64,000 bases of DNA. Origin: Diprion similis (taxonomy: Eukaryota; Arthropoda; Insecta; Hymenoptera; Diprionidae). The position numbers and the translations under genes were made by a program. Below, one piece after another: positions 1 through 64,000 of this stretch; positions within the stretch are counted from its first letter, which is position 1, and each line of letters opens with the position of its first letter. The DNA is taken from NCBI RefSeq assembly GCF_021155765.1, contig NC_060110.1, positions 7,315,501 to 7,379,500 of the forward strand. The letters are read 5' to 3'. The notes under the pieces are model-generated. The model saw nothing but the letters and a program-made list of their open reading frames with translations, ran no database searches and had not been told where the DNA came from.

Positions 1-686
1 CAGTGGTCAGAGATCAGAAGGATCTGCGAATAAGACCATTTTTCGGCTCGTGCTTTGCATTCATGATCAAGGACTCTGATGATAACTGGGCAGCGGGCAT
101 CCTGATCGCTTTCATCTGAGATCCAGAGCATGAGCGAGCAGAGGACATGGCTGAGCTGTTCGTCGCTGAATTTTTTGCAGCTTGTCGCCAGCGTCAGCAT
201 GATAGGGACGTACTTATTCGCGTGCATTTTCTCATTCTTCTGACAGGCGTAGTGAGATATCTTCCTAAAGCTTTCGACCAGCTTCGAGATAGGCTCGAGC
301 CTCCAGTTAGTCTGTATTAACTTGTCCACCTCATCCTCAGATATGATATTGGTTTCGCATCGGTTGGGTGGATAAACGATGGTCGTGTTGTAAGCTTTTC
401 TCTGCTCTAGAATACGGTGTGTAAGCCTGTTTGGCGTTTTTTCCAGTCGGACGTGCGGTTTCTCTGTGTTGAAGTAGCTTTCGTCGTTGTCGAAGAATAT
501 TTTGGTCGACTTATTCTTCGCTCTCTCCCAGTTACTGTAGAACTGCACCTGGGGCATAGTGCACCATATGCAGGGTGTATATGCTGCTAGAATTTGTTTG
601 CTCTTGAGATCGCGAGCTGAGTTCAACTTAACCTCAAACTGCCGAAAGATTTTTACTCGGCAATGTGACAAAATGAATTTGTACAT
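1..686 (-). CDS. FASTK domain-containing protein, 5' part (paralogue A, cut by window edge)
   Basis: Reading the minus strand from the ATG at 684-686 gives an open frame of about 228 codons that is still open at base 1. It aligns along its whole length with the N-terminal exon of the complete FASTKD gene at 35063-38729. Shared stretches include MYKFILSH at the start, SARDLKS, VQFYS, HRILEQR, ISEDEVDKL, SFRKISHYACQKNE and SDEQLSHVL. There is a two-residue insertion near residue 40, and no frameshift or stop in the part seen. The N terminus is basic and hydrophobic, which fits a mitochondrial targeting sequence. The family (FASTK/FASTKD) acts in mitochondrial RNA processing and stability; its RAP domain is C-terminal and would lie outside this window. 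The open frame suggests a working duplicate, but the remaining exons cannot be seen. Confidence 0.8.
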   Translation of the reverse strand, partial: MYKFILSHCRVKIFRQFEVKLNSARDLKSKQILAAYTPCIWCTMPQVQFYSNWERAKNKSTKIFFDNDESYFNTEKPHVRLEKTPNRLTHRILEQRKAYNTTIVYPPNRCETNIISEDEVDKLIQTNWRLEPISKLVESFRKISHYACQKNEKMHANKYVPIMLTLATSCKKFSDEQLSHVLCSLMLWISDESDQDARCPVIIRVLDHECKARAEKWSYSQILLISDH

Positions 687-1844
687 GATGAATCAGTCTA
701 ATTATGCTAATGAACGCAATGCTGGCGATTTCGACGGTAATAAACATAGTATTTATTCAGTTTATTTACACCCGCACACAGCAGGATGCTCTTTTAATGT
801 CCGAGAGGTTATGTGCGCCAGGCTAACCTCTCCGGTATGGATAGGCGCGTGCAGTCGTTAAACACAGATGGATATATCTCCCATTAGTGAGAGAAAGGTG
901 GAGTACTAGCGACTCCATCTCTTTTGCGGCCGATCAAAAACGAGTATCTGAGAAAGGCAGAGTCCGTACAATTCTCTATTCTGCTCGGCGAAACTCTCTC
1001 AGGCATCGCTGCGTTACGCCTTGCGTTTCTGTATTTCAGTATCACTTTATTTCAGTGGGCAGCCCTGAATAGAAATCGACTCTAAGAATTCAACCCACAG
1101 ATTTGTATATTCACGTTTGGCGCCTCAATTGTTGAAAAATATTCCGTACGGTGTCGTCAGCAGGTGGTAAGATAATCTGATTGTGAACTGAATGAATCGA
1201 ATCAAGAGACGAATATTCACTGCCCTTTATTTAAAATCAGTTCATCGTTCATTCTCTTTTGTAGTTTACTTAGCACGATGTTGTATGCATGAATTCTACG
1301 AGATGAACGAACAAGGTGGGATAAGTAGAGGCAGATTTGCAGGATTTTTATAAAAATTGTATTTCAGCTTGAAACATTGGGTGAATAATTTAATCGTCGA
1401 TTAGAAACTGTTCCGTAAATTTGAGATTTAAATCGTATAAGGCAATTGCCCAGAATTTAAAAAAGATAGCACGAGATGGTGTAAAGCCTGCGCGCCGAAG
1501 ATACTTTACTGGCGTATACGAGACGCTACTTTACCTGTTGGTAAAGTAAATTCTGTTTTGGAGATGAAGATAAAGTGCCTTCGACGTGCGATCGCTGACA
1601 GAGAAAACTCATGGAAAATAAAACCTTGATCTTCATGAATATCGATTTTTGACATTAAGACTATATCTCCTTAAATAATTCGATAAGCAATAAAATTCAC
1701 CGTCAGTCTCAACTGCACACGATTATCCAATCGTCGTCTCAAATGGTCTTTCATATTTTAAATATTTATCATATTTCGACATTTTCATGCGTCTTATTTG
1801 CAGAAAACCATTTCGTTTTCACCGGAAAACGTACAGGGCCAGCT
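687..1844. other. Duplicated non-coding spacer between FASTKD paralogue A and the Tret1 fragment
   Basis: No gene is supported here. The stretch aligns with 38730-40059, the spacer between the second FASTKD gene and its Tret1-like neighbour. The match is nearly base for base from about 1500 to 1840 (against about 39710-40059). Toward the FASTKD start the other copy carries extra blocks, near 38880-39030 and 39270-39400. The spacer holds the FASTKD upstream region, so promoter elements may lie here, but no TATA box or initiator can be assigned. Confidence 0.7.
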
Positions 1845-2039
1845 TATTTTTTCGGCCAATCTTGTCTACGGTGAGAACGCAGAATATTGGAGAGACTGCG
1901 TGGCAGAATGCGGGCGCGGCTGACAGGGTCGACACCTCCTGGACACTCATGGAGATCCGCGAATTCGCTGCCTCGAATTGGACTGAACTTAGCGAATTCC
2001 ATCCTTGCACGCTACCGCAGCAGGCTGTGCTGACCGCAC
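1845..2039 (-). pseudogene. Tret1-like transporter fragment (part of exon 2 only)
   Basis: The minus strand from a splice acceptor (AG at 2040-2041) encodes a TM1-to-loop segment including GWNSLSS, STLSAAPAF and VDKIGRKN. This is clearly homologous to exon 2 of the transporter at 40122-41874. Homology stops near 1845, before the 263-nt exon is complete, and the next bases match sequence that lies 3' of exon 3 in the other copy (about 40059). So the rest of exon 2, intron 2 and the whole third exon, about 1.46 kb, have been deleted. No exon 1 is found in the 100-300 bp upstream, where the sequence diverges. This is a dead remnant of the duplicated gene. Confidence 0.85.
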
Positions 2040-3408
2040 CTGGTAATTCTAACACGATTATCAGATGAAAATGAGTAGGACTATTAATAAGCTTCAGCCT
2101 GCACATCATTGATTTTATTCCAAGCAAACATGAAAATTATGTTTCTTAAAAAAGCAATAGTAATGTGATGAAATTCTTATGTTTCAAATTAAGCAAAATG
2201 AACTAATCCCCACTCACTTTTCTGTAAAAACTACAATAGCTACGGTACGTTTTACCGGAATTGAAACTTGATTTGGCACGCAGACCAACTGTCGGTAATA
2301 ATTTTAGTAAGGAAGTTTAATTTTCGTTATAGATGAATTAAAAAGAACTTATCAAACCCCTGCAAATGAATAGTGGTTCCAAAAATAATAATCAAGTTAC
2401 AATCGACCATTAACAAGAAATTCAGAAACTCACTTTTCGTTGGATTTAATAAACGTATCTACATGTAAGCAACGCACAGACCGTTTATCCCCTTTGCTAC
2501 GATCCAACGTTTTGTTTTTTCATTTTCTTTTATTTGTCTGTATGTTTTGCAAGATGGAGACGGCTTTAAGTTGGAATTCGACAGTCGTTTCAAATTTTCC
2601 GGCTGTTTGTTTTCTACTTAATTGACAAAAGGAATATGTTGGTTGATGAAGCGGAATCGTGGAAAAAAGTATAAAGTACCCAAAAATACAGTATCCAAAT
2701 TTGAAGTAAGCCATTTGATTCGTTCTTGAAATGTTGAGGGCTACAATATACACGTCACCGATCGAACGGTTGACGTTACTGTCAACAACGATGCTTCCCA
2801 TTGATTTATTATAACGTATAAGATAAAAAAAAAACTTTTGAATAAAAGAATCAACCCCTAATCAAGTTGCATTATGTGTTCTCGAGATACAAATTGCCGA
2901 TATTCACCCATCTTTTCTACCTTCTCAGACGTCTACTTACAGTAACTAGGTATACAAACCCTGTTAAGCTCTATGAAGTTGTCATGTGCTTCCGAGGAGC
3001 GGACGATCATTAGCTTCCCAGCCAGCCAGCCCCTCGTGTTTTCTTCGGAGCTGGTACATCGTAGGCGGGGATTTCACCGAGGCATGTCGTATGGGTGTAA
3101 TTGTTTCGTCCTGCACGTCTCGCGTCTTCACTGACGGTTAATCGATCTTCTTATACGCTAATGGGAATAGATAAAGCTTCTGACTACCGCGAACCATTGA
3201 AACGCAGTTCACGACCGAGCTGAGATTATTATCAGCAATCATTAGCTCTTGTACACTGCTGTGAGGACGACGTTCTCTTTCAATCCCTCCGTATTCCACG
3301 ACGCGACGCTTCTTACCTGCAGCCAATAAATTTAGGTAGTTATTTATTAGCTATATACCGCGGGAATCACTCGAAGTAGATGGATTCATTTCTTCGGAAC
3401 ATAACTTT
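2040..3408. other. Intergenic DNA, nothing recognised
   Basis: This is AT-rich sequence with only short frames lacking any recognisable motif. The segmental duplication ends near 2068, and satellite-like sequence begins near 3409. No repeat, RNA gene or conserved coding exon can be supported between them. Confidence 0.5.
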
Positions 3409-4800
3409 CTACGTCAGATTTTGAATGGGATTAGCTGCTGCTTCGTTATCACGCTGCTTGCGTAACTCTTGATCCGTCAATCGCGGCGTATTCAAAGTGC
3501 GCGCAAATAATTCCTCTCGAAAAATTACGTCGACATGGTGAATCGCAAACTTGATTTCAGCATTCTTCAAAATTGTCAAAATTTTCACCAAAAATCCAAG
3601 GGTAGTTAGCCTTACTCGTTCGCAATTTCATGAGCAAATGAATGGTCATCGCGGAATCGATTTGAACAACCCTTTATGGGCTGATTGGGCCCTCAGGGGT
3701 GCGGAGAAGAGATCAAGAATAGGAAACGACCAACTGTTGCGGATAAAATTAAATTTTTATTTATTTTATTCCAGGTTACAGGAAATGGTAACAGTACAAT
3801 ATCCTACATCATAATTCGCATTGTGCAGAAGTGTGTTGCGCCGTCACCCAGGCCGAAACTTGAGTATTTTTTATATTATGCTTAAGACGATGTAAAGTGC
3901 GTATTTCCTCATGTAGTAATTAGATTTCTAAAGTAATGTTGGATTTATGTAATGGATTACTGCTGTATAATATGTTGCAGTCTTCTTGGGCTTCCATTTT
4001 TTCTCTATTTGTCAACTTTTTGAATCCCTACAAACTGACAACCTGACATTTGTACTAGTATAGAGGCATATTAAATAAACTGATACTTTAAGCTAGAAAT
4101 TCCTGATTTTTTTTACCCTCGTTCCTGAAAACCATTTCCGAATTTCTTGAGTATCAACTGTACGTGTGACCCGTCGTTCAGTTAGTGAAACTAGCTTTTT
4201 TGCAATTTTGGAGCGAAAATATCTTCCTCCTGGAACGGTTGAGAAAAATTATTGTAGAACTACTTGAATCTTCAGAAATGCAGAATAGAGATCTAGGGGA
4301 GTCGAATACCGGAAGCTGCGTGAATGTTAGGACATTTCCTAGAATTTTGTCAGTAACTCTAGATCCGTTGCTAGCGAAGTGTCAGTCTGCAGTGAGAGAA
4401 ATTTTCAACCAAAAATCACGTGGGCGTAATGCATGAAAAAATGGATTTCATAGTGGTTTCGAAATGAGGACTTACGTTATCTTTGGAACATATTCCGTTG
4501 TCGTCAAAATTTTAACCGAAAATCCAGAGGGTTGAGCATGACTTTCCGTGAGGAAAAAATCTTTTGTCGCGAGATTTTTTCGGCTGTGACTCTTCTGGCG
4601 TTGCACGCAGCGTATTAGGACTGCGCTTGATCGTTTTCTCTCGGAAAATTACGTCAGATGAGCGCCTCAACGAATCAATTGCAGCACTATTCAAGAACGG
4701 TAAGATTTTGACCAAAAATCCCAATTGGTTAGCCTTACTTTTTTCGCGATTGTCGAAGCCGGGAACTTTTCGACTCAAAATCGATTTGTATGACCATCTC
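3409..4800. repeat. Decayed left edge of the 312-bp satellite
   Basis: Segments here are diverged relatives of the satellite monomer. One covers about 3440-3640 (conserved words include AAATTACGTCG and CAAAAATCCAAGG near GTTAGCCTTAC). Another weak one lies near 4390-4420. A clearer copy runs from about 4500 to 4800 (TTTTTTCGGCTGTGACT, GCAGCGTATTAGGACTGCGC, AAAATTACGTCAG). Between them, about 3700-4380, the sequence is no longer recognisable. Spacing is not kept at 312 bp. This is what is expected at the margin of an array, where sequence exchange no longer homogenises copies. Confidence 0.75.
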
Positions 4801-7800
4801 TAGAGCAATTCGACCCCCAGGAACTCAAAAAACACATGCAAAATAGCGTAGGACCAACAGCAGAGAAATGACGACGAAAATCTGCAGTTTTTCGGCTGTA
4901 ACTTTCCAGGCGCTGCTCGCAGGGTATTGGGACTGCGCTCAATCGATTTCTCACGCAAAATTACGTCGGAATAGTGCCTTAAGGAATTAATTGCAGCCTT
5001 TTTCGAAATCGTCGAAATTTTCGTCAAAAATCCAAAGGGGTTAGCCTTAGTTTTTTCTCGATTTTTGGGAGTGAAAATTTCGCGTCTTCGAATCGGTTGG
5101 TATGACCCTTTCTAGAGTAATTCGACCACCAGGAACTCGAAAAACACATGCAAAATAGCGTAGGACCAACAGCAGAGGAATGACGACGAAAATCTGCAGT
5201 TTTTCGGCTGTAACTTTCCAGGCGCTGCTCGCAGGGTATTGGGACTGCGCTCAATCGATTTCTCTCGCGAAATTACGTCGGAATAGTGCCTTAAGAAGGT
5301 AAATGCAGCCTTTTTCGAAATCGTCGAAATTTTCGTCAAAAATCCAAAGGGGTTAGCCTTAGTTTTTTCTCGATTTTTGGGGCTGAAAATTTCGCGTCTT
5401 CGAATCGGTTGGTATGACCCTTCCTAGAGTAATTCGACCACCAGGAACTCGAAAAACACATGCAAAATAGCGTAGGACCAACAGCAGAGAAATGACGACG
5501 AAAATCTGCAGTTTTTCGGCTGTAACTTTCCAGGCGCTGCTCGCAGGGTATTGGGACTGCGCTCAATCGATTTCTCTCGCAAAATTACGTCGGAATAGTG
5601 CCTTGAGAAATTAATTGCAGCCTTTTTCGAAATCGTCGAAATTTTCGTCAAAAATCCAAAGGGGTTAGCCTTAGTTTTTTCTCGATTTTTGGGGGTGAAA
5701 ATTTCGCGTCTTCGAATCGGTTGGTATGACCCTTGCTAGAGTAATTCGACCACCAGGAACTCAAAAAACACATGCAAAATAGCGTAGGACCAACAGCAGA
5801 GAAATGACGACGAAAATCTGCAGTTTTTCGGCTGTAACTTTCCAGGCGCTGCTCACAGGGTATTGGGACTGCGCTCAATCGATTTCTCTCGCAAAATTAC
5901 GTCGGAATAGTGCCTCAAGAAATGAATTGCAGCCTTTTTCGAAATCGTCGAAATTTTCGTCAAAAATCCAAAGGGGTTAGCCTTAGTTTTTTCTCGATTT
6001 TTGGGGCTGAAAATTTCGCGTCTTCGAATCGGTTGGTATGACCCTTCCTAGAGTAATTCGACCACCAGAAACTCGAAAAACACATGCAAAATAGCGTAGG
6101 ACCAACAGCAGAGAAATGACGACGAAAATCTGCAGTTTTTCGGCTGTAACTTTCCAGGCGCTGCTCGCAGGGTATTGGGACTGCGCTCAATCGATTTCTC
6201 TCGCAAAATTACGTCGGAATAGTGCCTTCAGAAATGAATTGCAGCCTTTTTCGAAATCGTCGAAATTTTCGTCAAAAATCCGAAGGGGTTAGCCTTAGTT
6301 TTTTCTCGATTTTTGGGGCTGAAAATTTCGCGTCTTCGAATCGGTTGGTATGACCCTTCCTAGAGTAATTCGACCACCAGGAACTCGAAAAACACATGCA
6401 AAATAGCGTAGGACCAACAGCAGAGAAATGACGACGAAAATCTGCAGTTTTTCGGCTGTAACTTTCCAGGCGCTGCTCGCAGGGTATTGGGACTGCGCTC
6501 AATCGATTTCTCTCGCAAAATTACGTCGGAATAGTGCCTTAAGAAATGAATTGCAGCCTTTTTCGAAATCGTCGAAATTTCCGTCAAAAATCCAAAGGGG
6601 TTAGCCTCAGTTTTTTCTCGATTTTTGGGGCTGAAAATTTCGCGTCTTCGAATCGGTTGGTATGACCCTTCCTAGAGTAATTCGACCACCAGGAACTCGA
6701 AAAACACATGCAAAATAGCGTAGGACCAACAGCAGAGAAATGACGACGAAAATCTGCAGTTTTTCGGCTGTAACTTTCCAGGCGCTGCTCGCAGGGTATT
6801 GGGACTGCGCTCAATCGATTTCTCTCGCAAAATTACGTCGGAATAGTGCCTCAAGAAATGAATTGCAGCCTTTTTCGAAATCGTCGAAATTTTCGTCAAA
6901 AATCCAAAGGGGTTAGCCTTAGTTTTTTCTCGATTTTTGGGGCTGAAAATTTCGCGTCTTCGAATCGGTTGGTATGACCCTTCCTAGAGTAATTCGACCA
7001 CCAGGAACTCGAAAAACACATGCAAAATAGCGTAGGACCAACAGCAGAGAAATGACGACGAAAATCTGCAGTTTTTCGGCTGTAACTTTCCAGGCGCTGC
7101 TCGCAGGGTATTGGGACTGCGCTCAATCGATTTCTCTCGCAAAATTACGTCGGAATAGTGCCTTAAGGAATGAATTGCAGCCTTTTTCGAAATCGTCGAA
7201 ATTTCCGTCAAAAATCCAAAGGGGTTAGCCTCAGTTTTTTCTCGATTTTTGGGGCTGAAAATTTCGCGTCTTCGAATCGGTTGGTATGACCCTTCCTAGA
7301 GTAATTCGACCACCAGGAACTCGAAAAACACATGCAAAATAGCGTAGGACCAACAGCAGAGAAATGACGACGAAAATCTGCAGTTTTTCGGCTGTAACTT
7401 TCCAGGCGCTGCTCGCAGGGTATTGGGACTGCGCTCAATCGATTTCTCTCGCAAAATTACGTCGGAATAAAGCCTTAAGAAATTAATTGCAGCCTTTTTC
7501 GAAATCGTCGAAATTTTCGTCAAAAATCCAAAGGGGTTAGCCTTAGTTTTTTCTTGATTTTTGGGGGTGAAAATTTCGCGTCTTCAAATCGGTTGGTATG
7601 ACCCTTCCTAGAGTAATTCGACCACCAGGAACTCAAAAAACACATGCAAAATAGCGTAGGACCAACAGCAGAGAAATGACGACGAAAATCTGCAGTTTTT
7701 CGGCTGTAACTTTCCAGGCGCTGCTCGCAGGGTATTGGGACTGCGCTCAATCGATTTCTCTCGCAAAATTACGTCGGAATGGTGCCTTAAGAAATTATTT

Positions 7801-10800
7801 GCAGCCTTTTTCTTAATCGTCGAAATTTTCGTCAAAAATCCAAAGGGGTTAGCCTTAGTTTTTTCTCGATTTTTGGGGGTGAAAATTTCGCGTCTTCGAA
7901 TCGGTTGGTATGACCCTTCCTAGAGTAATTCGACCACCAGGAACTCGAAAAACACATGCAAAATAGCGTAGGACCAACAGCAGAGAAATGACGACGAAAA
8001 TCTGCAGTTTTTCGGCTGTAACTTTCCAGGCGCTGCTCGCAGGGTATTGGGACTGCGCTCAATCGATTTCTCTCGCAAAATTACGTCGGAATAGTGCCTT
8101 AAGAAATTAATTGCAGCCTTTTTCGAAATCGTCGAAATTTTCGTCAAAAATCCAAAGGGGTTAGCCTTAGTTTTTTCTCGATTTTTGAGGGTGAAAATTT
8201 CGCGTCTTCGAATCGGTTGGTATGACCCTTCCTAGAGTAATTCGACCACCAGGAACTCAAAAAACACATGCAAAATAGCGTAGGACCAACAGCAGAGAAA
8301 TGACGACGAAAATCTGCAGTTTTTCGGCTGTAACTTTCCAGGCGCTGCTCGCAGGGTATTGGGACTGCGCTCAATCGATTTCTCTCGCAAAATTACGTCG
8401 GAATAGTGCCTTGAGAAATTATTTGCAGCCTTTTTCGAAATCGTCGAAATTTTCGTCAAAAATCCAAAGGGGTTAGCCTTAGTTTTTTCTCGATTTTTGG
8501 GGGTGAAAATTTCGCGTCTTCGAATCGGTTGGTATGACCCTTCCTAGAGTAATTCGACCACCAGGAACTCGAAAAACACATGCAAAATAGCGTAGGACCA
8601 ACAGCAGAGAAATGACGACGAAAATCTGCAGTTTTTCGGCTGTAACTTTCCAGGCGCTGCTCGCAGGGTATTGGGACTGCGCTCAATCGATTTCTCTCGC
8701 AAAATTACGTCGGAATAGTGCCTTGAGAAATTAATTGCAGCCTTTTTCGAAATCGTCGAAATTTTCGTCAAAAATCCAAAGGGGTTAGCCTTAGTTTTTT
8801 CTCGATTTTTGGGGGTGAAAATTTCGCGTCTTCGAATCGGTTGGTATGACCCTTCCTAGAGTAATTCGACCACTAGGATCTCAAAAAACACATGCAAAAT
8901 AGCGTAGGACCAACAGCAGAGAAATGACGACGAAAATCTGCAGTTTTTCGGCTGTAACTTTCCAGGCGCTGCTCGCAGGGTATTGGGACGGCGCTCAATC
9001 GATTTCTCTGGCAAAATTACGTCGGAATAGTGCCTTAAGAAATTAATTGCAGCCTTTTTCGAAATCGTCGAAATTTTCGTCAAAAATCCAAAGGGGTTAG
9101 CCTTAGTTTTTTCTCGATTTTTGGGGCTGAAAATTTCGCGTCTTCGAATCGGTTGGTATGACCCTTCCTAGAGTAATTCGACCACCAGGAACTCGAAAAA
9201 CACATGCAAAATAGCGTAGGACCAACAGCAGAGAAATGACGACGAAAATCTGCAGTTTTTCGGCTGTAACTTTCCAGGCGCTGCTCGCAGGGTATTGGGA
9301 CTGCGCTCAATCGATTTCTCTCGCAAAATTACGTCGAAATAGTGCCTTAAGAAATTAATTGCAGCCTTTTTCGAAATCGTCGAAATTTTCGTCAAAAATC
9401 CAAAGGGGTTAGCCTTAGTTTTTTCTCGATTTTTGGGGGTGAAAATTTCGCGTCTTCGAATCGGTTGGTATGACCCTTCCTAGAGTAATTCGACCACCAG
9501 GAACTCAAAAAACACATGCAAAATAGCGTAGGACCAACAGCAGAGAAATGACGACGAAAATCTGCAGTTTTTCGGCTGTAACTTTCCAGGCGCTGCTCGC
9601 AGGGTATTGGGACGGCGCTCAATCGATTTCTCTCGCAAAATTACGTCGGAATAGTGCCTTAAGAAATTAATTGCAGCCTTTTTCGAAATCGTCGAAATTT
9701 TCGTCAAAAATCCAAAGGGGTTAGCCTTAGTTTTTTCTCGATTTTTGGGGCTGAAAATTTCGCGTCTTCGAATCGGTTGGTATGACCCTTCCTAGAGTAA
9801 TTCGACCACCAGGAACTCGAAAAACACATGCAAAATAGCGTAGGACCAACAGCAGAGAAATGACGACGAAAATCTGCAGTTTTTCGGCTGTAACTTTCCA
9901 GGCGCTGCTCGCAGGGTATTGGGACTGCGCTCAATCGATTTCTCTCGCAAAATTACGTCGGAATAGTGCCTTAAGAAATTAATTGCAGCCTTTTTCGAAA
10001 TCGTCGAAATTTTCGTCAAAAATCCAAAGGGGTTAGCCTTAGTTTTTTCTCGATTTTTGGAGCTGAAAATTTCGCGTCTTCGAATCGGTTGGTATGACCC
10101 TTCCTAGAGTAATTCGACCACCGGGAACTCAAAAAACACATGCAAAATAGCGTAGGACCAACAGCAGAGAAATGACGACGAAAATCTGCAGTTTTTCGGC
10201 TGTAACTTTCCAGGCGCTGCTCGCAGGGTATTGGGACTGCGCTCAATCGATTTCTCTCGCAAAATTACGTCGGAATAGTGCCTTAAGAAATGAATTGCAG
10301 CCTTTTTCGAAATCGTCGAAATTTTCGTCAAAAATCCAAAGGGGTTAGCCTTAGTTTTTTCTCGATTTTTGGGGCTGAAAATTTCGCGTCTTCGAATCGG
10401 TTGGTATGACCCTTCCTAGAGTAATTCGACCACCAGGAACTCGAAAAACACATGCAAAATAGCGTAGGACCAACAGCAGAGAAATGACGACGAAAATCTG
10501 CAGTTTTTCGGCTGTAACTTTCCAGGCGCTGCTCGCAGGGTATTGGGACTGCGCTCAATCGATTTCTCTCGCAAAATTACGTCGGAATAGTGCCTTAAGA
10601 AATGAATTATAGCCTTTTTCGAAATCGTCGAAATTTTCGTCAAAAATCCAAAGGGGTTAGCCTTAGTTTTTTCTCGATTTTTGGGGCTGAAAATTTCGCG
10701 TCTTCGAATCGGTTGGTATGACCCTTCCTAGAGTAATTCGACCACCAGGAACTCGAAAAACACATGCAAAATAGCGTAGGACCAACAGCAGAGAAATGAC

Positions 10801-13800
10801 GACGAAAATCTGCAGTTTTTCGGCTGTAACTTTCCAGGCGCTGCTCGCAGGGTATTGGGACTGCGCTCAATCGATTTCTCTCGCAAAATTACGTCGGAAT
10901 AGTGCCTTCAGAAATTAATTGCAGCCTTTCTCGAAATCGTCGAAATTTTCGTCAAAAATCCAAAGGGGTCAGCCTTAGTTTTTTCTCGATTTTTGGGGGT
11001 GAAAATTTCGCGTCTTCGAATCGGTTGGTATGACCCTTCCTAGAGTAATTCGACCACCAGGAACTCGAAAAACACATGCAAAATAGCGTAGGACCAACAG
11101 CAGAGAAATGACGACGAAAATCTGCAGTTTTTCGGCTGTAACTTTCCAGGCGCTGCTCGCAGGGTATTGGGACTGCGCTCAATCGATTTCTCTCGCAAAA
11201 TTATGTCGGAATAGTGCCTTAAGAAATGAATTGCAGCCTTTTTCGAAATCGTCGAAATTTTCGTCAAAAATCCAAAGGGGTTAGCCTTAGTTTTTTCTCG
11301 ATTTTTGAAGCTGAAAATTTCGCGTCTTCGAATCGGTTGGTATGACCCTTCCTAGAGTAATTCGACCACCAGGAACTCGAAAAACACATGCAAAATAGCG
11401 TAGGACCAACAGCAGAGAAATGACGACGAAAATCTGCAGTTTTTCGGCTGTAACTTTCCAGGCGCTGCTCGCAGGGTATTGGGACTGCGCTCAATCGATT
11501 TCTCTCGCAAAATTACGTCGGAATAGTGCCTTAAGAAATGAATTGCAGCCTTTTTCGAAATCGTCGAAATTTCCGTCAAAAATCCAAAGGGGTTAGCCTC
11601 AGTTTTTTCTCGATTTTTGGGGCTGAAAATTTCGCGTCTTCGAATCGGTTGGTATGACCCTTCCTAGAGTAATTCGACCACCAGGAACTCGAAAAACACA
11701 TGCAAAATAGCGTAGGACCAACAGCAGAGAAATGACGACGAAAATCTGCAGTTTTTCGGCTGTAACTTTCCAGGCGCTGCTCGCAGGGTATTGGGACTGC
11801 GCTCAATCGATTTCTCTCGCAAAATTACGTCGGAATTGTGCCTTAAGAAATGAATTGCAGCCTTTTTCGAAATCGTCGAAATTTTCGTCAAAAATCCAAA
11901 GGGGTTAGCCTTGGTTTTTTCTCGATTTTTGGGGCTGAAAATTTCGCGTCTTCGAATCGGTTGGTATGACCCTTCCTAGAGTAATTCGACCACCAGGAAC
12001 TCGAAAAACACATGCAAAATAGCGTGAGACCAACAGCAGAGAAACGACGACGAAAATCTGCAGTTTTTCGGCTGTAACTTTCCAGGCGCTGCTCGCAGGG
12101 TATTGGGACTGCGCTCAATCGATTTCTCTCGCAAAATTACGTCGGAATAGTGCCTTAAGAAATTATTTGCAGCCTTTTTCGAAATCGTCGAAATTTTCGT
12201 CAAAAATCCAAAGGGGTTAGCCTTAGTTTTTTCTCGATTTTTGAGGGTGAAAATTTCGCGTCTTCGAATCGGTTGGTATGACCCTTCCTAGAGTAATTCG
12301 ACCACCAGGAACTCAAAAAACACATGCAAAATAGCGTAGGACCAACAGCAGAGAAATGACGACGAAAATCCGCAGTTTTTCGGCTGTCACTTTCCAGGCG
12401 CTGCTCGCAGGGTATTGGGACTGCGCTCAATCGATTTCTCTCGCAAAATTACGTCGGAATAGTGCATTAAGAAATTAATTGCAGCCTTTTTCGAAATCGT
12501 CGAAATTTTCGTCAAAAATCCAAAGGGGTTAGCCTTAGTTTTTTCTCGATTTTTGGGGCTGAAAATTTCGCGTCTTCGAATCGGTTGGTATGACCCTTCC
12601 TAGAGTAATTCGACCACCAGGAACTCGAAAAACACATGCAAAATAGCGTAGGACCAACAGCAGAGAAATGACGACGAAAATCTGCAGTTTTTCGGCTGTA
12701 ACTTTCCAGGCGCTGCTCGCAGGGTATTGGGACTGCGCTCAATCGATTTCTCTCGCAAAATTACGTCGGAATGGTGCCTTAAGAAATTATTTGCAGCCTT
12801 TTTCTTAATCGTCGAAATTTTCGTCAAAAATCCAAAGGGGTTAGCCTTAGTTTTTTCTCGATTTTTGGGGCTGAAAATTTCGCGTCTTCGAATCGGTTGG
12901 TATGACCCTTCCTAGAGTAATTCGACCACCAGGAACTCGAAAAACACATGCAAAATAGCGTAGGACCAACAGCAGAGAAATGACGACGAAAATCTGCAGT
13001 TTTTCGGCTGTAACTTTCCAGGCGCTGCTCGCAGGGTATTGGGACTGCGCTCAATCGATTTCTCTCGCAAAATTACGTCGGAATAGTGCCTTAAGAAATG
13101 AATTGCAGCCTCTTTCGAAATCGTCGAAATTTTCGTCAAAAATCCAAAGGGGTTAGCCTTAGTTTTTTCTCGATTTTTGGGGCTGAAAATTTCGCGTCTT
13201 CGAATCGGTTGGTATGACCCTTCCTAGAGTAATTCGACCACCAGGAACTCGAAAAACACATGCAAAATAGCGTAGGACCAACAGCAGAGAAATGACGACG
13301 AAAATCTGCAGTTTTTCGGCTGTAACTTTCCAGGCGCTGCTCGCAGGGTATTGGGACTGCGCTCAATCGATATCTCTCGCAAAATTACGTCGGAATAGTG
13401 CCTTAAGAAATTAATTGCAGCCTTTTTCGAAATCGTCGAAATTTTCGTCAAAAATCCAAAGGGGTTAGCCTTAGTTTTTTCTCGATTTTTGAGGCTGAAA
13501 ATTTCGCGTCTTCGAATCGGTTGGTATGACCCTTCCTAGAGTAATTCGACCACCGGGAACTCAAAAAAAACATGCAAAATAGCGTAGGACCAACAGCAGA
13601 GAAATGACGACGAAAATCTGCAGTTTTTCGGCTGTAACTTTCCAGGCGCTGCTCGCAGGGTATTGGGACTGCGCTCAATCGATTTCTCTCGCAAAATTAC
13701 GTCGGAATAGTGCCTTAAGAAATGAATTGCAGCCTTTTTCGAAATCGTCGAAATTTTCGTCAAAAATCCAAAGGGGTTAGCCTTAGTTTTTTCTCGATTT

Positions 13801-14695
13801 TTGGGGCTGAAAATTTCGCGTCTTCGAATCGGTTGGTATGACTCTCCCTAGAGTAATCCGACCACCAGGAACTCGAAAAACACATGCAAAATAGCGTAGG
13901 ACCAACAGCAGAGAAATGACGACGAAAATCTGCAGTTTTTCGGCTGTCACTTTCCAGGCGCTGCTCGCAGGGTATTGGGACTGCGCTCAATCGATTTCTC
14001 TCGCAAAATTACGTCGGAATAGTGCCTTAAGAAATTAATTGCAGCCTTTTTCGAAATCGTCGAAATTTTCAACAAAAATCCAAAGGGGTTAGCCTTAGTT
14101 TTTTCTCGATTTTTGGGGGTGAAAATTTCGCGTCTACGAATCGGTTGGTATGACCCTTCCTAGAGTAATTCGACCACCGGGAACTCAAAAAACACATGCA
14201 AAATAGCGTAGGACCAACAGCAGAGAAATGACGACGAAAATCTGCAGTTTTTCGGCTGTAACTTTCCAGGCGCTGCTCGCAGGGTATTGGGACTGCGCTC
14301 AATCGATTTCTCTCGCAAAATTACGTCGGAATAGTGCCTTAAGAAATGAATTGCAGCCTTTTTCGAAATCGTCGAAATTTTCGTCAAAAATCCAAAGGGG
14401 TTAGCCTTAGTTTTTTCTCGATTTTTGGGGCTGAAAATTTCGCGTCTTCGAATCGGTTGGTATGACCCTTTCTAGAGTAATTCGACCACCAGGAACTCGA
14501 AAAACACATGCAAAATAGCGTAGGACCAACAGCAGAGAAATGACGACGAAAATCTGCAGTTTTTCGGCTGTAACTTTCCAGGCGCTGCTCGCAGGGTATT
14601 GGGACTGCGCTCAATCGATTTCTCTCGCAAAATTACGTCGGAATAGTGCCTTAAGAAATTAATTGCAGCCTTTTTCGAAATCGTCGAAATTTTCG

Positions 14696-17600
14696 TCAAA
14701 AATCCAAAGGGGTTAGCCTTAGTTTTTTCTCGATTTTTGGGGCTGAAAATTTCGCGTCTTCGAATCGGTTGGTATGACCCTTCCTAGAGTAATTCGACCA
14801 CCGGGAACTCAAAAAACACATGCAAAATAGCGTAGGACCAACAGCAGAGAAATGACGACGAAAATCTGCAGTTTTTCGGCTGTAACTTTCCAGGCGCTGC
14901 TCGCAGGGTATTGGGACTGCGCTCAATCGATTTCTCTCGCAAAATTACGTCGGAATAGTGCCTTAAGAAATGAATTGCAGCCTTTTTCGAAATCGTCGAA
15001 ATTTTCGTCAAAAATCCAGAGGGGTTAGCCTTAGTTTTTTCTCGATTTTTGGGGCTGAAAATTTCGCGTCTTCGAATCGGTTGGTATGACCCTTCCTAGA
15101 GTAATTCGACCACCAGGAACTCGAAAAACACATGCAAAATAGCGTAGGACCAACAGCAGAGAAATGACGACGAAAATCTGCAGTTTTTCGGCTGTCACTT
15201 TCCAGGCGCTGCTCGCAGGGTATTGGGACTGCGCTCAATCGATTTCTCTCGCAAAATTACGTCGGAATAGTGCCTTAAGAAATTAATTGCAGCCTTTTTC
15301 GAAATCGTCGAAATTTTCGTCAAAAATCCAAAGGGGTTAGCCTTAGTTTTTTCTCGATTTTTGGGGGTGAAAATTTCGCGTCTACGAATCGGTTGGTATG
15401 ACCCTTCCTAGAGTAATTCGACCACCGGGAACTCAAAAAACACATGCAAAATAGCGTAGGACCAACAGCAGAGAAATGACGACGAAAATCTGCAGTTTTT
15501 CGGCTGTAACTTTCCAGGCGCTGCTCGCAGGGTATTGGGACTGCGCTCAATCGATTTCTCTCGCAAAATTACGTCGGAATAGTGCCTCAAGAAATTAATT
15601 GCAGCCTTTTTCGAAATCGTCGAAATTTTCGTCAAAAATCCAAAGGGGTTAGCCTTAGTTTTTTCTCGATTTTTGGGGGTGAAAATTTCGCGTCTTCGAA
15701 TCGGTCGGTATGACCCTTCCTAGAGTAATTCGACCACCAGGAACTCAAAAAACACATGCAAAAGAGCGTAGGACCAACAGCAGAGAAATGACGACGAAAA
15801 TCTGCAGTTTTTCGGCTGTAACTTTCCAGGCGCTGCTCGCAGGGTATTGGGACTGCGCTCAATCGATTTCTCTCGCAAAATTACGTCGGAATAGTGCCTT
15901 AAGAAATTAATTGCAGCCTTTTTCGAAATCGTCGAAATTTTTGTCAAAAATCCAAAGGGGTTAGCCTTAGTTTTTTCTCGATTTTTGGGGGTGAAAATTT
16001 CGCGTCTTCGAATCGGCTGGTATGACCCTTCCTAGAGTAATTCGACCACCAGGAACTCAAAAAACACATGCAAAATAGCGTAGGACCAACAGCAGAGAAA
16101 TGACGACGAAAATCTGCAGTTTTTCGGCTGTAACTTTCCAGGCGCTGCTCGCAAGGTATTGGGACTGCGCTCAATCGATTTCTCTCGCAAAATTACGTCG
16201 GAATAGTGCCTTAAGAAATGAATTGCAGCCTTTTTCGAAATCGTCGAAATTTTCGTCAAAAATCCAAAGGGGTTAGCCTTAGTTTTTTCTCGATTTTTGG
16301 GGCTGAAAATTTCGCGTCTTCGAATCGGTTGGTATGACCCTTCCTAGAGTAATTCGACCACCAGGAACTTGAAAAACACATGCAAAATAGCGTAGGACCA
16401 ACAGCAGAGAAATGACGACGAAAATCTGCAGTTTTTCGGCTGTAACTTTCCAGGCGCTGCTCGCAGGGTATTGGGACTGCGCTCAATCGATTTCTCTCGC
16501 AAAATTACGTCGAAATAGTGCCTTAAGAAATGAATTGCAGCCTTTTTCGAAATCGTCGAAATTTTCGTCAAAAATCCAAAGGGGTTAGCCTTAGTTTTTT
16601 CTCGATTTTTGGGGCTGAAAATTTCGCGTCTTCGAATCGGTTGGTATGACCCTTCCTAGAGTAATTCGACCACCAGGAACTCGAAAAACACATGCAAAAT
16701 AGCGTAGGACCAACAGCAGAGAAATGACGACGAAAATCTGCAGTTTTTCGGCTGTAACTTTCCAGGCGCTGCTCGCAGGGTATTGGGACTGCGCTCAATC
16801 GATTTCTCTCGCAAAATTACGTCGGAATAGTGCCTTAAGAAATTAATTGCAGCCTTTTTCGAAATCGTCGAAATTTTTGTCAAAAATCCAAAGGGGTTAG
16901 CCTTAGTTTTTTCTCGATTTTTGGGGGTGAAAATTTCGCGTCTTCGAATCGGCTGGTATGACCCTTCCTAGAGTAATTCGACCACCAGGAACTCAAAAAA
17001 CACATGCAAAATAGCGTAGGACCAACAGCAGAGAAATGACGACGAAAATCTGCAGTTTTTCGGCTGTAACTTTCCAGGCGCTGCTCGCAGGGTATTGGGA
17101 CTGCGCTCAATCGATTTCTCTCGCAAAATTACGTCGGAATAGTGCCTTAAGAAATGAATTGCAGCCTTTTTCGAAATCATCGAAATTTTCGTCAAAAATC
17201 CAAAGGGGTTAGCCTTAGTTTTTTCTCGATTTTTGGGGCTGAAAATTTCGCGTCTTCGAATCGGTTGGTATGACCCTTCCTAGAGTAATTCGACCACCAG
17301 GAACTCGAAAAACACATGCAAAATAGCGTAGGACCAACAGCAGAGAAATGACGACGAAAATCTGCAGTTTTTCGGCTGTAATTTTCCAGGCGCTGCTCGC
17401 AGGGTATTGGGACTGCGCTCAATCGATTTCTCTCGCAAAATTACGTCGGAATAGTGCCTTAAGAAATTAATTGCAGCCTTTTTCGAAATCGTCGAAATTT
17501 TCGTCAAAAATCCAAAGGGGTTAGCCTTAGTTTTTTCTCGATTTTTGGGGCTGAAAATTTCGCGTCTTCGAATCGGTTGGTATGACCCTTCCTAGAGTAA

Positions 17601-20311
17601 TTCGACCACCGGGAACTCAAAAAACACATGCAAAATAGCGTAGGACCAACAGCAGAGAAATGACGACGAAAATCTGCAGTTTTTCGGCTGTAACTTTCCA
17701 GGCGCTGCTCGCAGGGTATTGGGACTGCGCTCAATCGATTTCTCTCGCAAAATTACGTCGGAATAGTGCCTTAAGAAATGAATTGCAGCCTTTTTCGAAA
17801 TCGTCGAAATTTTCGTCAAAAATCCAAAGGGGTTAGCCTTAGTTTTTTCTCGATTTTTGGGGCTGAAAATTTCGCGTCTTCGAATCGGTTGGTATGACCC
17901 TTCCTAGAGTAATTCGACCACCAGGAACTCGAAAAACACATGCAAAATAGCGTAGGACCAACAGCAGAGAAATGACGACGAAAATCTGCAGTTTTTCGGC
18001 TGTCACTTTCCAGGCGCTGCTCGCAGGGTATTGGGACTGCGCTCAATCGATTTCTCTCGCAAAATTACGTCGGAATAGTGCCTTAAGAAATTAATTGCAG
18101 CCTTTTTCGAAATCGTCGAAATTTTCGTCAAAAATCCAAAGGGGTTAGCCTTAGTTTTTTCTCGATTTTTGGGGGTGAAAATTTCGCGTCTACGAATCGG
18201 TTGGTATGACCCTTCCTAGAGTAATTCGACCACCGGGAACTCAAAAAACACATGCAAAATAGCGTGGGACCAACAGCAGAGAAATGACGACGAAAATCTG
18301 CAGTTTTTCGGCTGTAACTTTCCAGGCGCTGCTCGCAGGGTATTGGGACTGCGCTCAATCGATTTCTCTCGCAAAATTACGTCGGAATAGTGCCTCAAGA
18401 AATTAATTGCAGCCTTTTTCGAAATCGTCGAAATTTTCGTCAAAAATCCAAAGGGGTTAGCCTTAGTTTTTTCTCGATTTTTGGGGGTGAAAATTTCGCG
18501 TCTTCGAATCGGTCGGTATGACCCTTCCTAGAGTAATTCGACCACCAGGAACTCGAAAAACACATGCAAAAGAGCGTAGGACCAACAGCAGAGAAATGAC
18601 GACGAAAATCTGCAGTTTTTCGGCTGTAACTTTCCAGGCGCTGCTCGCAGGGTATTGGGACTGCGCTCAATCGATTTCTCTCGCAAAATTACGTCGGAAT
18701 AGTGCCTTAAGAAATTAATTGCAGCCTTTTTCGAAATCGTCGAAATTTTTGTCAAAAATCCAAAGGGGTTAGCCTTAGTTTTTTCTCGATTTTTGGGGGT
18801 GAAAATTTCGCGTCTTCGAATCGGCTGGTATGACCCTTCCTAGAGTAATTCGACCACCAGGAACTCAAAAAACACATGCAAAATAGCGTAGGAACAACAG
18901 CAGAGAAATGACGACGAAAATCTGCAGTTTTTCGGCTGTAACTTTCCAGGCGCTGCTCGCAGGGTATTGGGACTGCGCTCAATCGATTTCTCTCGCAAAA
19001 TTACGTCAGAATAGTGCCTTAAGAAATGAATTGCAGCCTTTTTCGAAATCGTCGAAATTTTCGTCAAAAATCCAAAGGGGTTAGCCTTAGTTTTTTCTCG
19101 ATTTTTGGGGCTGAAAATTTCGCGTCTTCGAATCGGTTGGTATGACCCTTCCTAGAGTAATTCGACCACCAGGAACTCGAAAAACACATGCAAAATAGCG
19201 TAGGACCAACAGCAGAGAAATGACGACGAAAATCTGCAGTTTTTCGGCTGTAACTTTCCAGGCGCTGCTCGCAGGGTATTGGGACTGCGCTCAATCGATT
19301 TCTCTCGCAAAATTACGTCGAAATAGTGCCTTAAGAAATGAATTGCAGCCTTTTTCGAAATCGTCGAAATTTTCGTCAAAAATCCAAAGGGGTTAGCCTT
19401 AGTTTTTTCTCGATTTTTGGGGCTGAAAATTTCGCGTCTTCGAATCGGTTGGTATGACCCTTCCTAGAGTAATTCGACCACCAGGAACTCGAAAAACACA
19501 TGCAAAATAGCGTAGGACCAACAGCAGAGAAATGACGACGAAAATCTGCAGTTTTTCGGCTGTAACTTTCCAGGCGCTGCTCGCAGGGTATTGGGACTGC
19601 GCTCAATCGATTTCTCTCGCAAAATTACGTCGGAATAGTGCCTTAAGAAATTAATTGCAGCCTTTTTCGAAATCGTCGAAATTTTCGTCAAAAATCCAAA
19701 GGGGTTAGCCTTAGTTTTTTCTCGATTTTTGGGGCTGAAAATTTCGCGTCTTCGAATCGGTTGGTATGACCCTTCCTAGAGTAATTCGACCACCGGGAAC
19801 TCAAAAAACACATGCAAAATAGCGTAGGACCAACAGCAGAGAAATGACGACGAAAATCTGCAGTTTTTCGGCTGTAACTTTCCAGGCGCTGCTCGCAGGG
19901 TATTGGGACTGCGCTCAATCGATTTCTCTCGCAAAATTACGTCGGAATAGTGCCTTAAGAAATGAATTGCAGCCTTTTTCGAAATCGTCGAAATTTTCGT
20001 CAAAAATCCAAAGGGGTTAGCCTTAGTTTTTTCTCGATTTTTGGGGCTGAAAATTTCGCGTCTTCGAATCGGTTGGTATGACCCTTCCTAGAGTAATTCG
20101 ACCACTAGGAACTCGAAAAACACATGCAAAATAGCGTAGGACCAACAGCAGAGAAATGACGACGAAAATCTGCAGTTTTTCGGCTGTAACTTTCCAGGCG
20201 CTGCTCGCAGGGTATTGGGACTGCGCTCAATCGATTTCTCTCGCAAAATTACGTCGGAATAGTGCCTCAAGAAATGAATTGCAGCCTTTTTCGAAATCGT
20301 CGAAATTTTCG
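14696..20311. repeat. Nine-monomer higher-order duplication within the satellite
   Basis: The block 14696-17503 is repeated as 17504-20311, an offset of 2808 bp or nine monomers. Rare variants recur at exactly this offset: GCAAAAGAGCG (about 15760 and 18568), ATTTTTGTCAAA (about 15938 and 18746), CGGCTGGTA (about 16015 and 18823) and TCTACGAATCGG (about 15381 and 18189). A nested three-monomer shift is also visible: CGGCTGG at about 16015 and 16951 is 936 bp apart. Confidence 0.85.
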
Positions 20312-22895
20312 TCAAAAATCCAAAGGGGTTAGCCTTAGTTTTTTCTCGATTTTTGGGGCTGAAAATTTCGCGTCTTCGAATCGGTTGGTATGACCCTTCC
20401 TAGAGTAATTCGACCACCAGGAACTCGAAAAACACATGCAAAATAGCGTAGGACCAACAGCAGAGAAATGACGACGAAAATCTGCAGTTTTTCGGCTGTA
20501 ACTTTCCAGGCGCTGCTCGCAGGGTATTGGGACTGCGCTCAATCGATTTCTCTCGCAAAATTACGTCGGAATAGTGCCTTAAGAAATGAATTGCAGCCTT
20601 TTTCGAAATCGTCGAAATTTTCGTCAAAAATCCAAAGGGGTTAGCCTTAGTTTTTCCTCGATTTTTGGGGCTGAAAATTTCGCGTCTTCGAATCGGTTGT
20701 TATGACCCTTCCTAGAGTAATTCGACCACCAGGAACTCGAAAAACACATGCAAAATAGCGTAGGACCAACAGCAGAGAAATGACGACGAAAATCTGCAGT
20801 TTTTCGGCTGTAACTTTCCAGGCGCTGCTCGCAGGGTATTGGGACTGCGCTCAATCGATTTCTCTCGCAAAATTACGTCGGAATAGTGCCTTAAGAAATG
20901 AATTATAGCCTTTTTCGAAATCGTCAAAATTTTCGTCAAAAATCCAAAGGGGTTAGCCTTAGTTTTTTCTCGATTTTTGGGGCTGAAAATTTCGCGTCTT
21001 CGAATCGGTTGGTATGACCCTTCCTAGAGTAATTCGACCACCAGGAACTCGAAAAACACATGCAAAATAGCGTAGGACCAACAGCAGAGAAATGACGACG
21101 AAAATCTGCAGTTTTTCGGCTGTAACTTTCCAGGCGCTGCTCGCAGGGTATTGGGACTGCGCTCAATCGATTTCTCTCGCAAAATTACGTCGGAATAGTG
21201 CCTTAAGAAATGAATTGCAGCCTTTTTCGAAATCGTCGAAATTTTCGTCAAAAATCCAAAGGGGTTAGCCTTAGTTTTTTCTCGATTTTTGGGGCTGAAA
21301 ATTTCGCGTCTTCGAATCGGTTGGTATGACCCTTCCTAGAGTAATTCGACCACCAGGAACTCGAAAAACACATGCAAAATAGCGTAGGACCAACAGCAGA
21401 GAAATGACGACGAAAATCTGCAGTTTTTCGGCTGTAACTTTCCAGGCGCTGCTCGCAGGGTATTGGGACTGCGCTCAATCGATTTCTCTCGCAAAATTAC
21501 GTCGGAATAGTGCCTCAAGAAATGAATTGCAGCCTTTTTCGAAATCGTCGAAATTTTTGTCAAAAATCCAAAGGGGTTAGCCTTAGTTTTTTCTCGATTT
21601 TTGGGGCTGAAAATTTCGCGTCTTTGAATCGGTTGGTATGACCCTTCCTAGAGTAATTCGACCACCAGGAACTCGAAAAACACATGCAAAATAGCGTAGG
21701 ACCAACAGCAGAGAAATGACGACGAAAATCTGCAGTTTTTCGGCTGTAACTTTCCAGGCGCTGCTCGCAGGGTATTGGGACTGCGCTCAATCGATTTCTC
21801 TCGCAAAATTACGTCGGAATAGTGCCTCAAGAAATGAATTGCAGCCTTTTTCGAAATCGTCGAAATTTTCGTCAAAAATCCAAAGGGGTTAGCCTTAGTT
21901 TTTTCTCGATTTTTGGGGCTGAAAATTTCGCGTCTTCGAATCGGTTGGTATGACCCTTCCTAGAGTAATTCGACCACCAGGAACTCGAAAAACACATGCA
22001 AAATAGCGTAGGACCAACAGCAGAGAAATGACGACGAAAATCTGCAGTTTTTCGGCTGTAACTTTCCAGGCGCTGCTCGCAGGGTATTGGGACTGCGCTC
22101 AATCGATTTCTCTCGCAAAATTACGTCGGAATAGTGCCTTAAGAAATGAATTGCAGCCTTTTTCGAAATCGTCGAAATTTCCGTCAAAAATCCAAAGGGG
22201 TTAGCCTCAGTTTTTTCTCGATTTTTGGGGCTGAAAATTTCGCGTCTTCCAATCGGTTGGTATGACCCTTCCTAGAGTAATTCGACCACCAGGAACTCGA
22301 AAAACACATGCAAAATAGCGTAGGACCAACAGCAGAGAAATGACGACGAAAATCTGCAGTTTTTCGGCTGTAACTTTCCAGGCGCTGCTCGCAGGGTATT
22401 GGGACTGCGCTCAATCGATTTCTCTCGCAAAATTACGTCGGAATAGTGCCTTAAGAAATTAATTGCAGCCTTTTTCGAAATCGTCGAAATTTTCGTCAAA
22501 AATCCAAAGGGGTTAGCCTTAGTTTTTTCTCGATTTTTGAGGGTGAAAATTTCGCGTCTTCGAATCGGTTGGTATGACCCTTCCTAGAGTAATTCGACCA
22601 CCAGGAACTCGAAAAACACATGCAAAATAGCGTAGGACCAACAGCAGAGAAATGACGACGAAAATCTGCAGTTTTTCGGCTGTAACTTTCCAGGCGCTGC
22701 TCGCAGGGTATTGGGACTGCGCTCAATCGATTTCTCTCGCAAAATTACGTCGAAATAGTGCCTTAAGAAATTAATTGCAGCCTTTTTCGAAATCGTCGAA
22801 ATTTTCGTCAAAAATCCAAAGGGGTTAGCCTTAGTTTTTTCTCGATTTTTGGGGGTGAAAATTTCGCGTCTTCGAATCGGTTGGTATGACCCTTC

Positions 22896-24767
22896 CTAGA
22901 GTAATTCGACCACCAGGAACTCAAAAAACACATGCAAAATAGCGTAGGACCAACAGCAGAGAAATGACGACGAAAATCTGCAGTTTTTCGGCTGTAACTT
23001 TCCAGGCGCTGCTCGCAGGGTATTGGGACTGCGCTCAATCGATTTCTCTCGCAAAATTACGTCGGAATGGTGCCTTAAGAAATTATTTGCAGCCTTTTTC
23101 TTAATCGTCGAAATTTTCGTCAAAAATCCAAAGGGGTTAGCCTTAGTTTTTTCTCGATTTTTGGGGGTGAAAATTTCGCGTCTTCGAATCGGTTGGTATG
23201 ACCCTTCCTAGAGTAATTCGACCACCAGGAACTCGAAAAACACATGCAAAATAGCGTAGGACCAACAGCAGAGAAATGACGACGAAAATCTGCAGTTTTT
23301 CGGCTGTAACTTTCCAGGCGCTGCTCGCAGGGTATTGGGACTGCGCTCAATCGATTTCTCTCGCAAAATTACGTCGGAATAGTGCCTTAAGAAATGAATT
23401 GCAGCCTCTTCCGAAATCGTCGAAATTTTCGTCAAAAATCCAAAGGGGTTAGCCTTAGTTTTTTCTCGATTTTTGGGGCTGAAAAATTCGCGTCTTCGAA
23501 TCGGTTGGTATGACCCTTCCTAGAGTAATTCGACCACCAGGAACTCGAAAAACACATGCAAAATAGCGTAGGACCAACAGCAGAGAAATGACGACGAAAA
23601 TCTGCAGTTTTTCGGCTGTAACTTTCCAGGCGCTGCTCGCAGGGTATTGGGACTGCGCTCAATCGATTTCTCTCGCAAAATTACGTCGGAATAGTGCCTC
23701 AAGAAATTAATTGCAGCCTTTTTCGAAATCGTCGAAATTTTCGTCAAAAATCCAAAGGGGTTAGCCTTAGTTTTTTCTCGATTTTTGGGGGTGAAAATTT
23801 CGCGTCTTCGAATCGGTTGGTATGACCCTTCCTAGAGTAATTCGACCACCAGGAACTCAAAAAACACATGCAAAATAGCGTAGGACCAACAGCAGAGAAA
23901 TGACGACGAAAATCTGCAGTTTTTCGGCTGTAACTTTCCAGGCGCTGCTCGCAGGGTATTGGGACTGCGCTCAATCGATTTCTCTCGCAAAATTACGTCG
24001 GAATGGTGCCTTAAGAAATTATTTGCAGCCTTTTTCTTAATCGTCGAAATTTTCGTCAAAAATCCAAAGGGGTTAGCCTTAGTTTTTTCTCGATTTTTGG
24101 GGGTGAAAATTTCGCGTCTTCGAATCGGTTGGTATGACCCTTCCTAGAGTAATTCGACCACCAGGAACTCGAAAAACACATGCAAAATAGCGTAGGACCA
24201 ACAGCAGAGAAATGACGACGAAAATCTGCAGTTTTTCGGCTGTAACTTTCCAGGCGCTGCTCGCAGGGTATTGGGACTGCGCTCAATCGATTTCTCTCGC
24301 AAAATTACGTCGGAATAGTGCCTCAAGAAATGAATTGCAGCCTCTTCCGAAATCGTCGAAATTTTCGTCAAAAATCCAAAGGGGTTAGCCTTAGTTTTTT
24401 CTCGATTTTTGGGGCTGAAAAATTCGCGTCTTCGAATCGGTTGGTATGACCCTTCCTAGAGTAATTCGACCACCAGGAACTCGAAAAACACATGCAAAAT
24501 AGCGTAGGACCAACAGCAGAGAAATGACGACGAAAATCTGCAGTTTTTCGGCTGTAACTTTCCAGGCGCTGCTCGCAGGGTATTGGGACTGCGCTCAATC
24601 GATTTCTCTCGCAAAATTACGTCGGAATAGTGCCTTAAGAAATTAATTGCAGCCTTTTTCGAAATCGTCGAAATTTTCGTCAAAAATCCAAAGGGGTTAG
24701 CCTTAGTTTTTCCTCGATTTTTGGGGCTGAAAATTTCGCGTCTTCGAATCGGTTGGTATGACCCTTC
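22896..24767. repeat. Three-monomer tandem duplication within the satellite
   Basis: Blocks 22896-23831 and 23832-24767 share a set of rare variants at an offset of 936 bp (three monomers). These are GGAATGGTGCC with TTCTTAATCG, then CCTCTTCCGAAATCG (about 23405 and 24341), then GAAAAATTCGCG (about 23481 and 24417). The two differ at only a few positions, so the duplication is recent. The same GGAATGGTGCC/TTCTTAATCG monomer type also occurs near 7780 and 12772, so the variant is older than this duplication. Confidence 0.85.
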
Positions 24768-27700
24768 CTAGAGTAATTCGACCACCGGGAACTCAAAAAA
24801 CACATGCAAAATAGCGTAGGACCAACAGCAGAGAAATGACGACGAAAATCTGCAGTTTTTCGGCTGTAACTTTCCAGGCGCTGCTCGCAGGGTATTGGGA
24901 CTGCGCTCAATCGATTTCTCTCGCAAAATTACGTCGGAATAGTGCCTTAAGAAATGAATTGCAGCCTTTTTCGAAATCGTCGAAATTTTCGTCAAAAATC
25001 CAAAGGGGTTAGCCTTAGTTTTTTCTCGATTTTTGGGGCTGAAAATTTCGCGTCTTCGAATCGGTTGGTATGACTCTTCCTAGAGTAATTCGACCACCAG
25101 GAACTCGAAAAACACATGCAAAATAGCGTAGGACCAACAGCAGAGAAATGACGACGAAAATCTGCAGTTTTTCGGCTGTCACTTTCCAGGCGCTGCTCGC
25201 AGGGTATTGGGACTGCGCTCAATCGATTTCTCTCGCAAAATTACGTCGGAATAGTGCCTTAAGAAATTAATTGCAGCCTTTTTCGAAATCGTCGAAATTT
25301 TCAACAAAAATCCAAAGGGGTTAGCCTTAGTTTTTTCTCGATTTTTGGGGGTGAAAATTTCGCGTCTACGAATCGGTTGGTATGACCCTTCCTAGAGTAA
25401 TTCGACCACCGGGAACTCAAAAAACACATGCAAAATAGCGTAGGACCAACAGCAGAGAAATGACGACGAAAATCTGCAGTTTTTCGGCTGTAACTTTCCA
25501 GGCGCTGCTCGCAGGGTATTGGGACTGCGCTCAATCGATTTCTCTCGCAAAATTACGTCGGAATAGTGCCTCAAGAAATTAATTGCAGCCTTTTTCGAAA
25601 TCGTCGAAATTTTCGTCAAAAATCCAAAGGGGTTAGCCTTAGTTTTTTCTCGATTTTTGGGGGTGAAAATTTCGCGTCTTCGAATCGGTCGGTATGACCC
25701 TTCCTAGAGTAATTCGACCACCAGGAACTCAAAAAACACATGCAAAAGAGCGTAGGACCAACAGCAGAGAAATGACGACGAAAATCTGCAGTTTTTTGGC
25801 TGTAACTTTCCAGGCGCTGCTCGCAGGGTATTGGGACTGCGCTCAATCGATTTCTCTCGCAAAATTACGTCGGAATAGTGCCTTAAGAAATTAATTGCAG
25901 CCTTTTTCGAAATCGTCGAAATTTTCGTCAAAAATCCAAAGGGGTTAGCCTTAGTTTTTTCTCGATTTTTGGGGCTGAAAATTTCGCGTCTTCGAATCGG
26001 TTGGTATGACCCTTCCTAGAGTAATTCGACCACCAGGAACTCGAAAAACACATGCAAAATAGCGTAGGACCAACAGCAGAGAAATGACGACGAAAATCTG
26101 CAGTTTTTCGGCTGTAACTTTCCAGGCGCTGCTCGCAGGGTATTGGGACTGCGCTCAATCGATTTCTCTCGCAAAATTACGTCGGAATAGTGCCTTAAGA
26201 AATTAATTGCAGCCTTTTTCGAAATCGTCGAAATTTTCGTCAAAAATCCAAAGGGGTTAGCCTTAGTTTTTTCTCGATTTTTGGGGGTGAAAATTTTGCG
26301 TCTTCGAATCGGTTGGTATGACCCTTCCTAGAGTAATTCGACCACCGGGAACTCAAAAAACACATGCAAAATAGCGTAGGACCAACAGCAGAGAAATGAC
26401 GACGAAAATCTGCAGTTTTTCGGCTGTAACTTTCCAGGCGCTGCTCGCAGGGTATTGGGACTGCGCTCAATCGATTTCTCTCGCAAAATTACGTCGGAAT
26501 AGTGCCTTAAGAAATTAATTGCAGCCTTTTTCGAAATCGTCGAAATTTTCGTCAAAAATCCAAAGGGGTTAGCCTTAGTTTTTCCTCGATTTTTGGGGCT
26601 GAAAATTTCGCGTCTTCGAATCGGTTGGTATGACCCTTCCTAGAGTAATTCGACCACCGGGAACTCAAAAAACACATGCAAAATAGCGTAGGACCAACAG
26701 CAGAGAAATGACGACGAAAATCTGCAGTTTTTCGGCTGTAACTTTCCAGGCGCTGCTCGCAGGGTATTGGGACTGCGCTCAATCGATTTCTCTCGCAAAA
26801 TTACGTCGGAATAGTGCCTTAAGAAATGAATTGCAGCCTTTTTCGAAATCGTCGAAATTTTCGTCAAAAATCCAAAGGGGTTAGCCTTAGTTTTTTCTCG
26901 ATTTTTGGGGCTGAAAATTTCGCGTCTTCGAATCGGTTGGTATGACTCTTCCTAGAGTAATTCGACCACCAGGAACTCGAAAAACACATGCAAAATAGCG
27001 TAGGACCAACAGCAGAGAAATGACGACGAAAATCTGCAGTTTTTCGGCTGTCACTTTCCAGGCGCTGCTCGCAGGGTATTGGGACTGCGCTCAATCGATT
27101 TCTCTCGCAAAATTACGTCGGAATAGTGCCTTAAGAAATTAATTGCAGCCTTTTTCGAAATCGTCGAAATTTTCAACAAAAATCCAAAGGGGTTAGCCTT
27201 AGTTTTTTCTCGATTTTTGGGGGTGAAAATTTCGCGTCTACGAATCGGTTGGTATGACCCTTCCTAGAGTAATTCGACCACCGGGAACTCAAAAAACACA
27301 TGCAAAATAGCGTAGGACCAACAGCAGAGAAATGACGACGAAAATCTGCAGTTTTTCGGCTGTAACTTTCCAGGCGCTGCTCGCAGGGTATTGGGACTGC
27401 GCTCAATCGATTTCTCTCGCAAAATTACGTCGGAATAGTGCCTCAAGAAATTAATTGCAGCCTTTTTCGAAATCGTCGAAATTTTCGTCAAAAATCCAAA
27501 GGGGTTAGCCTTAGTTTTTTCTCGATTTTTGGGGGTGAAAATTTCGCGTCTTCGAATCGGTCGGTATGACCCTTCCTAGAGTAATTCGACCACCAGGAAC
27601 TCGAAAAACACATGCAAAATAGCGTAGGACCAACAGCAGAGAAATGACGACGAAAATCTGCAGTTTTTCGGCTGTAACTTTCCAGGCGCTGCTCGCAGGG

Positions 27701-28111
27701 TATTGGGACTGCGCTCAATCGATTTCTCTCGCAAAATTACGTCGGAATAGTGCCTTAAGAAATTAATTGCAGCCTTTTTCGAAATCGTCGAAATTTTCGT
27801 CAAAAATCCAAAGGGGTTAGCCTTAGTTTTTTCTCGATTTTTGGGGGTGAAAATTTTGCGTCTTCGAATCGGTTGGTATGACCCTTCCTAGAGTAATTCG
27901 ACCACCGGGAACTCAAAAAACACATGCAAAATAGCGTAGGACCAACAGCAGAGAAATGACGACGAAAATCTGCAGTTTTTCGGCTGTAACTTTCCAGGCG
28001 CTGCTCGCAGGGTATTGGGACTGCGCTCAATCGATTTCTCTCGCAAAATTACGTCGGAATAGTGCCTTAAGAAATTAATTGCAGCCTTTTCCGAAATCGT
28101 CGAAATTTTCG
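24680..28111. repeat. Six-monomer duplication with a one-monomer loss, within the satellite
   Basis: Variants in 24680-25740 recur in 26552-27612 at an offset of 1872 bp (six monomers): TTTTTCCTCGATTT, TGACTCTTCC, TTCAACAAAAATCC and TCTACGAATCGG. Further along, the marker AAAATTTTGCG (about 26290 and 27850) recurs at only 1560 bp (five monomers). The second block has therefore lost exactly one monomer, which is the signature of unequal exchange in register. Confidence 0.8.
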
Positions 28112-30777
28112 TCAAAAATCCAAAGGGGTTAGCCTTAGTTTTTTCTCGATTTTTGGGGCTGAAAATTTCGCGTCTTCGAATCGGTTGGTATGACCCTTCC
28201 TAGAGTAATTCGACCACCAGGAACTCGAAAAACACATGCAAAATAGCGTAGGACCAACAGCAGAGAAATGACGACGAAAATCTGCAGTTTTTCGGCTGTA
28301 ACTTTCCAGGCGCTGCTCGCAGGGTATTGGGACTGCGCTCAATCGATTTCTCTCGCAAAATTACGTCGGAATAGTGCCTGAAGAAATTATTTGCAGCCTT
28401 TCTCGAAATCGTCGAAATTTTCGTCAAAAATCCAAAGGGGTTAGCCTTAGTTTTTTCTCGATTTTTGGGGCTGAAAATTTCGCGTCTTCGAATCGGTTGG
28501 TATGACCCTTCCTAGAGTAATTCGACCACCAGGAACTCGAAAAACACATGCAAAATAGCGTAGGACCAACAGCAGAGAAATGACGACGAAAATCTGCAGT
28601 TTTTCGGCTGTAACTTTCCAGGCGCTGCTCGCAGGGTATTGGGACTGCGCTCAATCGATTTCTCTCGCAAAATTACGTCGGAATAGTGCCTTAAGAAATG
28701 AATTGCAGCCTTTTTCGAAATCGTCGAAATTTTCGTCAAAAATCCAAAGGGGTTAGCCTTAGTTTTTTCTCGATTTTTGGGGCTGAAAATTTCGCGTCTT
28801 CGAATCGGTTGGTATGACCCTTCCTAGAGTAATTCGACCACCAGGAACTCGAAAAACACATGCAAAATAGCGTAGGACCAACAGCAGAGAAATGACGACG
28901 AAAATCTGCAGTTTTTCGGCTGTAACTTTCCAGGCGCTGCTCGCAGGGTATTGGGACTGCGCTCAATCGATTTCTCTCGCAAAATTACGTCGGAATAGTG
29001 CCTCAAGAAATGAATTGCAGCCTTTTTCGAAATCGTCGAAATTTTCGTCAAAAATCCAAAGGGGTTAGCCTTAGTTTTTTCTCGATTTTTGGGGCTGAAA
29101 ATTTCGCGTCTTCGAATCGGTTGGTATGACCCTTCCTAGAGTAATTCGACCACCAGGAACTCGAAAAACACATGCAAAATAGCGTAGGACCAACAGCAGA
29201 GAAATGACGACGAAAATCTGCAGTTTTTCGGCTGTAACTTTCCAGGCGCTGCTCGCAGGGTATTGGGACTGCGCTCAATCGATTTCTCTCGCAAAATTAC
29301 GTCGGAATAGTGCCTCAAGAAATGAATTGCAGCCTTTTTCGAAATCGTCGAAATTTTCGTCAAAAATCCAAAGGGGTTAGCCTTAGTTTTTTCTCGATTT
29401 TTGGGGCTGAAAATTTCGCGTCTTCGAATCGGTTGGTATGACCCTTCCTAGAGTAATTCGACCACCAGGAACTCGAAAAACACATGCAAAATAGCGTAGG
29501 ACCAACAGCAGAGAAATGACGACGAAAATCTGCAGTTTTTCGGCTGTAACTTTCCAGGCGCTGCTCGCAGGGTATTGGGACTGCGCTCAATCGATTTCTC
29601 TCGCAAAATTACGTCGGAATAGTGCCTTCAGAAATGAATTGCAGCCTTTTTCGAAATCGTCGAAATTTTCGTCAAAAATCCAAAGGGGTTAGCCTTAGTT
29701 TTTTCTCGATTTTTGGGGCTGAAAATTTCGCGTCTTCGAATCGGTTGGTATGACCCTCCCTAGAGTAATTCGACCACCAGGAACTCAAAAAACACATGCA
29801 AAATAGCGTAGGACCAACAGCAGAGAAATGACGACGAAAATCTGCAGTTTTTCGGCTGTAACTTTCCAGGCGCTGCTCGCAGGGTATTGGGACTGCGCTT
29901 AATCGATTTCTCTCGCAAAATTACGTCGGAATAGTGCCTGAAGAAATTAATTGCAGCCTTTTTCGAAATCGTCGAAATTTTCAACAAAAATCCAAAGGGG
30001 TTAGCCTTAGTTTTTTCTCGATTTCCGGAGCTGTAAATTTTCCGTCTCTGAATTGATTAGTATGACCCTTCTCAGGGTAATTCGACCACCAGGAATTCAG
30101 AAAACACGTGAAAAAGAGCGTAGGACCAACAGCAGAGAAATGACGATGAAATTCTGCAGTTTGTTGGCTGTAACTTTTCAGGCGCTGCTCGCAGCGTATT
30201 GGGACTGCGCTTTATCGATTTCACACGCAAAATTACGTCGGAATAGTGCCCTGAGGAATCATTTGCAGCCCGTTTCAAAATCGTCGAAATTTCCGACAAA
30301 AAACCAAAGGGGTTAGCCCTAGTTTTTTCTCGATTTTCGGAGGCGAAAATTTTGGGTCCCCGAATCGATTAGTGTGACCCTTTCCAGGGTTATCCGACCA
30401 CTAGGAACTCAGACAACACATGAAAAAGAGCGTCGGACCAACAGCAGAGAAATGACGATGAAATTCTTCAGTTTTTCGGCTGTAACTTTCCAGGCGCTGC
30501 CCGCAGCGTATTGGGACTGCGCTCAATCGATTTCTCTCGCAAAATGACTTCGGAATAGTGCCCGGAGGAATTATTTGCAGCCTGTTCCAAAATCGTCGAA
30601 ATTTTCGACAAAAATCCAAAGGGGTTAGCCTTAGTTTTCTGCTTATTTTCGGAGCTGAAAATTTCTTGTCTCGGAATCGATTTGTATGACCATCTCCATA
30701 GTAATTTGACCCCCAGGAACTCAGAAGACACATTAAAAAGAGCGTAAGACCAGCAGCAGAGAAATGACGACGAGAAT

Positions 30778-31540
30778 CATGAGCTTGTCGGCTGTCACTT
30801 TACATGTGTTGCTCGCAGCGTACCTTGACTGCATTCAATCGATTCTTCCCGCAAAATCACGTTGGAATAGTGCCCGAAAGAACCAATAGTAAAAGTTTTC
30901 TAAGTTTTCGGAATTTTCACCATAAACCAAAGGGGTTAGGCTGACTTTCTCTTGCGAGAAAATTTTTTTTTTTCACAGAATCGATTCGCATGATCCTTTT
31001 TTGACTCACCAGACCGCCAGGGACTCAGAAAACGCCGCAAATAGTGCGTACGATCATCTGCAGAGATATTACGATCAAAAGCCCAGCAGCAGCAAAATAA
31101 CAATTCGAAGCGTTTCGTTCTCCGCTCGTGACTTTTTACCCCATGATCGCAGCGTATTGGGACTGCTTTGATTCGATTTCTTCCGCAAAATTACGTCGAA
31201 ATAGCGCAGAAAAGAATCGCTTGTAGCATTCCTCAAAATTTTTCAAATTCTCCCCATAATACCAAGGTGTCAGCCTTACTTTTTTTCAGGCCGAAAAATC
31301 TTTTGTCCTACAATCGATTTATATCAGCCTTTCTTGACGCATTGGACTCCAAGGAACCCAAAAAACACAGCAAAAGCAGGGTAGGACCAACAACAGAGAA
31401 ATGACGTCGCAAAGACCAGCAGCAGAAGAATGACCCAACGGGGTGTTCCGTTCCTCGGCTGTAACTTCCGTTTCCACGTAACCATAATAACTGAAAATCA
31501 TAATTCGGAAAACACCTACCTCGCGACAAGCCGGCAATAT
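30778..31540. repeat. Decayed right edge of the satellite
   Basis: Divergence rises from about 30020 onward. From 30778 the monomers carry indels and are only partly recognisable, for example TGCTCGCAGCGTACCTTGACTGC near 30810, GCAGCGTATTGGGACTGC near 31150 and AATGACGTCGCAAAGACC near 31401. The order of words still follows the monomer. After about 31540 the similarity ends. Confidence 0.75.
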
Positions 31541-33382
31541 GTGGGTACCTTGTTGCTTAGTCCTATACAGGCACTCGTCAGACTTGTTTAAATAGTTCAG
31601 GTCAATTTACAATAATAATAGAAATGGGAAGGGTCATCATTCAAAATAAATAATCATATGAATGACGTAAGTGGTAAAATATAACTTATATTTATGGATA
31701 TGAATTGCAACAAATGCATATCGTATAAAAACCCAAAAATGTACAATGAAGTTTACAAATTGTTCGAATCGATATACGAGGCTCACGTAAACGAACAAAT
31801 CTATATTTAACTGCAGTGGAACTGCAGAACTAGCTAAATCCGAGCGTTTACGTGGTCTATCAAAATATGTAATGAATTAATATTAAATCTTACATCTAAT
31901 TAGTACTAAGAACATCCATTCTGAACGATAATTATTTCTAGGTGGTCGTTATAATTTATACTCGTATCTTTTTTCTTAGAATAATGTCAATCAAATGTTA
32001 ACATCACATAGAACTATACTAACTGGTCCGTGGAGGGATGCGCTGTCTATTTTTCCAATTGGGCGTATTTTAGTCGAGATCAAGTCGTAAGAATCTCTCT
32101 TATTAAGCGCGGGAGTGCCTCCACGATCAGTCGATAAAGATCTATAGATGAATGGGCACATAGACTTCCAGCTAAATCCCAACACTATTGAGTGGTTTAT
32201 GTTAAAATCTAAAAATTAAAAAAAAAAAACAATTATATACGGTCTAGATGGGGTAGTGAAGCTTGCCATCAATTGTTGTGCTACCTCTCTATGTCAATAA
32301 AGTAGTTCTGACAATTTGGTAATTTTAATGGTTTGAAGAATGTTGGAGAAGAAACTGCTCGAATTGACTTATCTTTGATAACGGTGGCGAGACTGAGAGC
32401 CGTCGGATCGTGTTGGTCAGCGTCAATGTTTTACTAGAGCATAGCCTCACCTCGCTATAGTACGAGTTGTTGAAAACGCAGGGTTGAACTTGTTCAAACT
32501 CAGCCGCTCAGTCTTTGCGAATTTTCAATTTATGTTGTTGTGCCAAAAGTTATCGTTCGAAATATTCAAATGTTTCACTTGCGATTGATCCATATAAATT
32601 GATTGAATTATTATTATACCAGGAAAAGTTATTAACTAGAATTGATGATTAATTTAGTTATGATTACGGTTACTTGAGACTACCTGATATATTCCGATCA
32701 CTACTATTGCTTCTAAGGGTTAATACGGCTTGACGTCCACGCACCTCGCGACTTGACAGACGAAAGACATGGCTTCTTGGGCCTGATGGTCCAAGAGCCC
32801 TCGGTTGCAACTAAATTGCAGCGGTAATTAGCCAATGAGGTGTGAAGGTGACCTCTTGGTTCCCAAGTGCATTCGGTCAGCATTACTCCGACTGCCTCGA
32901 TGGTGTTCCGACAATTCTCAATCTCGTCATTCACATAGACGAAATATTGACAAAAGATATGTTAATGTAAATCTCACATAGACATCCATTCTGTATTCTA
33001 ATTAATCTGTTCCAATTTAGTATTTGTAATGTAAGTGGTTTAGCCTAATTATTGATGAACAATTACCATGCAAAAAGAGAGAGATTTCTGAGTTGAGCTC
33101 CTTGATGTCTTGGTTCAATGTTTCTTCGCTCAGTTCTTAGTACCAGTTAAACTGATACAAAGTTAAATCTAATACTGGAGTCTGTACGTGACTTCTTTTA
33201 GGAGGGGTGGAAATATTTGCCAAACGAATATGAGATTCAGGGTCATTTATCACGCTGTCTGACATGGTCCAAAAAATCTCGAGCACTCTCGAGTGGGCTA
33301 AAAGTATACCATTTGGTTAAAATTTAATTTTGGAGAAGAATTTGAAAAAGGTTCGTCGAGGCGATACGTTGGAGCGTAACAC
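31541..33382. other. Intergenic DNA, nothing recognised
   Basis: AT-rich sequence with a poly-A tract near 32220. A minus-strand frame at 32713-32934 is open for 73 codons but matches no family I know, has no supporting splice sites and is not repeated elsewhere in the window, so it is not called a gene. Confidence 0.5.
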
Positions 33383-33545
33383 ATCACTCGCAGCGTATTG
33401 GGACTGCGTTCAATCAATTTCGCTCGCAAAATTCGTCGGAATAGCGCATGAAAGAATTGTTCGCAGCATTTTTCAATTCCCTTGAAATTTTCAGGAAAAA
33501 TCCAAAGGGGTTAGCCTTACTTTTTTTTGGGTCATAAGATTTTTA
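33383..33545. repeat. Detached satellite monomer fragment
   Basis: About half a monomer, in the same orientation as the array, with the words CAGCGTATTGGGACTGCG, TTTCGCTCGCAAAATTCG and AATCCAAAGGGGTTAGCC in the correct order. It lies about 1.8 kb beyond the decayed right edge. It may be a remnant of a once longer array or a separate insertion. Confidence 0.85.
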
Positions 33546-34357
33546 TCCTAACTCCTTTGGAGTTTTAGTGAAAATTTCGGCATTTGTGACAGGCACAGAG
33601 TTTAACAATTAAAGATTATTTCTCGAACTTCGAACTTCAAAATGAAGATTGAACTAGTATGATTCAACCGCATAATCTTCGGTTATTTATGAATCTTCAT
33701 ATCTATAGCAGCTATTCAAAGTTGGCTCGCAAATCGAGCACGAAATGGTCCAGACTAATCACCCTCGAAGAAATCGAAATATCGCGAGGCATAATTTCTT
33801 ACTCATTTCGTTCTTCGCGACACTCAAGCAGTCACGAACCTTTCGAAGGATCTAAATTCCCCCGATTTTTCCCCTGACGCTGCTGGATTGAGGCGAAAGC
33901 ATTTCTACTTTTGCATTGACTTTTTACCAAATTGCAAAACCATGTTGTCATATTCATATACATTTGATGCCGGGTAAAAATTCTGCACAGATTCAATGAG
34001 TCAAAATTTAACAGCCTCAATCCGGCTAGAAGGTCCCTAAAAACGCAGCATCGACCGACCAGTGATTCTTGCGGGCTCTTAGCGCTCCTACTACGCCGGC
34101 GCGTGGTGGAATTTCCGATCCCTCGATCCTCTGCGTACAGAATTTCGATCGGCCTTCGAAGGTGATATTTTTCTCTGCAAACATCTCTGTATTACTCGGA
34201 TGGAGACTATTCTAAAAAGTTCTTCAATTTTTGAATTTCTATTCCTTATATGCGTTATATGATATTTTTTCGGAAAATCTGCTCCGAGCGAAGATTTTTT
34301 TTTCACACTCACCTTAATTTTTTTGAAGCAAAAATTTCATTATGTTCCTATATGGAG
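33546..34357. other. Intergenic DNA or upstream region of the plus-strand gene
   Basis: No clear coding exon is seen. A GC-rich patch near 34085-34160 could belong to a promoter or an early exon of the plus-strand gene that follows, but neither splice sites nor a conserved frame can be assigned. Confidence 0.35.
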
Positions 34358-34845
34358 AACTTACTGTACGTGTTCCGACGTCGCTAACGTGGATCAGCTT
34401 CTTCAACGAAAGGTACGTATTACATATTTTCGGCAACTGTGGCTACTCTAAAAAACATGAACCCTCCTGCATGCTGATAATGTTTTGCAATGAATTTGAT
34501 TAACCGATTTTGGGTATCAATGACGTTCTCCTGTAGGTTGGAGACTTGCTGTTTTCACCGGCATTAGAGCCGCCCAGGTCACCGGTTTACCTGGTAAAGA
34601 AGGTGTGCGACAGAAAAGTGTGCAAACAAATCAAGGCCCGAATTTGCAAGAAATCGACGTACGGAGCGTCCGCATCGCCAGCTAATTTACCTGCGAAAAA
34701 ACGCAAGACGCGAGCCTGCGTGGGTGATAAAAAGAGTGCGTCATCGGATAAGAAGAAAGTCTATTTGCCTTCCAGGCCCTTCGTAATCGTAAAGGAACGG
34801 AATAACGCGCAACATTCGAAAGTGAACTACTTCGACGTAATATAA
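34358..34845 (+). CDS. Unrecognised basic protein, last exons of a plus-strand gene
   Basis: The final exon is 34537-34845. A good acceptor (TTCTCCTGTAG ending at 34536) precedes an open frame of 102 codons ending in TAA. A donor AAAG|GTACGT after 34412 can join in the same frame; the short exon before it may start at 34358 after an AG, but this is uncertain. The encoded tail is strongly basic and lysine-rich, with paired cysteines near VCDRKVCKQIKARICKK and a cluster PAKKRKTR that could serve as a nuclear localisation signal. I do not recognise the family and cannot find the start of the gene. Its 3' end faces the FASTKD gene, 218 bp away. Confidence 0.5.
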
Positions 34846-34856
34846 CGATTATGTTG

Positions 34857-34862
34857 TTTATT
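34857..34862 (-). terminator. Poly(A) signal candidate for FASTKD paralogue B
   Basis: AATAAA on the minus strand, about 200 nt past the stop at 35063. If used, the FASTKD transcript would end only a few bases beyond the coding end of the opposing plus-strand gene. Confidence 0.4.
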
Positions 34863-34997
34863 TTCATTTCTCACGACCGGAGTTCATCAAGTGTATGTGA
34901 TAGATTTTTACAGTTCTTTGCATGACTTCAAATGGCGGCGTTACGCCCCCGGGAAAAATTCTGAACGCCGAAAAGTGTTTCCGAGAAGACGGAAGGC

Positions 34998-35027
34998 AAT
35001 AAAATCAGAAAAAAATGACCCAATAAA
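34998..35027 (+). terminator. Two poly(A) signals for the plus-strand gene
   Basis: AATAAA occurs at 34998-35003 and again at 35022-35027, 150-180 nt after the stop codon of the plus-strand exon. Use of these sites would give converging transcripts that overlap the FASTKD 3' UTR. Confidence 0.45.
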
Positions 35028-35062
35028 ATTCGTACAGATACTGATGACGATGAGTGTTTAGA

Positions 35063-38000
35063 TCAGCGGAAAACCTTGCACTGTAGGTATTTGAATTTCT
35101 GTTCGTCATTCTTGAGGAGGATCCAGTCCTGCCAATGTATCTGTAAAACAATGCCGAAGAAACGGGTCAACGAATTAGTACTATTATGAGAATATCGATC
35201 TGCAGTATAGACACGTACCAAAACAGGATCGTAGCCGATATGTTCAAGCTGCCTAAACTTAGCGCGGAAATGTCCTAGTACACGGTTCGTATTTTTCGCA
35301 ACCGCATTTCGGGTGCCTATCACTACAGCTAGCCATTTGGTACCGTATACGTCAATTCGCGGAGCCCGTTTAACCGTTCCAAGAGGTATTCCGGAGAGCA
35401 TGGAGCTGATAGGAATAGGACGCTTCATTGCATCCAGGCAAACGATTATATCGGGGTGGCAGTATTGCGGCAGTACGTGATCGACGTGTAACATTTCCTT
35501 TGAACCGAGGTATTCCTTGAAACAGATGAATACAAGATCCATTTTAGGCCAATTGCAAACAAGAAAAATTTGAGAACTGATCGTCCAGTCATTTGAGGTT
35601 TTCTGTTCGAAATAAATCGGAGCTTCAATTTTTTTTTTGATAGTTTCATTCTGACGTTCTGATAAACAGATTAAAAATCGAGACCGAGATCGCGTTAGCG
35701 TTTATGAATGTAGAAGTGATCTTGACTTTGTAGTTTAAGATTTCCACGATCCTTCTTACATACAGAATATTTGTTTTTTTTTAGTTTATGAATATTCAAG
35801 GTCAAAGGTCAACAAGTTTGGTTTTTCGCAAATATCTCGCTTCGCAGACCAATCTAGGTGGTTATTAAAATTGGGACTGAGAAAATTTCGCACCAAACAA
35901 GTCCCCTTCGCTTATTACGCATAATGGACTATTTACGGAATATAGCTCGAAGCAAATCTATGACCATCGTAGTATCCGTTTTCGCACTACTTTCGAGGTA
36001 GTTTAGCGAAAATCTCGGTTCCTATGGCTCGACGACCAATCGAGGATCAGATCGAAATTAAAGATTAGTAAATTTCACACAAGAAAGATCATGTTCATTT
36101 TTCACGTCCAGTGGACTATTTACGGGATATAGAGCGACGAATGTCCGTAAAACGTGCGTAATATCAGTTTCCGTACCACCTTCGAGATAGGACAACAGGT
36201 ACGTTTTTCTTTGTTATTGATCAATTATTTTCATTACTTATTATTTATTAATTATTATTACTTATTTTTTCTGCCGTCACAGCGGGCTTCCCCCTCAATA
36301 TGGATTAAGTCTACTGGGAAAACCATATAAAAAAAAAACGCGCTTTGTATCTTACCTGAAAAGTGGTGCGGAAACTGATACTACGAACGTTCTACGGACA
36401 TTCGTCGCTCTATATCCTGTAGATGGCTTACTGTACGTGAAAAATGAACAGGATGTTTCCTGTGTGAAATTTCATAATCTCTAATTTCGATCTAATCCTC
36501 GATTGGTCTCCGAGTCATAGGAAGCGAGATATTTGCAAAAATCCGAACTTGTTGACCTTTGACCTTAAATATTTATGAACGCTAACGCGATCTCGTTCTC
36601 AATTTTCAATCTGTTTTTTGGAACGTCAAAATGAAGCTAGCAAAAAAAATTAAAGCTGTGATCTATTTTCAACAGAAGCTATATTTATGACTAGAATGAC
36701 TGGACTATAAGTAGAGTGAAGCATGTACCTCGCAGACCCTTATCACATCTAACTTGAGGTAATCGGTAAAGGTGCGTTGCAGATCCTTAGATTTCGGCAA
36801 AGAGTCCGTCATTATCTGAAAAAATCGAAAACTTTGTACATCAAATTTGGGAACCGAAAAATTATTTCAAGTTCTAGCTTCTGCGGGCTTTTACCATGGC
36901 GAGGTTTTTCCGCAAATATGTGTCGAGTCTCGGGCCGCTATAGTCTGGCATTTCAGTCTCGACATTCAAATCTAAAGCAAATATTTCCCGACATTTGTTC
37001 ACGTCCAAAGCGTACGCTTTTTCGATATTCTCAGGATTCAGCACTCTGGCTATTAATTTTTTTGGCCGTTTGTTGAGTAAGCTAAGACTATGCAGGCACT
37101 TTGCAAGGCAGTCCGGGTACCTGTATAAAAGTTCTCAATCAGAAATTGGCGATTTTCTTTTTTGTCAAAGAGCGCATGAATCGAATACACACAGCTTTAT
37201 TTCAAAGTTGCGTTTAGAGTTGTTCAGTTCGTCTATCACCGCATTAAGGATGTCAGGTTGCCTATTGGGAACATAATGAAATGAGGACAGAGCAAAGACT
37301 AACGAATTTATATCCTTCATCCGGACCTTGGATATTTCTCGATAGAATCTGAAAAAAAAAATTACAGGTGTAGTTAGGCAATAAACTGACGTCATTACCA
37401 GATAATTATTGCGCTCACCTCACTGTGGCAGCATTCAACAATTCTGCATGAAATAAGCTTTTAGCTGCAGCAGCCAAAACAACGTGAGACAAGCAGGTCA
37501 TTGAGAGTCGCGGTATCTGTGGTACCGTGCACTCCAATAATTGGCAGAGGTGCCACAGGTCATTGTGGTGGATGCTAAGTCTGGAGATCACACGAAATCA
37601 GACTAGAATCATTTTATTGGACATGACACTTCTCGAATTTACCTGGCTTTCAAGCTCAGAAACTTACTTCATTCGTCGTAAAAGTTCATTGAAAATGTAC
37701 CCACCGACTGATTTTGAGTATAGCAGCCAAACTGATGTCCTCAATGACGTTAACTTTTTCCGTCGTTCTCCTAATCATGGTCGTGAGCAGCATACGATCC
37801 CTAATCGGAGTGCGGGTTTTGAAGAATCCAAGTGCAATGATGGCTATTTCGTCAACATCCAAATCGTCCACCAGCAATTTGAGCCTGACTTGAATTTCCT
37901 TGAAGTTAACAAGCCTGCTGCGAGCTATGCCAACGTAGAACAAAAGCTGTACTAAATTGGATTGCGAAAGATCCGATACATTGTTACCTAGGTTGATCAT

Positions 38001-38729
38001 AGCATGTTTTACGAAATCTGACTTTTGTAGCAATCTGAGCCTGTACCAGTGATCACAGAACAGAAGGATCTGTGAACGAGACCACTTTTCGGCTCGTACT
38101 CTGCACTCCTGATCAAGGATTTTGTAGAGATGTAAAAAGTTGGACTCCCAATTGATGCATTCTATGAACCAAAGCATGAGCGAGCGGAGGACATGGCTGA
38201 GCTGTTCGTCGCTCAATATGTTGCAGTTTGTCGCCAGTGTCAGCAGGATGAGCTGATACTTATGTGTGTAGATGTTCTCGTTCTTCTGACAGGCGTAGTG
38301 AGATATCTTCCTAAAGCTTTCGACGACCTTTGCGACATTTTCGAGCCTCCAGTTAGTCCGTGTTAACTTGTCCACCTCCTCCTCAGATATTAACTCATTT
38401 TCTAATACCTTGGGTGGATAGACGACGGTCGCTTTGTAAGATTGTCTCTGCTCTAGAATACGGTGCGCATAACTGCTTTCAACGCTGTCCCATCTGGTCT
38501 GCGGGATGTCTGTGTCACTGTCGTTTCCTTCTGGATACTCGAAGAATTTTCTGATCGACTCATCGTTGGCTTTCTTCCAGGCGCTGTAGAACTGCACCTG
38601 GGACATATTGCACCTGATTGTACATGCTGCTAGAATCTGTGGGCTTTTGAGATCCCTAGCTGAGTCCAACCTAACCCCAAACTGTCGCAGGATTTTTACT
38701 CCGCGATGCGATAAAATGAATTTGTACAT
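35063..38729 (-). CDS. FAST kinase domain-containing protein with RAP domain, complete (paralogue B)
   Basis: Five exons join in frame on the minus strand: 37705-38729, 37419-37580, 37193-37348, 36895-37120 and 35063-35515. All borders are GT/AG and the phases agree, giving about 673 residues, a usual FASTKD length. The start is the ATG at 38729, followed by a basic hydrophobic stretch (MYKFILSHRGVKILRQF) that fits mitochondrial import. Residues about 340-520 look like the two FAST_1/FAST_2 regions, including YPDCLAKCLHSLSLLNKRP. Residues about 590-670 form a RAP domain, with GTKWLAV, GHFRAKFRQLEHIGYD and a closing IHWQDWILL then KYLQCKV. Such proteins bind and process mitochondrial transcripts. 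I cannot say which FASTKD number is the orthologue; FASTKD5-like is a guess. The last intron (1379 bp) is mostly a foldback element. Confidence 0.85.
35580..36709. mobile_element. Foldback (long inverted repeat) element in the FASTKD last intron
   Basis: The ends are inverted copies: GTCCAGTCATT near 35583 faces AATGACTGGAC ending near 36705. The arms continue inward with GAGATCGCGTTAGCG-type sequence (about 35690 and 36580), GGTCAAAGGTCAACAAG (about 35800 and 36560) and a block around GGATATAGAGCGACGAATGTCCGT (about 36140 and 36400). The left arm carries two extra pieces, one of which (about 35850-36020) is a second diverged copy of arm sequence. The centre near 36200-36330 is AT-rich. No transposase frame is present, so it is non-autonomous. 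No target-site duplication can be defined. Confidence 0.8.
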
Positions 38730-40121
38730 TACGAATCCGTCTAATCATGCGAGTCGAACGCTGGCGGTTTCGACAGTAATAAACTTAGTATTTATTTGGT
38801 TTATCTACACCCGCACAGAGCAGGATGCTCTTTATATATCCGAGAGGTTATGTCCAGTTACATCATTTCACAGCTGATATTAGGCACTACCGGCACTACC
38901 ACGTAAGTCCGTGGGCACCTTAGAGGATGTACAGTATTGTCGCAGCCAATCGCGTTCGAGTACAATTTAGAAGCAGCCAATCAGGTCTTCAGTATGGGAA
39001 GCCGCGTGCATTGGTTAAACAAAGATAGGAACATCTCCGTATTAGTGAGAGAGAGAGAGAGAGAGATGGAGTACTACCTACTCTATCTCTTTTTCGGCCG
39101 ATGAACTGCGAGTATCTGAGAAAGACAGAGTCCATACAATTCTCTATCTTGCTCGGCGAAACTCTCCCGGGCATCGCTGCGTTACGCCGTGCGTTCCAGT
39201 ATCATTTCAGTGGGCAGCCCTCAATAGAAATCAACTCTAAGAATTGAACTCACAGATTCGTATATTCAACTAGGGTTATCTATCGATTGGATTGGCGCCT
39301 CAATTGTTGAAAAATATTCCGTACAGTGTCGCCAGCAGGTGGCTCAAGAGGTGGCGCCACCGTCGATTGAGGACGTAATTGTCGATTCCCTGAACTGAAT
39401 GAACCGAATCAAGAGACGAATATTCATTCACTGCCCTTCGTTTGAAATTAGTTCATCGTTCATTCTCTTTTGTAATTTACTTGTCACGATGTTGTATGCA
39501 TGGATTCTACGAGATTAATGAAAAAGGTAGAATAAGTAGAAGCAGATTTGCAGGATTTGTATAAAAATTGTATTTCAGCTTGAAACATATATTGGGTGAA
39601 TAATTTAATCGTCGATTAGAAACTGTTCCGTAAATCTGAGATTTAAATCGTATAGGGTGATTTCCCAGAATTTAAAAAAGATAGCACGAGATGGTGTAAA
39701 GGCTGCGCGCCGAAGATACTTTACTGGCGTATACGAGACGCTACTTTACTTGTTGGTAAAGTAAATTCTGTTTTGGAGATGAAGATAAAGTGCCTTCGAC
39801 GTGCGATCGCTGACAGAGAAAACTCATGGAAAATAAAACCTTGATCTTCATGAATATCGATTTTTGACATTAAGACTATATCTCCTTAAATAATTCGATA
39901 AGCAATAAAATTCATCGTCAGTCTCAACTGCACACGATTATCCAATCGTCGTCTCAAATGGTCTTTCATATTTTAAATATTTATCATATTTCGACATTTT
40001 CATGCGTCTTATTTGCAGAAAACCATTTCGTTTTCACCGGAAAACGTACAGGGCCAGCTTATCGAATAAATGTGTTGGCTATCGAATAGATGATTTATGA
40101 GTTCCTTAATCGGCGTGTTTA
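38730..40121. other. Spacer between FASTKD paralogue B and the Tret1-like gene; includes (GA)10
   Basis: This spacer is the paralogue of 687-1844. It contains a (GA)10 microsatellite at 39047-39066; the matching place in the other copy, near 887, has only a short AGTGAGAGAAAG. Extra blocks at about 38880-39030 and 39350-39400 are absent from the other copy. No coding exon is seen. Confidence 0.7.
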
Positions 40122-41874
40122 TCAGTCGTTGAGTGTTCTCTGAATCTCTAAAAGGGTTTTGCCTTTGGTCTCAGGGAGCAACCGCGAGAGGAGGGCGGTA
40201 CCGAGCCATATCGAGATCATGAAAAAAAAAAACGGAATCGAATGTCCGAGGCCCCAGCTCTTAACTACTACTAAATAATACTTGATGGTAAAAATACTCA
40301 TGGTACTGCCGAATACCGATATAATGCAGATAGCCAGTGCCTTGATGTCAGTGGCAAATATTTCAGTTACTATGACACCCTGTACGACACCCAAACCGAC
40401 AGTTTGCACAACGACAAAAATATACACAGTGCAGAATGGAATCACAGAGAATCCTGTTACGTCAATTTTCATATGCTCTAGGAGATAAAAGTAAGAGGCG
40501 ATGATACAGAGACAAATACCGCTTAATACCCCTGAGATTATGACGAGCTGTCTGCGGCCATATCTGGTGACCGTACCGAGTCCCACCACGCCGCAAATCG
40601 ATTGAAGTACGACAAACATCGTCGTACTTATGCCCGGTGTAATGGGAGACCGCATATCCCCGAACATAATATGGCCGTAAGTGACGAATTTACCCAGACC
40701 GGAGAACAGTTGCATCAGGTTGAATATGATGACGATGGAAAAGGCTTTCACGTTGCCGCGTACCGTGAAGAGCCGAACGAAAGCGTCGCTCCACTTGTTC
40801 GGATTCACTTCGCTACTCGTTTTCTCTTCGCTACTGTTTTTCTTCACCTTCGCCAGAGTCTTTCCCTTCTCGCGGACGGTAGTTTTGATCATCTCAAGCT
40901 CATCCGAGACGTCTGGTTTGCCCCGGAGCTTTTCGAGTGCAGCTTCAGCCTGATCCACCTTGTTGACCATAACGAGGAAGTAGGGCGACTCGGGGATGAC
41001 CCAGAAGGAAATCAGGAGGCAGATTGCCACGGCCATGCACACGCCTGCCGTGATTCGGACCCCGAGATACGGCGCCACCGCGAACATGAAGACATTGCCA
41101 AAATTGTACGTAATGCCGCCGACCGTTGACAGGGGTCCGCGCAAGTTCGTCGAGAGAATTTCCCCCTTGTACATGGGAATCGAGTAAAGTATCAAGCCCG
41201 ATGCGAATCCGGCGAGTGCTCTTGCCGCGATCAGAACCTGCATAGTCAAGACAGAAATACTATCATGTTGCTTGACCTAGAAAAATTGACATTATTCACA
41301 TAGAGTGCGTAAGCCATGTTGGACACAGCCGCTTTGGGAGACGAAAATCTGACAAAGCTTTCGCATACACGTTGGGATGCTCAGTCTGCTAAATTTCAAC
41401 GTTTACTCTCGGTATAATGTAAAATACACGATATCGCAAGTAGGTAATACTAACCGTAACGTGTTCAGCGATGAGAATCAAGCCCCAGCTAACCGTCATT
41501 GGGACCATGGAAAGCAGGAGGCTATTTCTTCGGCCAATCCTGTCTACGGTGAGAACGGAGAATATCGGAGAGAGTGCGTGGCCGACTGAGGGCGCGGCTG
41601 ACAGGGTCGACGCATCATCGACACTCAACGAGATCCGCGAATCCGGTGCCCCGAATTCGACTAAACTCGGCGAATTCCATCCTTGCACGCTACCGACGCA
41701 GGCCGTGCTGATCGCGCCTGGTAATTATAACACGATTATCAGGAGGTTGTAGGTGACCAATTTACTGTACGTCAGACTTGAAGATTACCACGCACAGAAC
41801 AACGCGCAGAGATACTCCCATTTGTGCGAGCCCTCCGGAGAAGAGTATTCGGCCTTTTTGACGTCTTTGGCCAT
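40122..41874 (-). CDS. Facilitated trehalose transporter Tret1-like (SLC2/MFS sugar porter), intact
   Basis: Three exons: 41796-41874 (79 nt), 41455-41717 (263 nt) and 40122-41237, giving about 485 residues. The first exon gives MAKDVKKAEYSSPEGSHKWEYL, a cytosolic leader with the PEGS..WEYL block common to the cluster. Exon 2 encodes TM1-TM2 and the loop VDRIGRR. Exon 3 starts VLIAARALAG and carries PESPYFL after TM6, YGRR in the TM8-9 loop, EIFATDIKAL after TM10 and PETKGKT at the C terminus, all sugar-porter marks. The TM7 position that is QQxSG in classic porters reads MQLFSG here. The central loop is longer than in its neighbours, with a Lys/Glu/Ser-rich stretch near residues 245-270. The family carries trehalose or other sugars across the plasma membrane; the substrate of this copy is not known. 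Confidence 0.88.
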
Positions 41875-42953
41875 TCTCGTGTGATATTTGATAACTCCAA
41901 TTGCGGAGTACGGATCCGGTGCACCTCTTCGAGTCACTGCCTGGTTTGTCACAGTATATATGGATACAGCTTGTTTTATGCAGATGCTGTTATGCCGCAG
42001 CAGCTAGCTACATGTGATAAGATTGTAATGTGTAATGAGCTCTGCTCTTGGAATTTATAGCACGATCATACTGGAATTAATGGATTCCTCACGTTCGAAT
42101 CGTAATGTATAGTTTAGGGTTCCGGGTACTTTTGAGGGGATTTCATTTGCTTCGAATCGCAATTTCCGTATCGTAGGTGATACTTAGATTGGGAAGAAGA
42201 ATGTGGCGCAGTGACATTTGGTTGCGGAATAATGCGTTACTTTAAGTGGGCCATACTTTGTTTTGAAAGACCTCTTTCGGTGTATTTTTAAGTTTTCCGT
42301 AATTCCGTTATTTGTGTTTTTGACCTGAAACAACTTGCTGATAGCCTGCAGTTCTCGCGATTATATTATTTAGTCACGTCTTCACGTTCGCTCCCAATAC
42401 TGCCGGTTTTTGGTGAAATGTCCCGGCGTGATGGTTTGCAGGTAGGACCAGGCAACTCTAGTTACATCGAACGTACGTACTGCCTGTAATATCTATACAT
42501 GAATTCGTATTTTATTACATTTGCGTTAAATAAGGAATTGAAATGAGGCGCGAGGAAGTTCAGGGTAAAAATTACTCTCAAGTTTATTATAAAAGAAACT
42601 GTAGGAAAAAATAGCAGACAATTATATTCCTGTTTCCAGTGAATATTTGAGTTTCAATTTCTCATCACATGCTTTTGTTATCTATCCAAAAATACATTTT
42701 ACATTGTCAAAAACCAACACACGGCTGATGTAGTCTTATCTGGAATCAACTTGTTTGAATTGCTATAAGAAGGATTCCTTTACTAATGAGCTGAATGACG
42801 AGCGATGTCTTACAACAATAAGAAATTGAAAGAAATCGGTTTATGTCAAATACTTTTTAAATTAATACTTACGATATCGATGTCACGTGAAATTTGACAT
42901 TTGGCTTGGAGCATATGACGGTACCATCCATTTGAACTTAAACTTAGCGTTGA
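41875..42953. other. Intergenic DNA within the transporter cluster
   Basis: This is the upstream region of the intact transporter and the downstream region of the broken one. It is AT-rich, with no exon, RNA gene or clear repeat. A promoter for the gene at 40122-41874 should lie just above 41874, but no TATA box can be assigned with confidence. Confidence 0.5.
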
Positions 42954-45050
42954 TCAGGTGTTCAGGATCTTTTGGATTTCGAGTATGGTTTTGCCCTTCG
43001 TTTCGGGAAACAAATACGCAATGAGGGTCGTGCAGAGCCACGTCACTATCGCGTAGATGAAGAACGTGGCCGAATATCCGAAGCCCCAGGACTTGGCCAT
43101 TAAGAAGTGCTGCCGTGGTATGTTCCATCACGAAGAAATGGGGATGATGGTAAGTAAAAATCCGTACAACGCGCCTGCGCTCAATACGAAGATCCTACGT
43201 CCAGCCTTCTCCACGTAAAAGGCGGCAAGAATAGAAGAAATCAGCTGAAGTAGATTAAATGATATTGTACTTGTTTGCACATCGATACCAGCGTTCATGT
43301 CCGTGAATATCTCGTGGCAGTATTGAACGAGAGAACCAAATCCGCAGCAGTGCGACATCATCCCGAGCGTCATTGTGATTATCAACGCTTTGAGGTTTCC
43401 ACGGATGGTGAAAAGTCGCTCGAGAGTGTTCAGCATCCCCGATTCTATTTCACTCTTTTCGGTATCATTGCTTGCCAGCAGAGACTTTCCCTTCTCGCGG
43501 AGGGTGTTCTAGACCAGTTCAATCTCGTCCGAGACGTCCGTTTTGCACCTGAGTTTTTCGAGCGCAGATTCAGCTTGATCCGTCCTGCCGACCATCAAGA
43601 GGAAGTACGGTGACTCGGGCATGAACCAGAAGGCAATCAGGAAGGTCATCGCCACGGTCGGGCAAATGCTTCCAGTTATTCGAATGCCGTGGTCCAGAGC
43701 CAGTACGAACATGAAGAGCTTCCCAAGGTCGTATGCACCTGTAGTTATGCACGTCAAGGATCCCCGCAGCTTCGTCGATAAAACCTCCCCCAAGTACGTC
43801 GGATAGATGCACATCATCGGGCCCATGGAGAAACCAGCTATCACTCTTGCTGCAATGAGTACCTGCGGTATAAGAGAAATGGCGTGTGTAATCATGTATG
43901 TACATAAAGATCGAAACGTTCAACCGAACGAATATTGCGAGGATAAAATGTCACACTCGTTCTAATTTAAATAATTTGGGGCGTCTGCCGGTGATTTCAA
44001 AATATCGCCACAATGATTTGGATGCATATTTTCGAAATTTGACATTACTTCGAGTGAAATGAGCGTGATATATTCAACTTCCCGGTTCTATGTTTTCAGA
44101 GAAAAAAGGAAGTTATTGTAATCACTCTGAAGATGACAATTTTAGTTTTCAATAGATCTCCACGTTTTGAAGTTTAGGGAATCACCTTGAACCACTTTCA
44201 AATGGACGTCTGTGTGTGTGTATGTGATCAATTTTTTTGACCCACCATATCTCAAGAACGAGTTACCAATCGACGCAGCTTTTCCAAACTTCGCACTGAT
44301 TAAATCTTGGCTTTGATCTTTTAATTAATTTTTCAATTATTCAAATAACAAAAATTCCGAAAAATCAAATAAAAATAATATTTTGAAAATAGATAAATGG
44401 ATTTGAATAAAAATTGGGTCCGTAAGGTGTTTTGGGTTGCTCATGACGAATCTAAGGTCATATTTGCATAATTCAAATTTGGCGTGTTCGGTGAACTGAA
44501 TTTTTTTTTTAAATTTGGACTTTTATAAAAATTGGTACCCGTTGGTTTGTTGGGTAGCTGATCATGAATGTGAAGTGAGATTGCGAAATCAAAAATGGCG
44601 ATTCAATATGGTGTAAAGAAAATCTAAAAATAATTCAATTTTGGCAGAAATTGATTTTTTGGGTAACCGATAACGAATCCGAGGTCAGACTCACCAAAAT
44701 TATAATGTTGGATCCATTATAGTGGTTCCAAATAAAGAAAAAATCGTCATATTTCCATGTAATATGGTATATGGTATCCGGAAGCTTCAAAATCGTTAAT
44801 CACGAATCTGAATTCGTGTTTCGGAATTCGAATTGAACGTTATTCGTTTTTTTTCCTTATGAACTTGGAACCTCTAGTTTGAGAGCGGGCAGTTCAGTAA
44901 CGGAATTTTTCCTAGGATAGTTGGCGTTCATCGGTCAGTTTCGAACCTTCCTACCGATGCGTTGCACTTATAAGTTAAAGCAATGAGGTATTCCCAGGTC
45001 CGCGAGCCTTCGTGAGACGCGTATTTTCCTCTTTCAGCGTCTTTTCCTAT
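42954..45050 (-). pseudogene. Tret1-like transporter pseudogene with several lesions
   Basis: The exon 3 relic covers 42954-43862 (starting VLIAARVIAG, ending in PETKGKTILEIQ). It is interrupted by TAG at 43509-43511 and TGA at 43128-43130. About 200 bp are missing at the second stop, removing helices 8-10 and the EIFATDIKAL loop. The exon 1 relic is at 44972-45050 and keeps the 79-nt length and the block EGSRTWEYL, but its start codon is ATA and the splice donor is AT instead of GT. Exon 2 is absent; the space between (43900-44970) instead holds a degenerate repeat at 44400-44840. The lesions are independent and point to a dead gene. Confidence 0.9.
44400..44840. repeat. Degenerate tandem module, about 115-bp step
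   Basis: Three to four diverged copies of a module read roughly GGGT.GCTGAT.ACGAATC followed by GAGGTCAG and an AAAATGGCG-like tail. The cores are at about 44435, 44549 and 44661, with a weaker one at about 44790. The same module occurs twice in opposite directions inside the element at 51060-51653, so this is probably the interior of a related mobile element without its ends. Confidence 0.6.
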
Positions 45051-48000
45051 TTTCGACGGTCTCGTATTTGAATCGTCGCACGAGTTCGCAACTTCAATGT
45101 TGACTCAACCAGAGTACCCGGGCATTATCTTGAATAACTTGCTTTATTTGCAAAATTTATACATTATGAAAGATGACCTTCCGAAAAAAATTATAACGTT
45201 TACCCACCCATCAAGCTCAGTGGATTCTTAATTTTTTGCGTTTCATTCACTAAATAAAGCACACCGTTTACCGTCTTAGAAGCCGGATATTGGTTTTCTG
45301 GGAATAAAAAAAGCACTCGTAGACTTGTCTCGCGAAAACAGTGATATACTCATAACACAACAAAACGACACAGAGCTGACTTATTGTCTTCTGCGAGTCA
45401 AAATAAAGCTGATCGCACTAACGTGCATAACTCGTAAGCCAAAATTACATCGAATTGGAAATTTTCGATAAAAGAAGTGGAATTAAATATTTTCAAACTA
45501 AGTATAGTGAATTCACAAGCAGTCGCAGAATGAGAAAGAAGTGATAAAGTTTAAAAATTTCGAATTATGGTGCCGATTACTTACAATTACAGACTATATA
45601 TTTATGCAAAAGAAAAATATAACTCCTGTTCTTTGCCATCGCAATAATTTGGGCACCTGTATGACAAATTACACGCAACGCATGTGTGCCGGTGTTATCT
45701 TTATGAATTGAGATTAACTGGGTGATTTTTGTACACATGTTTACCTTTCTGACGCGGTACTCACTGTGTGATTTACGCCACGTGGGCGCACACGCTACTG
45801 TTTCAATTCATCTATTTTCTGACAAACAACTATGGTCGTAAGGGGCAACCTTACTTAGGCAAACATGGAAATCTCGATCTAGCAGCATAATTCTACCATG
45901 ATCCCTATGAAAAACAGAGAGACAATCTCGTTGTCGCATGTCGTGTTGAGATGATAAACGAAAATCGAGTTTCCCAAGAAAGCGAGAAATATTGTTCAAA
46001 CGGGTTCGCCAATTTCTGCAGTCAAGTGTCTTGCAGGTAACAAAAGTCGTTTCGACGAGATTCCGTGTGGATTTCTAGAGCCGAAAAAGTGAGGAAAAAT
46101 TTAATTGATACCTCTGTCTCCGATTGTGAGAATAAGAAAAATACGAGTCCCTTTAGGGGGTGCAGGATGTCGTCCTTTGAAATTTATTTGGTATTCACAC
46201 TGATAACAAAGCGGTCCAAAGGCTGTCCGTGCCACGCTTATACATACATAGACGTACGTTACATAGCCATCGAGACGCAGATATAGATCGCGGATCTTTC
46301 GTCGTTGCCGAACTTCTCTCCATAGAGCTGACCCAGTTTGTTCAGTTGAACTCCCCGTATTCTTACCGCGTAAAGTTGCTCACTCCCAGGTTACTTGGCG
46401 ACAAATAGGAATTACCTGTAATTGTCTTAGTTCAACGTTAGTTTCACCCAACCGAAGGAGTGCCTTTCGTTAACCGAATTTATTCATCTCCCACTCGAAC
46501 ATGCCCTGCAGATTCGAAATTCGAAGACCAGTCTTGCCTAAATTTCTTGATTACATAAAAAAATATCATACTCAAGCTGAAGTAACAGTGAAGGGTCACG
46601 AAATGGCACAGGACAACTTCCACAACGAGATTTTGACATATTATCGGCAAAAACTCACTCCAATGTCGATTACTGCTATTTTCATGCCTACCATCGGTCG
46701 ACCCGTCATGCAGGACTTTAAATATTGTATCGCGGAAGCATTTGCATTCATACCGATTACGACAACACACCGGCTATAAAACAATAATCGTTGACTGAAA
46801 ATGTAATCTTTTCTCGTCGTTAACATGTCTCAATCGATATTGTGCAGATTTATCTGTATAGAAGTAATTTTGCATTTTCATTTCGAACAACGTCACCTTG
46901 GAGTGAGAATTACGTAGTTCACGAGACAATTATTACAGCATGTAACGTTTTTCTTTGAATATTTAGTTTACTTTGAGTGTATAATCTTCGCAAAACATGT
47001 GGTAGTTGAAAAAAATTACCAGCATAATTTGAGAAATATTTTGGAGAAATAGAACTTTTTCGGGGAAAATATCGAAACCAAATATTCAATATTTTTTTTC
47101 TATGTAACAAATGTCCATTCGGTGAAACGTTGGAACGCGGTTCTCCTTATTCGCGCCCAAGAATGTGTTAAAATTTTATTCGTACAAATCAGCTAGTTCC
47201 ATTGCGTAACCTTTCCTCATTAGCCGCAAAATCTGGAAACAATTGTCGAACCTGTACTAATATATCATGTGATGGCATGATTATTATCGACAGAATCGAT
47301 GATTGTCGATAGAATTTACAGTTTTGCACGCGGTATACTGCTCGCTGAAAATTAGGTATTTTATTCGTACACACCCTTGCTTATTTTTCCTTTGAACAAT
47401 TAACAATCGCGTTCTGGCACTGATTCGTGTAACATGCATTCTCCGTCAGCGTTATTCCCACGCAGGGACGTGCAGCATAAATATGGCGAAGAATTGGACG
47501 GTGCTGCAGGTGAATCGGCTGCGTGCAATTAGAGTCAAATTACTCAATCCGATGGTAATCCGTTGAGTTATGAGCACGGACGTTGTGCCTGCTTCATAGA
47601 GTTCTGGCGGCGGTATGCCTCGCGATCACGCCAACCACCGGCATAAATATCTCACGGATCGTACATCGGTACATTCAGCACTGTGTTCTCCGTGTGTTAT
47701 CATTTCTTACGGACTGCGAACACGCCACACGGTGCAGGAGAATTTGAAAACGGAATTTTGACCCTTAGCCTTAGTACGTCGCGGACACGTTTCATACGGT
47801 CTTATTTGACGTCGTTCTACAACGTGTCCAGACAAAGGCGTAAATTCTTTCTGATTGGTTATGCCATTTTCTGCGACATAGGTAACCGGGACAGAATGGC
47901 TTGACAATGCCTTCCAAAATATCACCCACCTCCGTGATATTAGCTTACAAGTCTTATTGGTTCCAGCGCACCATCTGCACAGTTGCATGAACATGTCGAC

Positions 48001-49922
48001 CAGATTTCACCGCTCTTTTTGAGTATTCTGAATGTTATTGTACTTCTTGGATTCGAGGTCCGTCTTATTGTTCGGTTGAAGACGACGAAGAATACGAGAC
48101 ACCATCTAGTAGGAGACATAAAAATACCGAGCCAATTACATCGTTGCATTCAACTGTGGAAGTAGGTATCGGATCAACTTGACGTGAAAAAATAACGGTC
48201 CAACGGCTTGCACCAGCCATGAAGTAAGAGAGAAGAAGACGAAATTCAAGCCTGCGTGCCAGAAAAAATTGGGCCCACTTTAGGGCTTAAAGACGCAGAG
48301 TTAGTAGTACCGATTTCCTTCACTCGCCGCGCACAACACCTGGTCTTCACTTAATAATCATAATATTTGAACGACCAGAGTTTCGTCTCCTTCTCTCTTA
48401 CTTCCCAGCACCATTGACCTCTCGTTTTCTCCGCCATTTTCGTCGCATCCGAATATACTGAAAAAGGGACATTCAACGTAGCGAAAAATCCCTGAAACAT
48501 CCAAAATGCTTATCTGTGTAAACGAGAGATATGTCCTTCGAGGCAGGTGCAACGGGGGAACAAAAGTGAGGCCAAAGTTGCGGTCGGGGCCGCGGTTTGA
48601 GATTGAGTAGGAGATTAATTCGCGATATAAAGTAAGATAAGTGGTCCGTGTCGGGGTCTGCAGATCGTAAGTACTCCGGGGGCGATATCTAGGATCGCAA
48701 AACTAATTTCAGCCTCTAATGGTTCTGCCAATAGCAATTTCTGCAAGACTGAATAGCGTTTCTCAGCTGTTAAGTCGGGAAACTTTTATACTATACGCTC
48801 TAGCCGAGTCTGCGCTCGACGGATTTAGAGCTTCGCGGGCCTATTTCGTTGATGCATTTATTTCAGGGCAATAAATGGGGAAAATTTTTGTTCCCTCTAC
48901 CTTCTTCTCACTATACTTTTCTCCTCTTTTTTAACAGACTTCGGGCGCGGACTGTGTATAAAAAACAACCCGGAAATGGCGAGGCAAGCTGTAAAAGTAG
49001 CACAGGGCCGTCGGAACGCTTAGCGTTCTGTTTTACGGCGTCACGTTTCGCCGAGTTATGGGTTAACTAGCTTGGGAAGCCCGGAGCACTCGAAACTATA
49101 TATCCCTGCTCGCTGTTTTGATCGAGAGGTTTCTAGTGGGCTGAGGTTTTCGGCGAAAACGATGCTTGCTACCTACCCGTTCCATGCTCGAGACAGCGTT
49201 CATCCTCCAGCAATATCTCCGCCATCTCCAACCGCTGTTCTGAATTTCGACCTTTTTCTCCTCACTGTGCGGATTCCTCCACGCGCCTACACAGTGGAAG
49301 ACCGAGTACCTCGAAAATAATGCAAAGCGATGTCGTACTCTATGGGAATTCACAGCGTGCTTTCAGGCCGAATGAACCAATGGCTCGTTGTTAACATCGA
49401 CGATGAATTTTGAAATTCTTTCCGCTATTTCAGCTGTGTTAGCAGATGTGCGCTTTGAGGTAAGTGAGCAAACAGGAAGAATTTTAGGAAGAGGACTCAG
49501 GTATTAAGAAAATAAAAATAGAGAGGCGGACAGGCATCAAGTTTATTGAAAATAAAAAAAAAAGAGTCAACTCACAAGGAGAGTAACATGCGTCGGGATC
49601 ATGGATCCTGATTAAACTTCTGTGGTCGTTTCCTTGACCTAAAATATATAGTTTCCAGTGATGTGTAATTTCATCTAATTCGCCGCTCTTCACTCCGGTC
49701 ACAAACGCTTGTATTAACAGTTTTATGAATGGAGTAACGTCAAAGAAACGTTAATTCGCATTGTCCATTTCAATCATAGGATATCATAGATTGAAGTGTG
49801 AACAAATATATTATTTCAGAGCAATAGTGAATTACGAATTACGATTTCTAGACGTACAACTGGTCTATTGCGAAACAAGGAGAATTGCTTCGGTTACTTT
49901 TATTTGTCATTTATAGAGTGGA
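45051..49922. other. Intergenic DNA, no gene recognised
   Basis: A 4.9-kb stretch with only short frames on both strands, none with a known domain, codon bias or convincing splice sites. It separates the transporter pseudogene from the next intact copy. Regulatory sequence or unrecognised UTR exons may be present, but nothing specific can be supported. Confidence 0.45.
49899..49904 (-). terminator. Poly(A) signal candidate for the transporter at 49923-52133
   Basis: AATAAA on the minus strand, 19 nt past the stop codon. If it is the real signal, the 3' UTR is very short. Confidence 0.4.
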
Positions 49923-52133
49923 TTAAGCATTCAGCTTCTTTTGAATTTCCAAGAAAGTTTTGCCTCTTGTTTCAGGAAGCAGACGCACGAGAGGTATTGC
50001 GCACATGGCCGTGACTAAGGCGTAAATGAAAAACGGCATTGAATGACCCAGACCCCAAATCTTGTAAGTCAACATGTAAGCCTTGACAGTAAGGAATCCT
50101 ATCAATCCACCGATCATGGCGTATATGCAGGAGGCGAGTGCCTTGACGTCAGTGGCGAATATCTCGGACATTATGATCCCGGGAATAGTGATGCAACTGA
50201 CGTTCACAGCCATTACGTAAAGGAAGATAGTGGCGTACGGGATTAGATAGTATGGTTTGACGTCCACTTCCATGTGATCCAAGAGAAAAAAGTAAACGGC
50301 GATTACAGAAAGGCAAAATGCAGTTACTGCGGTTGAGATGAAGAATATTGGCCTGCGGCCGATCCTATTGACAATGCCGATGGTTATGATGCCGCTGATC
50401 ATTTGAATCACACCAAAAGATGTTACGCTGTTGTTCACCTCCATGTTAGAACCCATGTCCTTGAAAATATGAGGACAGAAGGACATTAACCCCGAGAATC
50501 CAGAGAAGTGTGTCATTACCGCGAGTATCATTGAAATACCGAAAGCCTTGATATTTCCACGAATTGTGAAAAGTTGCACGACGGCATTCCATTTTCCCGA
50601 AGAAACACTTTTTTCACTTATTTTTTTATCTTGCAAAGATATTCCCTTATCTTTGATTGTGGCTTTGATCAGTTCAATCTCTTCCGTCACGTCCGTTTTG
50701 CCACGAAGTTTTTCGAGGGCTGCTTCAGCTGCCTCAATCTTGCCAACTTTGACGAGAAAATACGGGGACTCCGGGGCAAACCAGAAACTGACGAAGAAGA
50801 TTATATTCAACGTTAAGCCGATCCATGCCGATATTTTAATTCCCAAGTATGGTCCGGTTGCGAAAATGAATAACAGCCCAGCGTTGAACATGACTATTGT
50901 GACAGCGCCCTGCGAGCCGCGTAAATGTTTGGATAAAATTTCACCGGTGTAGATGGGAAATACGCACATCGATAGACCCACCCCGTATCCGGCTAATATC
51001 CTCGCGGCAATTAAGACCTGGTGCACAAAAATTGCTATTTACTATTAGCTAGTGATTAACCCTTAGCGGCACAGTGGCATTCCTGAATGCCACCTGTTTT
51101 AAAACACGTTTTTACGATTTTAGAGTAGTTCTATTCGATTTAACCGGTTTTTTTTTTTGTAACTTTATGATCTTGATATGTTAGAGGATCAAAGTTTATG
51201 TTCAAATTGTTTTTATGTTCCCTTAATTTGTTGATATAAATTAACAAACTCTGAAAAATAGCACTTTTTTTTAGAAAAAATGTATTATTGAAGATAGTTT
51301 TAAGAGTATTCTTACGATTTTTGGTAGGCGGGGGTTTTTAGGGTCGCTGATTACGAATCCGTTTTCAGATTTGCAAAATTTAAAATGGCGGACACAATAT
51401 GGCGGCTGTGCACTTCAAATGACGGATTTTATGACCGCAAAACGATTGCAATTGATTTGAAAGTATGGAAAAGATCTTGGATTTTATGATTTGCGAAGGT
51501 CAAACGACTTTTTGCGTTTTGGTCCGCCATATTGAATCCGCCATCTTGAATTTTCAAATTTTGAGTGCAGATTCGTAATCAGCGACCCCAGATGCCCTCG
51601 AGTACAAAATTTCAAGTCGATAGTAAGTAAGGAAAAATGTGTGCCGCTAAGGGTTAAAACAGATTGCCACGTTATTTCCAGTGAACTGAAAATACTCACC
51701 GAAATATTTTTGGCCAGTAGAATCATGATCCAACTTAAGGCTACTGGGATCGTGGAAATCAGTATACCAGTTTTACTGCCAATTCTGTGGAATATGAAAA
51801 TGCCGAATGGGGGTGCCAATGCTTGACCTATCGCCAGTGAAGCCGCCAATGTGGATTCCTGTGAATCTGTGATCTGGAATGTCGAATTTGGAGCCTTGAG
51901 TTCCGCCAAGCTGGGCGCATTCCATCCCATCAGTTGGCCAAAGGTGAAAGCCAAGATCGCGACTACGAGAAAGGTATAAATGAAGTAGTTGAGTGCATGT
52001 TTATAAGTTGGTTTCTGACATAATGTGGAACAAAAATTAATCAATGTTACCTACTGAAAGCAGAAGAGATATATTCCCAGATGTGAGAGCCCTCCGGAGG
52101 GGCGTACTCTCCTTTCTCAGAATCTTTGCCCAT
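49923..52133 (-). CDS. Facilitated trehalose transporter Tret1-like, intact, with an element in intron 2
   Basis: Exons are 52055-52133 (79 nt), 51700-51962 (263 nt) and 49923-51017, giving 478 residues. The leader contains PEGSHIWEYI. Exon 2 covers TM1-TM2 with GWNAPSLAELKAPNS. The first signature loop reads HRIGSKTG, so the usual arginine pair of DRxGRR is replaced. Exon 3 has PESPYFL, the second loop NRIGRR, SEIFATDVKAL and PETRGKTFLEIQ. The TM7 motif is MTHFSG. It is predicted to be a 12-helix plasma-membrane sugar carrier. Intron 1 is 92 bp. Intron 2 is 682 bp, of which about 598 bp is an inserted element with its target site; without it the intron would match the short introns of its neighbours. 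No disabling change is seen. Confidence 0.88.
51060..51653. mobile_element. piggyBac-type MITE with TTAA target duplication
   Basis: The terminal inverted repeats read CCCTTAGCGGCACA inward from 51060 and, on the other strand, from 51653. They are flanked by TTAA at 51056-51059 and at 51654-51657. TTAA duplication and CCC...GGG ends are the known mark of the piggyBac superfamily. The 594-bp interior has no transposase frame. It contains an inner inverted pair of the GGGTCGCTGATTACGAATC module (about 51339 and 51590), each with neighbouring ATGGCGGA words. It lies wholly inside an intron. Confidence 0.9.
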
Positions 52134-53236
52134 CGTGTGTTGTTTTCAGCGGTATTCTGAGATGAAGTGAATTTATTCAGACCGAACCAATTACCATTCC
52201 GTCCCTCACTTCGCTCTGCATGAATATGTCGTTGTGGTTATTACGAAGCGGTGATAAGATCAAATTGTGTATTTAGGAATTTACTAAGAATTTATGGGAT
52301 GGCACTTGTACGTGGCACTCCTTAGAACTTACGATTCATCCATTAATTCATAATATATATATATATATATATATATATAATAAATCAGCGGTGAATGACG
52401 TGGTATTCTAATTGTTTAAAGATGAAACTTACGTAAACAAGCTCATGGAATTACTTTCGTTACACCGCCGAGTGCGAGCCAAATCCCGCCCTGCAATCTA
52501 GTTGTCGATCAGACGATGAAATCAATAATTAAGATGACGTGATTAGTGAATCCAGTATATTTTGAATAATTTAATCGCATATAATAAGATTCTGGGACCA
52601 CCACATGTACTTTATTCTATGCCATACGCGTGTGATTTGCACAGCGTGCTCATATCACGGCCTTGGGAGAGAATGACAGGAGAAAATATGTGAATAGGCT
52701 TTTCAAATTAGCGGCTGCTCTCGATTTTTTTTCTGCTCACAAATTTCATATCTATTATACAGCATTTTTCACGCTCGTGTCATTATCTCATTTATACGTA
52801 TTTCAGACTGACTTGTGGAAAAAAACATGATTCTACCCTGTCGATGATGACGGTGCTTTATTTTCGATGTTATCAGTGTAGGCACGTGTCTTTGTTATAT
52901 TTGTTAGGTTTATCCTTCATTTTGAACAGCGCAACAGCGTGCGAACAGTTTACATTCTCGCGATTCAACGATCAAACACTCGTACAGTGTGTTTCTTTAT
53001 TATTCTATTCTACCCTGTCGATGATGACGGTGCTTTATTTTTGATGTTATCAGTGTAACCACGTGTCTCTGTTACATTTTTTACGTTTATCCTTCGTTTT
53101 AAATAGCGCAAGAGCGTGCGAACAGTTTACATTCTCGTGATTCAACGATCAAACACTCGTAAAGTATGTTCAACCAAAAATTCAGCATTCAATCACGGTG
53201 TAGTTTCTCTCATCAAGTTCACTTAATGATTATTTG
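52134..53236. other. Spacer with (AT)n microsatellite and a 177-bp tandem duplication
   Basis: The spacer between two transporter genes holds an AT dinucleotide run at 52353-52379 and a two-copy tandem repeat at 52830-53183. No coding exon is supported. Either repeat copy could lie in the 3' UTR of the gene ending at 53237. Confidence 0.6.
52830..53183. repeat. Two-copy tandem repeat, 177-bp unit
   Basis: The first copy begins ATTCTACCCTGTCGATGATG at 52830 and the same sequence restarts at 53007. The copies differ by scattered substitutions (for example TAGGCACGTG against TAACCACGTG), so the duplication is not very recent. Both end near the CGATCAAACACTCGTA words. Confidence 0.85.
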
Positions 53237-54893
53237 TTATTTGTTAAGTTTTCTTTCTATCTTCAAGAAAGTTTTGCCTTTCGTTTCGGGAAGCAATATC
53301 ATGATGGCCACCGTGATGAGCCAGGTTACGATGGCAAGAACAAAGAAAGGCATAGAGTTGCCTAATCCCCAGGTTACCGACGTCTGTTTGTAAAATATCA
53401 TCGTAACGGAAGCGGCCAGACCAGTTGTCGATACGATTATGTCGCTCACCAGCGTTTTAATTTCAGAAGCAACTGTCTCGCCCAAGAGGATCAAGTGCAG
53501 TGGTACCAGCCCAAAGTTCAACACGATTACGTTGACGCACATAACGCAAACGGCCAAAGTTGAGTGGGAAGAAGCGTCTATTCCAGTGCATTCCATCAGA
53601 AAAAAATACACAGTGATGATTACGAGGCAAGCACTGCTTAGGATCCCTGAAATACCGATCAGAGGCTTGCGCCCGAATCTGTCCACCACGAAGACCGTGA
53701 GGGCAGTGGAAACGAGTTGACACGCATTCAAAACGACCGTCGACGTATATGGGAAAATCGGAGACTGCAACGCATCGAATAGAAACGTACAATATACCAA
53801 AAAAGTGATGTAACCACCGCACTGCATCCATATCATCATCAACATGTTGATACAAAATGCTTTTCTTTCACCAGGCACAGTAAAGAGTTTCTTGATTTGC
53901 TGGAAGCTGTCGAATTTCTTTGGTGTCCTTGGCTCCTTGTCCTTATTCAGTTTCTTCGCACCTTTGTCCAGCTCGGTGATGGTGTTTTTTATCAGATCCA
54001 GGTCCTCTGTCACGTCCGATTTACCTCGAAGCTCTTCCAGAACGACCTCGGCTTCTTCGATCCTGCCAACCATCGCAAGAAAGTACGGGGATTCGGGGAT
54101 GAACCAGATACACACCGCGGCCAAGGTAATCAACGTCAGGGATTTAGTATATGCTGTCGTTCGTACAGAGAGGTACGGTATCGCAGCGACGGCCAATAGT
54201 GTACCAGCGTTCATCATCACACTGCAGACCATTTCTATTGCACCGCGAATTCTCACTGAAGCTATTTCCCCGAGGTATGTAGGTGCGATTCCTATCACCA
54301 TGCCCATCGCGAAACCACTGATGAATCTCGCCACGATTAGAACCTGCAATGGTAGTAGAAAGATTTACAGCTTGAGTTTCTCTCGTTGTCGACATTCCTA
54401 TACTGCATGGATCTAGTGGCAAACGGAGTACAGAGGTAAGTGAAAAAAATTTTCACATTCACAGTTTGCGCGATTGCCATCAACCTCCAGTTGATGCTTA
54501 TTACTATAATGGCAATTAGAAGACTCTTTTTCTTGCCAAGCCGATCAGTGATCAGTATGGTGAGAGTGGGAGCAAACATGTGACCCAAACCCATTGCGGC
54601 TGATACAGTAGCTACGTCCGAATGCTCGATGGTTATGGGTAAGTTCGATTTCTGAAGCAAGTTTAAGGTCGGTGCGTTCCACCCTGGCACAATTCCAACG
54701 GCAAAAAGTAAGACGGCGCCTATCGACAGAGAACATCACAATAATAAGTCGACAGATATGACTTCGGGCAGGTTAAATTCAGGTCAATGCGGATTGTTCT
54801 TATACGTGACCTACAAGATGCGGTTGAGATGTACTCTCAGATTGGTGATCCCTCAGGAGTTGAGTATCCCCCTCTGTCGGAGTCCCTGCTCAT
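53237..54893 (-). pseudogene. Tret1-like transporter, complete except for a nonsense codon in exon 1
   Basis: Exons are 54815-54893 (79 nt), 54457-54719 (263 nt) and 53237-54343, which would encode 482 residues. Codon 19 is TGA (54837-54839) where every other copy has TGG in the PEGS..WEY block. Splice sites, lengths and phases are otherwise intact. Exon 3 is fully open, with PESPYFL, DRFGRK and PETKGKTFLKIE. The loop after TM10 reads GETVASEIKTL, so the usual EIFATD form is changed, and TM7 has WMQCGG. A one-step TGG-to-TGA change in an otherwise open gene suggests a recent or polymorphic loss, a sequencing error, readthrough, or an unseen alternative first exon. Confidence 0.75.
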
Positions 54894-56735
54894 CTTGAAT
54901 AGTAGCGTGTTTCTGGTTTGGTTGCGTGCAAGGTCTCCGATTTTCTTCGTTCAAAAACCTATTAGGCACTCGTTGACGATATTCTGTTATATACTATATT
55001 CAAAATGTATCTCTACTCGTCTGGCAAGTTTCTCCTGATAAGATTCATCAGATGTGTAACTAAGAATTGAAGAGCAATTTACGATCTGCTAAGAAGAAAC
55101 TTTTGGCGCTTTGTGAAATAAGTATTTGCCCCACGTTACGTAAAATATTGTGGCCTTGGTGGAATTACGTTAGTCGCTTTTTGCATTACTCTGTCTGTCT
55201 TGCAAATCTTGTAGTAGAAATTATACAGAAAGCAATCCTAATTATTTGCAGACCATAGACACTGTTGCTAAATACCATTGTTATGTTTTATAAACTACGA
55301 ATTTATTGATATCAATAAACATGCATTTTTTCTTACACCTTCTGCTTTTTTCATCGATTAACTTCTTGCAGTATAATGTACGATGAGACTTAGCAGTTCT
55401 GTATCACGAGTTTATTTGGTTAATATCTTTGAGCGGAACACGTGAGTATACTAGGAAAGAAAGACCAGGATTACATTGTAAAATATGTATGCAGGTAACA
55501 ACGAAAGATCAAGCTCTCAGCTTTACATACTAAATTGCATAAAGATTTGCAGATTCTTCGCACATTTTATACCTCAGTACATGGTGTGACGTATAAGAAA
55601 CCTAAGGTTTGTTTCATAGTTCTGTTTATCCAGGTATTCAGAGGCTAGAGCTGTAGCGTGTAAGAGGTAATCATATAATTTTTTGTTTGAACATGATTTT
55701 CGAGATTACGTAAGGGAACAGAGGTTCAACACGTCTTCAGACGTCTATGGGCGTATAAAACTTTTCAATTTTTCATATTCGCGAAAGTACAAATATATGA
55801 AAGTCGCTCGATGTGCGACAGTGAACGATCGTAAGATTATTACTCCTCACAACATTCCGTGGAAGTGAAGATTCTTAATCTCATCTACGCCAAGATGTCT
55901 ACGCTCTGACAATCCTGAATTAAATTTGTCGTCATTTTAAATTTTATGAAAAATTGCTTTTCTTGAATAACTCGGCCATTTTTAATTTTAACGAAAAATC
56001 GTAGAGACTAAAACTTGTTGGAACTTGAATTTTCTACAACTGTTGGTGTTTGCATTTTTTTCGCAGATCGATATTTTTTTTTGTTTGTTTCTTTTTTTGA
56101 CGTCCTCTTCGTCGTAAGAAATAGGAGTTCCGTTTTTTTCTTGCCAGTGTGAGGGATGCGAGCGATGTATTTAAATTTTTTCAATTCTTTTTCTTGTAAT
56201 CTTATAATCAGAATCGGCACTGTTTGGGTTTTCTTTTCTTGAAATATGAAAATACATCGCTCGAATTGGATTCGCACTGTGGTGGCAGAGAAAAGGGGGT
56301 TTTCAATAAAAATAATCCGAATTTCATCTCACAGAGGCACTCGGTTGTAGAATGGTTTGCGAAAAAATATTTTGACGATTCTCTTTTTCTTTGCCGTCCG
56401 CTTACGTTCTCAAATATTGACTGTAGGAAAAAAAGGTAAAGACCAAAACTGTTTTTTAAAATTTAATTTCCTACAAGTTTATTTCTGTTCTTTGATAGCC
56501 TAAAGTTAAAAATCAACCAGATAGTACAACAGTTTTATTTCACCCTATTTTTTCTTAGGAAAAATGCAAATACCAAAGTTGTAGAAAATTGATTTTCCTA
56601 CAAGATTAGTCTACGACTTTTCGTTGAAATTGAAAATGGCCGAGTTATTCGAGAAAAACAATTTTTCATAAAATTCGAAATGGCGGACATAAGAACCGCA
56701 GGATTTGGTCGGCACTTTGAATTTACGCCACTATA
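54894..56735. other. Spacer with a foldback element
   Basis: No coding exon is seen between the transporter genes. The part 54900-55900 is unremarkable AT-rich sequence. The part 55911-56706 is an inverted-repeat element described separately. Confidence 0.55.
55911..56706. mobile_element. Foldback element downstream of the transporter at 56736-58577
   Basis: The arms run inward from ATCCTG near 55912 and from its complement CAGGAT near 56699. Matching words are TTTTATGAAAAATTG, GAATAACTCGGCCATTTT, AACGAAAAATCGTAGA and TTTTCTACAACT on the left, and their complements at about 56575-56690. Each arm is about 130 bp or more, around an interior without a long frame. No target-site duplication can be defined. 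The element ends about 30 bp before the transporter stop codon and could form part of its 3' UTR. Confidence 0.75.
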
Positions 56736-58577
56736 TCAGACAGCCAAGTCCCTTTGGATCTCGAGGAAGGTTCGGCCTTTCGTTTCGGGAAGTAGTTTTA
56801 GTATGAGGGCTGTGGTGAACCAGATATACAAGGAAAAGCCAGTGAATGGTACCGAGTGACCGAACTTCCAGGCTTTTGTAACCATGAGGTAAAATCTTAA
56901 GATTATGGCGGCCAGTAATCCACTACCAACACCGACCAAGCAGGATGCAATTGCCTTGATGTCGGTGTCGAGGGTCTCGGACTGTATGACTGGCGTCACT
57001 GGCAACATACCAATGTTCAAAGCAACTGTTCCAGTTAGCAAGGCGCTGAGAGGGATCGTCGAGTATGAAGCAACGTCTACGCCTCCGTACTCCATAAGCC
57101 AAAAGTAGATACCGACAATAAGGAAGCAAGAGCCACTAATTATGCCCGAGATAAAGGTGAGTGGCCTGCGACCAATTCTGTCGATGACGAACATACTGAG
57201 GAAGTTGCTGACGAATTGGAGGATACTAAATATGATGAAGCATATGTGAGCAGGGAGGTGAGTTTTCATGTCCGTGAATATTATTTGCCCGAATACCGCT
57301 ATGGCCGTAAATCCGCTAAAATGATGCACAAATGCAAATAGAAAGTTGATCGTGAGTGCTTTCAAATTTTTCGATACTGTGACAAGCTGCTTAAAGGCGT
57401 CGATTCTCATTGGGTTTGGTTTTGCTCCTCCTTTTTCAGACCCCTTTCCTGCGTTATTCTTGAAGCCGACGGTTTTCTTAATCAGTTCCATTTCTTCCGA
57501 GACATCTGTCTTACCGCGAAGCTTCTCCAGGGTGCTCTCTGCTTCCTCTACCTTACCAACCATCACAAGAAAATATGGGGACTCTGGAACGAACCACACG
57601 GCAACCAAAGTGACAATAGCGACGCTCAAAGCCACGCAGGCCGTAGCTTGTAATGACAGATATGGCCCGATAGTGGATATGAACAGTGACCCGCCGGATG
57701 CCATTGCGGCTTGGGTGATCGCCATTGTCCCTCGTAACTTAGGTGAGGCAATTTCGCCGAGATACATCGGTGCAACGGACAGCCCGAAACCAATGGATAG
57801 ACCACCGAAAAATCTCCCCAACGAGAGAACCTGTTGAAATGGAAGAAATGATGTTAATTTGACACGAAAAATTCTCACAGTGCAAGTGTCAGTAATACCT
57901 ACCGAAGAATCTTTGGCAGCTATGATGAGCCCAAAGCTGATCAGTATTGGGAGACAGCAAGCTACAAGGCTCAGTCTTCGGCCAAGTCTATCAGTCATCA
58001 ACACGATTACGGTAGGTGCCAGCATGTGACCTACAGCAGTTACGGATGACATGATAGACGCGTCGTTTTCGTTTACGAAAATTGGTGAATCGGGCTTCGT
58101 CAGTATGGCCAAGCTCGGCGAACTCCAGCCGCATACGCAACCAACACAAAATGCAACGAGGGCACCTGTAATTAGCGAATACGTTATTGTTTTAAGCTGG
58201 TTCATAATCGATTCCGATATACAATATGAAGAGGGTCGTAAATCGGCTTTTTCGTAACGCAACGAAAGCAACATTCTATCCCGACACATTCTTTTAATAG
58301 GCTTTGATCTGAACTTACGTTGACTTGTGCACACATATTATTATGTAAAATGGTATTATTCAATAGCTACTGTGATTTGCGTACTTCTTCGTACGTATCA
58401 CAGAACAGTTTTTCTGCTTTGTAATGTTTCATTTCGAAAGAATACACTTTTAGCCCACGATGCGACGAGAAAGTAAATTTTTTGTGTTTTTCACTCACAT
58501 CCTAAGGTTCCCAGGTACTCCCACGTAGCTGAGCCTTCGGGATTGGTATATTTGCCTTTATTTGAAGTGTCTCCCAT
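56736..58577 (-). CDS. Facilitated trehalose transporter Tret1-like, intact
   Basis: Exons are 58499-58577 (79 nt), 57903-58165 (263 nt) and 56736-57830, giving 478 residues. The leader reads MGDTSNKGKYTNPEGSATWEYL. Exon 2 encodes TM1-TM2 with CGWSSPSLA and the loop TDRLGRR. Exon 3 begins VLSLGRFFGG, which keeps the GRF(x)G form typical of sugar porters better than the other copies do. It also has PESPYFL, DRIGRRPLTF and PETKGRTFLEIQ; TM7 reads VHHFSG. Intron 2 is only 72 bp and has no stop in frame, so a naive open frame runs through it and through intron 1. The shared 263-nt exon model and GT/AG borders show that these stretches are intronic. Predicted to be a membrane sugar carrier. Confidence 0.9.
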
Positions 58578-59584
58578 TTTGTTCGGTTGAATTTATACTT
58601 TTTATACAAAATGTATCTACCCGCGGCATGCCATGTCGAGCAACTGTTACGAATCGGTGAAAAGTTTCATTATATACAAACGAGTGCAGTGTATGATAAT
58701 GCGATAAAAACTACTTGTGTAATTAGGAATTAGTGAAGCTCTTACAATCAGTTGCTGGGTGCGGTAAAGATCGGAGTGTGTCTTCCAATATCTCGAATTC
58801 CTTCATATCTCGTACTTTTCCAGTGAATTTTAGTGTAGGAATTTTTCTTGACCTAATTTGTGTATGATGCAATTTTGAAGATGCAGGTCGTTGAGATAAC
58901 ATCAATTTTGGTGTCGACTTTTCGGTCACAATTTGGGCCATCCTCAGGATATTTCCATACCGTACGCACATCTACGTCGAGAGCAGCAAAGCAGAAATTT
59001 CAACATGCATTCAACAATATAGATTTTCTTTTAAACAAGATGATACTAGATCATGGTATTGACCTTATGAATTCACACCAAGAGCATAGATTTCGGTTTG
59101 CCAGCGACGATTTCAATTTTTTTTTTTTTTATATTTACATGGGATATCGAAAAATAGGGGAGTCGAGACTCCGCTTTACAATTACTGACAATAAGTATAT
59201 ACAATAACAACCATAATCGAAAATAGGAAAACCAGTAAAAGATGGAGAGGTAAGTTAACCTTATATAAAGTAGAAAAATAGTATAGAGTTGACAAAAGCA
59301 GATCATAGTCGGTGATACTAAAGCCAGCCAGCTCCCTTCAACTCTTTCTTCCATCTCTTTGTCCAGTTCTCCATTCAGTTAAGTTAAATTACAAAATTCA
59401 CCGATAAAGATAACGGTAATGCATGCGTTCTTAACAGGGGTTATCGCGAAAAGAGGGCAAGGAAGATGACAAAGAAGGAAATAATAAATCAATAGTTTAC
59501 GTAAATTGTTTTACGTGAGAGGTTTTTTTAATAATTTTTTAAGTCGTTATGACGTTCAACGTGGGCGGATTGACGGGGTATGGA
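58578..59584. other. Intergenic DNA where the rest of the 5' remnant would be expected
   Basis: No exon 3 or remaining part of exon 2 of the adjacent transporter remnant is found here. Short frames show no family. A poly-T run lies near 59120. The region also holds the upstream DNA of the intact transporter, including AT-rich TATA-like words that cannot be assigned. Confidence 0.5.
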
Positions 59585-59895
59585 TTAACATAGACATCCC
59601 CTTATTTTTTTCGCGTCGGTAGTATTCAGTGGGATGGGTAAGTCTGAGACCAGGAGTTTACCGAAACTCGGAGAATTCCATCCAACCACGTTACCGCTGC
59701 ACAGCATCAATAGGGTGCCTGAAGTGTGGTAATAGCGAGAATTTATGGTGAACTGCATGAGATTTTTCATCTGAATTGATCAGTTCCGGTCAGAACGATC
59801 TTTTTTATGTATTCACAACAGAAGGTGCTCAGATATTCCCAGGTGTAGGAACCATCGGCTGATTTGTAACTCCCTTTCTCAGCGTCCATGGCCAT
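59585..59895 (-). pseudogene. Tret1-like transporter 5' remnant (exon 1 and half of exon 2)
   Basis: Exon 1 at 59817-59895 is intact (79 nt, MAMDAEKGSYKS... with DGSYTWEYL) and has a usable donor GTGAAT. Exon 2 starts properly at 59718 with the TM1 segment and GWNSPSFGKLL. Homology ends near 59605, and the frame stops at 59585. No downstream exons exist in the following kilobase. It is a truncated copy and cannot make a transporter. Confidence 0.85.
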
Positions 59896-62264
59896 GATCC
59901 TGGTATAAGTGTTGCAGCGTTAGAGTGCACTGCTGTTTTTCCAAGACTCAACTTATCACTCGTACAACGCGTTGTTTTATACTCGAGATTAAGCTCCATC
60001 GATCAACAAGATAACACTGAGAAGATGAACACATAACGGAAAGCTTTCCGAGAGAATTTATCATTTTGTATTTGGTTGCACAATTCTAAATATATTTCTA
60101 TGCAAACTTATTCCCACTGCCACGGGTAAAATGTTGCACGGTAATTGTATTGACTCTGGCTGCATCGAACGTTTAATGACGCTTTTTCTCATCATACTCT
60201 TTGTCGAAAAGCAGGGTTTCAGTGTCACGTGATTTTGCACTCTGCGAGCGAGCCGAAAAGTATTTTTACAGAGAATCAGTTAAAATGACAACAGATGACT
60301 TGTGTTAAAATTAGTCGACCGTAGAGCAGGTCATCGTTAGCATAACAACACCTTCTTTGCGAGGAAGAAGAAGGCGAGGTAAAGTCGACGAGAGTTTTTT
60401 TTCACCAATTCCGCCGACCATCCATCCTCGGTGACTTTCTACCTTGGCACCCACAGCAATAAGGTTATTAAAGATCCTAACCAGGATGCCTGCGTCGAAT
60501 TCGACCTACGGTATCGGAAAATCTTCTCTCGTAAGTTGTCGGAGACTCTGAGAGCTCCATTCCGATAAGATGCCCGACTCGGGCAGATAAGGACGAGAGA
60601 AAAGGGTGAAAAATGTCGGTCAAAATTCAAGTCACAGCCTGCACTCAGAGTGAGTCAAGCCAGCCTTTCGGTCGTTTGCTCGGTTCGATTCGTTCCCTTA
60701 ATTTCAAAGATACGCAGGGAGGACGTGGTATCGTAGATTTAAAATTTCGCCTCTATAAAATCGAGGCAAACAAAACATTTTCCATCAGCAAACGTGAAGG
60801 GTAATTCCTCTGATACAAATTCGTAACGAGTTCGAGTTTTGCCTCTGTTGGCGGCAAACTCTTCAGTTTTGGAACCCTGTCCTCATTTCAGTCGGGGATT
60901 AGGAACCCGATACGAAAGCCGAAGCTGAGCCACTCTCACAGACTACATCCTCCCTAGTCCTCGGCTCATGAATATGAATGACACGTGCAACGTAGTGAAG
61001 AAGCAAAAGTATGAGTGCCTACCTCGCGAGTGCCTCACGTCTCACTTTTACACGTTTTTTTTTTCATCGCCTTACTCTTATCTGTTTTCTGTCAGCGAAA
61101 TTCCATCCATATGATCTCGCGAAAAAACCGTTTTCTTAATAGCAACTGAAAATTCTATATCGCGGAATTCCCCGAAAAAACGTAATATTGGTTACTCAAC
61201 ATCGGTTTTTTCGGTATTCCATTTACAGAGGCAAAGCGCGATTCGGGTTACTGATCAGAGTATTATGAATCGACCGTAAAAAGTTTGCAAAAAATTTAGC
61301 AAGTCCGTTTTCAAATTTTACAACTTTTCAGACGCCATACGAATTCCGACGGGTTAGGAACTTCACCGACTACGAAATGACGAGCACGTTTTCCTAGAAG
61401 AATCTAAACCTCCTAAGTACGTCGGACAAAACTCATAAAATAAAGTCAATAGAATACATGAGACCTTCACTCATATTCGACCTTCGTAGCTCGTTGCGAA
61501 ATTCTGTCGAAATTTGAACAGCGTACATAATGATTATATATTGGTGTGAACAGACCTTCTACAAGGTTTGAAGATCGATGATCATTCCGCTTTGGTGCAT
61601 AGCGTAAGGTAGGGCGACAACAAATACGGCACACGATGTATAAGTAATTCTAAAAAAATACGAACCGAGTCGATTTTTCTCATTGGTGCGAGGTTTAATC
61701 AACGTATCCATGCCACAGCGACGCTCCGAATGGACTTTGGCGCTGCCTTTGATCTATGTCAAAGCAAGGGGATGGTAACCAGTGGCAACAGGGCGAGTCC
61801 GATTTCGCGGAATCGGTTGTCCAGGGGACTAATCGTTGGGCATCGACACAGTTCTAGCTTACAATTTCAGGCGAGAAATTGATGAAGCTGAACCGACGCG
61901 TTGCTACAAACTGGGCCGCAGAAAGAAATCCCTCCCGATTTTCTCGAGCTATGGCGAAGCCAGAGACAAACGTTTATCCCCAAACGACCCTCGTTCTCTA
62001 AATCGTTTCTTATTTTTTATTCATCCATCGCTTTACTGTGAGAGCTGTAAAAAATTGCAAGAGGGATCTGCCATGCTGAAACAAAACTACGTGTCGAGTT
62101 TTGTTATTTGTTGTTTTACATACGAGTAGTGGCCACAAAATCAGCATTGATTAAAATGCTGTGACAGGCTGGAATTTTTGACGGACCAAAATTCTAAATA
62201 AATAAAACTATAGTCACACTGTAAGAAAAAATTCAACTCGGACTTCTACAGACTACAATTTATA

Positions 62265-62475
62265 GTCGATGTAATGCTAATTTGACATTCCAATATGATG
62301 TCAATCTAGCACTGTGTGATGTTCATTTAAGACTATAATCTGATGTCAACCCAACACTATGTGATGCGAATTTAACATTACAATCTGATGTTAATCTAAG
62401 ACTGTAATCTGATGTTAGTTTAGCTTCATGATCTGATATCGATATAATCTGGTGTCAGTGTAACATTATCTGAAG
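62265..62475. repeat. Diverged tandem repeat of a short ATCTGATGT-containing unit
   Basis: Words of the form AATCTGATGTNAA and CACTNTGTGATG recur about every 25-35 bp over roughly 210 bp, for example near 62336, 62380, 62405 and 62442. Copies are strongly diverged, so the unit length is approximate. Confidence 0.7.
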
Positions 62476-63365
62476 CTAAATTTCCGAATCGACCCAACAT
62501 TTTTTATACCAGCCAATTTCAACAAACAGTTGGAATTAATGTTGGTCTTTTCATAACACATCAAGAAAATTACTGCAGAAAGTTTATAAAATCAGAATAA
62601 TTAGATTCTCGTACCACCTTCCAACCGATGATATATAACGGCTAATTTGGATTTTGAGCTTTGTGAACTTTCACCGGCATCGTGCAGTGACGCTAATCAC
62701 CTCTTCAGCTTGTGCCGGCTGACTATGAGACTACGAGACAACGTGGAATTTCGGATGGGCTTAGGATACGTAGTTGTACAAACACTGATACCAGACGCAA
62801 CAGAGGAAGGTGATCACGTTGCACCGGGTACACGGCAAAGCCGATGCCGACGCGACGTCGGGAAGCCTCGTTGTCCTTGCGTTGTACGTCGGGGAGGAGA
62901 CAATCAAATGTATCATCGGACCAAACGGCCTAACGATCTACCGAATTCACTCGGTAAATATACGTCCCTGGCAAACATGGCGTCGGTACATCGTGTGAAA
63001 GCGTTTTGGCAATCAGCGAGTAAACATCGGTGGGAGCTTCAGGGGGGCGGGGAGGGGGTGCAGGGGGCAGCCTCATCCTCATTTTTTATAACATTCGATT
63101 GAACCTCCCTGCACCCAAGACATGGAGGGAACGTCATTCAACGTCCTTCTTTTCCCTCTTTCGCTATCACTTGCACCTCGCAGCATCCGGAGAATTGTCG
63201 CTGTTCCCGGTTCATCCTGCAACTCCAGGAACGGCGACGAGTCTCTGCTGTAATGAATTTCACACTCCGGAGCAATTATTCAGGAACTTCATTATACCCG
63301 GGGTATAAACTGTGCCGGGTGTAAATTAAACGCGACTTAAATATACGCTGATGCTGGAACGGGGC

Positions 63366-63386
63366 GGGGGGGGGGGGGGGGGGGGG
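63366..63386 (+). repeat. Homopolymer run of 21 G
   Basis: An uninterrupted run of 21 G, preceded by GGGGC. It could form a G-quadruplex. Its true length may be wrong, because such runs are hard to sequence. Confidence 0.9.
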
Positions 63387-63604
63387 AAATATTTTCCTTC
63401 ATTCGTTACTGTGACGTATACCCAGTAAATTAGATGCCATATAGCCATGCCCGGTGAAAAACAATTTTCTTCGACTTGTAACCACGTTGCGTCACTCACT
63501 TACCTACGCAGGATCGTGTGATCGTTTGGTGACGTGTGAAACGGTGCAAGCGCACCGTGCATCGGTGAGCTCGAATGTAAATCCGTTTTATGAACGAGCT
63601 TGAG

Positions 63605-63948
63605 AGGTCGCCCTGGTCGAGTTCGACGTTTTCGTATATATGTATCTCCAAATATCGAAGTCCGCGTATTTCAAACGCAAAAAGGGCTTAACAGCCCCAT
63701 TCTATACGCAATTCCGAACAAAAATACCGTAATTAATTTTCATTTGACGCTACAAATTTACTATGGCGATTTCGTATAATCCATGTCATTTATTTATTTC
63801 TGCGTCAAATGAAAATGGATTGGAGTGTTTTTGTTCGAAATTGTGTATAGAATCAAGCTGCAAGGCCCTTTCTCGCTTTTGAGATACTTGGACTTTGATT
63901 TGTGGAGATCACGAATGGAGTCAACGTCGAAATGGACCAGGATACCCC
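63605..63948. mobile_element. Short foldback MITE
   Basis: Two inverted arms of about 150 bp flank a short AT-rich centre. Matching words on the left are CCTGGTC, TTCGACGTT, AAGTCC, TTCTATAC, GAACAAAAA and TTTTCATTTGACGC (ends about 63611-63753). Their complements run from about 63812 to 63945. It has no coding capacity. Confidence 0.8.
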
Positions 63949-64000
63949 CTTAAATATTGAACACCGTGACCGGAGTTCCTGTTTCGCGGCCGGGCACTCG

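What the first reader, a model, noticed from the sequence alone, without database searches (positions are those of the whole stretch)
4801..30777. Satellite with an exactly kept 312-bp period over 83 copies
Anchor words recur at exactly 312 bp from 4882 to 30778 without one net indel, while base substitutions are common. Strict length retention over 26 kb suggests very efficient homogenisation or a constraint on length, such as nucleosome phasing: 312 bp is near two nucleosome repeats of about 156 bp. The constraint idea is inference.
Basis: partly seen in the sequence, partly recalled or inferred. Interest (0 to 1): 0.75.

Follow-up and report, generated by a model that had tools for sequence, protein, structure and literature searches.

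The report
Ordinary satellite array with exact 312-bp period
This is one well-homogenised array of an abundant, genome-wide tandem repeat; its exact 312-bp spacing is real, but sister arrays keep other lengths, so nothing shows that 312 bp itself is required.

Summary
Units recur at exactly 312 bp: 84 consecutive anchor spacings. The 80 core units hold 270 substitutions (80 distinct) and no indel. The array belongs to a satellite superfamily with 39,530 word matches, roughly 12 Mb of a 269-Mb genome with TTAGG repeats, probably an insect. Exact 312 bp is not a family rule: of 16,959 exact-word neighbour pairs spaced 297-327 bp, 10,661 are exactly 312. Other arrays keep 313, mix 309/311/312/313, hold 342, or alternate 342 and 312. 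The 342 class differs from the 312 class by one 30-bp block. Block duplications and decaying edges fit unequal exchange and conversion. Nucleosome phasing gains little support. One residue remains: the 312-class arrays counted have 1 indel per 256 substitutions, against 9 per 151 in a local non-array duplication (p 0.001); the 342 class (8 per 281) does not differ significantly from that control (p 0.2). The sample was chosen by similarity, and part of the contrast depends on gap penalties. Verdict: a new member of a known kind.

The parts
4888..29847 (+). core satellite array, 80 units of exactly 312 bp, 60 distinct monomers, no indel
4576..4887 (+). left edge unit, 312 bp, 60 differences from the window consensus, still in register
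29848..30783 (+). three right edge units, 312 bp each, 26, 46 and 45 differences from the window consensus, still in register
30784..31467 (+). decayed copies (cut by me into 30784-31122 and 31123-31467; anchor spacing 334) with several indels; they score best against 342-class consensuses and keep the 30-bp block
33387..33526 (+). outlying relic fragment of the same superfamily, best match to a 342-class consensus
3462..3697 (+). outlying relic fragment left of the array, best match to a 342-class consensus
2734..4492 (+). left flank duplicated about 380 kb away beside another 312-class array (C6:7.70 Mb), 89% identical in its two longer pieces; used as local indel control (includes the relic 3462-3697)

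Best explanation
This is one locally homogenised array of an abundant dispersed satellite superfamily. Units exchange in register by unequal crossing-over and gene conversion, so whichever length variant takes over an array is copied throughout it: 312 here, 342, 313 or mixtures elsewhere. Units at the edges drop out of exchange, diverge and finally lose the period. Shown: exact period, shared haplotypes in scattered blocks, decaying edges, several length classes. Inferred: the exchange mechanism, and that the 342 form is older here, the 312 form having lost (or the 342 form gained) a 30-bp block that resembles a duplication of the 30 bp before it.
For: Mean distance between neighbours (5.67) equals the permuted mean (5.65, sd 0.16). 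Adjacent diagonal pairs of units sharing rare variants: 14, against 2.7 (sd 1.6, max 9) in 1000 permutations; examples are units 64-67 with 70-73 and 31-36 with 40-45. Eleven array consensuses align in 342 columns with one 30-bp and one 1-bp gap; the 312 and 342 classes lie on opposite sides of a midpoint-rooted tree, support 90/90, below the tool's mark for firm support. At C6:5.87 Mb 31 spacings are 342 and 14 are 312, with one each of 332, 337, 341 and 343. Arrays of 313 and mixed lengths exist. The right edge relics carry the 30-bp block, and an edge copy at C6:7.70 Mb has a 27-bp insertion at the same place. The block resembles the preceding 30 bp (shuffle P 0.001).
Against: Neutral homogenisation alone predicts the ordinary indel:substitution ratio, but the 312-class arrays counted have fewer indels: 1 distinct indel per 256 distinct substitutions (6 arrays, 161 units) against 9 per 151 in a local duplication (p 0.001). 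Four diverged edge units in register have 0 indels per 145 substitutions. The overall correlation along diagonals is not significant (0.088; permutations -0.011, sd 0.066, max 0.177), and the longest diagonal run (6) was also reached by permutation (max 6). Pairs sharing rare variants lie somewhat closer than random (median 18 against about 24 units).
Confidence: 0.75

Rival explanations
1. Not exclusive of the first: exchange and repair inside arrays are biased against length heterologies, so indel-bearing units are corrected or rejected during conversion and arrays become length-locked while substitutions drift.
For: 312-class indel deficit against a local duplication (1 per 256 against 9 per 151, p 0.001; all 11 arrays 9 per 537, p 0.009). 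Eight decayed segments of the same superfamily outside array register: 46 indels per 428 substitutions; in-register edge units 0 per 145. Among singletons, 3 indels per 244 substitutions (summed, not tested).
Against: The 342 class (8 per 281) does not differ from the local duplication (p 0.195). With stricter gap penalties the decayed segments give 19 per 506-528 and the contrast for all arrays is p 0.05-0.08, though the 312 class stays at p 0.0063 (506 setting). Arrays outside the sample carry 309, 311 and 313 units. The sample was picked by similarity to the window.
Confidence: 0.25
2. Selection keeps the unit at a dinucleosome length (312 is near 2 x 156 bp).
For: 312 and 342 both fall near the 300-340 bp range favoured by beetle satellites (PMC10218199, passages read). 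Within-array variable sites are uneven (147-bp scan P 0.004; 156-bp harmonic P 0.011).
Against: 342, 313 and mixed arrays exist; A/T dinucleotide peak at 11.6 bp, not 10-10.7; the uneven pattern is not repeated between arrays (scan P 0.36, 156-bp harmonic P 0.36); no internal half-repeat at lag 156 (self-match 0.245). Selection on one unit among thousands would be minute (inference).
Confidence: 0.08
3. Assembly artefact: the array was collapsed, expanded or polished to its own consensus, removing indels.
For: No reads were available. Polishing could remove small indels in repeats more than in unique DNA (inference).
Against: 60 distinct monomers of 80 with block structure; other arrays in the same assembly retain indels of 1, 2, 7 and 11 bp and mixed lengths.
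Confidence: 0.07

Closest known systems
1.688 (359-bp) satellite family of Drosophila (PMC7642928, passages read)
   Same: One family with several length classes (359, 353-356, 260, about 190 bp), on different chromosomes, in heterochromatin and euchromatin; the 190-bp class is defined by a shared block deletion.
   Different: Sequence relation was not tested; here the block is 30 bp, and two classes also alternate within single arrays.
Low-copy satellites of Tribolium castaneum, e.g. TCsat37 (PMC10218199, passages read)
   Same: Preferred unit lengths 140-180 and 300-340 bp; TCsat37 has subfamilies of 211, 270 and 330 bp, each internally 2.6-4.8% diverged.
   Different: The family here is far more abundant (about 4.6% of the genome by word count).
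PpSat1/PpSat2 of Phytophthora (PMC7290008, passages read)
   Different: There PpSat1 is said to evolve mainly by indels; indels are rare in the arrays counted here.

Membership tests
satellite DNA | long head-to-tail array of non-coding units | tested here: met
   no stop-to-stop ORF of 110 aa or more in the core 4888-29847; no Rfam match at gathering score in the window
satellite DNA | concerted evolution: units of one array more alike than units of different arrays | tested here: met
   mean 5.65 differences between core units; 16-56 substitutions between the window consensus and the 10 other array consensuses
higher-order-repeat array | regular multi-unit period | tested here: not met
   window array: self-match alike at the multiples of 312 tested, irregular blocks only; sister arrays at C6:5.87 and C11:11.15 Mb do have periods of 996 and 654
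centromeric satellite | CENP-B box (not universal; motif recalled from memory) | tested here: not met
   0 of the 7 window hits (1 mismatch allowed) lie in the array; 15.35 expected by chance in the window
centromeric satellite | CENP-A occupancy | not testable with these tools
   no ChIP data
nucleosome-phasing repeat | A/T dinucleotide period near 10 bp | tested here: not met
   strongest period 11.5-11.6 bp in the six 312-class consensuses and 11.5-14.8 bp in the other five; the 10-10.7-bp band itself was not tested against shuffles
nucleosome-phasing repeat | phased nucleosomes in vivo | not testable with these tools
   no MNase data
1.688-like family | sequence homology to 1.688 | not tested
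   no eukaryote sequence collection on hand

The most novel reading that the evidence does not exclude
Arrays in this genome are length-locked by an exchange or repair process that filters out indels but not substitutions, leaving mostly quantised unit lengths (312 and 342, apart by 30 bp or about three helical turns).
Probability: 0.2. Interest if true: 0.6.

Novelty: new member of a known kind. Interest (0 to 1): 0.3.

Why it matters
The array is ordinary, but the genome offers a clean system: thousands of units of one superfamily in strict, mixed and higher-order arrays, with decayed copies beside them. That would let one measure whether array homogenisation treats indels and substitutions alike. 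One paper seen here scored substitutions and indels in two satellites (PMC7290008, passages); I saw no count with a same-sequence control outside arrays, from the listings and the passages read, which is a narrow search.

Tried and rejected
Coding repeat (312 = 3 x 104): rejected, no stop-to-stop frame of 110 aa or more in the core. RNA or ribozyme satellite: no Rfam match at gathering score; folding of one unit not clearly better than shuffles (RNA z -0.82 and -0.11; DNA z -1.68, 5 of 100 shuffles as good). A central dyad is visible in the fold but the whole is not significant. CENP-B box: none in the array. Host transposon: the spacer left of the array has one other full-length relative, at C6:7.70 Mb, plus 14 weaker partial matches, so a segmental duplication and old satellite relics fit better. 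Regular higher-order repeat in the window: rejected. Conserved 130-bp half of the monomer, suspected: within-array unevenness is significant (147-bp scan P 0.004; harmonics at 312, 156 and 104 bp P 0.03, 0.011, 0.024), but between arrays only the 104-bp harmonic is (P 0.008; scan P 0.36). Site by site the two kinds of variability correlate weakly (Spearman 0.23, P 4e-5), in 13-bp bins not (0.07, P 0.74). One search compared consensuses before three of them had been turned to the right strand; one search replaces it. Pairwise alignments also show compensating small gaps (for example +3/-3 with C6:7.70 Mb and with C11:4.64 Mb) that the multiple alignment does not need. A higher-order period for C1:0.12 Mb was sought and none reached the threshold. 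Literature: four term sets gave no papers; passages of PMC13102968, PMC5615363, PMC12934683 and PMC12746033 gave nothing that I used; Diprionidae was a guess for the organism, and nothing in that listing was followed. The organism was not identified.

Full report
Observation. The array is real and exact. TRF reports 4576-30874, period 312, 84.3 copies, 0% indels. Self-match is 0.975 at lag 312 and 0.973-0.976 at the multiples tested up to 3744. An anchor word gives 84 consecutive 312-bp spacings. In the 80 core units (4888-29847) there are 270 substitutions at 75 positions, 80 distinct changes, 60 distinct monomers and gaps in 0 of 80 units. Four edge units with 26-60 differences from the window consensus are also exactly 312 bp. 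PstI sites: 81, with 79 spacings of 312 and one of 624.

Setting. The window is C6:7315501-7379500 of a 269-Mb genome in 60 contigs. TTAGG repeats open contig C1 (17,045 word matches genome-wide), which with the transporter genes suggests an insect (inference). Of nine ORFs scanned with Pfam, two, both right of the array, are sugar transporters; the other seven had no match. So the array has gene-bearing DNA on its right, and a partial duplicate of the transporter region on its left.

A large family. A conserved 26-base word with up to 2 mismatches occurs 39,530 times (0 in the reversed control). At 312 bp each that is about 12.3 Mb or 4.6% of the genome (rough). A word from the 30-bp block of the 342 class, also with up to 2 mismatches, occurs 1,740 times. 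Arrays were seen on at least nine contigs: C1, C2, C3, C6, C8, C10, C11, C12 and C13.

Length is a property of each array. Eleven array consensuses were compared: six of 312, four of 342 and one of 341 bp. Their multiple alignment has 342 columns with one 30-bp block gap and one 1-bp gap. A midpoint-rooted tree puts the 312 class and the 342 class on opposite sides (support 90/90, below the tool's mark for firm support); the FastTree length corresponds to about 214 substitutions. Arrays at C6:5.87 Mb and C11:11.15 Mb mix 342- and 312-bp units, with periods of 996 and 654. Elsewhere spacings are 313 (C12:8.24 Mb, 4 of 4), 312 and 313 (C12:13.65 Mb, 7 and 6), 312, 313 and 311 (C1:3.55 Mb, 15, 15 and 1 single-unit spacings) and 312 and 309 (C1:0.12 Mb, 15 and 4, with some multi-unit spacings off by one). 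Other arrays, at C1:0.33 and C1:0.64 Mb, keep the 312 register over 57 and 30 units (coordinates, sums). Genome-wide, 10,661 of 16,959 neighbour pairs of an exact 16-base word spaced 297-327 bp are exactly 312. Strict 312 arrays therefore exist elsewhere, but 312 is not obligatory.

Mechanism. Neighbours are no more alike than random pairs (5.67 against 5.65 differences), yet rare variants recur in the same order at different places: 14 adjacent diagonal pairs against 2.7 in permutations (max 9). Two cruder statistics are weaker: the diagonal correlation is not significant, and the longest diagonal run of 6 was matched by a permutation. Pairs sharing rare variants lie somewhat closer than random (median 18 against about 24 units). 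That is what block-wise unequal exchange or conversion would leave (inference). At the right edge the units diverge (29848-30783), then lose the period (30784-31467), and these relics carry the 30-bp block, so the 342 form probably preceded the 312 form here (inference). The block resembles the preceding 30 bp, which suggests a short tandem duplication, or its loss.

Is there more than homogenisation? I counted distinct events in core units (those within 12% of their consensus; one window unit was left out). 312 class: 256 substitutions and 1 indel (6 arrays, 161 units: 81, 34, 31, 3, 3 and 9). 342 class: 281 and 8 (5 arrays, 179 units: 57, 102, 8, 10 and 2). A 191-bp satellite on C2: 31 and 0 (34 units). 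Several of these are parts of longer arrays. Controls: the flank duplicated at C6:7.70 Mb has 151 substitutions and 9 indels, stable over the gap settings tried (151-155 and 9). Another duplication, 1-1847 with 38047-40062, has 201 and 30, falling to 246 and 11 with strict gaps. Smaller controls, in substitutions and indels: 27 and 0 (probably coding), 14 and 0, 8 and 6, 37 and 0, 14 and 3. Eight decayed segments outside array register have 428 and 46, falling to 506-528 and 19 with strict gaps.

The 312-class deficit holds in each comparison computed: p 0.001 against the flank, p 0.006 or lower against the second duplication, p 0.0063 against decayed copies with strict gaps. The window array alone (0 per 96) against the flank gives p 0.015-0.03. 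For all 11 arrays (9 per 537) it is p 0.009-0.011 against the flank, at weakest 0.049 against the second duplication, and 0.05-0.08 against decayed copies with strict gaps. The 342 class alone does not differ from the flank (p 0.195), and 312 against 342 gives p 0.04. The 11 arrays were found by similarity to the window, and letters from mixed-length arrays could not be fetched, so the deficit may be overstated.

Nucleosome idea. The strongest A/T dinucleotide period is 11.5-11.6 bp in the 312 class, not 10-10.7. There is no half-unit repeat. A unit length of 300-340 bp is favoured in Tribolium satellites and linked by the authors to two nucleosomes (PMC10218199, passages), whereas a survey of 282 species found no conserved length for candidate centromeric repeats (PMC4053949, passages). 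The question needs chromatin data.

Verdict. A correctly observed, ordinary satellite array, a new member of a known kind, with one modest open point: the scarcity of indels inside the 312-class arrays counted.

Noticed in passing
L046:9253-10000 and L047:1-6001 (C2:8.793 Mb onwards): A 191-bp satellite, 96% matches, beside the 341-bp array; its unit is about 69% like a spacer next to the C10:5.14 Mb array, so spacer sequence may have been amplified separately.
   Followed up: partly
L022:462-1059 and L022:2279-2868 (C13:1.83 Mb): A short 312-bp array of 3.8 units lies between two direct repeats of about 600 bp, 94% alike.
   Followed up: no
L043-L044 (C6:5.87 Mb) and L052-L055 (C11:11.15 Mb): Higher-order arrays made of 342- and 312-bp units with periods 996 and 654.
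   Followed up: partly
window 1-2064 against 38047-41742: The left flank is a diverged duplicate of the transporter-gene region; the part matching 40063-41522 is missing on the left, so that copy looks truncated.
   Followed up: partly
window 40122-58337, - strand: A tandem cluster of sugar-transporter-like genes (Pfam Sugar_tr on the two ORFs scanned there; others judged by eye from translations).
   Followed up: partly
window 52830-53170: A 177-bp tandem duplication, 91% alike, without indels.
   Followed up: no
312-class consensuses: A/T dinucleotides peak at 11.5-11.6 bp in all six; in the range 9.5-11.5 bp the four tested exceed shuffles (P 0.000-0.015) and the two 342-class ones tested do not (P 0.27, 0.65). 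Meaning unknown.
   Followed up: no
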